From the NCBI GenBank assembly GCA_037951105.1, contig JBAMJV010008101.1, forward strand, positions 60,707 through 124,706: 64,000 nucleotides of DNA. Reading direction: 5' to 3'. The stretch is from Echinarachnius parma. Lineage: Eukaryota; Echinodermata; Echinoidea; Clypeasteroida; Echinarachniidae. Made by a program: the position numbers and the translations under genes. The notes under the pieces were generated by a model. That model ran no database searches and had not been told where the DNA came from. It was given only the letters and a program-made list of their open reading frames with translations. This document shows positions 1 through 64,000 of this stretch, piece after piece; the first letter of the stretch is position 1, and each line of letters opens with the position of its first letter.

Positions 1-296
1 CTCGAAGTCGTCCTCGACGTCGTCCTGGTCGCGATGTCGCCCTCGATGTCTGCAATGTCTACGGTATTAGCAGGATCGTTGACTTTGATGTCATGGTCGT
101 TGTAGTCGTCTTCTTTGTCGTCATCATCGTCGTCATCCCTGTCCTCGCCTTCGTCATCGTCTCCTACTCCGGTTAGCATAAAGCTGTCAGTGGCATGGTC
201 GCTGTCAATAGCTTCGTAGTTGCCACTGATGTTTTTATTAATCAGATCCATGATGTTTGTGTCATGGATACTGCTTAGTCTCTCGAGTTGTAATAA
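1..296 (-). CDS. Partial acidic-protein exon, runs off left edge
   Basis: This minus-strand frame is open from an AG at 297-298 (in-frame TAG, so the AG would be a splice acceptor) to the left edge, about 98 codons. It begins with LLQLERLSSIHDTNIMDL and passes a methionine at 251. It then enters an acidic tract around residues 45-65 with a run of seven Asp (DRDDDDDDDKEDDYND), followed by less biased sequence (VDIADIEGD). I do not recognise the family. Acidic runs are common in nuclear, calcium-binding and secreted matrix proteins, so no function can be inferred. The non-repetitive N-terminal part argues for real coding sequence; the GAC-rich triplet repeat argues that chance could keep the frame open. 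No upstream exon was found in the next several kilobases. Confidence 0.35.
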
Positions 297-2190
297 CTAC
301 ATAATGATGATGATGGCGTAATCAAGCTGGTTGCCTCGCTCAACTTTAAATCGTTTAAGCATTTGGTAGTCGATATTGGTCTTCGAAGTCTAGTCACTGG
401 TGATCGTCCATGAAGAAGATTATAATCATTAATTATATATAGAACAAAAGTCTAGAATGCCGGGTTCTCCACCATGTTGTGTTGGGATCGGGTATAATAT
501 ATTGGCGTTAGGAGAATCTAAGTATTTATTAACTCCAAAACTTGGAGTACAAAGTCGTCACATCATTATCAACTTCCAGATATAAAACACAAGATGAAGA
601 GAGCCAGCTAAAAGAGGGTCTTGATCTAATGGTGATCAAAACTCAACTCCTCCCTAGAAAGCCAAAACATATCGTATTTATCCAAAAGAATACAAGTAAT
701 ATGAGGCTATGTTATATTGTATCAAGGAGACAAAGACTTGAGTCAGGGTCGCTGACACAAAGGCATAAGTGGGGGCCGCCAAGACAATATACCACTTGGT
801 CAAGGCGCTGGTTTTATGACAGGATGTAAACATAATAAAGTAGCCTTCCCTGGGAAGGGGATTATAATTAATGTACTTTGTCTTAATACGGGGGAAGGAT
901 TACAAAGATATAAACTTGGTGTTAAGTGCATTTCAACTAAATATCTAAGGATGAGGGTACTTTATAACTAACTGAGTCTTGGGACAATACTATACAACAA
1001 TAATATAATGCTTTTCCATCATTTTGAATTGTTCAGATTATTGTAATAGTGTTTTATGTTAATCAGTTTCTGTGCATAATTATGATATGTTTATAATGTG
1101 TGTATTTTTAATGTATATATGACTATAATTATTGTTATTATACTTATGCGCCATGATCATTGTTGGTCTCCGGACCTTTGTATCATGTCATTTATACCGC
1201 AAATCCATAAATAAAGAAAGAAATAAGTTCAATTTTATTAGAAAAATATTCCGTTAAAATGTGCATATAAAATTCAACTCTTTTATGATTGCCATATCTC
1301 GCGCACACAAAATTCATGAAATTGGTTCCCCGGTTTGCAAAGTGTTCAATTCTGTCACTCTCATCCAATAAATATTATAGCTAAAATAAATGAAGAACCG
1401 GCTACGGAAAGTACAGGAGATCTCCTTTCCATTGATCATAATTGTATTGTTATTGGATCAAATTAACCTCCGTCATTTTTTACATCAAATCAAGCTTTCA
1501 ATGAAAAATGAAATATAATTTTGGCTTGATATTGCAAATAAATCAAGGTGGATTTGGTTATATACATATGCAGTCACCCTCTTCTGAAAACGATACCATT
1601 TACGTGCTGTTTTGGGTGAGATATTTCCTGCTATTTTGCCTCAACTACCCCAAAAAGTAAATTAATTGACAATCAATTTACCTTACATGGATGTGGATAC
1701 AATTCTACCAATACATGCAGTTTATTAATTTCGGAAATGTCGAATTTGTTAGTCGATTTGCACGATATTTAGCATTCTGTTCACGTACTGTCTGTGGAAA
1801 ATGCCGGCATAATCCATTTGTACGAAATAAGGGTGTGCAATGTACGTGCGTGCGTGAGGAAGCAATCGTTAACTTGCACATTCGTTACATACAGATTGTG
1901 ATTTCGTCTCACTTAGGTGAGATTTATTAATATCAAATATTAATTTGAATATCTGGAATTATGCATTTTCATTGCGCGTTTACGCCAATTGGTCGTTCAC
2001 CCACTTCCAGAACAATGGCAGCGTCCTCGTGCCCTAGCTTTTCTAGGCGTTTTCGTCAAGGTCATTACAAGGTGCTGGGTAGCACTGCGCGGCCGTCGAT
2101 TGGCAAAGAGGGGTATCTCGAAAATAGGTCATTTTTGTATTGCATATTTTGGGTTTTTGAGGTCAAAATTTGTATTGGGCCAACTTTCAG
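297..2190. other. No gene seen; possible LINE 3' tail near 1.2 kb
   Basis: AT-rich sequence with only short chance frames. The stretch around 1140-1235 ends in an AATAAAGAAAGAAATAAG-like tail, as in many polyadenylated LINE 3' ends, but no coding part of such an element is recognisable upstream. Confidence 0.3.
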
Positions 2191-2194
2191 AAGA

Positions 2195-2485
2195 GCTCGA
2201 GTTTTAGTTTTTGAGATATCAGGGGCCTTCTGTACCCAATTGCATAACTATCGTCGTATTTTGTACGGCAAAAGGGTGTATCTATACATGCGCCCCCTGT
2301 CCGTGGACATCTTGTTCGCGCAGGCGCGCGTTTCCCGAGATACACCCTTCTGCCATACACACACGGCGAGTGACAGTGCAAAAAGGGTGTATGTTGAGAT
2401 ATATCCTTTGGCAAAACAAAACATCGGAACAATTTTCGATATATTTTAGGTAAAAGGATGTATGTATAAATACGCCCTGATGTTT
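2195..2485. repeat. Foldback repeat of the GGGTGTAT / ATACACCC motif
   Basis: Several copies of GGGTGTAT and its complement, often next to CGAGATACACCCTTCTGCC, lie in opposite orientations here. A related block is at 14616-14800, so this is a dispersed self-complementary repeat. The overlapping open frames on both strands follow from the symmetry and are not genes. Confidence 0.45.
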
Positions 2486-2499
2486 GTCAACAAAGGTGC

Positions 2500-2700
2500 A
2501 GCAGATCAACGCGGCGGATGATTAGACAATGATCGCCGGATCGGATCGGATGCGACGCGTCTGGAAATACCCCTCGCTTTGATCGCTGATTTGAGCTGAG
2601 CTGAGCTAGCTCTGCCGCCGGCCAGCGGAGCCGTCCATCGGCCAGCCGCAGCTAGCTAGCTCGCTACCTGCATACAGCACCCGGCGGCTCGTCATATTTT
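2500..2700. other. GC-rich CpG-containing island
   Basis: About 200 bases with GCGG, GATCGG, GCTAGC and GCCGGCC tracts stand out from AT-rich surroundings. It could be a promoter island or a repeat end. No gene start could be attached to it. 2700-4050 holds nothing I recognise. Confidence 0.25.
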
Positions 2701-4053
2701 TGTGCATGCAATACACGGCACACAAATTGACAAGCTGATAACCAATATAAGGAATGTATACTCCGACTTTTGATTGTATTTTTATTCAAACACGGTAAAG
2801 TCAACACCGATAAGTGTTCTTTTCTTCTATGAAAAGCTTTCGATCATCGACTAGACCTAGTAATATCTGCTCCGCAAATTTTGCACTGCACTGCACGCTC
2901 TGTAAAATAAAACGACCACAGCTTAAAATCTTAAAAACACCTTATGCTGTCTCGGTTGAAATATCAATCAGTGACACATTTCCTTTTGAATGATACCAAT
3001 TTTGTCTCGTTTCGTTAGTGGAAGAAGGTTGCATGTTTTCGTATACATTTTCGGTAAAATTTTTCAGAATGATTACTTCTCTATGGAGGGGTATTCTTGG
3101 CGAATACAAGAAATTTGGCGATTTTTACCGACTCTCACTCATTCAGCCGATCGTTACCCTGTTACGTTTTTATACCATCTCGCATACCAAATGAAGAAGA
3201 TAAAATTACTGTTCTTCTGATGTAAGAAATTATTTTTATGTTTCCACTTCAAGTTTTAGTCACGTATGTTACTCCTTGTGCGCTCGTATAACACGCGGAT
3301 GTGTGCTCACATGAGGAGGGGATGACTCAGTTGTGCCTTGAAATAAGAGCGTTTTGAAATGGGTCACTTTTGAGGCTCCCCCACATTCATCTCCCAGCAG
3401 CCGCCCTTTAAAAAATCATTATAAATTTCACATTTTCATACATAAGAGTTGTTGGGCTTTCCGTTGATATCAATTTGAATCATGAATATTTCATTTAAAA
3501 TTCTAAAAAATCCTCCCAAAAGCTCGAAAAAATGCAACGCTCTGATTTTTTGTCAACACCATATTTGTTGTGTCCCATCTCCATATTCCGGTTTGCTGCG
3601 CACAACCCATTTGCCTAATCAATATGTCATCGTAATGATGTAATATGTCATCAGATTCCAATGATTTTGATGAATGGAAAGGGTGGCAGTATTCAATAGA
3701 AAGTGAACTTTCAAAAAACTGGTCAGCACAGTCATGCACTCGTAAATTAAATGCATTGCGCCATTTTGCGACATTTCACTTCCTGCCTCCCCCTATTCTC
3801 TGGGCTACTGCAATCGCCCCAATTGCATAATCACTGCACATAATGCACCGTTTGAAAGGTATATAATGAGGCTTTATTGTGAAACCAATTTCGAATATGC
3901 TTATTAAAAAATACGAGAGATATGATCGATCAAACGTGAGTTTCCGAACTTTTTTTGAGGGGTTTAGATACCCAACATTTTGCAAAGGGTTATGTAATTC
4001 CACCACTTACGGAACCACTACTATTTCCTGGCTCCATACGGGCCAAACATTTG

Positions 4054-4300
4054 CTAGTGCGCCAATGCTATTCACGCGTACGCTTGTAGGCAATATAATC
4101 CCCGGCGATTCGTTCGCTCGGCACGCATTAGTCTTCGCAATTCAGACCGCATGAACGCATGCTTCAGAATGGTGATGCGTTTTCCAATAATATATTTTTT
4201 TCTGAAAACATATTTTTGTGAACTTGTTGATTGAATGGAATACTAAAGATGTTACCTTTCTATAATAAGATTATTATTTTGGGGTGGTGGTACCCTTTAA
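4054..4300 (-). mobile_element. MITE-like repeat ending GGGTACCAC-TTAA
   Basis: This block is the reverse complement of 15794-16045, sharing for example the GCGCCAATGCTATTC region and the GGTGATGCGTTTTCCAAT region. Its outer end reads TGGTACCCTTTAA, that is, a terminal GGGTACCAC next to TTAA. The matching end at 15794 is also next to TTAA. Only one terminus is clear. Confidence 0.45.
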
Positions 4301-4433
4301 CTGTGTAAAATGCTGATTGTTTGCACGTTGTAATGCATATCGTTTATTTATAGATGATATTCCAATGTAATGAATTACAGTCTCGTTTAGTTGAACAGAA
4401 ACATAAGTTACCATGGTGGCCTTATACATTGGT

Positions 4434-4805
4434 ATGATTGGGCAAGCAAACTAGTCCATTTATGAAAGTTAATTTACCCTACATCAATTTGTACCTGCCC
4501 CAGGCAAGTGCTGCTATCGATACCTGGTTTACCATAATTATCGTGACCCACTGGCACGGCTAGATTTGGCGTAAATCTACCTCAACAGTTTGAATAAATT
4601 TATGTTGCATTGGTGCTACAGCAGAATGAGCAGATTGTACACATAGCACTAGGCCTGATCCATGATTTTCCCCGGCTCTCCATTCCAGATTGGATGAATG
4701 GAAATGGGTATTGGTAGTTATAGACAAGCAGCCCAGAGGGGTTTGGTGCATCGAAAAGCCTACAAATTTCTGAACATATGAACATTTAGACGGGAATGTC
4801 TTACA
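4434..4805 (+). repeat. Dispersed direct repeat (partner at 6684-7005)
   Basis: Starts with TTGGGCAAGCAAACTAGTCC and continues with high similarity to 6684-7005, including the segment around the gapped ATGATTTTCCC match and the 3' portion near GGTTTGGTG. Element type is unknown. The 4806-5917 interval holds a 114-codon AT-rich open frame I do not believe in. Confidence 0.5.
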
Positions 4806-5917
4806 AATCGAAATATATGAGTCTGCCAGAGTCTTCCCGCCGTCCCTGGGTAAAGGCTCCTTTGCAGCTTGCGGAATTATCCGATACTTGTATTTTGTGC
4901 GAATGTACCCTGTTATTCATCGCTCAAAGTGGGGTCAGCGAATTGTGAACAAAATAAAACAACACCTGTGCATCTTATGTTCTTCCGAAAATTTTATTTT
5001 GGCTGTTTTGAAGGACGAAATACATAATTTATACATTCAAGATACCACTTCAAAACACCCTTCTAGTTTAAATTCTTTTCTTGACTACGTTTACATTTAC
5101 TTAAAAGGCAAAACTTCAGAGCCCTTAATTCATGTAATTATAAAGATTGCCGAAATGCATCTAATTCTAAATTTGTTGAAAACCAATTTGGGCCATTCCA
5201 CGGTTACTAACGTTACATTAGAGATAACTTGACGCATTTATAGTGCTGTAATTTTCTTATAGATATGAACCAAACAACTTTTTGTCGCAACAAAGTATAC
5301 ATTGTGAACCATTTTTTTGTGAAATCAAAACTTGAGAAGTTTTAATCTTCTAAATGTATTGGTTACTCACGTTACATAATTGTCTCAACCTGTGGAATGG
5401 CCCATTTGTATCTTTAAAAGGAATTCTCTTTATAATTCATTCAAATGTTGTTCCCATTTTTATAAAATAAGGACTCTAATGTAAGATCATGTAAGATGTA
5501 AGATGGAACTGATGACAGCATGAGAGCAGTTCTTCACTTTTCCGGTGGAGCAGAAAGGACAATAACAAATACGTGTAAGGTATGTCTTTTTTGTAACACA
5601 TTTGCTCATGCCACATTTGTCTTGCCCAAAGAGGAAATTTATTTGCCTGCTTACTTCTAGATGAGATTTACATACATGTATAAATTACATGTTATGGCAA
5701 ATGGCAGATGGGAAAACTATAATTAAAGTGTCCATATAAACATCTTACAGCCTTAAAACATGTTTGTACTGTTTCTTTGTAGGATTCAAACAAAGTTTGT
5801 ATGCCGTCCACCTTTCAAATATTCACAGAAAAGGTAACTGTAAAATATTAAAATTGACACTATTTGCTACATCTGGGAAGTGGGTACAATGATGTACTAT
5901 AGTGTTTTAGTATCATA

Positions 5918-6097
5918 TTTTATACAAATAATACACTGTCTAGAGTGCATTGTGTAAATGCATCGCACGCGAGGCTCTGTTAGCTGTGCGTTGCGCACGA
6001 GGCGTAGCCGAGTGCGCAACGCACAGCTAACAGAGCCGAGAGCGCGATGCATTTACATGATGCACGATAATTGAGACCGTGTATTATTTGTTTTATA
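5918..6097. repeat. Foldback hairpin
   Basis: Two arms of about 50 bases (5947-5998 and 6012-6064) are near-perfect inverse complements, sharing GCTCTGTTAGCTGTGCGTTG, separated by only about 13 bases. Weaker complementarity around CAAATAATACAC extends the structure to about 5918-6097. Confidence 0.75.
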
Positions 6098-6664
6098 ACA
6101 CGAGCTCAACCACGGAGTCGTTTATTTTGCTGGATTTTTAAAAACAGACTTGCCATGCCACAAACCCAGTCTGTCTACCCTCTAGAGTGTGAATATGAAT
6201 TTACAAAATTCACCATCCGACTACCTGCACTCGCTTCACTGAATGTGAAGCTCAGCAGATCAAACGCAGTCCACCAGAAATTGGCGAAAAAAATTCCCGT
6301 AAAATGAGAATTATCAAAGCATTTTATGCATTTCCATTCCAAAACTTACCAATATCAAACCACATACCATATAATTTACGAAACTGCTAAGATTGATTTA
6401 CTACAATACCGATAATTTACAAAACGAAGCTTTTTCCATCTTTTTTTTTATCACTTTCGCAAGTTTGTCTCCGATAGAACTATGTAAACAAGCATTGTGA
6501 CGTCATAGCCGTGCAAAAAGTTGCGCAACGAAAACGAGTAATGCATGGGGTTGCACCCTGTTTTGCACGGTCGTGCATGTTTGTTGAAATTTAATGAATA
6601 GTCACGTGACAGGATTTAACCAATCACGTTACTGAATTTACCAGAGCCGTGTTATAATAGTTAA
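6092..6664. mobile_element. Possible MITE with TATAACACG[A/G]GCTC ends
   Basis: TTTATAACACGAGCTC at the left is mirrored by GAGCCGTGTTATAATA at the right, about 570 bases apart. It abuts the hairpin at 5918-6097, so the two may be one composite foldback element. The interior has no coding frame of note. Confidence 0.4.
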
Positions 6665-6683
6665 ACATAAATACCATTTGTCC

Positions 6684-7005
6684 GATTGGGCAAGCAAACT
6701 AGTCCATTTATGAAAGTAAACTTGAGCTACATCAATTTGTACGTGCTACATATATTGTGACCTACTGGCAATACTAGATTTTGTGCGCATCTTCCTCAAA
6801 AGTGTGAATTAGTTTCTGCTGCGTTTGTGCTACTGTACAGCAGATTGCACAAATCCATGATTTTCCCTGGCTCCCCATTCCACATTAAATGGAAATGGAT
6901 ACTGATACTTATAAACCGGCAGCGGAGATGGTTTGGTGAATCGAAAAGCGTACTCATTTCTTATCATATGAACATTCATTTAGAGGGAAATGTAACAAAA
7001 CAAAT
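6684..7005 (+). repeat. Dispersed direct repeat (partner at 4434-4805)
   Basis: Second copy of the block at 4434-4805, with the same TTGGGCAAGCAAACTAGTCC start and the same order of shared segments. Confidence 0.5.
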
Positions 7006-7559
7006 CCAAATATTTAAGTAATTTCGGTAAGTTTTTGTTCCAAATTTTGCTTCCGTGAACTAGACCCGTTCAAAAAATGAAAAAATTAGCTTGATGTCGA
7101 TATGGAATTAGCGATGGATGAAGTTGTCAAATCAGTTGTCTAATTTGAGGTTCATCAACAGGAGATCGTACTACTCTCTCGTAGTGCACACCCACCCGAA
7201 GATTTTCATGTATGATTGTTCATCCATTCCAAGTCCGAGATTAAACTTTAAAGCATACATTTGTCTGAAAATCTCCATTGAAATTTCAGTTTCCTCATTT
7301 GATTCTGGCTCAAATGGGACTTGAATTCTTTAAAATAACGTCTTCAGATTGAACTCCAAAATTAAATGCAGTAGATCTACCGCATTCCAGAATCAAAAGA
7401 TGAATGACAATGTCAATGGGACAATGCCAATGCCATGGCTCAAATGCATTTGATTCCATACAAAATATAAATATGATTCAATTATGCGCAATACGTGATG
7501 ACGTTTCAAATTATTAGGCCAGGCCCATGGTCATCGCAGAGCTAAATCGACAGTGGGGC

Positions 7560-7950
7560 CCGCCGTGGTGCCAGTTTCAACCATTGGACCGGACGAGGTG
7601 ACGAATTGAGCAACCGGAGTTCTCGTCAGGACAACTTCGAGCGTTGAGGCCAACAACACAGTGATTTGGATCATAATGACCATCCGGGCAGATGTGCTCA
7701 CCGATTTTAGCGACCGTCAGGGCAAAAATTGTACCAGCTTCGCTCATCAAGGCAGGCGTGACATCGGTTACGATTTCCGTGGGGGACAGGAAGCATGATC
7801 TGTTGTACGACGCGGATGTGACAACAGGTTCGACCACCATCGTTACCATCGTGAAGCGCGCTGACCGATCATGCGGTTGTGATGCTGGAATTAAAGACAA
7901 TGCAGGCCTGATGACGATTTCAAGTAAAATTCGAGAGCTTACAGACTAAC
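7560..7950. other. GC-richer island open on both strands, unassigned
   Basis: Base composition changes to balanced, codon-like sequence. The minus strand is open for about 120 codons, ending at 7577, and contains an ICPDGHYDPNHC segment. The plus strand is open from about 7692 to 7949. I recognise no family on either strand. It could be a diverged exon or the eroded coding part of a transposon. There is no clear splice site pair. Confidence 0.25.
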
Positions 7951-8374
7951 GTACGTGTATAGAAAGAAGAAATCATTTTTATGCATACCCCATATTACTA
8001 GTGGTGTTCCTTTCGGGAGTATTTACCTCCCGGGACTCGCGCTAAATTTTCGGGCGAGTCACGGGTACCCGAAATTTACCCATTTGATGACTTCGCTATT
8101 GGTCACGCCAGCTGGGAAAACATGTTCATTGAAGTGACAAATATTGGGCGCATTTATGACAATAAATCATATTATTAAATACAGCAAATTTGTAAATGAA
8201 TTATCGTTTTAAGCATTTCTGCCATTATTTTAACCGAATAATGGGAACATGCTGTTCAAATTTACCTTGATTGCGGAATTTCTGACGAAAATAGGACATA
8301 AATGATCTCGGTAGCTGATCGTATCTTCAACACATTTCGGCAAATGTTATTGTCATGGCGCCACAATTTTTGGC

Positions 8375-8632
8375 TACCCAAGTCGAATTTCCCATAGAAA
8401 CCCATAGGAAACCCATAGAAAACCCATAGGAATATCCTATGGGTTTCTATGGGTTTCTATGGGACCAACAGAAATCCATAAAATAAAAACCCATAGAAAC
8501 CCATAGAACCCATAGAAACCCATGTTCCACTTTCCCTATTGAAACCCATAGGATCCCATAGAAACCATTAGGCCTATGGGTCTCTATGGGAATCCTATGG
8601 GTCTTGGTTCTATGGGAATTTCGACCTGGGTA
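8375..8632. mobile_element. Small TIR element built from CCCATAGAAA repeats
   Basis: Ends are inverse complements (ACCCAAGTCGAATTTCCCAT at left, ATGGGAATTTCGACCTGGGT at right) flanked by TA. The interior is short tandem and inverted copies of CCCATAGAAA. A shorter internally deleted copy with the same ends is at 13261-13440. Confidence 0.7.
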
Positions 8633-8740
8633 TATCAGGGTATCAAAAAAAAAAAATATAATAATAATAATTTTAAAATGATATTTCTATTTTAAATAAT
8701 CCAATTTGTAATGATAAAAAAAAAAAAATAAAAAAAAGAG

Positions 8741-8811
8741 ATTGAGAGAGGGTTGAACTCATGACCCTGAGCCTCTAAAACGAGGTCGCTATCCAATACA
8801 CCATACAGTAC
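8741..8811 (-). other. tRNA-like sequence, probably a SINE head or tRNA relic
   Basis: The minus strand shows an A-box-like TGGTGTATTGGAT, a short CCTC/GAGG stem around an anticodon-sized loop, and a B-box-like GAGTTCAACCC at the right spacing. It lacks a convincing acceptor stem, so it is more likely a SINE head or relic than a working tRNA gene. Confidence 0.35.
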
Positions 8812-9288
8812 TTGACAGATATTGAAGGGAAATTTAGCGTGAATATACAATCACCAATGAGCCTTATAACCCTACACCGAGTTAAGTATCCTGACACAAT
8901 ATCTCTTTAATTTGATGTTTGAATATCGAAATTTGATGATGAAAATGATTCTTGCATTTGTCCTCAGAAGAGGAGATGAATAATGTTAACAGTGAATGAA
9001 TCTTGCTGGATAATTTAGGCCGTTTGTGTCGAGCGGATGAATAGTTCTATTACATAGCGATCTTTTTTCTTTTTTTGGGTGTGATCAAATCAGATCAGAT
9101 TGTTCTATCGTAGATGGCGATGTTTCACGTTAGACAGTGGCGAACCAACTACTGTATACAATGATTACTGATGATTATAATACTGAAAGTAATTATATAA
9201 TGCAATAAGTCTTGGAAAATGATTATAAATGCTGATTTTCACAGCACCTTTTCACTACCTTAAACAAATGGTATATAATTTGTCATAT

Positions 9289-9531
9289 TCAGAGAAGGCT
9301 AGAAATGAGCGCCAAAGATCTGGAAATGGCTGAAGCAGTTTTAAAACAAGGGAGAAACGGCCCACAAAGACAGGTGTCAAGCGCTGTAATCTGACTTTGT
9401 ATTCGATAAAAATATACTTTAACATGGTTTCTGACAGTCAAATTGTCATACAAGATTAAGATACCTTCAACTTGGAAATACAAACATCCTGAATCCTTTT
9501 GTCCAAATTGGACTATTTCAGCTGATAACAA
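9289..9531. other. Segment shared with 49.12-49.44 kb
   Basis: The sequence from GGTATATAATTTGTCATAT through CAAATTGGCTATATCAGCT-like sequence matches 49115-49440 with the same order of motifs (both end near ACAACATGGTCGTT / CATAACGGTCGTT). It is a dispersed repeat of unknown type. The minus-strand open frame over it is not supported as a gene. Confidence 0.4.
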
Positions 9532-9575
9532 AGAAACTCAATTTGCGACACAACATGGTCGTTCAGTGATGTAAG

Positions 9576-9602
9576 GATAGATAGAGAGAGATATATAGAT
9601 AT

Positions 9603-9633
<31 letters not shown>

Positions 9634-9634
9634 T

Positions 9635-9667
<33 letters not shown>

Positions 9668-9700
9668 GTGACAGACGGACGGACGGACGGATGGGTGGAT
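9576..9700. repeat. GATA/GACA/GACG microsatellite
   Basis: Tetranucleotide repeats grade from GATA through GACA to GACG. Confidence 0.9.
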
Positions 9701-10086
9701 GGCTAGATAATTATACAAACTACAAACGTGATTTCTTTAAGTGATGATGATAATGATCAACCAGAATTTGTCTAACTTGGCTATAGTGATACCAGAATGG
9801 TATTTCGCTACTTCCCGTATCTTCTTTTGGTTTGTCAATCTAAATATCCGTGCAGTTTATGGAACTAGTCTGTCTTAGTGGCCACCTGTTTATAAAGCAG
9901 CCAACCTGCCTTAGAAACCGTAATTGATCCCCTGCAGAGAAAAACAATGGATACAGTTGGCACTTTTCGTACTTCCCCTTGGTGATCACTTTACACAGGT
10001 TTGACTGTATACTATTAAAAGGGGATAATCATTAGCACAAGTCCGTCTTATTTTGCCGGTATGACATAGGCTATTTAGCTAAAGTT

Positions 10087-10553
10087 CCTTCCTTCCTTCC
10101 TTCCTTCCTTCCTTCCTTCCTTCCTTCCTTCCTTCCTTCCTTCCTTCCTTCCTTCCTTCCTTCCTTCCTTCCTTCCTTCCTTCCTTCCTTCCTTCCTTCC
10201 TTCCTTCCTTCCTTCCTCCCTCCCTTCCTCCCGTCCTCCTTCCACCCTTCCTTTCTCCCTTTCTCCCTTTCTTCCTTCCTTCCTTCCTTCCTTCCTTCCT
10301 TCCTTCCTTCCTTCCTTCCTTCCTTCCTTCCTTCCTTCCTTCCTTCCTTCCTCCCTTCCTCCCTTCCTCCCTTCCTCCCTTCCTCCCTTCCTTTCTCCCT
10401 TTCTCCCTTTCTCCCTTCCTTCCTTCCTTCCTTCCTTCCTTCCTTCCTTCCTTCCTTCCTTCCTTCCTCCCTTCCTTCCTTCCTCCCTTCCTTCCTTCCT
10501 TCCTTCCTTCCTTCCTTCCTTCCTTCCTTCCTTCCTTCCTTCCTTCCTTCCTT
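10087..10553. repeat. Long CCTT microsatellite
   Basis: About 470 bases of polypyrimidine CCTT repeats with CCCT interruptions near 10215-10260 and 10350-10420, followed by a CATC repeat (10610-10680) and a 19-C run (10706-10724). A polypurine-polypyrimidine tract of this size can form triplex DNA and is prone to length error. Confidence 0.95.
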
Positions 10554-10605
10554 CCTTTCTTCTTTCTTTTTTTATTTCTTTCTTCTTTCTTTTTTATTTC
10601 TTTAG

Positions 10606-10724
10606 CTATCTATCCATCCATCCATCCATCCATCCATCAATCCATCCATCAATCTATCGATCTATCCATCCATCTCTATTCAATGTATCTTTAAGAGGGA
10701 ACTTGCCCCCCCCCCCCCCCCCCC
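10606..10724. repeat. CATC microsatellite and C19 run
   Basis: ATCC/CATC tetranucleotides followed by a 19-base C homopolymer. 10725-11110 holds a GC-richer stretch without a recognisable gene. Confidence 0.85.
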
Positions 10725-11109
10725 TGCCATGCCACGCCTTGGGTAATAATCATTTGTTTTGTGTAAAAAGATCGAGAGAGGGCGCGCGCATCTTATTCTT
10801 ATTTACATACATTATACCCTGATGAGCTGTGCAGCTGTGACAACGTACGTGTGATCGTGAGCGGTCAAATTTGAATTATAATTATCATTACATTTGTATT
10901 ATACCTGGGCGAATGCAAAGAGAGCTCGAGGTGAGGGAGTGTTCCGGCCGTTTGGTGAGCATTATCTCGAACCCGAAATATCCTTTTTGACCTTTATACT
11001 TCAATGAGTAGAGCCTGGCTAGACAGTTCAGTCCGACGTGCACTGAAATGTGTCAGTGTGGTGTGTTGTTGACCACAACAAGGCAGATTAACTAGTACGT
11101 ATTAGTAAC

Positions 11110-12200
11110 TTTAGTAAACGCCAGCGCGGAGCGCTAGCCTTCTAGGTCGAGCTAATAGGCCGCCGAATGTATTATTGTTTGTGCACGATAATTGGGCTTA
11201 AAATGATACATATGATACGGTACTTGCCACCGATTAGCAGATAAATATGTGATACAAAAATGGGGTGGATACAAATTATGATTTTTTGCTTCATTCTGCA
11301 TCAAAATAATTGATTTATGCACCTCCTTGACTTTTCTCTGTGTTGTATCGCGACTTCTGAACGATCGATGACCGTACGACGACCACTAAACGCACGAGTC
11401 AGATATGCCGTCTATTCGGCGGGCGCGGTACTTGAATGGAGACTGAAGCGCGATCATCGATTGTTCAGAAGTCGCAATACAACACAGAGAGTCGAGGAGG
11501 TGCATAAATCACTCATTTTGATGCAGAATGAAGCGAAAAATCATAATTTTTATCCACCCCATTTTTGTATCACATATTTATCTGCTAATCGGTGGCAAGT
11601 ACCGTATCATGTGTATCATTTTAAGCACAATTATCGTGCACAAACAATAATACATTCGGGGGCCTATTAGCTCGACCTAGATCTGTTTAGTGGTCGTACG
11701 GACTTACGCGTCAGATCGATCTGTCGTTTACTTGGAATCGGCGGGCGACTTGAATGGAGACCAAAGCGCGATCATCGATCGTTCAGAAGACGCGATACGA
11801 CACGGAAAGAAGTCGAGTAGGCGGATAAATCACTGATTTTATGCGGAATGGAGGGGAAAATCATAATTTTAATGCACCGGACAGTTGGATCACATATCGG
11901 AGATTCCATCGGTGGTAATTCTGTATCATATGTATAATTTTAAGGTCAATTAGCCTGCACACAAAATGTGCAATTTCGGTACGGTGTGAGCTGGACGTAA
12001 AACGCTAGCGCTCCGCGCTAGCATTCTGTAGAGTTAATGTGGCGGTAGATAAAAATGATGATTTTTCGCTCCATTCCGATTGCACTTTTGAACGATCAAT
12101 GATCGCGCTTTCCAAGTAAACGACAGATCGATCTGACGCGTAAGCTATATTCCGTACGACCACTAAACGCGCGCGTCAGATCTGCCTTTATTTGGAATTT
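11110..12200. mobile_element. Nested foldback element with several arms
   Basis: Arms 11140-11371 and 11454-11681 are near-perfect inverse complements around an 82-base spacer. A diverged third arm follows (about 11690-11990) and part of a fourth (12035-12200). Outer ends around 11118-11140 (CCAGCGCGGAGCGCTAGCCT) and 12000-12025 (CTAGCGCTCCGCGCTAGC) are also inverse complements. A 118-codon open frame inside follows from the symmetry and is not a gene. Confidence 0.75.
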
Positions 12201-12924
12201 TCAAATTTTTTGATAGTTTTCCATCTCAAAAATACATGATTCGATTAATAAATACCCAAATTTCGCAAACATAATCGTGAATTTGGATGGACCCCGAAAA
12301 GACGATCGCGCCTTCTGCGACCACGACAAATATAGCAGATCAAGCTTCTGAAGCTCAAAGCATAATGGTAGAAAATTTTACAAGCCAAGATTTGTTTATA
12401 TTTTCGAGGCCGAGACCGTTGACGACGGTCGAGACCGCTTCAATGCGATCTCGAGACCACACTCGCCTTTTTAGTCAGTGGCCCTGTCGGGCCAGTGAAA
12501 TTGTTTTTTCCCCTATTCTGGTCGCCGAAAGAAAATTTACTGGCCCCAAAATTGTTTACTATTCAGATGAAGCATGACATAAAAGAAAGCCAGATTTTTT
12601 TCATTCTGTCAATGTCGGATTGAAAATCTGCTTGCCCGATCGGGCCACGAAAATATAACTTTTATACATTTTGCTGGCCCCAAGTGCAATTTTACTGGCA
12701 GCGGGCCATACCCCCCAACAGTCTTTTTTGGATCAAGGGCGGTGGGTTTGAACCCTAGTTTCGCTCATTCTTTATAACGTGTTCTATATCGAAGGATAAG
12801 GAGTAGGCGATCAATTTTAGTTGATTTGTTAGGTGATACAAAAAGTAACTATCCTCTTCCTCCCTCTCTCCCTCCCTCCATTCCTCCCTCCCCCCAGCGT
12901 TCTTGCATCATCAACTCCTTGATC

Positions 12925-12925
<1 letters not shown>

Positions 12926-12956
<31 letters not shown>

Positions 12957-13080
12957 CATCATCATCATATCCAAGGGTGAAAATCCCATTGACTATATTA
13001 CCAATTGAATTCAATTGGTAATCAGGATTACCAATTGAAAATTACCAATTAAAAATTACCAATTGAAATCAATTGGTAAT
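12926..13080. repeat. ATC microsatellite and ACCAATTG palindromic repeat
   Basis: An ATC repeat (12926-12968) is followed by repeated ATTACCAATTGAA and its complement, giving nested short palindromes. Overlapping low-complexity frames (poly-Asp on the minus strand) are by-products. Confidence 0.85.
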
Positions 13081-13164
13081 CGAAGTATATATATAGAACC
13101 AGTTTTCAAAAGCTTACTCGTGTACAAAATGTACCCACATGGACTTTTGTGAACACACGCGTTA

Positions 13165-13260
13165 TGAACGAAAATGGACACATGACATGATTGACAAAAT
13201 ATCCTCATTCTCCATGACCACTGAAGCAAATCGAATAGGGTTTTCTGCAAGATGTAGGTA
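13165..13260 (-). repeat. Dispersed repeat shared with 51565-51655
   Basis: The reverse complement reads CATCTTGCAGAAAACCCTAT, followed by a segment matching the plus strand at 51580-51650. It directly abuts the TIR element at 13261. Confidence 0.5.
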
Positions 13261-13440
13261 ACCCAAGTCGAATTTCCCATAGAAACCCATAGGAAACCCA
13301 TAGAAAACCCATAGAACCCATAGAAACCCATGTTCCACTTTCCCTATTGAAACCCATAGGATCCCATAGAAACCATTAGGCCTATGGGTCTCTATGGGAA
13401 TCCTATGGGTCTTGGTTCTATGGGAATTTCGACCTGGGTA
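13261..13440. mobile_element. Short copy of the CCCATAG TIR element
   Basis: Same terminal sequences as 8375-8632 with a shorter interior. Confidence 0.7.
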
Positions 13441-13499
13441 TTTTCTTCCAACGAGCGCCATGAAAATAATAATATACAAATCTCAAAATTCAATTGAAT

Positions 13500-13670
13500 A
13501 TGTTTATTATTGGCTGAGATATGCCCATCCAACTGAATTTTACTTCAATGGGCAATCAATGTATAGACTAGTTCATAAAGTTATAAACCAAAGGCTTAGA
13601 GCACTAGATTAACAATGATTGCCTATTGAAATAAATTATTTTCGGATGGGCATATCCCAGACATACTTGT
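13500..13670. repeat. Foldback related to the 24.3 and 25.6 kb palindromes
   Basis: TTGGCTGAGATATGCCCATC at the left and GATGGGCATATCCCAG at the right bracket a loop with CAATGGGCAATCA. The same modules form the palindromes at 24170-24490 and 25400-25720. Confidence 0.55.
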
Positions 13671-13852
13671 TAGTTGTTTTTATTTGCATCACTTCAAACT
13701 GACTAACATGCATGTTTGTATTACTCATTGCACGCTTTCCTTATCCCGCGATGGTCTGTTGTTATATGTTAGTCAACATTTATAATTGTTTAGGGTTTAG
13801 GTTGCGTTCCTGTAAATATTCGCACTTCGCGGTTGCTAAAAATCAAAGTAAG

Positions 13853-14170
13853 CAGGACTTCACCAGCAGCTATACCCTTAGCTAGGGTTGACTTGCGAAT
13901 GGAGAGAGAACCGTACTCCTGCGGTTACATCCGTAGCTCAAATTGATGTATGTACGTGGCTCTAAATCTGAAACTAAAAACAAAGATGATATGGCCACCT
14001 ATTTGCTCGATTGCTTACGTTTCAGATTTTGAGCCACCATATATCCGGACGTAACTGGTACCGGTACGACGAGCGCGCGCACCGTACCGTACCGCAGGAG
14101 TACGGTCTCTCTACTCACGTCACAAGTCGCCCCTAGCTAACGGCATAGCTGCTGGTGAAGTCCGTCTCGC
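13853..14170. mobile_element. Foldback element with ~75-base arms
   Basis: The left arm (13853-13925, containing GGACTTCACCAGCAGCTAT) is inverse to the right arm (14092-14170, containing ATAGCTGCTGGTGAAGTCC). An inner pair around ATCTGAAAC/GTTTCAGAT also matches. Confidence 0.7.
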
Positions 14171-14615
14171 TAACTTCCATTTTAGCGACCGTGAACATTA
14201 CGTCGCCGCGATACTATCGATTAGAGTTGTAAACAAATTACTTAATTTTTGCAAGAGTGCAACTAGTACCAAATAAGAACATTTTGGCTTTAACAAATAG
14301 CGTATAATATACTGCATTTATACGTACATTTCTGCCCGAATGGATTTTAAAGCGTTGTAGTATTTGCACCGTATACATATACATGTACTAAAATAAATCA
14401 TTGTTACGTCGACTCATGAATTGGCATTGCCCACTATCGAAATTGCATGATGACATCGACTTTGTCATGTCGAGCTATAGTACTATGCTAGTTTAGCTGC
14501 GTTATACTCTGGCGATCCGACCCATGTGTAGCGCGGCGCAGCCGGATATCCGGATCGAACCGTAGTTCAGTCAAGTCACGTCCATCAAGTCAGCTCCCCC
14601 AAAAATATCATCTCA

Positions 14616-14800
14616 ATGGCAGTGTTTTTGTACAAAAGAAGGGCCTTCTTTAGATACGCTCTTCTGCCAAACCAAAATTATCATCATTTAGTTCGGCATG
14701 AAGCTAGAAACGCCCTTCTGCCGTGCAAATGTATACAGTTTTGTAGTCGTTTTTGTACGGCAGAAGGTGTATCTCGAGATACGTCTTTCTGCCAAACAAG
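14616..14800. repeat. Second GGGTGTAT/ATACACCC foldback block
   Basis: Shares the CTTCTGCC and TATCTCGAGATAC modules with 2195-2485 in both orientations. Confidence 0.4.
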
Positions 14801-15134
14801 GGCCGTGTGTGTTCTCAATAATTTAGTTAACGCGCTGTGATTTAATAGGTTTTTTAAGCGTTCAAATTTGCTAAAACAAATCCATATGCTGTGCAAAGTT
14901 TTATGAAAGTCCACCAGGGGTTCTTGAGATTACGCATTATTGTGGTAAACATAGCATATTTAGACAAAGTTCAGTGACCTTTGACCCTTGCCCTTGGGCG
15001 GATCTCGACCAAAATATAATCATTTTATCTACTCCTCATGTGACACCCCTGTGTTAAGTTTGGACTTAATTGGCAATGCACTTTGATCAGTTTGTGGAAT
15101 ACCCCCATATGTTTTACACAAATGTTTTAATTTG

Positions 15135-15560
15135 TTAAAGGGATCTAGTAACTTTGTTAACATGTGCAAAAAGTGATGAATGGTTGATGCAATGTATATT
15201 GTTGTTATCTCATATGTCCACAGGTTATTGTGTGAAAATTTCAAGTCAAATGGACATTGCATGGCCAAGTAATGAGCGACAATGCAAAGTGTTATTCACT
15301 AACTCACTGCACTCACTTTGTACACAGTTTCAAAACTCCCCCAGAGTTTTTTTTATCTGAATACTTCGATCGTACATATCTTTGTAACGAAAGGGAATTT
15401 TGAAAATCCGAAACCTGTCCCCTGATTTTATTGTTAATACGAATACAACAAGGCATGAGGGAAGCGCTAGAATTAAAAATTTATTTTGAGGATATGGACG
15501 ATGTTACTAAGTCCCTTTCAGTTTTCCTCAATAGTCACTACTTTTCTATTCCCTAACCTC
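15135..15560. mobile_element. TTAA-flanked repeat starting AAGGGATCTAGTAACTTTG
   Basis: The left end reads TTAAAGGGATCTAGTAACTT. A related start occurs at 19279, and an inverse one ends at about 20306 (AAAGTTACTAGGCCCTTTA). Shared internal motifs include CACTGCACTCACTTTGTAC and the reverse of it near 20160. The right boundary is unclear. Confidence 0.45.
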
Positions 15561-15793
15561 ATGATGTTGTGTATAAATGTATTCTACAAAACATAATATC
15601 GAAGGGTAAACATGTATTTTGAGAAAATTGTAAAACATTGACATTTTGTTTACTAAATGTATGGGGAATAGTCCACAATTTTGCCACAGTTTCTTGCCAC
15701 TATACAGACTTTCTTCTTTCTCTGTCCTAATTATATCTTGTAATTATGTTACTTTATATATTTATCCTGTGAATATGTTTTTTGTAACGTTCT

Positions 15794-16045
15794 TTAAAGG
15801 GTACCACTACCCAAAATAATTCTCTAATAAATGAAAGGTAACATCTTTTGTAGTCCATTCCATCAACAAGTTAACAAAAATATGTTTCCAGAAAAAAAAA
15901 TATAATTGGAAAACGCATCACCATTTTAAAGCATGCGTTCACAGGTCTGCATGTACGAAGACTACTTTGTCCAAAGCGAACAAATCGTCCGGGATTCTAT
16001 TGTCTCCAAACGTACGCTGGAATAGCATTGGCGCATTCGCAAATT
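15794..16045 (+). mobile_element. MITE-like repeat starting TTAA-AGGGTACCAC
   Basis: Inverse copy of 4054-4300 with a TTAA at its clear end. 16046-16506 holds nothing I recognise. Confidence 0.45.
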
Positions 16046-16506
16046 TGATAATGTAGCTGATGTAGGACGTCATATTACAGTTAAATTATCTAACCATTGC
16101 AAACATTTCAACAAAAAACATGAACATGATACTAACACAATATGAGCCGCTATACACATCAAATGTATAAGACTAACAGCCCCTTCATTAATAACCAACT
16201 GGCAGTATGCAATTCTATGGATTGTGCACCTTGCACGTTTCTAGCAAGTTGTTTTAGGTGTCAAAAGCATAATTACGCATCTTTGAATCAAATCTGCCTT
16301 TCTTTATGTCTTTATGTGTCCCAATATAGAAGTTATTCTAAGAAGACTTCTCTTTTTTAACAAAATGTTATATTCCTTGGTTTGATGGTCCAATTGCATT
16401 AACAATGTTATTCAAACAAATCAAGTCAATAGACCGTCAAGCGGTGACCTCGAGACGAACTATTCAATTGATATCAATGCTATTCAATACGTAGATACTG
16501 TACAAT

Positions 16507-17001
16507 CGTACATCAGACTATATATCGGTAAATAAAAGAGTTTAACTGATTTAGCATAATATTACAACTATATTGTACTTATTCTTGTAAAGGTATTGTG
16601 AAGCCGACATTTATAAAGGTATGTCACGGAAAAAAATCTCAAAAATGAAGAATATGTAATTACATGTAGTCAGTTTAAGCGAGGTTTGGTTATTTTGCCT
16701 AGTGTGCGGTGATGCTATTCTTAATTGTGCGAGGGTCAGGTAGCTAGCGCGGGTCACGTAGGGGTCACGCATAGCGTTGTCGTACTTCGTGGAATCAGTA
16801 TACGAACTTCCTCACTGGGTGAATAATGCACAATTAATTGTTGGACGACGGTTTATTAGTTTTAGGTCTATAACTCCACGAAAAGGAGATTTCAAGCCCT
16901 AATTTTTTCAGGCATGCTACTAAATGACATTTTCTTTCATATAAGACAATAACCTCGCAACTTTTTAAATTTGGCTTGCAAAAGAGGGAATGTCCCTTTA
17001 A
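16507..17001 (+). mobile_element. Truncated TTAA MITE (copy of 17988-18615)
   Basis: The body from ATCAGACTATATATCGGT to the right end AAAGAGGGAATGTCCCTTTAA matches 18119-18615 almost base for base. The left terminal part is missing. Confidence 0.7.
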
Positions 17002-17214
17002 GTGGAATTAAAACGTTTTGAATATAAACTCCTCAAATGTTTTCACATTTCACTCGTAATCTCAAACATGAGTGATTTCATTACCCTCAAAAACTGGCTC
17101 AACATTTCAGGTACTAATGCAATAAAATGACATGTATTCACTCACCAATATACTGATTTACCATTCGATATGACAGTTGTAGACAATGTGTACCTCGTAA
17201 ACGTCATTCCTTAT

Positions 17215-17986
<772 letters not shown>

Positions 17987-17987
17987 T

Positions 17988-18615
17988 TTAAAGGGGCAGT
18001 CCCTCTTTTACAAAACGTCTGAATAGTTTCCAGTTGACGGGTGCGGATGAATGTAACACACACACAAAAAAATCCCTATAATTTGGATTCTGCGAATGAA
18101 AAACGACTGCGTCCCACCATCAGACTATATATCGGTCACTAAAAGAGTTTAACTGATTTAGCATATTATTACAGCTATATTGTACTTATTCTTGTAAAGG
18201 TATTGTGAAGCCGACATTTGTAAAGGTATGTCACGGAAAAAATCTCACAAATTAAGAATATGTAATTACATGCAGTCAGTTTAAGCGAGGTTTGGTTATT
18301 TTGCCTAGTGTGCGGTCGTGCTATTCTTATTTGTGCGCTGGTCACGTAGCTAGCGCGGGTCACGTAGGGGTCACGCATAGCGTTGTTGTACTTCGTGGAA
18401 TCTGTGTACGAACTTCCTCACTGGGTGAATATACGTATAATGCACAATTAAAATTGGACGACGGTTTATTAGTTTTAGGTCTATAACTCCACGAAAAAGA
18501 GATTTCAAGCCCTAGTTTTTTTCAGGCATGCTATTAAATAACATTTTCTTTCATATAAGACACTAACCTCGCAACTTTTGAAATTTGGCTTGCAAAAGAG
18601 GGAATGTCCCTTTAA
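17988..18615 (+). mobile_element. TTAA-flanked MITE (AAAGGGGCAGTCCCTCTTTT ends)
   Basis: TTAA at both ends, with inverse termini AAGGGGCAGTCCCTCTTTT and AAAGAGGGAATGTCCCTT. The interior is non-coding. Related copies: 16507-17001, 26675-27080 (inverted) and 27480-27722 (inverted, diverged). Confidence 0.75.
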
Positions 18616-18785
18616 TATAATCATGGAAGGGAAGTTGACGTGTCAATTGTGGTCTATCTTACTAAGGATTCCAATATAATTAGTTTAATAGCAATGTAGA
18701 GAAAAATACATGGTGAAAATCGCATCCAAAGCTGTTACTATGTTATCCCGCCCTTCTTTGCCAAAATGTGGAACGAGATACTTAC

Positions 18786-19169
18786 GAGTCGTATTTAAAT
18801 TTTGGCGCCTGAAAGCACGCAGCCGTATAGAGAACCCTGTACGCTGATTGTCACCATTACTGCTGAAGATGATCTTGAATGACGAAGCCTTCGGAGTAAG
18901 CTCAGCATCTAAGCTTTCTGGTTCCAGAACACCGCTAAACCTTTTCCATTTGTTACAAGAGTCACCCCCGATTGAGAACTTGTCAACGCCGTCCCCAAAG
19001 AAGAGAAAGGCTCTGTTCTTGAGAGTGTTGAAGCGCTCTACATTGACTGATACAGAGAGTTCATAGGGAACTCGGATGTCCCATAATTGGAATGAATTTT
19101 TTGGATAGTTCTTTGAGTGGTTCGGCGTTTTAATTGACCATGCTATGTCCTCCTCCAACAATACAGCAT
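18786..19169 (-). CDS. Gene A exon 4: second CUB domain
   Basis: A 384-nt internal exon, acceptor TTTTGTTACAG and donor ACTC|GTAAGT, phase 1 at both ends. It encodes a CUB domain (extracellular beta-sandwich used for protein and glycan binding). Visible hallmarks are NSFQLWDIRVP, the core turn FLFFGDGVDKFSI, CNKWKRFSG and SFKIIFSSNG. Only one Cys is seen, so the usual CUB disulfides are absent. A short tail (RRQNLNTT) forms a linker. It is very close to the exons at 38413-38805 and 54651-55046, which identifies it as copy A's CUB2. The following CUB3 exon expected at lower coordinates was not found; MITEs occupy that space, so gene A is probably 3'-truncated or its remaining exons lie further left. 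Confidence 0.8.
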
Positions 19170-20642
19170 CTGTAACAAAATAAAGTGTGGGTATTTTCAT
19201 ATATTATACCACTCACCGAGTACGCCGATGGGCTTTTATCATGAGTGTCAAAGATATCCAAAGTAATAACAACACTTATTAAAAGGATCTAGTAACTTTG
19301 TTAGCATTTGCCAAAGTGATGAACAGTAACATACTTTGTGTACATTATGTGATATGTCCTCTGAATATTGCTTGAAAATGATACGTTAAATGGATGTCAA
19401 TTGGCTGGGAAATTAGCAAACATGCAAAGTGATATTCACTAACTCAGTACACTGACTAGTTACACAGTTATGACTATCCATATTTAAGATACGAATACTT
19501 CAATCGTTAATATTGTTTTGACGAAAGAGAATTAACAGAAACAAACTGTTCCATGATGATATGATATTGATTATTCGAATACATTACGGTGCTTGAATGA
19601 TACAAAACAAATAAACGGCTAAATTACAGGGCTGTGAATGTGATGTCTGGTTAACAAATGATTTTAAAGATACATCATCAAAACTGTTTAGACAAGATTT
19701 GAGTATATCTTCAGAAAAGTATACGATGTATGTATATTTTCCTTAATAATTGAATAAAGTTGTCCTCAACATTTATTCAAATTAGATATATTTATGGATT
19801 CATTATACATGTATTCTGAACCGATTTGATCAAGTGACGAATGGTTCGTACAATGGGATATTTCAAGTATGGTGTTGATGTTAGTGTAAGTGTTAGGTGT
19901 GGAAATTCGCCTCTAATTTCGCATTCACATTCGGAGAAGGTCACGAACTTTTTGTCAACGAACATACCAAAATTATAATAAATCTTAGTATTGTTAGTGT
20001 TGAGTCAACACCAGCCAAAAGTCGTCCACATCCCACATGGCGACTTATATTCGTACATGGTCACAAATGAGACAGTAAACCTAAATAATCCGTTACAAAT
20101 ATAGGTACGATTGAAGTTTTCAGATAACAAATTATCCATTGCATTTTCGAAACCGTGTACAAAGTGAGTGCAGAGAGTGCCATTTAACTTGAAATTTTCA
20201 CACAACACCCATTGGACATAATTATCACAAACTAACAGTATATAATGTATCAACCATTCATTACTTTTTGCACATGTCAACAAAGTTACTAGGCCCTTTA
20301 GATAGTTGTTTATAATCTCTTTATTTAATCATCATTTTAACAAAACATCACATGCGCATTTTTTGTAATTAAAAATGGTTCAAGCCAATTAAGTAATAAG
20401 ACAGAGCCCTTTTGATTTTCAAAGGCTCGTTTAAACTGTACTCTCTAATCAAAACTCAACTACTCAACAAACTCAAATACAAATATGTTTACGATTATGA
20501 TTATTTGGGAAGTCGTGTCAGTTCTATAATATACATGAAGATAATAAAGTGTAACAAATGATACTTCTAACGATGTATATTTTAATACAGGAGACAGAAC
20601 GCTTGGCTTTTTAGGCGCATCTAATATTGTGATTATACATAC

Positions 20643-20677
20643 CTGCAACAGGAGTTGACGTGATATCGACTTCGAGC
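20643..20677 (-). CDS. Gene A exon 3: CUB1 microexon
   Basis: Very small exon ending GTTGCAG|GTATGT, phase 1. It encodes LEVDITSTPVA, the last beta strand of CUB1 plus a short linker. Starting at the CAG before 20677 gives entry phase 2, which fits the exon 2 donor AAT|GTAAAA of the same gene and gives NAAWLQNLPQIM followed by LEVDITSTPVA. An alternative acceptor AAG| before 20669 gives a 27-nt phase-1 exon like the ones at 43097 and 62636. Conservation with three other places in the window supports the exon; its exact 5' end is a choice between two sites. Confidence 0.5.
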
Positions 20678-20701
20678 CTGAACGATGACCGTTCGACGTC
20701 C

Positions 20702-21012
20702 ATTACCTGGTCCCCGTCAATCTAAACTACACATGGCATAAACTCTCAATTGTTAATAATTGTTACTAGTCACCCTGCTTCGTGTCGATGCAAATACCGC
20801 GATTTAACTTTATATACAAATATGTACATTGTACACTCTCAATGAGTAGGAATTGTATGGCGTTATCTTTAGTGAAAGGTGTCGAATAGTAGCGGTATAC
20901 GATGGAGGCTCGGTAAACCGTTTGTTCATTACCTGGCCCCCGTCAATCTAAACTACACTTGTCACAAACTCTAACTTGATAATATGATACAGGACAAGTC
21001 ACCCCGCTTCGT
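20702..21012. repeat. 226-bp tandem repeat, about 1.5 units
   Basis: TTACCTGGnCCCCGTCAATCTAAAC recurs at 20703 and 20929 (period 226). The same unit occurs about 2.5 times at 43381-43925 and as a fragment near 57250. It always sits just upstream of the microexon, inside intron 2. Confidence 0.7.
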
Positions 21013-21251
21013 GGTTGATTGAATAACACATGGTTACACCCCGATATCAGAATGTTAGATTCCACACGGTTAACATAGGGCGGCAATGATTTTAACATGT
21101 TATTGATGACCACGTACTGGCTAATTTAAGGGTGGCCCTCAAATACCTCGTTCTTCCAATAGTCGGTCGGAATCGTGTGTGCACTATTTTAACATTACAT
21201 CAAGAGTTTCGAGCATTTCCTACTTAATCCTTTGAAGAACGCATACATCAT

Positions 21252-21257
21252 TTTAAT
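21252..21257 (-). terminator. Possible poly(A) signal ATTAAA in intron 2 of gene A
   Basis: ATTAAA on the minus strand, about 90 nt past the in-frame TAA at 21346-21348. It would serve a transcript that does not splice intron 2. Hexamers are frequent in AT-rich DNA, so this is suggestive only. Confidence 0.25.
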
Positions 21258-21345
21258 TCTGAGATCGCATACAAAAATTGATATTATCCGTTTAAATGTT
21301 GTTATGAACATTTGAAGAATGTACTCGACTTATAGAGACCATGTT

Positions 21346-21647
21346 TTACATTATCTGCGGTAGATTCTGTAACCATGCAGCATTTGTTATGGAAACTACA
21401 TCGCTTGGTGTAATGTCGCCTGTTCGATAGTTATAGTAGAAGTAGGCTAAGCGTGTGTCTTCTCCAACTGATGAGCCATCTCCAATATACAAATAGTATA
21501 AATTTAATGATCTAAAGTGGAATCGTATTCTTCTGCCAACAGATGTACTGAAGGTCCAATATGGGTAGCTATCTCCAGACTGTTGAGCGTTGTCAAAGTC
21601 ACTTTTTGTCAGGGTAAAGTTATCATGATCTCCAAGGAAACGATGCT
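21346..21647 (-). CDS. Gene A exon 2: most of first CUB domain
   Basis: Acceptor TTTTCTTGCAG, phase 1. It encodes HRFLGDHDNFTLTKSDF, then WTFSTSVGRRIRFHFRS, the CUB core turn LYYLYIGDGSS, and SDVVSITNAAWLQ. No Cys is present. Two ends are possible. Splicing at AAT|GTAAAA (exon 21350-21647, phase 2) joins to the microexon at 20643-20677 and completes the CUB fold. Read-through instead ends at TAA 21346-21348, giving with exon 1 a complete 128-residue secreted protein (NLPQIM as C-terminus). Close relatives are 44247-44536 and 59013-59350. Codons up to 21350 are shared by both forms. Binding partner is unknown. Confidence 0.8.
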
Positions 21648-22369
21648 CTGCAAGAAAATCATGAGGAATATTGCAATTAAATTTTCATTAATAAAGAGTT
21701 AATATAGAATAAGTGAAGCTATAATTTTTGCAATTTTCAGATAAACTTCTCATTTATTTAGTACACAAACTTATTGGTAAATGGCCGTAAATGGTGCCTA
21801 AGCATGCTTAATTTGTGTTTGTATCAAGACGTAGTTTTACCAATAAAACTTTCCTATTATTGTGTCATTGTTTTTACCGTCTTGAGTAAGTTAAATGACC
21901 ATTATCTTTGACTATTTAACAATTTCTTGATTAGTTTTGCATAATTAACACCTCATCGCACAATACACTATGTTATATTGCATGATACAGCATGTTACAT
22001 AATTTATATCTTTATTCATATTACTTCCCTAATACTTCAATAAGTATTAATCTATCTTGAAGGTAATCAACATGATATCCATCTTTTTAAGCATTGTCTC
22101 TCATAAAAAAACAAGGCTTGGTTAGTTTTTAAAACAGAATACCAATTCTTCAAATTAAAAGTGATCCTTGCAAAAATAATATATTCCAAAATCAACCTTT
22201 TTATTCTAACTTAATTTTGTCGGGTCTTGAATAAATATTGTTACATCATTTGGCTGTTGCATACACGTTCACCGCTGAAATCATCGAAATTACATAATGT
22301 TACAACAATCAATCGAAAGTAGAACAAAAACATGAAAACACTCACTTCGCTTTGCTTCGAATTGTTTAC

Positions 22370-22913
22370 TTAAAGGGGTAGTTTAGTTTTGGCAAGGCTG
22401 AACTTTAGTAGCCAAAACCTGCACAGTAACATTATAAACTAATAGTTATAACTCCACCATGCTCGAAAGGTATACAAAATTACAAACGACTAAGTAAAAA
22501 GTCTGCTATCATTCAAAAAGAGCCATTAAAACACAAGAGGGCGCTTTTTAAAAAGGCATTGGTTTCAACCATTTTTCATACAAAATTATGCATGTGATGT
22601 TTTATTGATATAATGATTAAATAGCGAGATCATCAACAACTATTTAAAAACCGCTTTTGAAAATTTTTGAAAAAGTGCAAGCATTTTTAAATTTTTTTCT
22701 AAAAATCATCTAATTATTTGGGCCCCAAATAATTATAAGATCAGATATATTTATCGATATTTCAGCCGTTTCTGGGTCGATTTTGACAAAATAAAGTTTA
22801 TTCTGCCATTAAAATTGCATGTTCTCTCAAATTCGACACTCAGTTTTTCATTACCTCACAAAAAAATTGTGATGTGCAGCGCCCTCTTTACCAAAACTAA
22901 ACTACCCCTTTAA
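22370..22913 (+). mobile_element. TTAA-flanked MITE (AAGGGGTAGTTTAGTTTTGG ends)
   Basis: TTAA at both ends and inverse termini AGGGGTAGTTTAGTTTTGG and CCAAAACTAAACTACCCCT. It has a 544-bp non-coding interior and sits in intron 1 of gene A. Other copies: 30172-30702 and 57985-58546 (inverted), 57281-57856, and damaged ones near 20300-20465, 29050-29402, 36895-37474, 39000-39675 and 55798-56080. Confidence 0.85.
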
Positions 22914-23030
22914 ACATCGTTGATAATAATAACATAACATAAATGTCTAGCAAAGATTATCTAGTTAAAACCTGTTATGAGTATTATAACTGGAATGTAA
23001 CGTACATTGGAAATAACACTTGGTACTCAC

Positions 23031-23115
23031 CTTGAAACTGGAATGACGATGCGTTGAAGAATGTGGCCAGCCACAGAACAACAAACAGCAATAATCTCAA
23101 TTTTGTCTCGGCCAT
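23031..23115 (-). CDS. Gene A exon 1: start codon and signal peptide
   Basis: ATG at 23115 in a good context (GAAGATGG), 28 codons plus one base, ending CAAG|GTGAGT in phase 1. It encodes MAETK followed by the hydrophobic core LRLLLFVVLWLATFF and a small-residue region NASSFQFQ, a classic cleavable signal peptide. The exon at 45851-45935 has the same length, phase and nearly the same sequence. Joined to exon 2 the split codon becomes GAG (Glu). The 1.38-kb intron that follows carries a TTAA MITE. This start makes gene A at least a three-exon secreted CUB protein. Confidence 0.8.
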
Positions 23116-23530
23116 CTTCACATTTTCTACGAATATTCAACTCACTGAACGTCTGGATGGTTTGCCTCGGTAAATATGTTATATGTTATAATTATAGTTA
23201 ACAAGAGGGTGAGCAACGCATGAAATTAAAATATTTATAGTCGGCAAATCAGAATTAATAGACTAATACATTGACCGATCAGAGGATCCAGCAGCTTATG
23301 ACGACTACTTCAAAGGATAGTGAAGCACACGTCTATTTATCTAAACAGATCGAATCTAAAATGTTGTAGATCGCTCTTACTGCAAACTCCGGCAAAAATA
23401 CGCTCCGCCCATTGCTCGAAAATTCGATCTGTGATCAGCGCCCACGCTATGGTATAGCTATGGTCAGCCCGTATTCCTGAAGGGCGTGGGTAGGGAGTCG
23501 ATTTCCAAGAGGTGTGCAGCCCGAGTTCAA
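23116..23530 (-). promoter_or_regulatory. Conserved upstream region of gene A
   Basis: The ~400 bases upstream of the start resemble 45936-46360 upstream of gene B, including TACGCTCCGCCCATTGCT, GATCAGCGCCCACGCTA and GAGG(A/T)TCCAGCAGCTTATGA. Retention of these blocks, while introns have diverged, fits a shared promoter, though recent duplication alone could also explain it. A TATA-like CATATAACATAT lies within it. Confidence 0.45.
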
Positions 23531-23630
23531 ATAAACATTGTGTTACGAGTAAGATTAGTCATTTCTCCCAATACGTGCAGTGTAGAGGACAGTTTACCGA
23601 CATTTTTATAGAATGGGGCGGTTTGTCATA

Positions 23631-24860
23631 GAGCGGTTTCCGTAGAGGGTGCACGCAATGCACCCATTCAGTCTCATTGGCTATGCACTGCCCTCATCCA
23701 GTGCCATTGGCTACGCACGGCCACCACCAAGTCTCATTGGCCAGCACTTGCGTTCACATTCACTATTCATGTGCCTGTTGTAAGTTGATTAAATGTTTGT
23801 AGTAACCGCAAATATATTAGTAAAACAATAATTGAAGAGTCTTTATTTGGTTTTAAATGTAAAATTTGGATTTTGAATATTAATCACGTTGGTAAATATT
23901 GAGAAGTCATTCGGTCTTGAGATGCGATGATAATTATTATTATTATTTATTATTTTTGTTATTGTATTCCGTCGCATAAAGAATTAACCTATCTTTAGCC
24001 AGCTGTTTAAAATCCTTTTGTGACATAACGAAGTTTAAAGGAAAGGAAAGGAACAGTTTTTTTTTTTTTTTTTTTAGTTTAGAGGACGTTTTAAACAAAA
24101 ACAAATAACATAACAATAATAGAGTGGTGAAGTGTGATGTCATTAATGATGTCATAAACTTTTTTTTTTGAATTTTTCAAATTTGGACTTCATTTTCATA
24201 AAGAGCATAGCAAATAATGTCCAAATGCCGAAAATCAAAGGAATAGGTTACGTATTGGCTGAGATATGCCCATCCGAATGATTTTTTGTGTCAATGGGCA
24301 ATCAGTGTTATAGTGCACTGGTTCATAAATTTATGAACCAGTGCACTATAACACTGATTGCCCATTGAAGTAAAATTCATTCAGACAGGCATATCTCAGC
24401 CAATACATAACCTATTCCTTTGATTTTCGGTATTTAGACATTTTTTGTTATGCTTTTTCTGAAAATGAAGTCCAAATTAGACAATTCTAAAAAATCGTTT
24501 TTATGACGTCATGGCTTCTGTACTCTATGATAATGACAATACATAAATAAGACAATATATAAAAATACAAAACAAATGCATATTATTAACCCTAAAAAGG
24601 CCGGGGGGCCATAATGGCCCTCACCCCCCTCCGCGATTTTTTGTATTCCTCAAAAACACGGTAAGATGACGCGCCGCTGCTTGGTGACTTTTTTTTTGGG
24701 GGGGGGGGGGGGAGGGGGGGGGGGTTCTTGCGCATATTTTAAAACAAAAATTTTGAAAATCGGACCTACCGTTACGATGTCACATGACCTTTTGTCTATG
24801 CATGTCAGCCCAAAAATCGCTCTATTTCGTGATTTGTGTATAAAACATATGGCAATATCA
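23631..24860 (+). repeat. Tandem duplication, copy 1
   Basis: A 1230-bp unit starting GAGCGGTTTCCGTAGAGGG and ending ATATGGCAATATCA, repeated immediately at 24861. It contains a T run, the palindrome 24170-24490 and a G-rich run at 24698-24724. Confidence 0.9.
24170..24490. repeat. Large palindrome in duplication copy 1
   Basis: Centred at 24329/24330 (GGTTCATAAA|TTTATGAACC). Arms of about 160 bases are near-identical, running through CAGTGTTATAGTGCACTGG, GCCCATCC/GGACAGGC and GACTTCATTTTC/GAAAATGAAGTC. Confidence 0.85.
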
Positions 24861-26110
24861 GAGCGGTTTCCGTAGAGGGGGCACGCAATGCACCCATTCA
24901 GTCTCATTGGCTATGCACTGCCCTCATCCAGTGCCATTGGCTACGCACGGCCACCACCAAGTCTCATTGGCCAGCACTTGCGTTCACATTCACTATTCAT
25001 GTGCCTGTTGTAAGTTGATTAAATGTTTGTAGTAACCGCAAATATATTAGTAAAAACATTATTGATGAGTCTTTATTTGGTTTTAAATGTAAAATTTGGA
25101 TTTTGAATATTAATCACGTTGGTAAATATTGAGAAGTCATTCGGTCTTGAGATGCGCTTATAATTATTATTATTATTTATTATTTTTGTTATTGTATTCC
25201 GTCGCATAAAGAATTAACATATCTTTAGCCAGCTGTTTAAAATCCTTTTGTGACATAACGAAGTTTAAAGGAAAGAAAGGAACATTTTTTTTTTTTTTTT
25301 TAGTTTAGAGGACGTTTTAAACAAAAACAAATAACATAACAATAATAGAGTGGTGAAGTGTGATGTCATTAATGATGTCATAAACATTTTTTGTTGAATT
25401 TTTCAAATTTGGACTTCATTTTCATAAAGAGCATAGCAAATAATGTCCAAATGCCGAAAATCAAAGGAATAGGTTACGTATTGGCTGAGATATGCCCATC
25501 CGAATGATTTTTTGTGTCAATGGGCAATCAGTGTTATAGTGCACTGGTTCATAAATGTATGAACCAGTGCACTATAACACTGATTGCCCATTGAAGTAAA
25601 ATTCATTCGGACAGGCATATCTCAGCCAATACATAACCTATTCCTTTGATTTTCGGTATTTAGACATTATTTGTTATGCTTTTTCTGAAAATGAAGTCCA
25701 AATTAGACAATTCTAAAAAAGCGTTTTTATGACGTCATGGCTTCTGTACTCTATGATAATGACAATACATAAATAAGACAATATATAAAAATACAATACA
25801 AATGCATATTATTAACCCTAAAAAGGCCGGGGGGGGGGGGCCATAATGGCCCCTCCCCCCCCCCCCCCCCCCCACCCCCCCCTCCTCCGCGATTTTTTTT
25901 ATTTCTCCAAAACACGGTAAGATGACGCGCCGCTGCTTGGTGACTTTTTTTTGGGGGGGGGGGGGGGGGGGGGGGTCTTGCGCATATTTTAAAACGAAAA
26001 TTTTGAAAATCGGACCTACCGTTACGATGTCACATGACCTTTTGTCTATGCATGTCAGCCCGAAAATCGCTGTATTTCGTGATTTGTGTATAAAACATAT
26101 GGCAATATCA
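24861..26110 (+). repeat. Tandem duplication, copy 2
   Basis: Near-identical second copy. It differs mainly in homopolymer lengths (T run near 25285, G/C runs at 25829-25885 and 25954-25975). The same palindrome is centred near 25556. Confidence 0.9.
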
Positions 26111-26674
26111 GTTTTCGTAAAAAGAGGTATATCATTGGTTATTTGGTCTTGTTTACATTTTATATGTTTGTTTTGGGGTTCAAAATAGTTGAATTATAGT
26201 TAGAAATAAAATAAAAAACAAAAACAATACAATACATAAGTTTAAACAAACAAAGAAATTATAAAAACAATAGCAAACATAAGGAAGAACCTGGCTCTTC
26301 CAAATTTTTTTGTCGCATTATTATTCCAAATGCTCTAAAGAATATATGTAGTGAAAACCAATGTTTAATTATGAGGAATATATGATTTATGGGTAAAAAT
26401 ATGAATTTTATGACCTTATTTGCATAAATTACTATAAATATGCAAATTAATAAATGTTTCAACAAATTAAAATTACCATTGTATTCTATACACCTCACTC
26501 ATTATGCGTGCACATTTTCACGGCGAACGGCCGTGATTCCGTAGGTCGTAGTAATTAATTGCATTGTTCTCAAATTACAGAAACATATCAGACCCCATGA
26601 GAGTATGATTAATATTCAATTATAGTACCAAAACAACTAAGCATTGATTTTATAATGCCCGGTGGTACCCTTTA

Positions 26675-27080
26675 AACTTACTACATGTTATTACATATTC
26701 TTAATTGTTGAGATTTTTTTCCGTGACATACCTTTACAAATGTGGGCTTCACAATACCTTTACAAGAATAAGTACAAGATTTGTTTGTTTATTCGTTTTC
26801 TTTTTTCTCAAAGCGCCGCGAGCGTCGAAAGACGGAACGTGCGCTATATAAGTATCCACTATTATTATTATTATTATTATTATTGTAATATTACGCTACA
26901 TCAGTTAAACTCTTTTCTTGACCGATATATAGTTTGATGGAGGGACGCATTCGTTTTTCATTGGTAGAATCCAAATTACAGGGCTGTTCGATCTGATTTT
27001 TTTGGTGTGTGTTATATTCATCCTCATCCGTCAACTTGAAACTGTTCAGACGTTTTGTAAAAGAGGGACTGTCCCTTTAA
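26675..27080 (-). mobile_element. Inverted truncated copy of the 17988-18615 MITE
   Basis: The right end GAGGGACTGTCCCTTTAA is the inverse of the family's left end, and the TTTACAAGAATAAGTAC and CGATATATAG parts match. It is interrupted near 26780-26885 by a sequence ending GCGCTATATAAG with an ATT repeat, a common SINE/LINE 3' tail. Confidence 0.65.
26811..26884 (+). repeat. GCGCTATATAAG-(ATT)n tail
   Basis: AACGTGCGCTATATAAGTAT followed by ATT repeats; the same type of tail appears at 39420-39498, 49938-49980 (inverse) and 52340-52410 (inverse). Such tails are typical of L2-type LINE and SINE 3' ends. The bodies are not recognisable. Confidence 0.4.
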
Positions 27081-27181
27081 AGTATATTGGAGTCATAAGT
27101 ATGTTTAAATATAAATAAATTATATACTTATTATTATATGTTTTATCTTCCTCTTAGAGACGCATTACAGTTTACATGGCT

Positions 27182-27215
27182 CCCCCCCCCCCCCCCCCCC
27201 CCCCCCCTCCCCCCG
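27182..27215. repeat. C-rich run
   Basis: C homopolymer with one T, one of several in the window. Confidence 0.8.
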
Positions 27216-27479
27216 GCCTGCTGAAGACCTCAGATAGCCCGGCCTTTTTAGGGTTAACCCATTCATTATTTTGTCAAGAGTGTGTTATGAATCTCCAAAT
27301 ATTATTTTCAAAATAATGTCTCTATGGTTTCAAGAACCGAGTATGTCATCGAGCACCACGTTGTTGTGTGTGACCCATACGTGATCCGCGCACAGATTGT
27401 AATCGAACAACGGCGTAAGCGAATACTACAAAAAATAACGACTCGCTAAAACTGACTACGTGGAATTGTATATTCTTCC

Positions 27480-27722
27480 AATTCGAGACCTTTTCGGTGG
27501 CATACCTTTAACAATGTCGGCTTCAAAATATCTTTACAAGAATAAGTACAATATTGTTCGATGAAGGGGTGATTTCGACACATTGGTTTTTCTTTCGTAG
27601 AATTCAAATTACCAGGTTGTTCGATATGAAATTGTGTGCGTGTGTAACATTCATCCTGTACTGGTCTACTGGTCTCCTGGAAACTGTTCAGATGATTTGT
27701 AAAAGGTGGTCACTACCTTTAA
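27480..27722 (-). mobile_element. Diverged copy of the 17988-18615 MITE
   Basis: Shares CATACCTTTA, TACAAGAATAAGTAC and the GAAACTGTTCAGA end region with 26675-27080. Confidence 0.45.
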
Positions 27723-27837
27723 CCAATGACGTCATAATCAGATAATAACTCAGTATGTTTCTTGTGTGTCATCATTGATGAATGTGTTTCCAGACGTTCG
27801 CCATCGGTTGATATACGTAAAGTAAATCTCTCTTCCC

Positions 27838-27979
<142 letters not shown>

Positions 27980-28154
27980 AAAAAGGTACTTGTTGCTTCC
28001 GGGAACCGAGTTGGCTATGTACACAGTCTATGGGGATTTCAGAATCTCGTAGTGAACGGGTTAAATCAAATCTATCCAAAAGGGGAAGTGATACTCTATA
28101 ATGTTATGTATATTATACGCGTGGTTTGCGGTTGCACCATGTGCGAGAGGAGGA

Positions 28155-28470
28155 TTGGTGAGTCCTGAAAAGGACTATGGTAGTCCTAGAAAGGACTGTT
28201 GGTAGTCCTAGAAAGGACTGTTGGTGTAGTCCTGAAAAGGACTGTTGGTATTCTTTCTAGAAGAGTCCTGAAAAGAACTGTTGGTAGTCCTAGAAAGGAC
28301 TGTTGGTAGTCCTAGAAAGGACTGTTGGGATAGTCCTGAAAAGGACTGTTGGTGTTCTTTCTAGGAGAGTCCTAAAAAGGACTGTTGGTACTCCTATAAA
28401 GGACTGTTGGTAGTCCTAGAAAGGACTGTATGGATAGTCCTGGATCCTATAAAGGACTGTTGGTATTCCG
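28155..28470. repeat. Minisatellite with self-complementary units
   Basis: About a dozen copies of a ~22-base unit TAGTCCTAGAAAGGACTGTTGG and variants. Each unit is itself a short hairpin (AGTCCT and AGGACT). Confidence 0.9.
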
Positions 28471-28554
28471 AGGAGAGGGTGGATGGTAGGAGGGGCTCGA
28501 CGTTTCGAATAGCACACGTATTATATACACCACCATGGAAACCGATACTTACAA

Positions 28555-28890
28555 GCAACGTTATGTATATTCCTTTACAAGTCAATCCTTGATTTCCTGT
28601 TTGCTGCACTTATGTATTATGTTCATGCCTTGTGTAACATAATATCCTCCCCAAGACAAACATTGACATAGTTTATATTGGTCAGTCGTGCAATGGATGC
28701 ACTTACATGATATTGTAATATCTTCATGTAACATTATATCGAATGAAACTATATCAAGATATATTCGGAGACCGCATCATTACAATTTAGTTTTGAAAAT
28801 AACAAGTGTGCAATACAAGATATAGTAAGAGTACTTGTAATCAAGTCTTCATCCAGATTAGTAAAAAAAAAAAAAGAAAAGCGAAACAAG
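28555..28890. repeat. Duplicated flank block X, copy 1
   Basis: Matches 32140-32460 and 47630-47942 along its whole length, for example CATCATTACAATTTAGTTTT and CAAGATAT, ending near AGCGAAAC in all three. Non-coding. Confidence 0.7.
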
Positions 28891-29049
28891 GGAATCAATG
28901 GCATCAAATTATATCCATATACAGTGTGGCCCCCCAAGAAACGGGACGGGGCACTTTCCAAAATATAGTAAGAAATGTTTATGTCAATCGGAAAATGTGT
29001 CTTTTCTAATAAAAAACGATACCAAGAACAATAATTTTGGACAAATAGT

Positions 29050-29402
29050 TTTTGTTTTAAGACGTCTTAGTGAGACAAAAAACATTGTTTTCAATCATTT
29101 GTCATACAAAATTATGCATGTGATGTTTTGTTGAAATAATGATTAAATGGGGAGATCATTAAAAACCTCTTTTGACAATGTATGAAAAGTTATTTTTTTA
29201 AATTTTGTTTAAATGATCGAATAAATCTATTCCGATTGGATATATTTAATGATATTTCAGCCGTTTCTGAACCAATTTTGATCAAATGAAGTTTATTTTG
29301 TCATTAAAATTGTATGCTGTTTTACATTGTACACTCAGTTTTTCACTATCTCACAAAACAATTATTTCGTGCAGTGCCCTCTATACCAAAACTTAACTAA
29401 CC
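29050..29402. mobile_element. Truncated TTAA MITE (22370 family)
   Basis: Internal and right-end family sequence (TACAAAATTATGCATGTGAT ... ACCAAAACTTAACTA) without the left end. Confidence 0.55.
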
Positions 29403-29719
29403 CAAAACAAATGTACCTGATTTCTGTTGGAATTCAGCCAATGGTGGATTTAAATCATATGGATATAAAGGGCCCCAAAAATATCTTTAAGGCACAACCA
29501 TGAATACAAATGAGACGACATGGACATGATGGATGACATCAGGGCAACTAGACACCAACCTCCATCCATCACATGCTAAGAAGAAAGATTAATCATTGTT
29601 ACACGTCAGGTTAGATGATACATTTAGGTTTTTTTATATTTTTAGTTTTATGCATTTGTTTTGTTAAATAAATATGTGCAATTCCTAAATTTGATTGTCT
29701 TCTACCTCACAAGCTATGT

Positions 29720-30060
29720 TGGTGGTCAAGATAGCATTTAACCGAACGATACCCAACACATATTGTATACAAATGCCATTTAACGTGTGAAGGGGTCCGC
29801 TATATGGCCCCTGCATGTTGGTATCCAGGGGCAGAGCCACACAAAAAAAAGTGAAATTTGTCTTGGGCTTTATTTAGTGCACACTGCTAGCGTCTAGAAA
29901 TGCATAATGGAACCTGCAATGGATTAGGTCAAAGGATGCCTACTTTGGGGACCTGAACTCCACGGAGGGCTTGGATCGTTGTTACCCGGTGTTAAATATG
30001 TGTATATAAAACAAAATAGAAGGATATTTAAATCTCACTAATAGTGGGGAAAGCGAGAAG
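29720..30060. repeat. Duplicated flank block Y, copy 1
   Basis: Matches 47085-47480 (ATTTAACCGAACGATACCCAA, GCTATATGGCCC, GGGAAAGCGA). Block Y precedes block X both here and at 47 kb. Confidence 0.55.
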
Positions 30061-30171
30061 ACCTGCAAGCGGATTATTGGATCATCACAAAATCTTATAT
30101 CTGCATAAAATATGTATTTATATTATATTTATATATTATTTAATTTACTGATGTTCTGGATATATAACATG

Positions 30172-30702
30172 TTAAAGGGGTAGTTTAGTTTTGGTAGAGA
30201 GGGGGCTGCACATCACAATTTGTTTGTGAGGTAATGAAAAATTGAGTGTCGAATTCGAGAGAACATGCAATTTTAATGGCAGAATAAACTTTATTTGGTC
30301 AAAATCAACACAGAAACGGCTGAAATATCAATAAATATATCTGATCTTATAATAATTAGATGATTTTTTTTCAAAAAATGAAAAAAAATGCTTGCACTTT
30401 TTCAAAAAAATTCAAAAGCGTTTTTAAAACAGTTGTTGATGATCTCTCTATTTAATCATTATTAAAATAAAACATCACATGCATAATTTTGTATGAAAAA
30501 TTGTTGAAACCAATGCCTCTTAAGAAAGCGCCCTCTTGTGTTTTAATGGCTCTTTTTTGAATGATAACGGGCTTTTTACTTAGTCGTTTGTAGTTTTGTA
30601 TACCTTTCGAGCATGGTGGAGTTATAACTATTAGTTTATAATGTTACTGTCCAGGTTTGGTTGCTAAAATTCAGCCTTACAAAAACTGTACTACCCCTTT
30701 AA
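30172..30702 (-). mobile_element. TTAA-flanked MITE (22370 family, inverted)
   Basis: Complete 531-bp copy in opposite orientation to 22370-22913, with TTAA on both sides. It interrupts the Y-X flank block. Confidence 0.85.
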
Positions 30703-31256
30703 ACGAACCCCGCCCTTTCTGTTTAAAGCCAAATAACAGTTTTGGGAAAGTTACCGAACACATCTATATTGGCCAAACTAATTCATCAATATAGTTGAAT
30801 AAGTATTTAAAAAGCGCTTGTGTGGTAAAATCCAAACCTAAGCATTATCAAATAAAGAAATATCGGACAAAATCCAATGGCCACCCGAAAAATTTATGAA
30901 TCACACCTGTCTTCACCGCTAGGGTTGGACTGGAGATATTGACAAGCCCGCATACCGGTTCCACATGGCCTCGCGTGATATTTGCAAGTAGCGTATGCGC
31001 AATTCCACGTTGCGATATCCGATTTGCGACAAATCTGTTTTATAATTTTGCAAATGTAATTAATCAGTAGCAGTTACCTGCCAAAATTTGATAATCCCAT
31101 ATTAGTACAATTGTATTTCTCACATGGTTGTAATGAGAGCGTACATTTCATTTATGTTTGTGTGTTAGGGCGTGTCCACTACCTTTATTTTGCTTTAAGG
31201 ACAATCTTGATTACACTAGAGGAACGGGAATTGAAACAAATATTATACAAACCGTA

Positions 31257-31440
31257 TACACACATAGACACACAAACCTCTACTTCACTAACACACAGCG
31301 CACAACACTCACACACACACACAACACACACACTCACACACACTACACACACAACAACACACACACGCTCACACGCATACACACTCACAAATACAAACAA
31401 GCATAACACAGTCATAATTGTAGACACACACACTCACCCG
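31257..31440. repeat. CA-rich microsatellite
   Basis: Degenerate (CA)n with CT and AA interruptions. The 144-codon frame over it is low-complexity and not a gene. Confidence 0.9.
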
Positions 31441-32098
31441 CATATCATGGTATACGTAAATGGCATACATCCTTTTCTATTTCTGATTTGCTTTATATAC
31501 ACCTGTTACCGTGGAGTTTGTTTGGTTGTTGTCGTGAGAGTTTGAATCAGGATTTCGGAAACTTGCTCACAGGCCAACGTTTTGCTTCGGTTAAAGTTTT
31601 TGTTTAAATAAGGGATAGACAGTTATTGTAAAATTTATTTTGTGTAAACTCAAACTTGTGCTTTATCAATAAAAAAAACACAATATACGTTATAATTTAA
31701 GCATGATTAAATATAGTAAACATAAAAAGGGCGCCAATAAATTTAGAACCATTTTTTGTGTAATTGTAAATTAGCGTGTTTGCTAAAAAAATATTCCTAT
31801 AGAAAAATAATCATAAACCACTGTAAAGACGCGCTGATACTTTTAAGAAAAAAATATTTAGGATTTATTCAAATTGTCTTAAATATTGAATGGATGTTGG
31901 ATCCCCATGATTTCTCCAATCATATCCTTTAGGATCTCCTTACTGATTTCGATACAAAGTTTTAATGATTTTTTTTTCTTCTTCTTCTTCAAATTTTTCG
32001 AAAAGGATTCACTTAACCGGATGAAGTTATATTCATTTTCTATAACATCACAAACTATTGTTTTTCTTGAAGCGGCATCGTAACCAAAGCTGTTTCTA

Positions 32099-32460
32099 TC
32101 CAAAAGGAGAAGTGATACTCTATATCTAATTTAGATCAATCTAGGAGGCTAACATTGACTTCCGATTGGGTCAGTCATTAATTGCTGCACTTATGCTTTA
32201 TTTTCATTTACATGTAACATAATACTCTTCTCCAACACAAACATTATAATAGTCTATATTCGCAGTCGTGTATTGATGCACTTAAGTCATATTTTAATAT
32301 CTTAGTGTAAAATAATATCAAGTGAAACTACATCATGATACAATCTGTGCTGCATCATTACAATTTAGTTTTGAAAATAACAATGTGTGCAATACAAGAT
32401 ATTGTAAGATTACTTGTAATCAAGTGTTTATCTTGATTACTTCAACAAAAAAGCGAAACA
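32099..32460. repeat. Duplicated flank block X, copy 2
   Basis: Second copy of X, starting AGAAGTGATACTCTATA and ending at AAAGCGAAAC. Confidence 0.7.
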
Positions 32461-33119
32461 TTAACTTCAGCGGGCATCATATTATAATATTTAAAAGCTA
32501 GAATTCTAACATAGAACATAACAATTAATTATTGATGATTCATTGCTTTGTACATTTTCTAACAATCAAAGAGTTTCATTAGCACCTTGCTGGGTAAGAG
32601 TGATAAAAGGCGTTACGTTTAAATTATCGCAAAATTGAGTTATGCAAACCATGGTATTGGCCGTAGCCCATCTCATTGATATCATTTTGCAGTTTTTATG
32701 TATATTACCAACTAGTTCGTATTTTAGGAAGATGTGTACAAAATGAAAAGAGAGCTTCTACAAATAATTTCTCTCTCTTCGCGTTTTATATGCATCAATT
32801 AATTTAACGCTCACGATAGTCTAATCATGCTAAGTGGGATACACTAATATCTCAAAATGCTCGCTATCATATAAGGTTTATTTTACATATACAATTGTTT
32901 TGAGACATATACAGCTGCATACTATACATTGTAAAATACATATCTAATGAAGACAAACATGTTTATTCAAATTAATTTGAATTAATTTTGTTATACACAC
33001 CAAGGCTATTTCCTATTACAATTGTTGCAAGTATTATTACGATCATTAACATGCATATTTTACATACGTCTATTCTATCAACATTTATCTATGCAACATT
33101 TACCTTAATAATAAGTAAC

Positions 33120-33420
33120 ATAACTATGTGCAAGTATATTATGTTAGGAACGGCTGCGTTGTTTAACTACGTATACGATACAAAGCTTGTTTTTTTCTTA
33201 GAAATAATCAACAACATTAACTAATGCATTTACATGTTACTTACAAAAGTTGTTTAAATATATACATACAATTCCGATTATGTGCAAATATTCTTTCCGT
33301 TACAAGTTAGTTCATACATGTGCTTTGTTTTAGCTACGTTACCTCTTTGACTAACGTATTTTAAAGCATTCATAAATGCATGATAAAATTGATATGCATT
33401 TTATTGTCTTCAGTGTGTAC
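33120..33420. repeat. Duplicated flank block Z
   Basis: CGTTGTTTAACTACGTATACGATAC and surroundings resemble 49810-49940, and TTCATACATGTGCTTTGTTTTAGC resembles 51465-51510. It continues the Y-X-Z order seen near 47-51 kb. Confidence 0.4.
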
Positions 33421-33470
33421 TTATCAAGACTTAAAATGTGAAAATGGCAGATGTACACCTTTATCTGTAG

Positions 33471-33606
33471 CCGTTTCATAAACACTTGCAATTGCCGTAA
33501 ATGTATATGTTCTGCAGCCAAACAGCACGGAGCATTACAGCTGTTGCCATGGTAGTAACACAATTTGGACACATACAACATTTGCAACAGTTTTATGAAA
33601 CGAACC
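33471..33606. mobile_element. Small MITE with CGTTTCATAAA ends
   Basis: CCGTTTCATAAACACTTGCAA at the left is inverse to TTGCAACAGTTTTATGAAACG at the right, 136 bases in all. Confidence 0.55.
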
Positions 33607-33718
33607 ACTACTGAACTGCAACGCTACTTTAATTGTATTTAACATAATATTTTATTCTATATATCAATAATTTTATAAGAGACAATTATTCTCATTAAGT
33701 TTTCATGACAATTGTCCT

Positions 33719-33930
33719 TATTTTTCTCTTAGTAAAAATATACAGTGTGATTTGTTTTAGCTAAAAGCTTGTGTATGACATGAAGTTTTTGGGACCATTA
33801 TTTGTTTCTCTTAGTAAAACAAGTACATTTGCGTTGTTTATAGCCAACGTGTTATCTGAAGTTAGTTGGGACCATTATTTGTTTTCCTCTAGTAAAACAA
33901 GTAAAGTTTGTGTTTTTTAGCCAAGCTTGT
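33719..33930. repeat. ~80-bp tandem repeat, three diverged units
   Basis: GGGACCATTATTTGTTT...TTAGTAAAACAAGTA...TTTAGCCAA recurs three times with divergence. Confidence 0.6.
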
Positions 33931-34558
33931 ATATAAAAATCACCAATCATGAGTTTTTATAGAAATTGAAATTAATTTGCTTGTTTGAGATTAGGTTCGA
34001 TTTTGTTTGCTTTGAAGAGAACAAATGCGTGAAAACAATGACAGTAAGTATGAGAATTAGATCAATCATGTTTCGATGTAATTTATGATATTTTGTAGAT
34101 AAATAATCTACAAATGTTTTACCTTAGTTCAGTTAACAGTAAAGATATTGAAGAAATTGCGTACACACATTACCCTCTATTGTATGCGTGTCCTAAACTC
34201 ATTTGAAGGTTTACTTTACAATCACTGGCGGACAATTATAGTGCCCCTAAAATGCATGCAATGCCACATAAATATCATGATCTATGTTCTAGATGATGTA
34301 GAATTGCTGTAAAATGCTAACTTTTTAAATATACCTACAAAATCAGGCAAAAAAAAGCTCAATTAATATCAGAGTTTAGAGCATTTTATATGGGTTCATC
34401 GCATACGCACTTGTCTAGCGCCGCATACATAGTAAACGGAAAGAAATTCGTATTGAGTGACGCTTTAAGACCTTAACCTGCTTTACAGGTGTGCCAAATA
34501 GTAGACGTTTTCGATACAGATAATAACAGGATACGAAAGGGGAACTATGAGGCTGCAA

Positions 34559-34607
34559 CCCCCCACCCCCCCCACCCCCCCCCCCCCCCCCCCCCTCCCT
34601 CTCCCCG
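34559..34607. repeat. C-rich run
   Basis: C homopolymer with scattered A and T. 34608-35246 is the 3' flank of gene B without a clear poly(A) signal. Confidence 0.8.
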
Positions 34608-35246
34608 TGGGGCTTGTTAGGGTTCAGGGAATTTTTAAACATGGTAGTCCAACTCATTGTTTTTTGCAGATCATGCATTATGTGCTATAAAAGCCTAGGG
34701 AGTATCACAAACTCCAAGTTATTCTATTTTAGTTTAGACTGCGAGCTTGCAGGACTCTTATCTTCTGAAGTTGGAAGAAGATCAATGAGATCAAGGAGAT
34801 CAGAAAGATAGGGAAGGAATGATCATTCATCTCACTCTCGCATGAATGTGTGTGGCATAGCGAATCACATGCTTACTCGATTCTACCTTCTTGAATGAAA
34901 GAAGAAGATGTTAAAGAGCAAGCCTTTCTTCTTAGGCATGTTTCTTCATGTCTTCTGGAGCTTCGTAAATATGGTTGTTCGGGTCGTCAGGTTCATCAGT
35001 ACGGCTGCTGCTTCCTCGAGAATCTTACAGGTGGCGAGATTCACGGATACCGTTGAAGACTTCTGAGCCATCTCACAATCTCTTTCCTCTGCTAGCTTGG
35101 GAATAGTAACTCTTCGTCATAGATCTCGCCGGACTGCTGTCTTAAGATTTGATGACAGAACTGTCGATGATTCATTTGCTGGGAGACAATCCTTCACAAC
35201 ATAGGCATGTAAGTTGGTTGTTCGTATCTCCTGTCTAGGTCATATG

Positions 35247-35397
35247 TTAATTTGCTGTTACCACCCTCTGGTTCATATCATGTAGATGACTTTGCCGCTT
35301 CAGATACGCCCACCGGATAATGATCAGTAGATGTATGATAAGTTGTAACAGAGAAGCAGCGCTAAGAATTCGGGTAGCTAGTCCAACCTTGCTGTAG
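35247..35397 (-). CDS. Gene B last exon: transmembrane helix and short tail
   Basis: Acceptor TTTTTTGTTACAG before 35397 and stop TAA at 35247-35249. Only entry phase 2 is open, giving 49 residues: YSKVGLATRILSAAS, a hydrophobic stretch LLQLIIHLLIIIRWAYL, then a basic stop-transfer KRQ and a 17-residue tail ending VVTAN. This is the expected C-terminus of a single-pass type I membrane protein and would anchor the CUB domains at the cell surface. A decayed relative of the exon start is seen beside gene C near 53.8 kb, which supports it as a family exon. The matching donor upstream is unclear: the nearest candidate exon offers only a weak phase-2 GT, so a small exon may be missing. Confidence 0.5.
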
Positions 35398-35757
35398 CTG
35401 TAACAAAAAATAAACAAATAATTGACAAAGTGTAAGGCTAGTTTGGCATCTGTAAATCTTGTTCAAATTTAACTAGCTTACGAGGGCAATTAAAATATAA
35501 TGGAATAAGGAGAACATGTGAAATAACAAACTGCATATTTCTCTATTATTCTGTAAAGCAGTATAACCAAAACAATAATGAAAACGCTAATTATTTAAAA
35601 TCTGTTGCGACAATTTTAAACTATTTGATATGTTGCCCTTTCTTCATGGTCTCCTAAGAACATGTGATAGTTCCCAGTTGGAATCATCACATATATAACG
35701 CATGCGCTCTGGCATAATCCTGGATTATCCTGATGATGTTATATCATAAATTCGTAC

Positions 35758-35945
35758 CAGATTCTGCTGAGCTCGTTGACCAAGCATTTGGCGTTTGACT
35801 GATCGTATTGACACGCATTCACAATCTGATCTCAGAGAGGTCAATGGATGGGATGGACACGCTTGGTTTGACGACGGACGGGTTGTCACATTGGTAGTAT
35901 CTGAGTCTGTTTCAAACGGTGTTCTGGCAGTGGATACGCTTTCCT
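35758..35945 (-). CDS. Gene B candidate stalk exon
   Basis: Strong acceptor TTCTTATTTTAG before 35945; phase 1 gives a frame open for 72 codons while the other two phases stop early. It starts ESVSTARTPFETDSDTTNVT, a Ser/Thr-rich stretch with an N-glycosylation site (NVT), then ACPSHPLTSL and SDCECVSIRSVKRQ with three clustered Cys. A Ser/Thr-rich stalk between the last CUB and a transmembrane helix is a normal arrangement. The 3' end is uncertain: CTG|GTACGA at 35758 (phase 0) is the best donor, but it does not match the phase-2 entry of the next exon. Confidence 0.35.
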
Positions 35946-36261
35946 CTAAAATAAGAAAATATTAAACCCGATAATGAAGTGCATTCACTATAAATAACAT
36001 GCATTACAGTGGCTGATTAGCCTCTACAGGAATGTTACTTAATCCGTTGCTTACGAGGAACAAGTGGGTTAAGTATAAAAAATTATGAAGATTTCAGAAT
36101 CTCGTAATGAAAGGGTTAATTTTATAATTAAATAAAGCTGGCTCATAGTTAATTACTGTCAGCGAATAATAACCACGACGTATGAATCGACACAACGGAA
36201 GGGCACATGAATTAATTGTCCATCATCCCTAATTGATCCCACTACTCATGCTTCTGCATAC

Positions 36262-36600
36262 CTGCCGTATAGCGATCAAGAACCAGGATGCAGGGTTATC
36301 TCCGTCACTCGTGAAGATCACCGTGAGAGAAGAGTTGTACCATATCGTCTCTATTTCGCCATAGTAGTCACTTAGATGCTTCCACCCGTGGCGAACTGAT
36401 AACAAAGCTTTCGACGTCTTCCCCAATATGGAGAACATCTGCACCCGATTCCGAGTCGATTTGGAACAAATTAATCCAAAGACGAAAGTTTTAGGTGCTT
36501 GAATAAACCAAATGTTGTAGGCATTGTTGGGAGAAACTGTCGGAAAGCCGTGTGATGATAGGAACACCTGGCTGTCCGAGAGTTAGGACCTCTTCCTCTC
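36262..36600 (-). pseudogene. Gene B exon 6: fourth CUB-like domain with a frame break
   Basis: Acceptor TTTTATACAG before 36600 and donor CGGCAG|GTATGC. From phase 1 (the exit phase of exon 5) the first codons read EEEVLTLGQP, a good CUB start. The rest of the domain, however, is in another frame: VFLSSHGFPTVSPNNAYNIW, ISSTP-less middle, then WYNSSLTVIFTSDGDNP, again clear CUB hallmarks. The switch lies near 36568-36572 and corresponds to one extra base. In the second frame an upstream TAA blocks phase-0 entry. Either the copy is broken here or the sequence has a single-base error. The exit phase is 0, unlike the other CUB exons. Confidence 0.6.
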
Positions 36601-36831
36601 CTGTATAAAACAATGAATTAAAGGTTCTCATTTGGGCGAATGCTACACCGTAGAACGCCGTTTTGAACTAGGCTTGTTTGTGCGCACTGCATAACATTAT
36701 GTATCGTATATTTAGTAACGTACTGTAGGGCAATGCGTTAGAATAATGGAACCGCGCTACCACCTAATACTGTATCACACTTATCTTTATTGAAATGAAC
36801 TGTTTGTTTTGTTCTTGTCAGTGGCTACGGG

Positions 36832-36854
36832 TGGGGGGGGGGGGGGGGGGGGGG
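36832..36854. repeat. G-rich run
   Basis: G homopolymer interrupted once near its end. Confidence 0.8.
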
Positions 36855-36894
36855 AGGCGGATGGGTTAGGGGGTTTAACCTGGGCAGCTAAGTT

Positions 36895-37474
36895 GAAATG
36901 TATCAGTGAAACAAAGTGAAAACATTACATTCCATTACATTACACTAATAGTTATAACTTCACCATTCTCAAAAGGATCAGTGAAAAAAAGTGAAAACAT
37001 TACATTCCATTACATTACAAACTAATAGTTATAACTTCACCATTCTCAAAAGGAATACAAAATTAAAAATGACTAAATTAAAAAGCCTCTTATCATCGCA
37101 ACAGAGCCGAAAAAGGGCGCTCTCTAAAAAAAATTAGCGGTTTAATCCATTATAAATACAATATTGTGAATGTGGTGTTTTGTTGAGATAGTGATTTGAG
37201 GGATAATCAACAACTTTTAAAACACCTCTTTTGCAAATGTTTAATAAAAGAAGCACTTAAAACAACAAATGTTAAGGGCTGGTTTGCGAACAATTGTTAC
37301 AAATTGTTATGTCTTTGGATATTCAGTCATTTCTGAACCAATATTGATCAAATAAAGTTGATTCTGTCATTGAAATTGTATGTTCTTTTGAAGTTGACAC
37401 TCAGTTTTTCATTATCACACAACACAATTATTTCGTGTAGCGCCCTATATACCAACACTAAACTTTCCCTTCGA
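36895..37474 (+). mobile_element. Damaged TTAA MITE (22370 family)
   Basis: Family sequence from AACTAATAGTTATAACTTCACC to ACCAACACTAAACTTTCCCTT. A ~65-bp segment at its left end is tandemly duplicated. It ends only about 25 bases from the exon 5 donor. Confidence 0.65.
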
Positions 37475-37498
37475 TGTGTGGGAGTAGTGTAGTCTTAC

Positions 37499-37861
37499 CT
37501 GTAACATTGAGTGATGTTATTATCAACCGGACACGCAAACGTCTGTCCCTATCTGGGAAGTGAATCCTGACCCAGGCCGCGTTGCTCACAGATGTTACGT
37601 CACTGGGAAGGGTTCTCCCACTAAATCGTGCCAGTCTGGTGTCATTGTCGATGTCTGGTCCATCACCGATCTCCACAGCTTCGCTGTGGTCTTTGAAACA
37701 AAGGTGCTTGAAGGAGATGCTGATTCTGTGATCAAGTGACGTGTTGAAGATCAGCGAAGTCCATTCTGAGTTCGTCGTATTAATAATCAACGTTGAACCC
37801 ATGGACCCATCCACTTCGGTAGAGATAACTAAGCTGGAATTCTCAGGAACAGAGTGATAAT
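37499..37861 (-). CDS. Gene B exon 5: third CUB domain
   Basis: A 363-nt exon, acceptor ATTTTGTAG before 37861, donor ACAG|GTAAGA, phase 1-1. It encodes YHSVPENSSLVISTEVD, then WTSLIFNTSLDHRISISF, HLCFKDHSEAVEIGDG with the CUB core turn, TRLARFSGRTLPSDV and NAAWVRIHFPDRDRRL, ending IITSLNVT. Several N-x-S/T sites fit an extracellular location. It has the same length and phases as 53947-54309 of gene C, and its C-terminal half resembles the CUB1 exons (SDV..SISNAAWLQ), so CUB1 and CUB3 are sister domain types. The frame is fully intact. Confidence 0.85.
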
Positions 37862-38412
37862 CTACAAAATAAAAAGGAGGTAGTAACATGTCTCTTGTCA
37901 GGTCAATGGCAATTTTGCCAACAGACGAATGAAATGGTTGGGCGCGAGATATGGCCCGCGTGCATATGTTCACCAAAACAGTAATACCTCACATCCATGG
38001 TTTAAGTAAGGTAAGAGATTACGTTAGCCTCAGACACAGGCTAAACATTCCTGCGACTAATGCAAAGAAATTATACAAACACATAGATATTAATTCACTC
38101 ACAATAATTGACACAATAATTTACATAACAGGTCAGTTGTACTCAATCATGTGCAAATACTAGTCGATAACAAGATGTTCTAATCTAGATCGTTAAGTAG
38201 CTAAGTATCATTTGCATCTATAAGTGGAGGATTAGACATGTAATAATAGGCATATACATTATTTATATTTTAACATAGTTATGACTCCAATATACTCTAA
38301 TATTATTTGATTAAATTCAAAGCGATATAATCAGGTATGGTGAAAATCGTATTAAAACAACTGTCACTATAATGTATCTTCTTTTATGGAAAATGTTGAA
38401 CGAAATACTTAC

Positions 38413-38805
38413 GAGTCGTGTTTGAGGAAGTATGCCGATTCTGAGGCCTGAAAGCACGCATCTGTATGGAGAACCCTGTTTGTTCATCGTAGCCATTACT
38501 GCTAAAAATGATCTTGAATGACGACGACGATGGAGTAAGCTCAGCTCCCAAGCTTTCTAGTTGTTGAACACCGCTGAACCTTTTCCACGTGCTACAAATG
38601 TCGCCCCAGATGGAAAACTTGTCTACACCGTCCCCAAAGAAGAGAAAGTCCCCAAGTTCCAGGCTGAAGTGTTCTACATTGACTGATACAGACAGTCCAT
38701 CGGGAACTCGGATGTCCCATAATTGGAATGCATTGTTTGGGTAGTAACTTGGGTAGCTCGTCGTATTGATAAAAAAGTCAGTGTCCTCCTCCATCACTAT
38801 AGCAT
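38413..38805 (-). CDS. Gene B exon 4: second CUB domain
   Basis: A 393-nt exon, acceptor before 38805 (ATTACAG), donor ACTC|GTAAGT, phase 1-1. It encodes DAIVMEEDTDFFIN, YYPNNAFQLWDIRVPDG, FLFFGDGVDKFSIWGD, CSTWKRFSG and SFKIIFSSNGYDEQ, then a Ser/Thr/Asn-rich linker RHTSSNTT. It is the counterpart of 18786-19169 and 54651-55046. The frame is intact. As in its paralogues only one Cys is present. The codon split across the junction to exon 5 is C|AT (His). Confidence 0.85.
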
Positions 38806-38999
38806 CTGTAATGAAAGAAGGTGGAGATGTTTTCCTATAATATACAATCCGACAATGTACACCGAGGGGCATTATTATCGAGTGTCTAATAAATCCCTAG
38901 AAGAAAAAATGCATTAACATCAACAATTTATATACTTTTATAGCAATGTCAGTAAAGTCTGAATCAAACGTAAACGTGTATACAAGGATAAGTAAGTTT

Positions 39000-39675
39000 A
39001 AGTATTGAGGCCGCTGAGTGTCTGTGAATTTGAACGAGCATACAGTTTTTAATGACGAAATACACTTTTTGTTATCAAGATCGGTGCAGAAATGGTGAAA
39101 TATTTAAAAACATAACCGTTTCTAATAATTGTGGGGCGCCATACTTATACACAAATTGTAACCCTTCAGTTACGTTTTGATTGTTCAATGATTCCTTATT
39201 TCAACAATTTACAAGAGAGGTTTTTAATAGTTGTTCAGTATCCCTCCATCCAGTCAATATTTCCCCAAAACATCACATGCACACTTTTTTTATATTTAAA
39301 GTGGTTAAAACAGATGAGTTTTTAGAGTGCGCCTTTTTAAATTTTAACGGGAGTTGAGAATGTGTACAATATCATTGTGCCAGCGGGTCGGAACTGTACC
39401 AAACGACCAGGGATAATAATAAGCGCTTTGAGCACGTTATATTAGGTAGATATTGCGCAATATAAATATCCTATATTATTATTATTACTATTATTATTTA
39501 TTAAATGATAATAAAGATATGATTAATTTTAAATTAGTCATGTATAATTTGTTATTCCTTTCCAGCACGGTGGAATCATAACTGTTAGCTTGTAATGTAA
39601 TGCTGCAGGCTTTCGTTACCAACACTCAATTTCACTAAAGCTGTACTCTCTTAACCAAAACTCAACTATCAGTTA
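39000..39675 (-). mobile_element. Interrupted TTAA MITE (22370 family)
   Basis: Family segments are separated by an insertion around 39360-39530 that carries a GCGC...TATAAATAT-(ATT)n tail. The right end ACCAAAACTCAACTA is recognisable. It borders the RTE 3' end. Confidence 0.55.
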
Positions 39676-39679
39676 AAGT

Positions 39680-42600
39680 TTCACCCTAGTCCAATTGGTA
39701 AAACAATCTTCTTCTGGTGATTCTGCTCAGGAGCAGGTCCTTATCACCATCACACCTCTCTTCTCATGGCTCTTCTTTTAAAGTCTCCATATGGGCCATT
39801 CGTAACAGAATCCAACATCATGATGCGTTTCCTTCCTCTTGATCTCTTTCCTGGTATTCTTCCTTCCAGTACCAGTCTGAGCAAATTGTTATGTCTGATG
39901 CTGTGTGCCACCCATTTCCTCTTTCTGTTCTGGATGATTCCAATTAGTTTCCGCTCTTCTCCGACTGTCTCCAACACTCTTTCGTTGTTGATTCTATCTG
40001 TCCATTTGATTTTCAGAATGCGTCTCCAGCACCACATCTCAAAGGCTTCCAATCTGTTGATGTCTGATTTCATGATGGTCCATGCTTCAGATGCATAGAG
40101 AAGGATGCTCCATACCAGGGACTTCACTAATCTCTTTTTCAGATTGAGATTTATGCTCCGTGTGAAAAGTTCCTTCCTCTTCATGAAAGCATTCTTTGCC
40201 ATTCCAATTCTAGTTCTGATCTCTTTCGAGCATCTTCCACTTTCGCACAGCACGCTTCCCAGATACTTGAACTCTGTAACCTGTTCTAATATTTGTCCAT
40301 TAATACTGATTCTCAGGTTGGATGGCAGTTTTCCAATCTTCATCACCTTGGTTTTCTTGATGTTAATCTTCATTCCATATTGTTCGCTGGTGTTATTGAG
40401 TTGTGTTACCATTTCTTGTAGTCCTTCTTCAGTGCTCGTTATCATTGCCTGGTCATCTGCATACCGCACAGCTTGAAGAGAGCAGCCACCCACTGTAATG
40501 CAGTCTTCTACTGTTTCAAGTGCCTTATTGACCATTTCTTCTACATAGATGTTGAATAGTAGAGGTGAGAGTGGGCATCCTTGTCTCACGCCTCGTCCAA
40601 TTGTGCCTGGACTTGACTCCTCTCCATTGACTCTGATTGTAACTTCTTGGTTCATGTACAGTTCAGCAATGAGCCTTCGGTCCTTCCAGTCTACTCCAAT
40701 TTTCTTGAGTATCTCCATAAGCTTCTCCCACATCACACGGTCGAAAGCTTTCTCGAAATCAACAAAACAAACGTATATGTCTTGATTGTGTTCGATATTT
40801 CTTTCACTGAGGACCCTCATCATTGCAATGGCTTCTCTGGTACCTTTCCCTCTACGAAAGCCAAACTGATCCTCTCCTAGATATTCTTCTGCTTTTGCTT
40901 CTAGCCTACGATGTAATACTTTTAGCATAATTTTTGATGCATGTGATATTAGGCTTATAGTCCTGTGTTCTTCACATTTGTTGGTATTGGCTTTCTTCTC
41001 TATAGGAATCAGAATACTTTTCTGAAAATCAGATGGCCACTTTCCTTCATCGTACATTTTCATACAGAGTTCTGTTAGTTTTTCTTTCCCTCCTTCTCCA
41101 AGTATTTTGATCAGTTCTGATGGGATGTTGTCAGTTCCTTCAGCCTTGCCCGTTTTCAGCTCTTTCAGCGCAATTTCTATCTCTGCTTTGAGGACTGCAG
41201 GGCCAATTTCATCAACATCAAGTGCCAGCTCTTCTTCCAGCAAGATTATATCCGGCTTGTCTTCCTTAGCATAGAGCTGTTCGATGTACTCTACCCATCG
41301 TTTCTTGATGTCATCCTGTTCAGTCAGAAGCTCGCCTGTTTCGCTGAGTACCCCTTTCTGTTTTACAGCACCTTTCTTCTGTTTACACAATCTTCTCACG
41401 TGTTCATATACCAAATCATGTCGGCCTCTCTGTGCTAGCTCTTCCAGCTCCTTACATTCTTGTTTCCACCACTCATCTCTAGCCGAGTCGGTTACTCTTC
41501 TCAGTTCATTATTCAGTCGCCTGTACTCCTTCTTGGCATAATCTGTGTCCACATTTTTCTATTTCCTTCTTTCGTCCATTTTGTCTAGCATTTCCTGAGT
41601 GACCCATGGTTTTTTTCCTTTTCTTCTAGATTCCTTGCCAATATTTTGCATTGCACTAGTTTGTATGGCGTTCTTCAGTCTTTCCCATTTTTCTTCTACT
41701 GTATCAGCCCTGTCTTCATCTGTCTCCTCTATAAGAATATGTTCAACTGCCTCTCGGAACAGCTGGCCTTCTGGCCCTTTAGTCTTTTCCCGATTCCAGC
41801 ATGGTTTTCGCTTACCAATGCATATTTTCTTGAGTTTAATTTGCACCTTCGCAACTACAAGATTGTGGTCTGTGTTGGCATCTGCACCTGGGTAGGTTCT
41901 GGCATCCAGCACACTATTCCGGTATCTCTTTTTGACTAGGATAAAGTCAATCTGGTACCTACGTACATCACCTGGTTGTTTCCATGTGTATCTATGTCTT
42001 TTGGTGTGTTCGAACCAGGTGTTTGTGGCAAATAATCCTGTTCACTGACAGAATTCTGCTAGTTTGTCTCCTCTGTCATTCCTATTTCCAAGTCCGTGAG
42101 GGCCAACTACATCTCCATCTCTTCCTTCACCAAGACTCGCATTCCAATCGCCCAAAACAGCTGTGTATGTTTGTCCTTTCTCAGATTTCATAAGATCTTC
42201 AATTTCATCGTAGATTTTGTCAACTTCATCGTCAGGGTGGTCTGATGTGGGCATGTAGACCACAATAATAACAATATCAATTGGTTTTCCTTTCAGCCGG
42301 ACCAATAATAGTCTATCGCTGTGGTAGATTACTTTTGTAACACTGTCTGCTGTATCCTTGTCGAGGAGGAGTGCTACTCCTCTACTGCTTTCTGAACCCC
42401 CGCTGCTAATTACGCGTACATCATCGCTCATGAAATCATCCTGGTCCTTCCATCGGACTTCACACAGACCTAGTATGTTCAGTTGGTACCTTTCCATTTC
42501 TCTCTTCACATTCTCTAACTTTCCTCGTTGTAGCATAGTTCTCACATTCCACATTCCGATGCGTTTGTAGGGGTTTCGCTGAATGACGACCTGGGAAGCC

Positions 42601-42840
42601 CTACTTCTCCTGTCACTCCCCCTGCCGGACGCAGCATCATCAACCTGGTTGGTGATCCTGTACACGTCGTTCCCGTTATATTCATTCCTGGTGTGACGCA
42701 TGATGTTCTTGGAGATAAATACAAAAGGTGAAGTCCCCAGTCCTCTTCCAACCGCAGCAGTGCTGATCCTAATTGCAGCATTGACCCCATCCGTTAGCCC
42801 ACATTATACCTGGACTCGCATGGCATCTGAAGCTTCTGCC
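39680..42840 (-). mobile_element. RTE-type non-LTR retrotransposon in gene B intron 3
   Basis: A near full-length LINE of about 3.1 kb, same orientation as gene B, between exon 3 (43.1 kb) and exon 4 (38.8 kb). It holds one endonuclease-reverse transcriptase frame. The boundaries are estimates: the 3' end lies between the MITE end (about 39675) and the stop codon at 39750, the 5' end somewhere near 42790-42840. No target-site duplication was identified. Confidence 0.75.
39750..42701 (-). pseudogene. RTE endonuclease-reverse transcriptase, two nonsense codons
   Basis: A single minus-strand frame of 984 codons from ATG 42701 to the stop at 39750, interrupted by TGA at 42039-42041 and TAG at 41559-41561, with no frameshift. 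The N-terminal AP-type endonuclease shows RIGMWNVRTMLQRGKLENV, LCEVRW, VLGDWNASLG and a TDHNLV motif. The reverse transcriptase shows GTDNIPSELIK, FGFRRGKGTREA, CFVDFEKAFDRV, GVRQGCPLSPLLFNIY and the catalytic YADD. The C-terminal part has LEAFEMWCWRRIL and SRGRKRIMMLDS, as in RTE/BovB-like elements. There is no RNase H domain. Few lesions suggest a fairly recent insertion that has since decayed, or two sequence errors. Confidence 0.85.
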
Positions 42841-43096
42841 GAAAGGTTCTTAATATCAAATGTAAAATAGTGTTCGAACAAACAAATTGCTTTACGATAA
42901 CTAGTAATAGGGAGGTCATGTCAGTTCTATCACAAATCATACATACACAAAGTGCAACAATGAAGATAATTTAGTGTAAGCAAATCATTATTGATTTTAT
43001 GACATGAATACAATTTTTAATACAGGAGAACGAGCACTTGACTCTCACATGCACTACATTTGTGTGCAACTAAATATAATTGTGATTGGTACATAC

Positions 43097-43123
43097 CTGG
43101 CATGGGAGTTGATATGATATCCA
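43097..43123 (-). CDS. Gene B exon 3: CUB1 microexon
   Basis: A 27-nt exon ending ATGCCAG|GTATGT, with acceptor GCTCACAG, phase 1-1. It encodes DIISTPMP, the last CUB1 strand and linker; just upstream the genomic sequence continues RDTLTV, which also fits the fold, so the acceptor could lie further up. It corresponds to 20643-20677 in A and 57007-57039 in C. In this copy the exon 2 donor appears lost, so whether this exon is still used is doubtful. Confidence 0.4.
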
Positions 43124-43380
43124 CTGTGAGCGTGTCCCGTAACAACGTCAATACTCGGCCACACATATATCCAACAAAGAAGTAGGCATTGCAAATGTCA
43201 GAGCAGTGGATGAGCAATCAACTGCAATATAAATGACGAACATTTATATCACGATTCCAATTATTAAGAAGTATGCACATATTACGATGTTAATTAGAAG
43301 GTATTGAATGACAAAATGTTTACTCTATGGTACCGAATAGCAGCGTCATACGGTAATAACTGGTATACCGTTTGTCATCC

Positions 43381-43925
43381 ATTACCTGGCCCCGTCGATC
43401 GATGTTACACGTGTCACAAACTATAAATTGATAATTTGATACAAGACTAGTCACTCTGGGTCGTGACGATGCAAATGTCACTAGCTAAGTTTTTATTTAA
43501 AACAATGCGTATTTTACACTCTCAATTAGAAGGAATTGTATGGCGAAAACATAAATGTGCGATGCCGAATAGTAGCGGTATAATGTGCGTATACCGTTTG
43601 TCATCCGTTACCTGGCCTCCGTCAATCTGAATTCACATTTCACTAACTCTAAATTAAAAATATGATACAAGTCTAGTTACCCTGTTTCGTGACAATACAA
43701 ATATCGCGAGTTAAGTTTATATAAAAATATGCACATTTCCACACTCAATGAGAAATAATTGTATGGGGATGTCTTTACTGAACGATGCCGAATAGTAGCA
43801 GTATACGGTGAAGTCCCCGTTTGTCATCCATTACCTGGTCGCCGTCAATCTAAACCGCGCATGTCACAAACTCTTTATTGTTAATATGGTACAATACTGG
43901 TTAATCTGCTTCGCGGTAAATAAAA
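43381..43925. repeat. 226-bp tandem repeat, about 2.5 units
   Basis: TTACCTGGnC marks units at about 43382, 43608 and 43831. It is the same unit as 20702-21012, placed identically in intron 2. Confidence 0.75.
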
Positions 43926-44246
43926 GTGCATATGGTTTCATCTAAAGATTATAATGTTCGATTCCACAAGGTTAACATAGGCCGTCAGTGATATCAACAT
44001 ATTCTTGATGACCACATATTGGCTTATAAAGGGGAAACTGAATATACCGTATTATTTTAATAGTCGGTTGGAATCATGGGTGCACTATTTGCATGTAACA
44101 TTAAGTACAATTAATCAATTCCTACTGAATCCTTTGGAAAACACATTGCGGATTTTGAATTCCGAGATTGCACTATAAAGTTATATTGTCTGTTCAGATG
44201 TTGTAATATAAATTGAAGAAATTACTCTACTAGTAGAGACCATGTT

Positions 44247-44536
44247 TTAGATTATTTGCGTTGACGTCTGTAACCACGCAGTATTGGATATGGAAAATAC
44301 GTCGCTTGGTAGAACGTTATAGTAGAAGAAGGCTAAGCGTGTGTTTAATTCAATGGATGAACCATCTCCAATGTACAAATTGTAGAAATAGAATGATGAT
44401 CTAAAGTGGAATTGTATTCTTCTGCCCACAGATGTGCTGAAGGTCCACCATGGTGTGACATCTCCAGCTTCATAAGCTTTCAGCACGTCACTTTTTGTCA
44501 AAGTTATGTTATCATCCTCTCCAAGGAAATAATTGT
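44247..44536 (-). CDS. Gene B exon 2: first CUB domain, ends in stop
   Basis: Acceptor CTGCAG before 44536, phase 1. It encodes NYFLGEDDNITLTKSDV, WTFSTSVGRRIQFHFRS, LYIGDGSS and LPSDVFSISNTAWLQ, then TSTQII and TAA at 44247. Where gene A has the donor AAT|GTAAAA, this copy has AATCTAAAA, so the GT is gone and the stop is exposed. With exon 1 it would give a 124-residue secreted single-CUB protein. If so, the downstream CUB exons of B can only be reached through another splice path, such as an alternative donor not recognised here. N-glycosylation site NIT is present; there is no Cys. Confidence 0.8.
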
Positions 44537-44694
44537 CTGCAGGAAAAACAAGAGTGAAATTACATTTATTTTATCATTAGTAGAGTGTGTATTAAAGGAG
44601 TTCATTTACAAAAAAGTGATACAATTGCTTTTGTAAATGTTTTAGATGAAGCTTCCGTTTAAAGACTTACTAATGATGTCATACTGAATTTGTA

Positions 44695-45281
44695 TTAAAG
44701 TGATCCCTGTAAAGTGTCAGATATTGCACAAACTGACATTTCAGACTTCAATCCTATATCAATATCATTGTAAAATACATGTACAATTGAAAGATTTGTG
44801 AAAGTTTGAAATAAAACGAACACTGTTAACCTAATGAAAAAAAACGAATATTGAGTTAATATTTTATCACCGAATACTGATGGCCTGCCGTAGATTTGCC
44901 GCAGTAATAATCGTCCGTTTGACGATATCCGCACCCGTGTATACAGACGGTACAGAATTTGCGCGCGCTCGGCTCAACAGTCGGGTACATCGACTCGTTG
45001 CGCTGCCCTAAGGTTTCGGCCACTCCGCCAGCCCTGGTCCGTGATCGCGTGGCGCGCCGACCGGGCGTGTTCAGCTACGGCAATTCTACCAATACCGTTA
45101 GACAACGCTTTTAACCCTAGTATTATCAATGATAATTATCTTCATACTAAAGGGACATTTTGAAAAAATCTAACCCTATTTTATTATTCTCTTACCATAA
45201 GCTAAACAACACGGTAGAAGTGAAACGAGGAAGCTCCAATAAATTTTCGTTGAGTTAGACACTTTACAGGGATCACTTTAA
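44695..45281. mobile_element. TTAA-flanked MITE (AAGTGATCCCTGTAAAGTGTC ends)
   Basis: TTAA on both sides and inverse termini AGTGATCCCTGTAAAGTGTC and GACACTTTACAGGGATCACT. It sits in intron 1 of gene B. The sister copy is 49979-50531. This copy has a GC-rich middle (44940-45075) not matched in the other. Confidence 0.85.
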
Positions 45282-45850
45282 GACATATCTGTTTTGTTTT
45301 GTTTTTAGGGGGTTTAATCGCAGCAATCTGAAATTGGTTACAATTTGTTTATAGGTTTCCTATAATAACCTATTAATTCACATTAATAAACATGTAGATT
45401 TTTATAATGTAATTTTGTAATATTGTCTAATACTGAATGATAAATCTTTTGATATTGTTTTTCTTCATATTACCTCCGTTATATTTGGATTAGTATTTTT
45501 GTATTTTTACCTAATCAAATGTACATCTTTGAAAGGATTTCCCTTAACAGCAGGGTTCCGTAAGTTTTAAAACTGCAGGTCCATTTGTTGAGAAAAAAAT
45601 GATAACAACTATGAGATATGAAAACATACCAGTTATAAAATTTAATTTTGTCGAAACTTGAACCAAACTTGTTAACTGCTAAAATCGAAGTTACAAATTG
45701 TTATATAAACTAATAAAAACACTGACCTCGCATTACTGCAATATGGTTACTTAAACATCGTTAACAATTAACAGAAATGTAACGTTTTTGAATTGGTTAA
45801 AACTTGTTGTCATATTATAACTCGAATTGGAAATTATCCTTAGCACTCAC

Positions 45851-45935
45851 GTTGGAACTGGCATGACGATGCGTTGAAGAATGTGGCCAGCCACAGAACA
45901 AAAAACGGCAATAATCTCAAATGTGTCTCGGCCAT
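45851..45935 (-). CDS. Gene B exon 1: start codon and signal peptide
   Basis: ATG at 45935 in context GAAGATGG, 28 codons plus one base, donor CAAC|GTGAGT in phase 1. It encodes MAETHLRLLPFFVLWLATFF and then NASSCQFQ, a signal peptide nearly the same as gene A's. Differences include Pro in the hydrophobic core and a Cys in place of Phe after NASS. The junction codon with exon 2 is CAC (His). Intron 1 is about 1.3 kb and carries the MITE at 44695-45281. Confidence 0.8.
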
Positions 45936-46360
45936 CTTCGCTATTAAAAATCTAAATCTCACTCGATGCTTGGAATGATCACTTCATATATATGTTATAC
46001 GATAGGGCGATCAACGATCTAACTTAAATCTAATCAACAAGTCAGTTCAACAGACTACATTGGCCGATCAGAGGTTCCAGCAGCTTATGATAATTTCATA
46101 CAAGTCTTAGATGAATGGTGAGTTTTGAAACGGGATGCCCCAGCGTGCCTCTCTATATCTATACGAATTGAATCAAACATGTTGCTGATCGCTCCTTATA
46201 CTGCAAAATCCGGCAAGCTGATATACGCTCCGCCCATTGCTTGACATATCGATCACTGATCAGCGCCCACGCTACAGCCATGGTCAGACCGTATTGGGGA
46301 TTTGGGAGCAGAGAGAGAGAGATCCAGAGAAGTGTGCAGTCTGGGTTAAATTACATATTT
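45936..46360 (-). promoter_or_regulatory. Conserved upstream region of gene B
   Basis: Paralogous to 23116-23530. A TATA-like CATATATATG on the minus strand at 45985-45994 lies about 50 bases upstream of the start codon, a workable spacing for a short 5' leader. 46361-47084 holds nothing recognisable. Confidence 0.4.
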
Positions 46361-47084
46361 ATTCGCTATAATTTTCCTCAAGACATAATTATGATAATTG
46401 AACCGGGCTGTTTCGAAATATTGCTTATGTATCAGTCTGAATTTTATCTTGACTAGATTAGTTTAGTCTGACAGCCTAAATTCGGAAAAAAAAAAGATGT
46501 TGACATCTAAACCACTCAAAAAAGGGTTGGAAACTCAGGTTTGATCGATTCTACTCTTTTTTAATACAATTATGTTGGTAACATTTTGTGTCACTTAAAA
46601 GGATGTGTATTCCTCTTCAAAATGATACAAAATTCGTAAACACCATGAGTGCGCAGTATACTTGATGATGGGGTTATTTCAGAAGTTGAATGTCGCAAAA
46701 TGTGCCAACAAAGGACTATCATATGTCGCAGTCTTTATCAAGTTCAAATTAATTCGCTTCAGGATGAATATCTTGCAAATAAATCGGTTCTCTTCAGTAT
46801 GGTATCTGAAGAAAGCCTGTATTATTATCTGTTCAATGACGCCTTACTCGTAATGATTATCATGATTATGGAAGTCGGGTAGGTACAGGAAAGGTGAATA
46901 TTGGGGAGAATCGACAGCGAAATATTACAAAATGGATTTAATTCTTTTGAAATTTAAGCCGTTGCATCCAAAAACGACTTTTTGTTAAGATATCTTAGTA
47001 CTTTACTTGACATAATCTTCATGAAATACAACATCATGTTGAAACGTGTTAATTTATCAATAATTACGGGGTGAGAGGTGGCTT

Positions 47085-47480
47085 TCAAATATGTTTTAAC
47101 CAAACGACACCCAACTGACATTATGTGTATGTATTACATGCTCTTGAACAGATTGAGAGTTTTGCTATATGGGCCCGGCCATGATCCATGGGACAGACAG
47201 TCGTGATCTTGTTGATTTTGCTGGTCAGATATGTAAGATTTGGCTACAAAGTTAGGTTTTCCCTAGAATTGTAAGTGTTCATTGCAAGCACACGCTTAAT
47301 GGAACACGTATTGAGTTAGATCAAGGAATACGTACTCAAGGGCTCTCAGCGCGGGTCGTGGCTTTGGAAAGTTGATAGCCAGAACTAAAGATGTCTGTAT
47401 TGGACAAGATTATAGGCTATTTAAAGCTCACTCGAAGCATGTTTAGAGGGAAAAGCGATAGTTCCTTATGAGTGCGTACA
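47085..47480. repeat. Duplicated flank block Y, copy 2
   Basis: Matches 29720-30060. Confidence 0.55.
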
Positions 47481-47569
47481 CAGGGGCGGGGGGGGGGGGG
47501 ACATCACATTAGGCAATGAAATTATATTGGTAATTTAATTTCAGATTGTATTCTTTGTCTGTACTATCC

Positions 47570-47942
47570 CTAAAGGGGAAGTGATACTGTATAATATAAC
47601 CCACGCCTCTACATCATGTACATGGGAAACCTCGACTTCCCGATTGGTCCGACGTCAATTGATGGACTGATGTGTTATTTTCATAAATCATGTAACATAA
47701 TATCCTCTCCAAGACAAAAACATCGACAAAGTCTAAATTGGTCGGTCGTTAATTGGTGCACTTATGCCATATTATAATCTCTTCATGTAACATAATATCC
47801 AGTGAAACTAGTCTAAGGTACATTCTGTGACCGCATCATTACAATTTAGTTTAGAAATTAACAAGTATGGAATATAAGACATTTTGCGAGTACTTGTATC
47901 TAGGTCTTTATTGTGATAAGTTCTAAGTGCAAAGCGAAACAG
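47570..47942. repeat. Duplicated flank block X, copy 3
   Basis: GGGGAAGTGATACTGTATAAT ... CAAAGCGAAAC, matching 28077-28890 in part and 32099-32460 in full. A G run at 47487-47500 lies between Y and X. Confidence 0.7.
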
Positions 47943-48157
47943 ATTGATTAAATATTACAATAATCATTGATTACATTGCTCTGAACATGTACTAAAACAC
48001 TAGAAGAGTTTACTTAACGCATTTTGCGATCGATTTCGTTCTTTCTCGTTCAAATTCGTCTCACATTATAGCAAGCTATGATTGGTATTGAATTTCGGTA
48101 TGAAATATCTTGTTAATCATCACATTATGGCTGATTGTTGTGAGATATACATTGTAT

Positions 48158-48376
48158 TGGCATTGGTTGGTTGTAATAAATGTCTGTCATATACATGTAA
48201 TTTATCAACATTTTCAGTCATGATAACTCCCAGCGCTTTTGAATCAATACAAAATGATGCATTTGGAAAATGCAACATTTTGTATTGATTCAAAAGCGCT
48301 GGGAGTTATCATGACTGAAAATGTTGATTAATTACATGTATATGACAGACATTTATTACAACCAACCAACCCAATG
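48158..48376. repeat. 219-bp near-perfect palindrome
   Basis: Arms run from GGCATTGGTTGGTTGT to a centre at about 48266 and back to ACAACCAACCAACCCAATGC, with CAGCGCTTTTGAATCAATAC/GTATTGATTCAAAAGCGCTG inside. Almost no loop. Confidence 0.85.
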
Positions 48377-48661
48377 CATCTATACTGTGGGACGAATTTG
48401 AATGGAAAATTCTTGAAATCGATTGAACAATTATGAATTCGAACATAACATTGCCCACTTAATCGCCAGGTGGGACGAATTTCCTAGCACAATGACGAAA
48501 AAGAATGACCAAATCTTAAAGTTGATTGGTCATTGACCAACTTGAACGATGAATGACTAAATTGTATATAACAATTACAAGTTCAGGATTTCTCGGGACG
48601 AAATTGAAGTTAACAATTATCGAAATTGAACGATGATTGTTCGAAAATGGATGTGAAAACC

Positions 48662-48878
48662 TATATTACCCTGGCTGTAGCCGAGCTGCCTTGCAGGCGC
48701 ATCAAGCATTTCAAGGAATAAATTCCTGCCCGGTACCCATTAACTACACCTGGGTTGAGAGCAGCAATTGTGGATAAAGTGTCTTGCTGACGGTCTCACG
48801 TGCCGCGGTTGGGAATCGAACCCACGACCCTCATATTGAAAGACGAAGACCCGAACCAATACACCACTACACTCCCAC
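48662..48878 (-). mobile_element. tRNA-derived SINE
   Basis: On the minus strand the 5' end has A-box-like GTAGTGGTGTATTGG and B-box GGTTCGATTCCC at tRNA-like spacing. A body follows with GCAAGACACTTTATCC and AATGGGTACCGGGCAGGAAT, motifs of tRNA-derived SINE families widespread in marine invertebrates. The 3' tail is not clearly defined. Confidence 0.75.
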
Positions 48879-49114
48879 AATATGGTTATCTCCGAGTAGA
48901 AACACGTGACTAAATTAGCTCCCTTCTTCATCTTTTCAACCGACGATTTGTAACAAACAGGATCAAAGATATCCATGGATATTAATCATGTTCTTGATCT
49001 TACTCTATATACTATAACATATGTGACCTCACACCACAAAACGACCAATAAGTCGGGAAAAATGATTGTGCTAATTTTTACATGAACGTAAAGTAGAAGT
49101 CAATACCTTTAAAA

Positions 49115-49440
49115 TGGTATATAATTTGTCATATTATTTAGACTAAGCGACCCTCGCAAAATGAGCAGCCAAGATTGGAAACATGGCTGAATCAGTTTTA
49201 AAGTTAGGTAGAAAACGGGCCATTTCAAAGATCGGCGTCCATTCAAGCACTGTAATCTGATCATATTTATTTGATTTAAAATCATATTTAAACATGATTT
49301 CTGACGCTTACAATTTCACAAAAGGTAGATTATGATACTCTCATTCAGGAAATACCAAAATCCTGAATTTCATATTTTAAACAAAATTTGGCTATATCAG
49401 CTAATAACAGACAAACTACCATGGCGACATAACGGTCGTT
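49115..49440. repeat. Dispersed repeat shared with 9.25-9.56 kb
   Basis: Same motif order as the 9.3-kb block, beginning GGTATATAATTTGTCATATT. Confidence 0.4.
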
Positions 49441-49978
49441 TTGTGGTGTAAGGTCACATATGGTAAATTATTATCATGAACTCTCGTCCTAATTTGAACT
49501 ATTCTAATATTCAATGTAATCTAAATGCATACCAGTTCATCTCGGAATTCTAGCTTGAATGATTATTTTGAAACCGCAATGCTGTTAAACGAATGAACAT
49601 TCACTTTGTAAATGTATCTAAATATAAATCTTTGCGATTTGTACAGCATATGAAACGGTTAAATGCATATCCAATAATCAAAATCATTGAAATTAATTCC
49701 TTTACTGCACGTCTAGGCAATATTATACTATGCAAATGTTAATAATTATGACTATTACCTTACATACTTACAATACGTCAACAATGGAAACTTATCGTGA
49801 ATAATATAATTATAAACAAAAGTTACTGAGTGCAAGTATATACTGTACGAAATTGAATATGTCTGCATTGTTTAGCTACATGTATCATACAAACTATTTC
49901 AAAGACATATTAATAAAGTCATCAATGAATGCATTTATATAATAATAATAATAATAATATGAGGAATGTATATAGCGC

Positions 49979-50531
49979 TTAAGGTGATGCCTGTAAAGTG
50001 TCAGATATTGCACAAAATGACATTTGAGACTTCAATCCTACATCAATATCATTGTAAAATACAATTGAAAGATTTGTGAAAGTTTGAAAGAAAACGAACA
50101 CTGTTTACCTAGTGAAAAAACGAATATTGAGTTCAAATTTTATCACCGAATTCTGATGGCTTGTCATGGAATTGTCGCAGTAATGAATGATTCGTTTGAG
50201 ATATTCGCACCCGTGTATTTTTACACACGTAGTACATAATTCATGGAATTTGAACTCGCTCGGCTCAAAGTTCAATCTCCAGAATGTTCTAACGGGTGCT
50301 GCATGCGGACGTTCTCAGCTAAGACAATTGTACTTTTTTCAATTGCGTTGATTAACGCTTTAGAAATAATGATTTTCAATGATAATTATCTTCATACTAA
50401 AGGGACATTTGAACAAAATCAAACCCTATTTTATTCTTCTCTTACCATAAGCTAAACAACACGGTAGAAGAGAAACGAGGAAGCTCCAAGTAATTTTCGT
50501 GGATTTGGACACTTTACAGGTATGACTTTAA
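49979..50531. mobile_element. TTAA-flanked MITE (44695 family)
   Basis: Second copy with TTAA at both ends; termini AGGTGATGCCTGTAAAGTGTC and GACACTTTACAGGTATGACTT. It is preceded by an ATT-rich GCGCT tail at 49938-49978. Confidence 0.8.
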
Positions 50532-50900
50532 TGCAAACAAGGTAAAATGCAACATAATCAAAATGCAATCAAATATACAAACATAAACATTTCCAAATTA
50601 ATTTTGTTCGTATCTCCTTGTCATTATACGCGGCGTAAGATAAATGGTGAAATATTAATATCGAATTATAATCATTAATAACCAACTAACTAAACCAGTT
50701 TGATTTCATCTATTCAACACCTATATGGGCAATATTCCTTTCACAAATAAAGGAAATACGTATACGATCATTAATTTACATATTTACACTACGCCCTTAT
50801 AAACATGTATATTGAATTATAACATGATACAGACAAGTTATTATGTGCAATCATAATTATTCTGTAAGGAATTTGATGTGTTAGTGTTGCTTAGCTCTGT

Positions 50901-51238
50901 CCCAGCTAGCCACCTGACGTCGGGCCGATGTCGGAAGTTGGTTGGCGGATGTCGGCATATCGCCGTTGGCTCGAGGTTAAAATGTCCGCCAGCCCAACAT
51001 CGTCACGACGTCATTTTTGTGATATATTGGCATGACGTCATTTTCCGACAATGGCCCAACATCATCTCATGACATGATGTTGGGCCATTGTCGGAAAATG
51101 ACGTTATGCCAATATATCACAAAAATGACGTCGTGACGATGTTGGGCTGGCGGACATTTTAACCTCGAGCCAACGGCGATATGCCGACATCCGCCAACCA
51201 ACTTCCGACATCGGCCCGACGTCAGGTGGCTAGCTGGG
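50901..51238. mobile_element. 338-bp loop-less palindromic element
   Basis: Symmetric about 51069/51070 along its whole length with few mismatches. Ends are CCCAGCTAGCCACCTGACGTC and its complement; inner blocks include GGGCCGATGTCGG and CAACATCGTCACGACGTC. Flanks TTGCTTAGCTCTGT and TGTATCATGCAC resemble an unfilled site at about 49880, so it looks like an insertion. Confidence 0.85.
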
Positions 51239-51564
51239 GTGTATCATGCACATTTAAAGGTTATATCCTTCTTCCTAAAAGCATGCATCAATCTTTAATT
51301 ACATCGACATGTTATTTGTTTTGTTCAGCTGGGTAATTATATCTTTCATTAAGCAAGTGGACAAATATCCATAAAGATATTATGTATTTATATCTATTCA
51401 CCCACATCAAGATGTAAATGTTCCAAGAAACTGTGCACATACATTTTTTTCGTAACTCGAAACTTCATACATGTGCGTTGTTTAGCTTCGTGATTTGTTT
51501 ACTAACAAGTTTTAAAACGTACATTACTTCGCACTTCTTCTTTGTTCAGGGTATGCAAATGTAA

Positions 51565-51655
51565 CTTATTACCTACATCTTGCAGAAAATCCTATTCGAT
51601 TTGCTTCAGTGGTCATGGGGAAATGGGGATCTTTGTAAATTATGTCATGGGTCCG
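51565..51655 (+). repeat. Dispersed repeat shared with 13165-13260
   Basis: ACATCTTGCAGAAAATCCTAT and the following segment, in opposite orientation to the 13.2-kb copy. Open frames over it on both strands are not credible genes. Confidence 0.5.
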
Positions 51656-52036
51656 TTTCTTCCAAATTTGACACTTGGATGCTCTTGGCACCCATATGAA
51701 ATACAATATTCTGCCCCAAACTGTCAGGGCAACTAAGAAATGAATAAAATCAGTGGGAAATGTACAGCTCTTTATCCACATTTGTTTACGGTATCAAGCT
51801 AGTGAAGCTACATGTACTAAAACAAACCATTTCAGCTTCCCCTGTGAAAGTTGGTGTGATTATGGACAGCTTGAACATTACTTTGGTCAAAGCCATCTGT
51901 ACTTTGGTTTTTGATTCAAAGAATAATAAATGACTGTTGTCAAACTGGGGCGTGCTATGGAGATTCATGCCCTTGAATATGCACATCAGGCACGACGAGG
52001 TTATTAAAAGGGTCTTACTTTGCACATTCTACATTA

Positions 52037-52290
52037 GTGTAGTTAACAGAGTCGACAGAGAGTTATCCATGCCCATTACACCGACGTCACAAGCATGTGG
52101 ATATATCATGGTTCAAGGCGTCTCACTGATCTCTCAAATAGCCGACCAGTTTAAGGATTCCGATCTGGAAACAAAATGAGAAATTACAAGTTCTTGAACA
52201 GCGAGTCAACTCTCTTGAAGCTACTGCCTCCTAAAGATGACACCTTTCTACCTCGTCTCAAATGAGCTTATCATGCCATTATTGACAATG
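52037..52290 (+). pseudogene. Degenerate coiled-coil coding relic
   Basis: One plus frame reads GVSLISQIADQFKDSDLE; shortly after, another frame reads NEKLQVLEQRVNSLEATAS, a heptad-like segment. Together they resemble the coiled-coil region of a mobile-element structural protein such as a LINE ORF1 or gag-like product, with a frame change and later stops. The assignment to an element class is a guess. Confidence 0.25.
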
Positions 52291-52339
52291 TTGCGTACAT
52301 TGCCAAGGCAAACATTCCATCATGTACAGAGTTGGCTTT

Positions 52340-52410
52340 AATAATAATAATAATATGAACATTTATATAGCGCAGTTACTATAAATATATACTCTACTGC
52401 GCTTAAATAA
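52340..52410 (-). repeat. (AAT)n-TATATAGCGC tail
   Basis: ATT-type repeat next to TTTATATAGCGC, as at 26811 and 49938, probably a SINE or LINE 3' end. 52411-53320 shows no gene. Confidence 0.35.
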
Positions 52411-53322
52411 CTGTTTGGGTGTGGATGGTGTTGAGTGTAATGAGTCTTGTCTTCGCTTGCTCGCTATATAGACAAATAACATGTTGGTGCCTTTTAAACA
52501 CTCTCGTTTCACGTTGGTTAGGATATATTCTACCAGAACACTGTATAGTTGATATGTTTCCGAAGAAATGCGATGTTGCTGTAAACGGTTTCGTTTCCAT
52601 TGTTGACATGACCTCGACTACAGGTCTTTATCCCCGATGACACAACTTTACTGCAATAATTTAACTCGGCAGAGATAACTGCAGTAAGTCATTCGGTGCA
52701 GACGTTTTTTTCTTCAGTTTAGGCCTGATTTTGACTTTCAGCAGATAAGGTAGTCCACTCAGGTTGTGTTCCTAGAATGTCCTATAAGCCACTCCTGGGG
52801 AGATTCATCAACAACAAGACTCCTTCCAAGCTTCACAGTGTACCTCCTTTAAGAACTTATAAGATACTTGAACTTGTCATGTAAGTCTTCAATTCGTCCA
52901 TACTGGGTGACCATTCCTCGATTTAAATTATGTTTGGAGTCCATTGATTAAGTATGGTTGATTTTGTGACCCCCCCCCCCCTTCCTTTGGATGCTGATGT
53001 GGTATCTTCACTTCGTAATACCTCTGCAAATAAAACAAACAACATAATTATGTTATATGTTGAATGCAGAGTAGTACATGGAGATACAAATGCGGTCTTA
53101 CTTTCTCAGAAGAGGCAAAACAAAGAACTACAATCCCAGGATTAATATTTAAAAGTTGTGTGGTTTTATATATTCTATTTTTATCAAGTATACAGACGTA
53201 AACTTATTTTCAATTAATGAAATATTTTATATTATATTGAAAAACATTAATGAAAAGGCTGAATCAGCGTAATATATTGTTGTATTATGCACGGTAACCC
53301 ACCCTCTCATTCAAATCCTCTA

Positions 53323-53348
53323 TTTCATTTCATTTCATTTCATTTTAT
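53323..53348. repeat. CATTT microsatellite
   Basis: Five units of TTTCA, followed by AT-rich sequence without a gene up to 53780. Confidence 0.8.
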
Positions 53349-53789
53349 TCAGTTCCACAAAAAGGGGAACATTGATTTGGCAAGTTGCTACATGAGAAAT
53401 ATACATGGTAAAAACAATTAAATTTACAAAACAATAAATATGACTAGTCTACATATACATACAATCTACATACATAACTAGCAGTCTACCACGAAAAACA
53501 GATCATTAAATTACATGTAAATTGCACTGGCACAAAGGAGTCAATAGATTCAAAGAGAGAAGAGGGAAGAAGAATGATAGAAGAAGAATAAAGAAGAATG
53601 ATAGAAGAAGATTAAAGATTTACGATAGCAGTACTCAATAAAATAGAAAAGTAGTACATAGTATTAAATGCAGTGGAGCCTCCACACAATAAGCACTATC
53701 ACAAAGCTGTAACATAGCAGACAACCTTAGGGCCAAGCAGCTCCTCAATAAGGGCTCTAGATTACTTCGCCACTAATTTATACACACTC

Positions 53790-53880
53790 ATTCGAAGAAA
53801 ATCAGAAGATGGAGAGAGCGCCGCTAAATATCGTGATTCGGGTAGTTAGACAACAATGCTAGGTAACAAACCGTGGTAGC
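53790..53880 (-). pseudogene. Gene C: decayed transmembrane-exon relic
   Basis: The minus strand reads TTTGTTACCTAGC, then AACTACCCGAAT and TTTAGCGGCGCTCTCT, aligning with the acceptor and first ~45 bases of the gene B last exon (TTTGTTACAGC ... AGCTACCCGAATTCTTAGCG). The frame is broken by an in-line TAA and the hydrophobic part is not recognisable. It lies under 100 bases from the CUB3 exon, implying loss of the CUB4 and stalk exons in this copy. Confidence 0.35.
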
Positions 53881-53946
53881 ATTGGTCTAAATTTGTAATA
53901 CAATTTATACAAAAGGTATTACAGTTTGGGAGTGATGTTACCTTAC

Positions 53947-54309
53947 CGGTTTAAATCACTGACGTCACTATCATTCGAACATGCAGAAGTCTGTCACTAT
54001 TCGGAAAATGAATCTTCATCCAGGCGGCGTTGCTCACTGAAAATACGTCAATGGGAAGAGTGCTCCCGCTAAATATGGTTAGCCTGGTATCCTGGTCCAT
54101 TTCAGATCCATCGCCGATCTCTAAGATCTCGCTGTTGTCTTTGAAACAAATTTGTTCGAAAGAAATGCTAATTCTGTGATCGGGCGACGTGTTGAATATC
54201 ATCGAAGTCCATTCTGCGATTGTTATACCGATAGTCATCGTTGAATTCATGAATATGTTACTTTCGGTAGAGATGACGAGGCTGGAATTCTCAAGAACAG
54301 AGTAATAAT
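53947..54309 (-). pseudogene. Gene C exon 5: third CUB domain with premature stop
   Basis: A 363-nt exon, acceptor TTGTTTTGCAG before 54309, donor ACCG|GTAAGG, phase 1-1, same length as 37499-37861. It encodes YYSVLENSSLVISTES, WTSMIFNTSPDHRISISF, QICFKDNSEILEIGDGSE, TLPIDVFSVSNAAWMKIHF and HVRMIVTSVI, then TAA at 53951-53953, two codons before the donor. The paralogue has GTT (Val) at that codon. The domain itself is complete, so a shortened secreted protein remains possible, but any exon beyond would be out of reach. With the nearby transmembrane relic, loss of membrane anchoring looks likely. Confidence 0.7.
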
Positions 54310-54650
54310 CTGCAAAACAAAACGACGTAGTAAAATATATTATATAAAAGTGACAAAGGTGACACTTTGTTTAACATAATGCTCGCGCATTAAGGGTATG
54401 TTACGTTCCGCGCCGTATTCATACTTAATACGTTACGTTCATTGATGTGAAGTATACGTTTGTTATTGTATATATTTACACGGAGATTTATAAAAGATTT
54501 TGTAGCATTTAACGATTATAATCATTCACAATAATCATTCAAATTTATTTTGAATGATTAATTATTATTTTATACTGAATACTGAGTATATATAACTTCC
54601 ACTTTGTTCTAATGTATGCATCCATGCACAATGTTGGGTTTTAAACTTAC

Positions 54651-55046
54651 GAGTGACGTTCGAAGAAGTAGACCTATTTTTAGGACTGAAAGCACGCATC
54701 CGTATGGTAAACCCAATTCTGGAAAAGTAACCATCACTGGTGAACATAATCTTGAATGACGATGCCTTCGGTGTAAGTTCATCTTCCAAGCGACCTGGTT
54801 TGCGAACACCGCTGAACCTTTTCCAATTGTTACAGAAGTCACCCTCGATGGAAAACTTGTCTACACCGTCCCCGAAGAAAAGAAAGTCGTAAGCAAGTTC
54901 TGTATTGAAGCTCTCTACATGGACCAATACAGAAAGTCCATCGGGAACTCGTATGTCCCATAGCTGGAAGGCGTTGTTAGGATAGTTGCTTGGGTGATTT
55001 GGCGCATTGATGGAGAAGTCAACATTCTCCTCTAACAGTATAGCAT
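54651..55046 (-). CDS. Gene C exon 4: second CUB domain
   Basis: A 396-nt exon, acceptor TTATTACAG before 55046, donor ACTC|GTAAGT, phase 1-1. It encodes DAILLEENVDFSINAPN, NYPNNAFQLWDIRVPDG, FLFFGDGVDKFSIEGDF, CNNWKRFSG and SFKIMFTSDGYFSR, and a linker STSSNVT with an N-glycosylation site. It is the longest of the three paralogous CUB2 exons by one codon over B and four over A, mainly in the linker. The frame is intact. Confidence 0.85.
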
Positions 55047-55797
55047 CTGTAATAAAAAAAAAAGTGTGGATATGTTCCATATGATTTACCTTCCAACGAA
55101 ATAAAACGAGTTTAAATATATTCAAATATATCCAAGTTTACAATTAATTTCATTAAACAAAAACAATAACGAGAATAATTATGTATGTTATTAAAGATAC
55201 ATTATCAATATGTTTGATTTTATCAAAATAATGTGCATATTCATTCGTGTTCGGATAGTTATTAAATAACTACATCATTCTGGTGGTTCATGTGAGTTGT
55301 ATTGCTGAACATGCAAACACAAAATGCAACGATAATGTTAATACATTGCAAAGAAGATCATTAATTTAGTCTGACATAACATATCATATTTAACATAAAT
55401 TATTGACATAGGTAAGCACTATGATTTGGACGATCGAATATACTTTAGATGTATGTAATTATTCTCAATATAATCTCATAACACAAATACTTGTAAGAAC
55501 AGTAAAGACATACATTCATAAAACATGCAAAACTAACTGAATATAATTATAGAATAATGTAATATTAACATACACGTAATAATACATAACTAGACGAACA
55601 TAATATTGTTGACAATTTCACAAACAATATTATTTTAACCCTAGTAAGGCCGGCGGTCATTTTGTCCCTGCAGCTTCGTGATTGTTTTCATTCAAGTCTT
55701 GCGCATCTTTGAAATCAAAGTTTGCGAAAGTCGAGAGTGACCTTTTGTACTTGCATGTCAGATTGAAAAGTGCTTATATTCGTGAAACTTGTGGATA

Positions 55798-56080
55798 TGT
55801 TGAGTTGAGTTTTGGTAAAGAGAGTACTTTTTGGTCAAACTGACTTTTAGTAACCAAAAAACCTGAATCATTATACTGTAATAGTTATAACCATTACAAA
55901 TGACTACGTTAAACGTGCCGTTAAATCTCAAAAGAGCGCTCTCTAAACAGTCATCGGTTTCGCCCATTTCAAATAAAATACATTTATGCTCTTGCAAATT
56001 TAACACTCAGTTTGTCATTAGCTCACACAAGATATTATGTGTAATGCCCTCTATACCAAAACTTAACTTTTCATTTACCA
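55798..56080 (+). mobile_element. Internally deleted TTAA MITE (22370 family)
   Basis: Family ends GAGTTTTGGTAAAGAGAGTAC and CTATACCAAAACTTAACTTTT with most of the middle missing. 56081-57000 holds no gene. Confidence 0.5.
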
Positions 56081-57006
56081 TTGGTTATTTGGTTTTGCTT
56101 GAATTAATCTTTGTTTGGTGGCTCAAAATAGTTGAATTACAATGAGGAATACAATACAACTACAAAAATAATAACATCCATAAGAAAACAAAGAAGTACA
56201 TACTACATTTTCCAAACAACAAATACAAAAGATAAGAAATACTCTAGCTCTTCGAATTATTTTTTTTTATTGTTTTTTCAAATGGTCTAAAGAATATATG
56301 TGAACAAAAATGTTTAATCATTCATAATAATTATACGAGTTATGGGCAAAATGTTCAATTATATGACCTTAATTGCGTAAATTACTATATCCAAACGAGT
56401 GATTTCTAAAAAAAGAAAACCGTTGCTAAGTTGGCCTTGTTTTCAATTAAGGTATTTGACAAGGGCTGAACAGAGTTATATTGCAGTTAGAAATGAAGAA
56501 ACATAACTACAATAAAATACGTAAGAAGTGTTCTAAACTATTATAAAGCATACAAAATACATTTGCTTTTCCAATTATTTGTGTTGTATAATTATTTCAA
56601 ATGGTCTTATGTAGTAAAACGTAATGTTAAATCACACAAAATAGACATGCGAATTATGGGCAAACTATGAATTGCATGACCTCATTTGCAAACATAACCA
56701 TTCATATAGAAATGATTGATTACAAGCAATTATTTTACCATTGTATTCTTTTCACTTTATTCGACATACGTGCAGGTTTTTCGGCGATCAGGCTTTTTAC
56801 AATTAAGGAGTGCTTGAGATACTAATGGTCTCTAGAAAGATTTTATATGTAAATAACTATACAAAAGGAGGCAATGCATAGAACGAGACGTAACGTTGGG
56901 TGCAAATGAATGTCAAATACTGCTTGTAAATAGATGGAATATGCAGCCGTTTGGAATCATTTTATATATAAAATTAGTGTATAATTATATTAAAGAAATA
57001 ACATAC

Positions 57007-57039
57007 CAGCAGGAGTTGATGTGACATCGACTGTAAGAT
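57007..57039 (-). CDS. Gene C exon 3: CUB1 microexon
   Basis: A 33-nt exon, acceptor TTATCTTATTTAG before 57039, donor GCTG|GTATGT, phase 1-1. It encodes LTVDVTSTPA plus a split Asp. Joined to exon 2 at TTAG|GTAAAT it gives KVSL-D-LTVDVTSTPA, a natural end for a CUB domain. A second AG (TTACAG before 57030) would give a 24-nt exon at the position used in B. Homology with three other sites supports it. Confidence 0.5.
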
Positions 57040-57280
57040 CTAAATAAGATAAGCCCAATACATAAACAAATATATATATATTGTCAGTAGTCGATGCGCA
57101 ATCAACAACGATACTAACGATGTAAATATCACAATTACACTTTGTATACAAATATGCAAATGTAACTATTTTAATTCGAACACATGTTCTGGTGACATTT
57201 TGGATAAATGTGTCAAATACGAGTGGATTTACAATTTAGTGTAAACAGATTGTCAACCATTATATGGTCGCCGTCGAACC

Positions 57281-57856
57281 TAAAGGGAAAGTTCAGTTTT
57301 GGTAGAGAGAGTACTGTTTCGGTAAAACTGAATGTTAGTAACCCAAACCTTCACCATTATATTAAAAACTAACAGTTATAACTCCACCATGCTAAAAGCA
57401 ATACCAAATTACAAATTACTAAGTAAAAGCCTGTTATCATGAAAAAAGAGCCGTTACAACTCGAAAGGGCACTCTCTCAAAACTCATTGGTTTCATCCAT
57501 TTTAAATAAAATATTGTGCATGTGATGTTTTGTTGAAATAGTGCTTCGATAGAAACATAATAAACAACTATTTACAAACCTCTTTTGTACATTTTTGAAA
57601 AAAGGAACCTTTTTTTAAATAATTGTTTTAACTGCTGGTTTAAAATTGTGTTATAATTGTGGGGCCCCACATGTATTACTTATGGTTATGTTTATGGATA
57701 TATATCCGCCATTTCTGAACTGATTTGGATAAAATAAAGTTTATTCTGGCATCAAAATATTATGTCCTTTCAAACTTGACACTCAGTTTACCTCATTCCC
57801 TCACAACAACATTATTTTGTGTAGCGCCCCATACCCAAACTCAACTACCCCTTTAA
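57281..57856 (+). mobile_element. TTAA MITE (22370 family), gene C intron 2
   Basis: Family copy with ends AAAGGGAAAGTTCAGTTTTGG and CAAACTCAACTACCCCTTTAA. It is inserted in the region that corresponds to the 226-bp tandem repeat of genes A and B. Confidence 0.75.
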
Positions 57857-57984
57857 ATACACAAATAGGCGTACCAAGGAGGGGGAGGGGGTTCACCCAC
57901 GTTACCATTTTCAACGAGTCTTGATAACACTTTGTAGCGGTCTCGACCATCATAACCACTGGTCTCGGGCCCCGAGGGCACAAC

Positions 57985-58546
57985 TTAAAGGGATAGTTGA
58001 GTTTTGGTAGAGAGGGCGCTACACATAATATTTTTTTTCGTGAGATAATGCAAAAATGAGTTTAAAATTTGAAAGAGCATAATATTTGAATGACAGAATA
58101 CACTTTATTTGATCCAAATCGGTTCAGAAACGGTTGAATTATCCATAAATATAACAATTTGTAATAAAGCTGGGGCTCCAGGTTTATTAGAGAATTTTGA
58201 ACCAACCGTTAAAAATTCAAAAAAATGCTTCCTCTTTTCAAAACGTTACAAAATAGGTTTGTTAATAGTTGTTGGTTATTTCTCTATCTAATCACTATTT
58301 CAACAAAACATCACATGCACAATATCTTATTCAAAATGGTTGAAACCGATGAGTGTTTCGAGAGCGCCCTCTGACGTTTTAACGGCTCTTTTTGAATGAT
58401 AACATGATCTTTACTACGTCATTTGGAATGTTGTGTTCCTTTCAAGTTATAACTATTAGTTTGTAATGTAATGATGTAGGTCTTGGTTACTAAAATTCAG
58501 TTTCACCAAAACTGTACTCCTTACCAGAACTCAACTATCCCTTTAA
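57985..58546 (-). mobile_element. TTAA MITE (22370 family), inverted, gene C intron 2
   Basis: Complete 562-bp copy with TTAA on both sides, opposite to the copy at 57281; the two lie 128 bases apart and could form a large hairpin in the intron. Confidence 0.85.
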
Positions 58547-58967
58547 CAATTGGTCTCGGTCTCGGCCTACATATTTTATACGGATCCCGGTCTCGGCTTC
58601 GAATATTTTGGACGCTTACACGTCTCTAAACCAGTGAGCTCGGCCACTGCCTCTGCCATGTTTGCCGACGAAATAAGAACCCCACGACCTTAATACTGGG
58701 TACGCCTTTGACTACAAGATTCACAAACAAAACAAATTCGGGACCGACCACCCTGCCTCCTGGTATATAACACCAAGATTAGAATGACAGATTCCGCATG
58801 ATAAGCCCAGGCCGTCTATGACTTCAATATTATATTGATGATACCGTTTTGACTTATGAAGGTGAGGAATAAACCTCCGGTTTGTCTAATTGTCGGTTTG
58901 ATCATGCGATGTTTACACGAATTACAAGTTTACATTTCGAACTAAATGTCTTAAAATAATGTAGTTT

Positions 58968-58973
58968 TTTATT
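58968..58973 (-). terminator. Possible poly(A) signal AATAAA after gene C exon 2
   Basis: AATAAA on the minus strand, about 40 nt beyond the in-frame TAG at 59013-59015 that is met if intron 2 is not spliced. Confidence 0.3.
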
Positions 58974-59012
58974 ATCAATTCTGAAATCGCATTTAGAAAG
59001 TATATAAATTGT

Positions 59013-59350
59013 CTATACAGATGTTGCAATAACAATTACAAAGGTTAATTTACCTAAAGATACCTTGTGCAGGGACACCTGTAACCACGCAGCATTTGAT
59101 ATGGACAGTACATCGCTTGGTAAGTCGTCATTCCAGAACCGAACGAGGCGTGTGTTATCTCCAGCAGCTGGACCATCTCCAATATCCAAATACCCGTAAT
59201 TGAATTCAAATGTTCGAAAGTCGAATCTTATTCGTCTGCCCACAGATGTGTTGAAGGTCCACAATTGTGTGTGGTCTTTGGCCTGATAAGTGTGCACCAC
59301 GTCAATATCCGTCAGCGTAATGACATCACCACTTCTAAGGAAATAGTGGT
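59013..59350 (-). CDS. Gene C exon 2: first CUB domain
   Basis: Acceptor TTATCTTGCAG before 59350, phase 1. It encodes HYFLRSGDVITLTDIDV, WTFNTSVGRRIRFDF, YLDIGDGPAAGDNTRLV, LPSDVLSISNAAWLQ and VSLHKVSL. Two endings are plausible. The donor TTAG|GTAAAT (exon 59054-59350, phase 1) leads to the microexon at 57007. Read-through continues GKLTFVIVIATSV to TAG at 59013, supplying a last beta strand by itself, with AATAAA 40 nt further. No signal-peptide exon was found between this exon and the right edge, unless the chain continues from the 62.64-kb microexon. Confidence 0.8.
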
Positions 59351-59359
59351 CTGCAAGAT

Positions 59360-61440
59360 AATGATAAAAATATTAACGTAATCACCTTATATAAAATCAC
59401 GTTGTACTGTATATTGTGATGTATAAATTATGCGATGCATGGCTAGCCATAGTTATTTAAAAAGTTGATCGAAAGCTTCGAACAAGGTGCAATTTTACCC
59501 ATAATAAAACCGTTTTTTGGGGGGTCATTATTTGATGCTGAATCGGTTCGAGATGAATGGTAAACAAAATTACCTCGTAACGGGGGAGGGTGGGGGGTCT
59601 ATAACAATGTTTAGTTGCAGTTATTAGGTTCAACATTTAAATTTTAATGACACATTTTGACAATGTTAATTGTACTGTCCTACCGGGTTTATACAATGTG
59701 TGGATGGATACGATACGATGCGAGGGCTTGGGCGTAGCAGCACTGTGTGTGAGGTGTGGCGTACGCACTTGAGGGAATAAAGTGCACTAGTGTGTCGGCA
59801 TGCAAAGGTGTGTGCAAAATACTCTGTATGTCTGTTGAAGCTGAGAATTATGTCTAATATATATAATATATATCGAATTTTTCTGCTCGATGAGTTCAAG
59901 AGAAGCGTGAGGCTATACGTGCGACTGCATCTTGAATAGCAGCGCGTCAAAGCATTGCATGAAGCTAATATGTTTGCTGAAGACGTTAAAAATAAGCACA
60001 AACAACAAACTGATGCTATTGATGCTACTCAATCACAATCACAACATAACCACTAAACACTAAGAGTTGAGGTGCTATGAATACTAATAGGAGACATTCA
60101 ATGTAATTGTCCATAATCGCATGAACACAACACCGAATCAAACACACGCAAAGACACAGAATCTCTCTCGAATGGATTGGTGAAGCATGTTGAGCAAGAA
60201 GGTCTACATGGAAATGATTACAGCGTGGATGAGCAAGCTGATGGGGTTTGGAGTCTGTTTGATCATTTCATGACGGCAGGGTACGTGTACTGGTGTGACA
60301 GCGATGAAGCTCGAGATGTCAACGTCTTTAGATACACTGGGACATGACAGTCATTGGTTCTAGCAAGTGTTTAACATATTGGCAGCAGAGCATCCTCTGG
60401 TTTTTGTGTAGCTCTACAAGGTATGGATAATGGCATTTTGAATGTCATATTGCACAAGGCAGACGCGGATTGGACTTCGTTTTTGGACAGGTTACTGTAG
60501 GTGTGGTGCAGCTTTTTCCATACCCAGGCGCATTGGTCCTTTGCAACAACCTTGCAGTTGAGGAAGATGTCTGGTAGTTCAAATGTCCGTTTAAGTTCAG
60601 TAGACATTGATGACGACTGCACGATGAACGATGTCAAAGATATGACGTCGGCAGACATGATGTGAATAAAAAGAGGAACGATGCCACATTGATGACAATA
60701 TTAAGCGCCCGAGGGTGATGGTTAAACAGGCATCGACGATGGTGAACGTCAGAGTGTGATTGCGTCGAAAATGGTATACGTGATTGCGATAAAACATAAT
60801 TATGATTGTTGCTTGCAGATGTGAAGCTAACATAATGTTTGTTTTACTCGTGTGTTAATTGTATGCTTATGCGGAATGCTATGCATGTAAATTGTATACT
60901 ATTGTTGAAGTTCGATACATGTATTTTACTTTCGAGGCATGTCATCTACAGAGGAAGCATAGTTGTATGCCACTTGACAATTATTATTTAATGTTAAATC
61001 ATATTACTTATATGCAGTACAAGTTGCACGTTATCTTATGATTTGAATGTAAATATTACATTACAATCATGTACATGTGTGTTGATAAGCACGTGATATG
61101 CTTGGTGTTAATACATGCCTAACAGAAGATGTTAATATTTGGAATACTTAGGCATGGACAATAATTATCTGTTTTGAATGATCTTTTTAAGGGGGCACGT
61201 ATGATGTATGGAAATTATGTGAAATAATGGCTTTCCATAGGGTTTTGCGGATAGTGATCGAGAGTTTCGAACAAGTTGTGATTTTCCGCCGTAAGAAAAC
61301 TATATTGTCTGATTGTGTATGCTGGTTTGAGATAGATGGTGAACAGAATACACCCGAAACAATATGTACATGTGGTATTGTACAAAGAGTGAATAATAAG
61401 GACATGAATATACCAGAATATACAACGATACATTGCACAA
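59360..61440. other. No gene recognised
   Basis: Mixed-composition sequence. Around 60371-60658 the minus strand is open for 95 codons (for example ELPDIFLNCKVVAKDQCAWV) but I recognise no family and see no splice context. The signal-peptide exon of gene C was looked for here and not seen. Confidence 0.3.
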
Positions 61441-61451
61441 TTCGGTTACAG

Positions 61452-61662
61452 TCCGTTATTCCGAAGGTTCGTTATTCCGAAGGTTCAGTTATTCCGAAGG
61501 TTCGTTATTCCGAAGGTTCGTTATTCCGAAGGTTCGTTATTCCGAAGGTTCGTTGATCCGAAAATAAAATCGGGTTCGTTATTCCGAAGGTTCGTTATTC
61601 CGAAGGTTCGTTATTCCGAAGGTTCGTTATTCCGAAGGTTCGTTATTCTGATAATTAAATCG
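61452..61662 (+). repeat. Tandem array of GGTTCGTTATTCCGAA (left arm)
   Basis: About ten units of a 16-base repeat, interrupted by an AAATAAAATCGGG spacer. Confidence 0.95.
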
Positions 61663-61796
61663 GGCTTGTTATAATACTATAGTTTGTGTTTTGTTTATTT
61701 AATTTACAGCCTGCATTAAGCATACCCCTCCCCCTTTCCCTCCCTTGGCCAGACCAATCAAACATTTAAGTTTATTTTATCTCTTTTAACCCAAAT

Positions 61797-62115
61797 TCAT
61801 TTTCGGATTAACGAACCCGATTTCATTTTAGGAATAGCGAACCTTCGGAATAACGAACCCTCGGAATAACGGACCTTCGGAATAACGAACCTTCGGAATA
61901 ACGAACCCGATTTCATTTTAGGAATAGCGAACCTTCGGAATAACGAACCTTCGGAATAACGAACCTTCGGAATAACGAACCTTCGGAATAATGCAACAAA
62001 TGTTCGGATTAACGAACCCTATTTCATTTTCGGATTAACGAACACTCAGGTATAGGAAATTTGCGTGTTCGGAATAACGAACCTTCGGAATAACGAACCT
62101 TCGGAATAACGAACC
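61797..62115 (-). repeat. Inverse array of the same 16-base repeat (right arm)
   Basis: TTCGGAATAACGAACC units in opposite orientation, with CCCGATTTCATTTTAGG spacers. Together with 61452-61662 it forms a large foldback around a ~130-base unique centre. Confidence 0.95.
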
Positions 62116-62635
62116 GCACCCCATTTCTCGAGGGCATTTAATATTGACTTTGGTAACCTTTGCCATGCATCAAAATAATATGATATTGATTAAAGATAAA
62201 TATGATTATTTCATCTGTTTTCCAATACAATCTCATGCAACACTTTACTTGTATGAATAACAAAGAAATTCTTCATCGAAAATGCACCATACTTAATCAA
62301 CAGGATACAGTTTAAAACGTATAAACGTAAAATAAAATAGACCAGCCTTTTTTTGCAGACAATTACAGTAGGGTGTAAAATCCATAAACGAACATTTTCC
62401 TAGATTAGGAACAGGATAATAATCTTTGCTTGACATATAATGGTCAATGAAAATTGTTAATACTGTACGTAACTAAAAATAAACTATTAATAAAACTTTA
62501 CAAAATTGCCTTATGTTGGGTGCAGATGGAAACTAAATGATGTGCGTAAATGGATTGCATTTTTTGAAGATGCTACCGGTTTGCAAACATGCTACATACT
62601 TATATAGAATGTTGCATATTTCACAAATTACAAAC

Positions 62636-62662
62636 CTGCCACAGGAGTCGGGGCGATGTCGA
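62636..62662 (-). CDS. CUB microexon-like match upstream of gene C
   Basis: Acceptor with a good pyrimidine tract (TTTTTTACATTATCATTCGCAG before 62662, shortened here) and exit GCAG|GTTTGT, 27 nt, phase 1-1. It encodes DIAPTPVA, closely similar to the ends of the other CUB1 microexons. It may close an earlier CUB domain of gene C, or belong to a fourth copy whose first exons lie beyond the right edge. The evidence is one short match plus splice context. Confidence 0.35.
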
Positions 62663-62879
62663 CTGCGAATGATAATGTAAAAAACATAATCAGTCAAACC
62701 AATGTAAGACAATATTAATGTAGATATGGTCAATTTCAGAGCAATATATCCGCAAACAAGGTCGAATTTGAATAACCTAATCCCGATTACTAAATGTTGT
62801 AGGCAAAGAATATTAAAATATTGTAGGCATTGTTTCGAAGACTTGCACGAATATTATAAATAGTGAGCGTATGAACTAC

Positions 62880-63115
62880 TGCCATACAAGATTAAGGGCC
62901 ATTTGGTATAAGCAGATTGCCATACGGTATAGGGATACGGCTTATGCCGAAAGGGTGGGTAGCGTCGCGTTGACTGGAACGCGACCATTCGTCCAAAGCC
63001 CCCCCCCCTCCCCCGGTTTTGCTGAAAGGGTGCGTTGGGAGCGTTAAGGCGCGTCAGTTTAGATAACGCTACCAAATGGCACATACGGGGGGGGGGGGGG
63101 GGGGGGGGGGGGCTT
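62880..63115. repeat. Inverted GGGCCATTTGGTA/ACCAAATGGC repeat with C and G runs
   Basis: GGGCCATTTGGTATAAGC at the left and GCTACCAAATGGCAC at the right are roughly inverse, and GCGTTGACTGGAACGC and C/G runs (C9 near 63000, G26 at 63087-63112) lie between or beside them. 63116-64000 holds no gene I can support. Confidence 0.4.
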
Positions 63116-64000
63116 ATTCCGAATGTATGCGTTTTGTACAATGATGTGTACATCAAAGACGCGTCTGTAACTTGCGCGGCCATTTCGATCTCTGAGTTTT
63201 TGTTTCGCCACCGCGACGAAACACGTGTTATCCTATCAGAGACCGACTTTTCCACAAGATGGGATTTTATAGCACAATGGTTGATTTATTCAACCGATGC
63301 GTAACGCGTGCGTGCTTCGGATGTTATACTGTAATCGATATATGCAGCCTTATGATTGTGTTTGTAAGTGTATGAAGTTCGATTCCCACGCCCTCGTTTA
63401 CAGCTTACTACCCGCATTCCAGGAAATAGGTTAGTACGACCGCCTTGTTAATGTTGTATTATAATAAGCCAGTTCGTAATTAGACTATGGAGCTTGGGTG
63501 ACGTCAGAGGGCGTAGTCCGATATTCCATCAACGGGCTATCAACGTACAGTAAAGTGTATGCTATCATGTCATATTACCGGATAATTTTAGTTTGACAGC
63601 ATAAAACAAACATTAGATGCATAAAATCAAAGTGGAAATTATACGAGCAGCTGCATAAACTCATAAAGAACACATTTGATGTAAAGTATATTCAAGAATT
63701 TACCGATTTTTCTCCATATCAACTTTCTTGTAATCATCTTTCTTGTGAATGATCTAGGTGAATCATTCACACGCAATAATGCTACAAGGCGGGCGATAAG
63801 CATACCACCCATTCGTACAATGTACCGTTCAAAATTGAACGCTATGTTTTAGGACGCCATCGGCAAGGAAAACAGACGGGATATAATATTTCTTTCTACA
63901 TGTTGCGCGGTCTTCAAAACAAGAAAGTCGGTAATCATTATCAATTTATATAAATTGTGGATCACATAAACGAAATTTTGTTTGCATTTGCTAATAAATG

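Follow-up and report, generated by a model that had tools for sequence, protein, structure and literature searches.

The minus-strand CUB exons on this Echinarachnius parma contig probably belong to a lineage-expanded tandem family of type I membrane recognition receptors, with CUB1 as the ligand-binding domain and a tyrosine-signalling tail. The architecture comes from gene models; the ligand and the function we infer. Echinoderms have famously huge sets of innate receptors, and this family may serve in immune or self/non-self recognition.

The window (the whole stretch of DNA analysed, 64,000 nucleotides) forms the end of a contig of 124,706 bases, in a genome of 1.2 Gb; window coordinates equal contig coordinates minus 60706. 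COX1 of this genome reads by the echinoderm mitochondrial code. At least four tandem genes of the CUB family lie on the contig: A, B, C and D. Parts of three of them (A, B and C) fall in the window, all on the minus strand; the array is cut by the window, and no member is both complete and intact inside it. The original prediction, that three blocks here share exon order, length and phase, was partly confirmed: the minus-strand CUB exons are real, and the lengths and phases of CUB2 and CUB3 are as described. Rfam and tRNA scans of the whole window gave no matches.

Gene A starts inside the window and continues beyond it, to contig position 38030. Its model has 12 exons, with GT-AG at every intron, and a single open frame of 1205 aa (1213 with an alternative CUB1 donor). 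The protein comprises a signal peptide, eight CUB domains, a Ser/Thr stalk, a transmembrane helix, and a tail with the motifs YMPM, YLFP and YEAP. Its first four exons are as follows.

23031..23115, minus strand: gene A exon 1, signal peptide, 85 nt, phase 1 out
21350..21647, minus strand: gene A exon 2, CUB1 (type a)
20643..20677, minus strand: gene A exon 3, microexon of 35 nt, last strand of CUB1
18786..19169, minus strand: gene A exon 4, CUB2 (type b), 384 nt, phase 1-1

CUB1 of gene A has two possible phase-2 donors, 21374 (TG|GTTACA, common to B and D) and 21350 (AAT|GTAAAA, in A only). Microexons were traced by a shared STP motif spotted by eye, the template search having yielded mostly wrong leads. 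The neighbouring gene D, modelled with 10 exons and open over 907 aa with one damaged CUB3-like exon omitted, has a signal peptide, a transmembrane helix and a conserved tail, as gene A does; the two tails are 71% identical over 158 codons. In these gene models, A and D are built to one plan: signal peptide, N-terminal CUB1, alternating CUB pairs on phase-1 exons, a divergent last CUB4, stalk, helix and tyrosine tail. Since the exons are phase-1 symmetric, CUB pairs can be gained or lost in the models with the frame intact. The predicted cell-surface role, at first a supposition, now rests on the signal peptide and transmembrane helix of both models.

On the full gene A protein, Pfam recognised CUB with an E-value of 1.9e-49, in seven stretches versus the eight predicted domains. 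Against PF00431 the CUB2 exons scored 32-37 bits (cut-off 21.4), in line with the domain assignment of the original prediction, and several a-type exons taken alone fell below the cut-off. The AlphaFold2 model of CUB3 of gene B, an a-type domain, has the CUB beta-sandwich fold by comparison with the CUBs of TSG-6, PCPE-1 and neuropilin. An echinoid relative, P0001, was also modelled with a CUB fold, and its structural matches serve as support only, because the model is poor (pLDDT 43). Four conserved cysteines forming two disulfides are common in CUB domains, though not universal; each of the seven window domains counted has 0 or 1 Cys, and none has the four. Acidic residues that bind calcium are another mark of CUB domains (PMC6954182). 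In the domain tree, types a and b split with support of 100/100, and the a-b doubling may or may not fall inside this lineage (83/33).

Block B is a decayed member of the family.

45851..45935, minus strand: gene B signal-peptide exon, 85 nt
44275..44536, minus strand: gene B CUB1 exon, to the donor common with A and D
43097..43131, minus strand: gene B microexon remnant, altered at the acceptor AG that A and D have
38413..38805, minus strand: gene B CUB2, 393 nt
37499..37861, minus strand: gene B CUB3, 363 nt (AlphaFold2 model, pLDDT 75)
36262..36600, minus strand: gene B CUB4 (divergent type b), frame-shifted close to its start
35758..35945, minus strand: gene B Ser/Thr stalk exon, frame-shifted relative to A and D
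34935..35397, minus strand: gene B transmembrane and tail exon, with six stops versus A (decayed)

In the original prediction, splice sites and frames agree across copies. That holds for the CUB1 donor, which is common to A, B and D, and fails at the microexon of B, where the acceptor AG is altered. Loss of the CUB1 donor in B was considered and rejected, as gene D puts the donor of A, B and D earlier. Because D reveals this common donor, the lesion in gene B is at the microexon acceptor and not at the CUB1 donor. A search that demanded a whole Trp codon before the donor, and so passed over the common site, gave no joining for B.

Block C extends towards the contig end and is incomplete in the window. 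The stretch from its CUB3 to gene B yielded neither a stalk nor a tail for it.

59054..59350, minus strand: gene C CUB1 exon, 297 nt, phase 1-1 (Pfam, 21.3 bits)
57007..57039, minus strand: gene C microexon, 33 nt, the best of 8 in-frame solutions
54651..55046, minus strand: gene C CUB2, 396 nt
53947..54309, minus strand: gene C CUB3, 363 nt, with an in-frame TAA directly ahead of the donor

The same genome holds many further copies. The CUB1 query gave at least 157 matches (150 of 395 candidates were scored, and haplotype duplicates may be among them), the CUB1-CUB3 query at least 123 (113 of 945 scored) and the tail query at least 154 (150 of 346 scored). Some counted copies are probably haplotype pairs, because rows of equal score occur among the CUB1 matches. 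On another contig (C7515), 11 CUB1 matches, all on the plus strand, alternate nearly 1:1 with tail matches, among the matches listed. These copy counts, with the few database relatives described below, support the view that secreted or membrane CUB proteins outside any named family have expanded in this lineage.

The domains differ in their rates. CUB1 is the fastest domain, with a pN/pS of 0.70 [0.51-0.94], followed by the tail (0.60 [0.47-0.77]) and CUB2 (0.41 [0.33-0.51]); the intervals of CUB1 and CUB2 touch. These values leave out stop-containing loci (4 of 28 for CUB2, 1 of 8 for the tail), and the CUB1 set includes 20 extra exons hand-picked from the best rows of the 157 matches. We do not claim positive selection on CUB1: w fell from a mean of 1.02 over six pairs to 0.65, as a median, once 24 sequences were used. 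With CUB1 pN/pS under 1 and an interval that meets the CUB2 one, relaxed constraint reads as well as diversifying selection. Of ten full-length Lytechinus pairs, nine show weaker conservation of CUBa than of CUBb; the order is reversed in the tenth and in the part-length pair P0006-P0008.

Could the array be mostly decaying, the majority of its members pseudogenes or assembly duplicates and only a few working genes? The decay of B, the in-frame TAA in C, the damaged exon in D and the equal-score CUB1 rows, which suggest haplotype pairs, would fit. We consider this highly improbable, given that just one CUB1 row among the matches listed has an internal stop, that A and D are open throughout their joined models and that CUB2 has so low a pN/pS. 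The fast CUB1 would also suit gamete recognition or allorecognition, in which receptors carried by eggs, sperm or body cells would govern mating or fusion compatibility through a variable CUB1. The copy number and signalling-type tails of this family argue against that reading, which we judge unlikely; both features are more usual in immune receptors. EBR1, the sea urchin egg bindin receptor, speaks for it as an echinoderm protein with CUB repeats (PMC9265791). The same source counts EBR1 in the ADAMTS family and gives it TSP1 repeats; unlike EBR1, gene A has no TSP1 domain by Pfam.

The preferred reading is a recognition receptor with a tyrosine-signalling tail. Among the matches listed, YMPM occurs in six of the seven intact short tails, and the seventh has YMPL. 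Many family tails are giant exons, and the two that were read both repeat tyrosine modules: L053 has 33 Tyr in 1047 aa and 207 repeated 8-mers, L054 17 Tyr in 583 aa and 12 repeated 8-mers. The repetition is also seen as several tail-query matches within one frame; self-BLAST found no internal repeat pairs in the long tails. YxxP occurs seven times in L053, versus a shuffled mean of 2.6, but the 2000 shuffles reached as many as 9, which counts against the reading. On this model, CUB1 would bind member-specific ligands, probably surface molecules of microbes or parasites or ones that mark self and non-self. Receptor clustering would then lead Src-type kinases to phosphorylate the tail, which would recruit SH2 proteins: PI3-kinase via YxxM and Crk- or Nck-type adaptors via YxxP. 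Avidity and signal gain would be tuned by how many CUB pairs lie outside and how many tyrosine modules inside.

A similar plan is known from CDCP1 (Trask/CD318), which has a CUB ectodomain, one helix and a tyrosine-rich tail phosphorylated by Src kinases. Moreover, Pfam CDCP1_CUB_6 (PF23665) hits gene A with an E-value of 5.8e-6 and 26.3 bits, just under the cut-off of 27. Both points favour CDCP1-like receptors acting in adhesion, development or regeneration, with copy number reflecting drift and dosage. Tandem arrays as large as these, with an outer domain that evolves fast, are unusual among adhesion receptors, and we regard such a role as distinctly unlikely. CDCP1 itself differs from this family in motifs, domain number and copy number. 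Neuropilin and Neto receptors resemble this family in their tandem CUBs, single-pass form and structural matches; unlike them, gene A has no F5/8, MAM or LDLa domain by Pfam.

Among the best-sharing candidates scored, two protein searches turned up just ten relatives with E-values of 1e-5 or below: nine echinoid proteins and one unnamed fragment. The nearest are unnamed two-CUB sea urchin receptors with about 30% identity; the closest echinoid proteins are LOC121431790, LOC121431779 and LOC121431769 (Lytechinus variegatus), LOC135155651 (L. pictus) and XP_011670765 (S. purpuratus). The LOC121431790 product matched the joined B query with an E-value of 5.3e-24, with invariant columns common across both domains. 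Like this family, the echinoid relatives have a signal peptide, a CUBa followed by a CUBb whose conserved segments agree with those here, a Ser/Thr linker and a helix. They are also Cys-poor (0-2 Cys per CUB in Lytechinus), and their tail motifs YETIP, GYMIP and HTYL/HTYH reappear in the long tails of this family; they differ in having a single CUB pair. For tail and helix, the likeness to Lytechinus is confined to short shared motifs; neither the B pieces nor the P0001 tail gave a significant alignment to the window. Some relatives are named tolloid-like protein 2, bone morphogenetic protein 1-like or DMBT1-like, after which the family would consist of secreted tolloid/BMP1-like or SRCR (DMBT1-like) proteins. 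The chance of this is next to negligible: Pfam found no astacin, EGF or SRCR domain in gene A, and a helix and tail are present.

TLR, NLR and SRCR genes form very large tandem immune families in echinoderms. Those expansions use other domains, whereas the present family has a CUB-only ectodomain and repeated tyrosine modules. SRCR and NLR families are mentioned for echinoderms in PMC13228809. In listings of open-licence literature and in term-matched passages of echinoderm genome papers, we found no description of a CUB receptor family this large and modular on both sides of the membrane. This may be an undescribed germline-diversified echinoderm recognition system, of the order of 100 tandem-array genes with a variable CUB1 and gene-specific numbers of CUB pairs and phosphotyrosine modules, in which specificity, avidity and signalling gain would evolve by exon and module duplication. 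The family supplies concrete genes, exon borders and motifs for testing immune, allorecognition or gamete roles, and it is a clear case of exon-phase symmetry underlying receptor diversification.

The CUB exons of these genes fall into two domain types, type a (CUB1 and CUB3) and type b (CUB2 and CUB4). The original prediction, that three minus-strand blocks encode CUB domains, was borne out for CUB2, each exon of which matches Pfam CUB on its own (E 6e-9 to 1.3e-7), and the exon lengths it gave are exact (384, 393 and 396 nt for CUB2; 363 and 363 nt for CUB3). Exons of type a lie close to the Pfam cut-off, lie under it or receive no score; an AlphaFold2 model of the gene B CUB3 (pLDDT 75) agrees along its full length with CUB domains of solved structure. 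When both strands of the window were passed through a single filter combining hydropathy and donor score, only two exons passed: the signal exon of A and that of B, each 85 nt long. A conserved block lies upstream of each (minus strand, 23116-23540 and 45936-46360) and may be a promoter region common to the two genes.

The window spans C8089:60707-124706 in an assembly of 1.2 Gb and stops where the contig stops. The remaining 60 kb of C8089, on the other side, carries further CUB family exons in the same orientation. Gene A, represented in the window by CUB1 and CUB2, continues there with CUB3, CUB2b, CUB3b, CUB2c, CUB3c, CUB4, a Ser/Thr stalk and a final exon that holds the transmembrane helix and tail together. 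The model has 12 exons, GT-AG throughout, and reads open for 1205 aa, or for 1213 aa if the alternative CUB1 donor is used. The in-window part of A is intact, as is the gene as a whole. The neighbouring gene D was modelled with 10 exons and 907 aa, omitting one extra CUB3-like exon that lacks an acceptor of the required phase. Every CUB2, CUB3 and CUB4 exon of A and D has a length of 0 modulo 3 and is in phase 1, so that CUB pairs can be gained or lost with the frame kept.

The reading frame of block C runs without a stop from CUB1 as far as a TAA just before the CUB3 donor; its signal exon was not found and may lie outside the contig end. Block B shows the complete layout, four CUBs included, but its microexon acceptor is altered relative to A and D, frame shifts affect its CUB4 and its stalk, and six stops fall in its tail match; B is most likely a pseudogene. 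Other features of the window are as follows.

39750-42803, minus strand: non-LTR retroelement (EN, RT) in the gene B CUB1-CUB2 intron; Pfam RVT_1 9e-41, Exo_endo_phos 1e-5, two in-frame stops; over 602 aa the RT frame has 100% identity with a protein from an ENA contig of 3,539 bases.
28155-28442: 22-base palindromic unit, TTGGTAGTCCTAAAAAGGACTG, repeated in tandem.
61454-61672 and 61802-61991: 16-base unit GGAATAACGAACCTTC (and complement), forming one array at each place, the two in opposite orientation.
17648-17744: 97 consecutive G, perhaps produced by the assembly.
7577-7949: open frames of the two strands overlap; that of the minus strand has no Pfam match.

Searches of the animal's own genome gave at least 157 matches for CUB1 (150 of 395 candidates scored), at least 123 for CUB1-to-CUB3 (113 of 945) and at least 154 for the tail (150 of 346). 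Equal scores among the matches suggest that some copies are haplotype pairs, in which case the gene number may be about half. The CUB1 matches listed on C8089 are its four CUB1 exons (A, B, C and D), with no CUB3 exon of that contig among them. On another contig, C7515, 11 CUB1 matches, all on the plus strand, are interleaved almost 1:1 with tail matches. Two other CUB arrays fall outside this family by the queries used: about 10 exons of nearly equal score, evenly spaced at about 1.7 kb, on C11645, and many CUB half-domains on a single strand of C378.

In COX1 of the same assembly, 14 codons are in-frame TGA, Ser sites carry AGA, Lys sites carry AAG, and the conserved second Asn of RMNNMSFWL falls on AAA. 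This is the echinoderm code, which flatworms also use. Searched against proteins at 1e-5, the family profile gave 10 matches (7990 candidates scored), nine echinoid (two of them query rows) and one ENA fragment. The literature search found no paper naming the echinoid loci, and the text available to it, including passages from three echinoderm genome papers, showed no such CUB receptor family.

Pooled pN/pS was 0.70 [0.51-0.94] for CUB1 (24 sequences: A-D and 20 picked from the best-scoring of the 157 matches), 0.41 [0.33-0.51] for CUB2 (24 of the best 28 matches, four being dropped for stops) and 0.60 [0.47-0.77] for eight tails. Variable stretches of CUB1 lie between segments that vary little or not at all (TSVGRRIRF, IGDG and SNAAW). 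Among the two-CUB receptors of Lytechinus, nine of ten full-length pairs have a CUBa that is less conserved than their CUBb; the tenth, and one part-length pair, run in the opposite direction. This fits a variable binding domain on a fixed scaffold, and relaxed constraint might also explain the faster CUB1.

The first 29 tail matches cover most of the helix and the tail. Sites resembling YLFP and YEAP are present in each of the seven stop-free short tails examined, that of A included, and six have YMPM, the kind of motif that PI3-kinase binds (YMPL in the seventh). Later matches are mostly to the tail unit alone and fall in open frames that are longer, reaching 1240 codons, and that often hold several tail matches. 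Two such long-tail exons, read in part, have 33 tyrosines in 1047 aa with 207 repeated 8-mers (L053) and 17 in 583 aa with 12 (L054). The YxxP excess of L053 (7 sites versus 2.6 in shuffles) is modest, since the shuffled maximum is 9. Lytechinus tails share YETIP, GYxxP and HTYL/HTYH with the long tails, a resemblance of motifs between tails for which no significant alignment was found.

The gene models show a secretion signal, a CUB ectodomain, a single hydrophobic helix, conserved tyrosine motifs, tandem expansion and a faster CUB1. CDCP1, a CUB receptor with a Src-phosphorylated tail, is the nearest working model; a CDCP1 CUB domain model matches gene A near threshold, and we do not assign the family to CDCP1. 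In the mechanism inferred here, CUB1 would bind ligand, a kinase would phosphorylate the tail, SH2 recruitment would follow, and the receptors would act in recognition.
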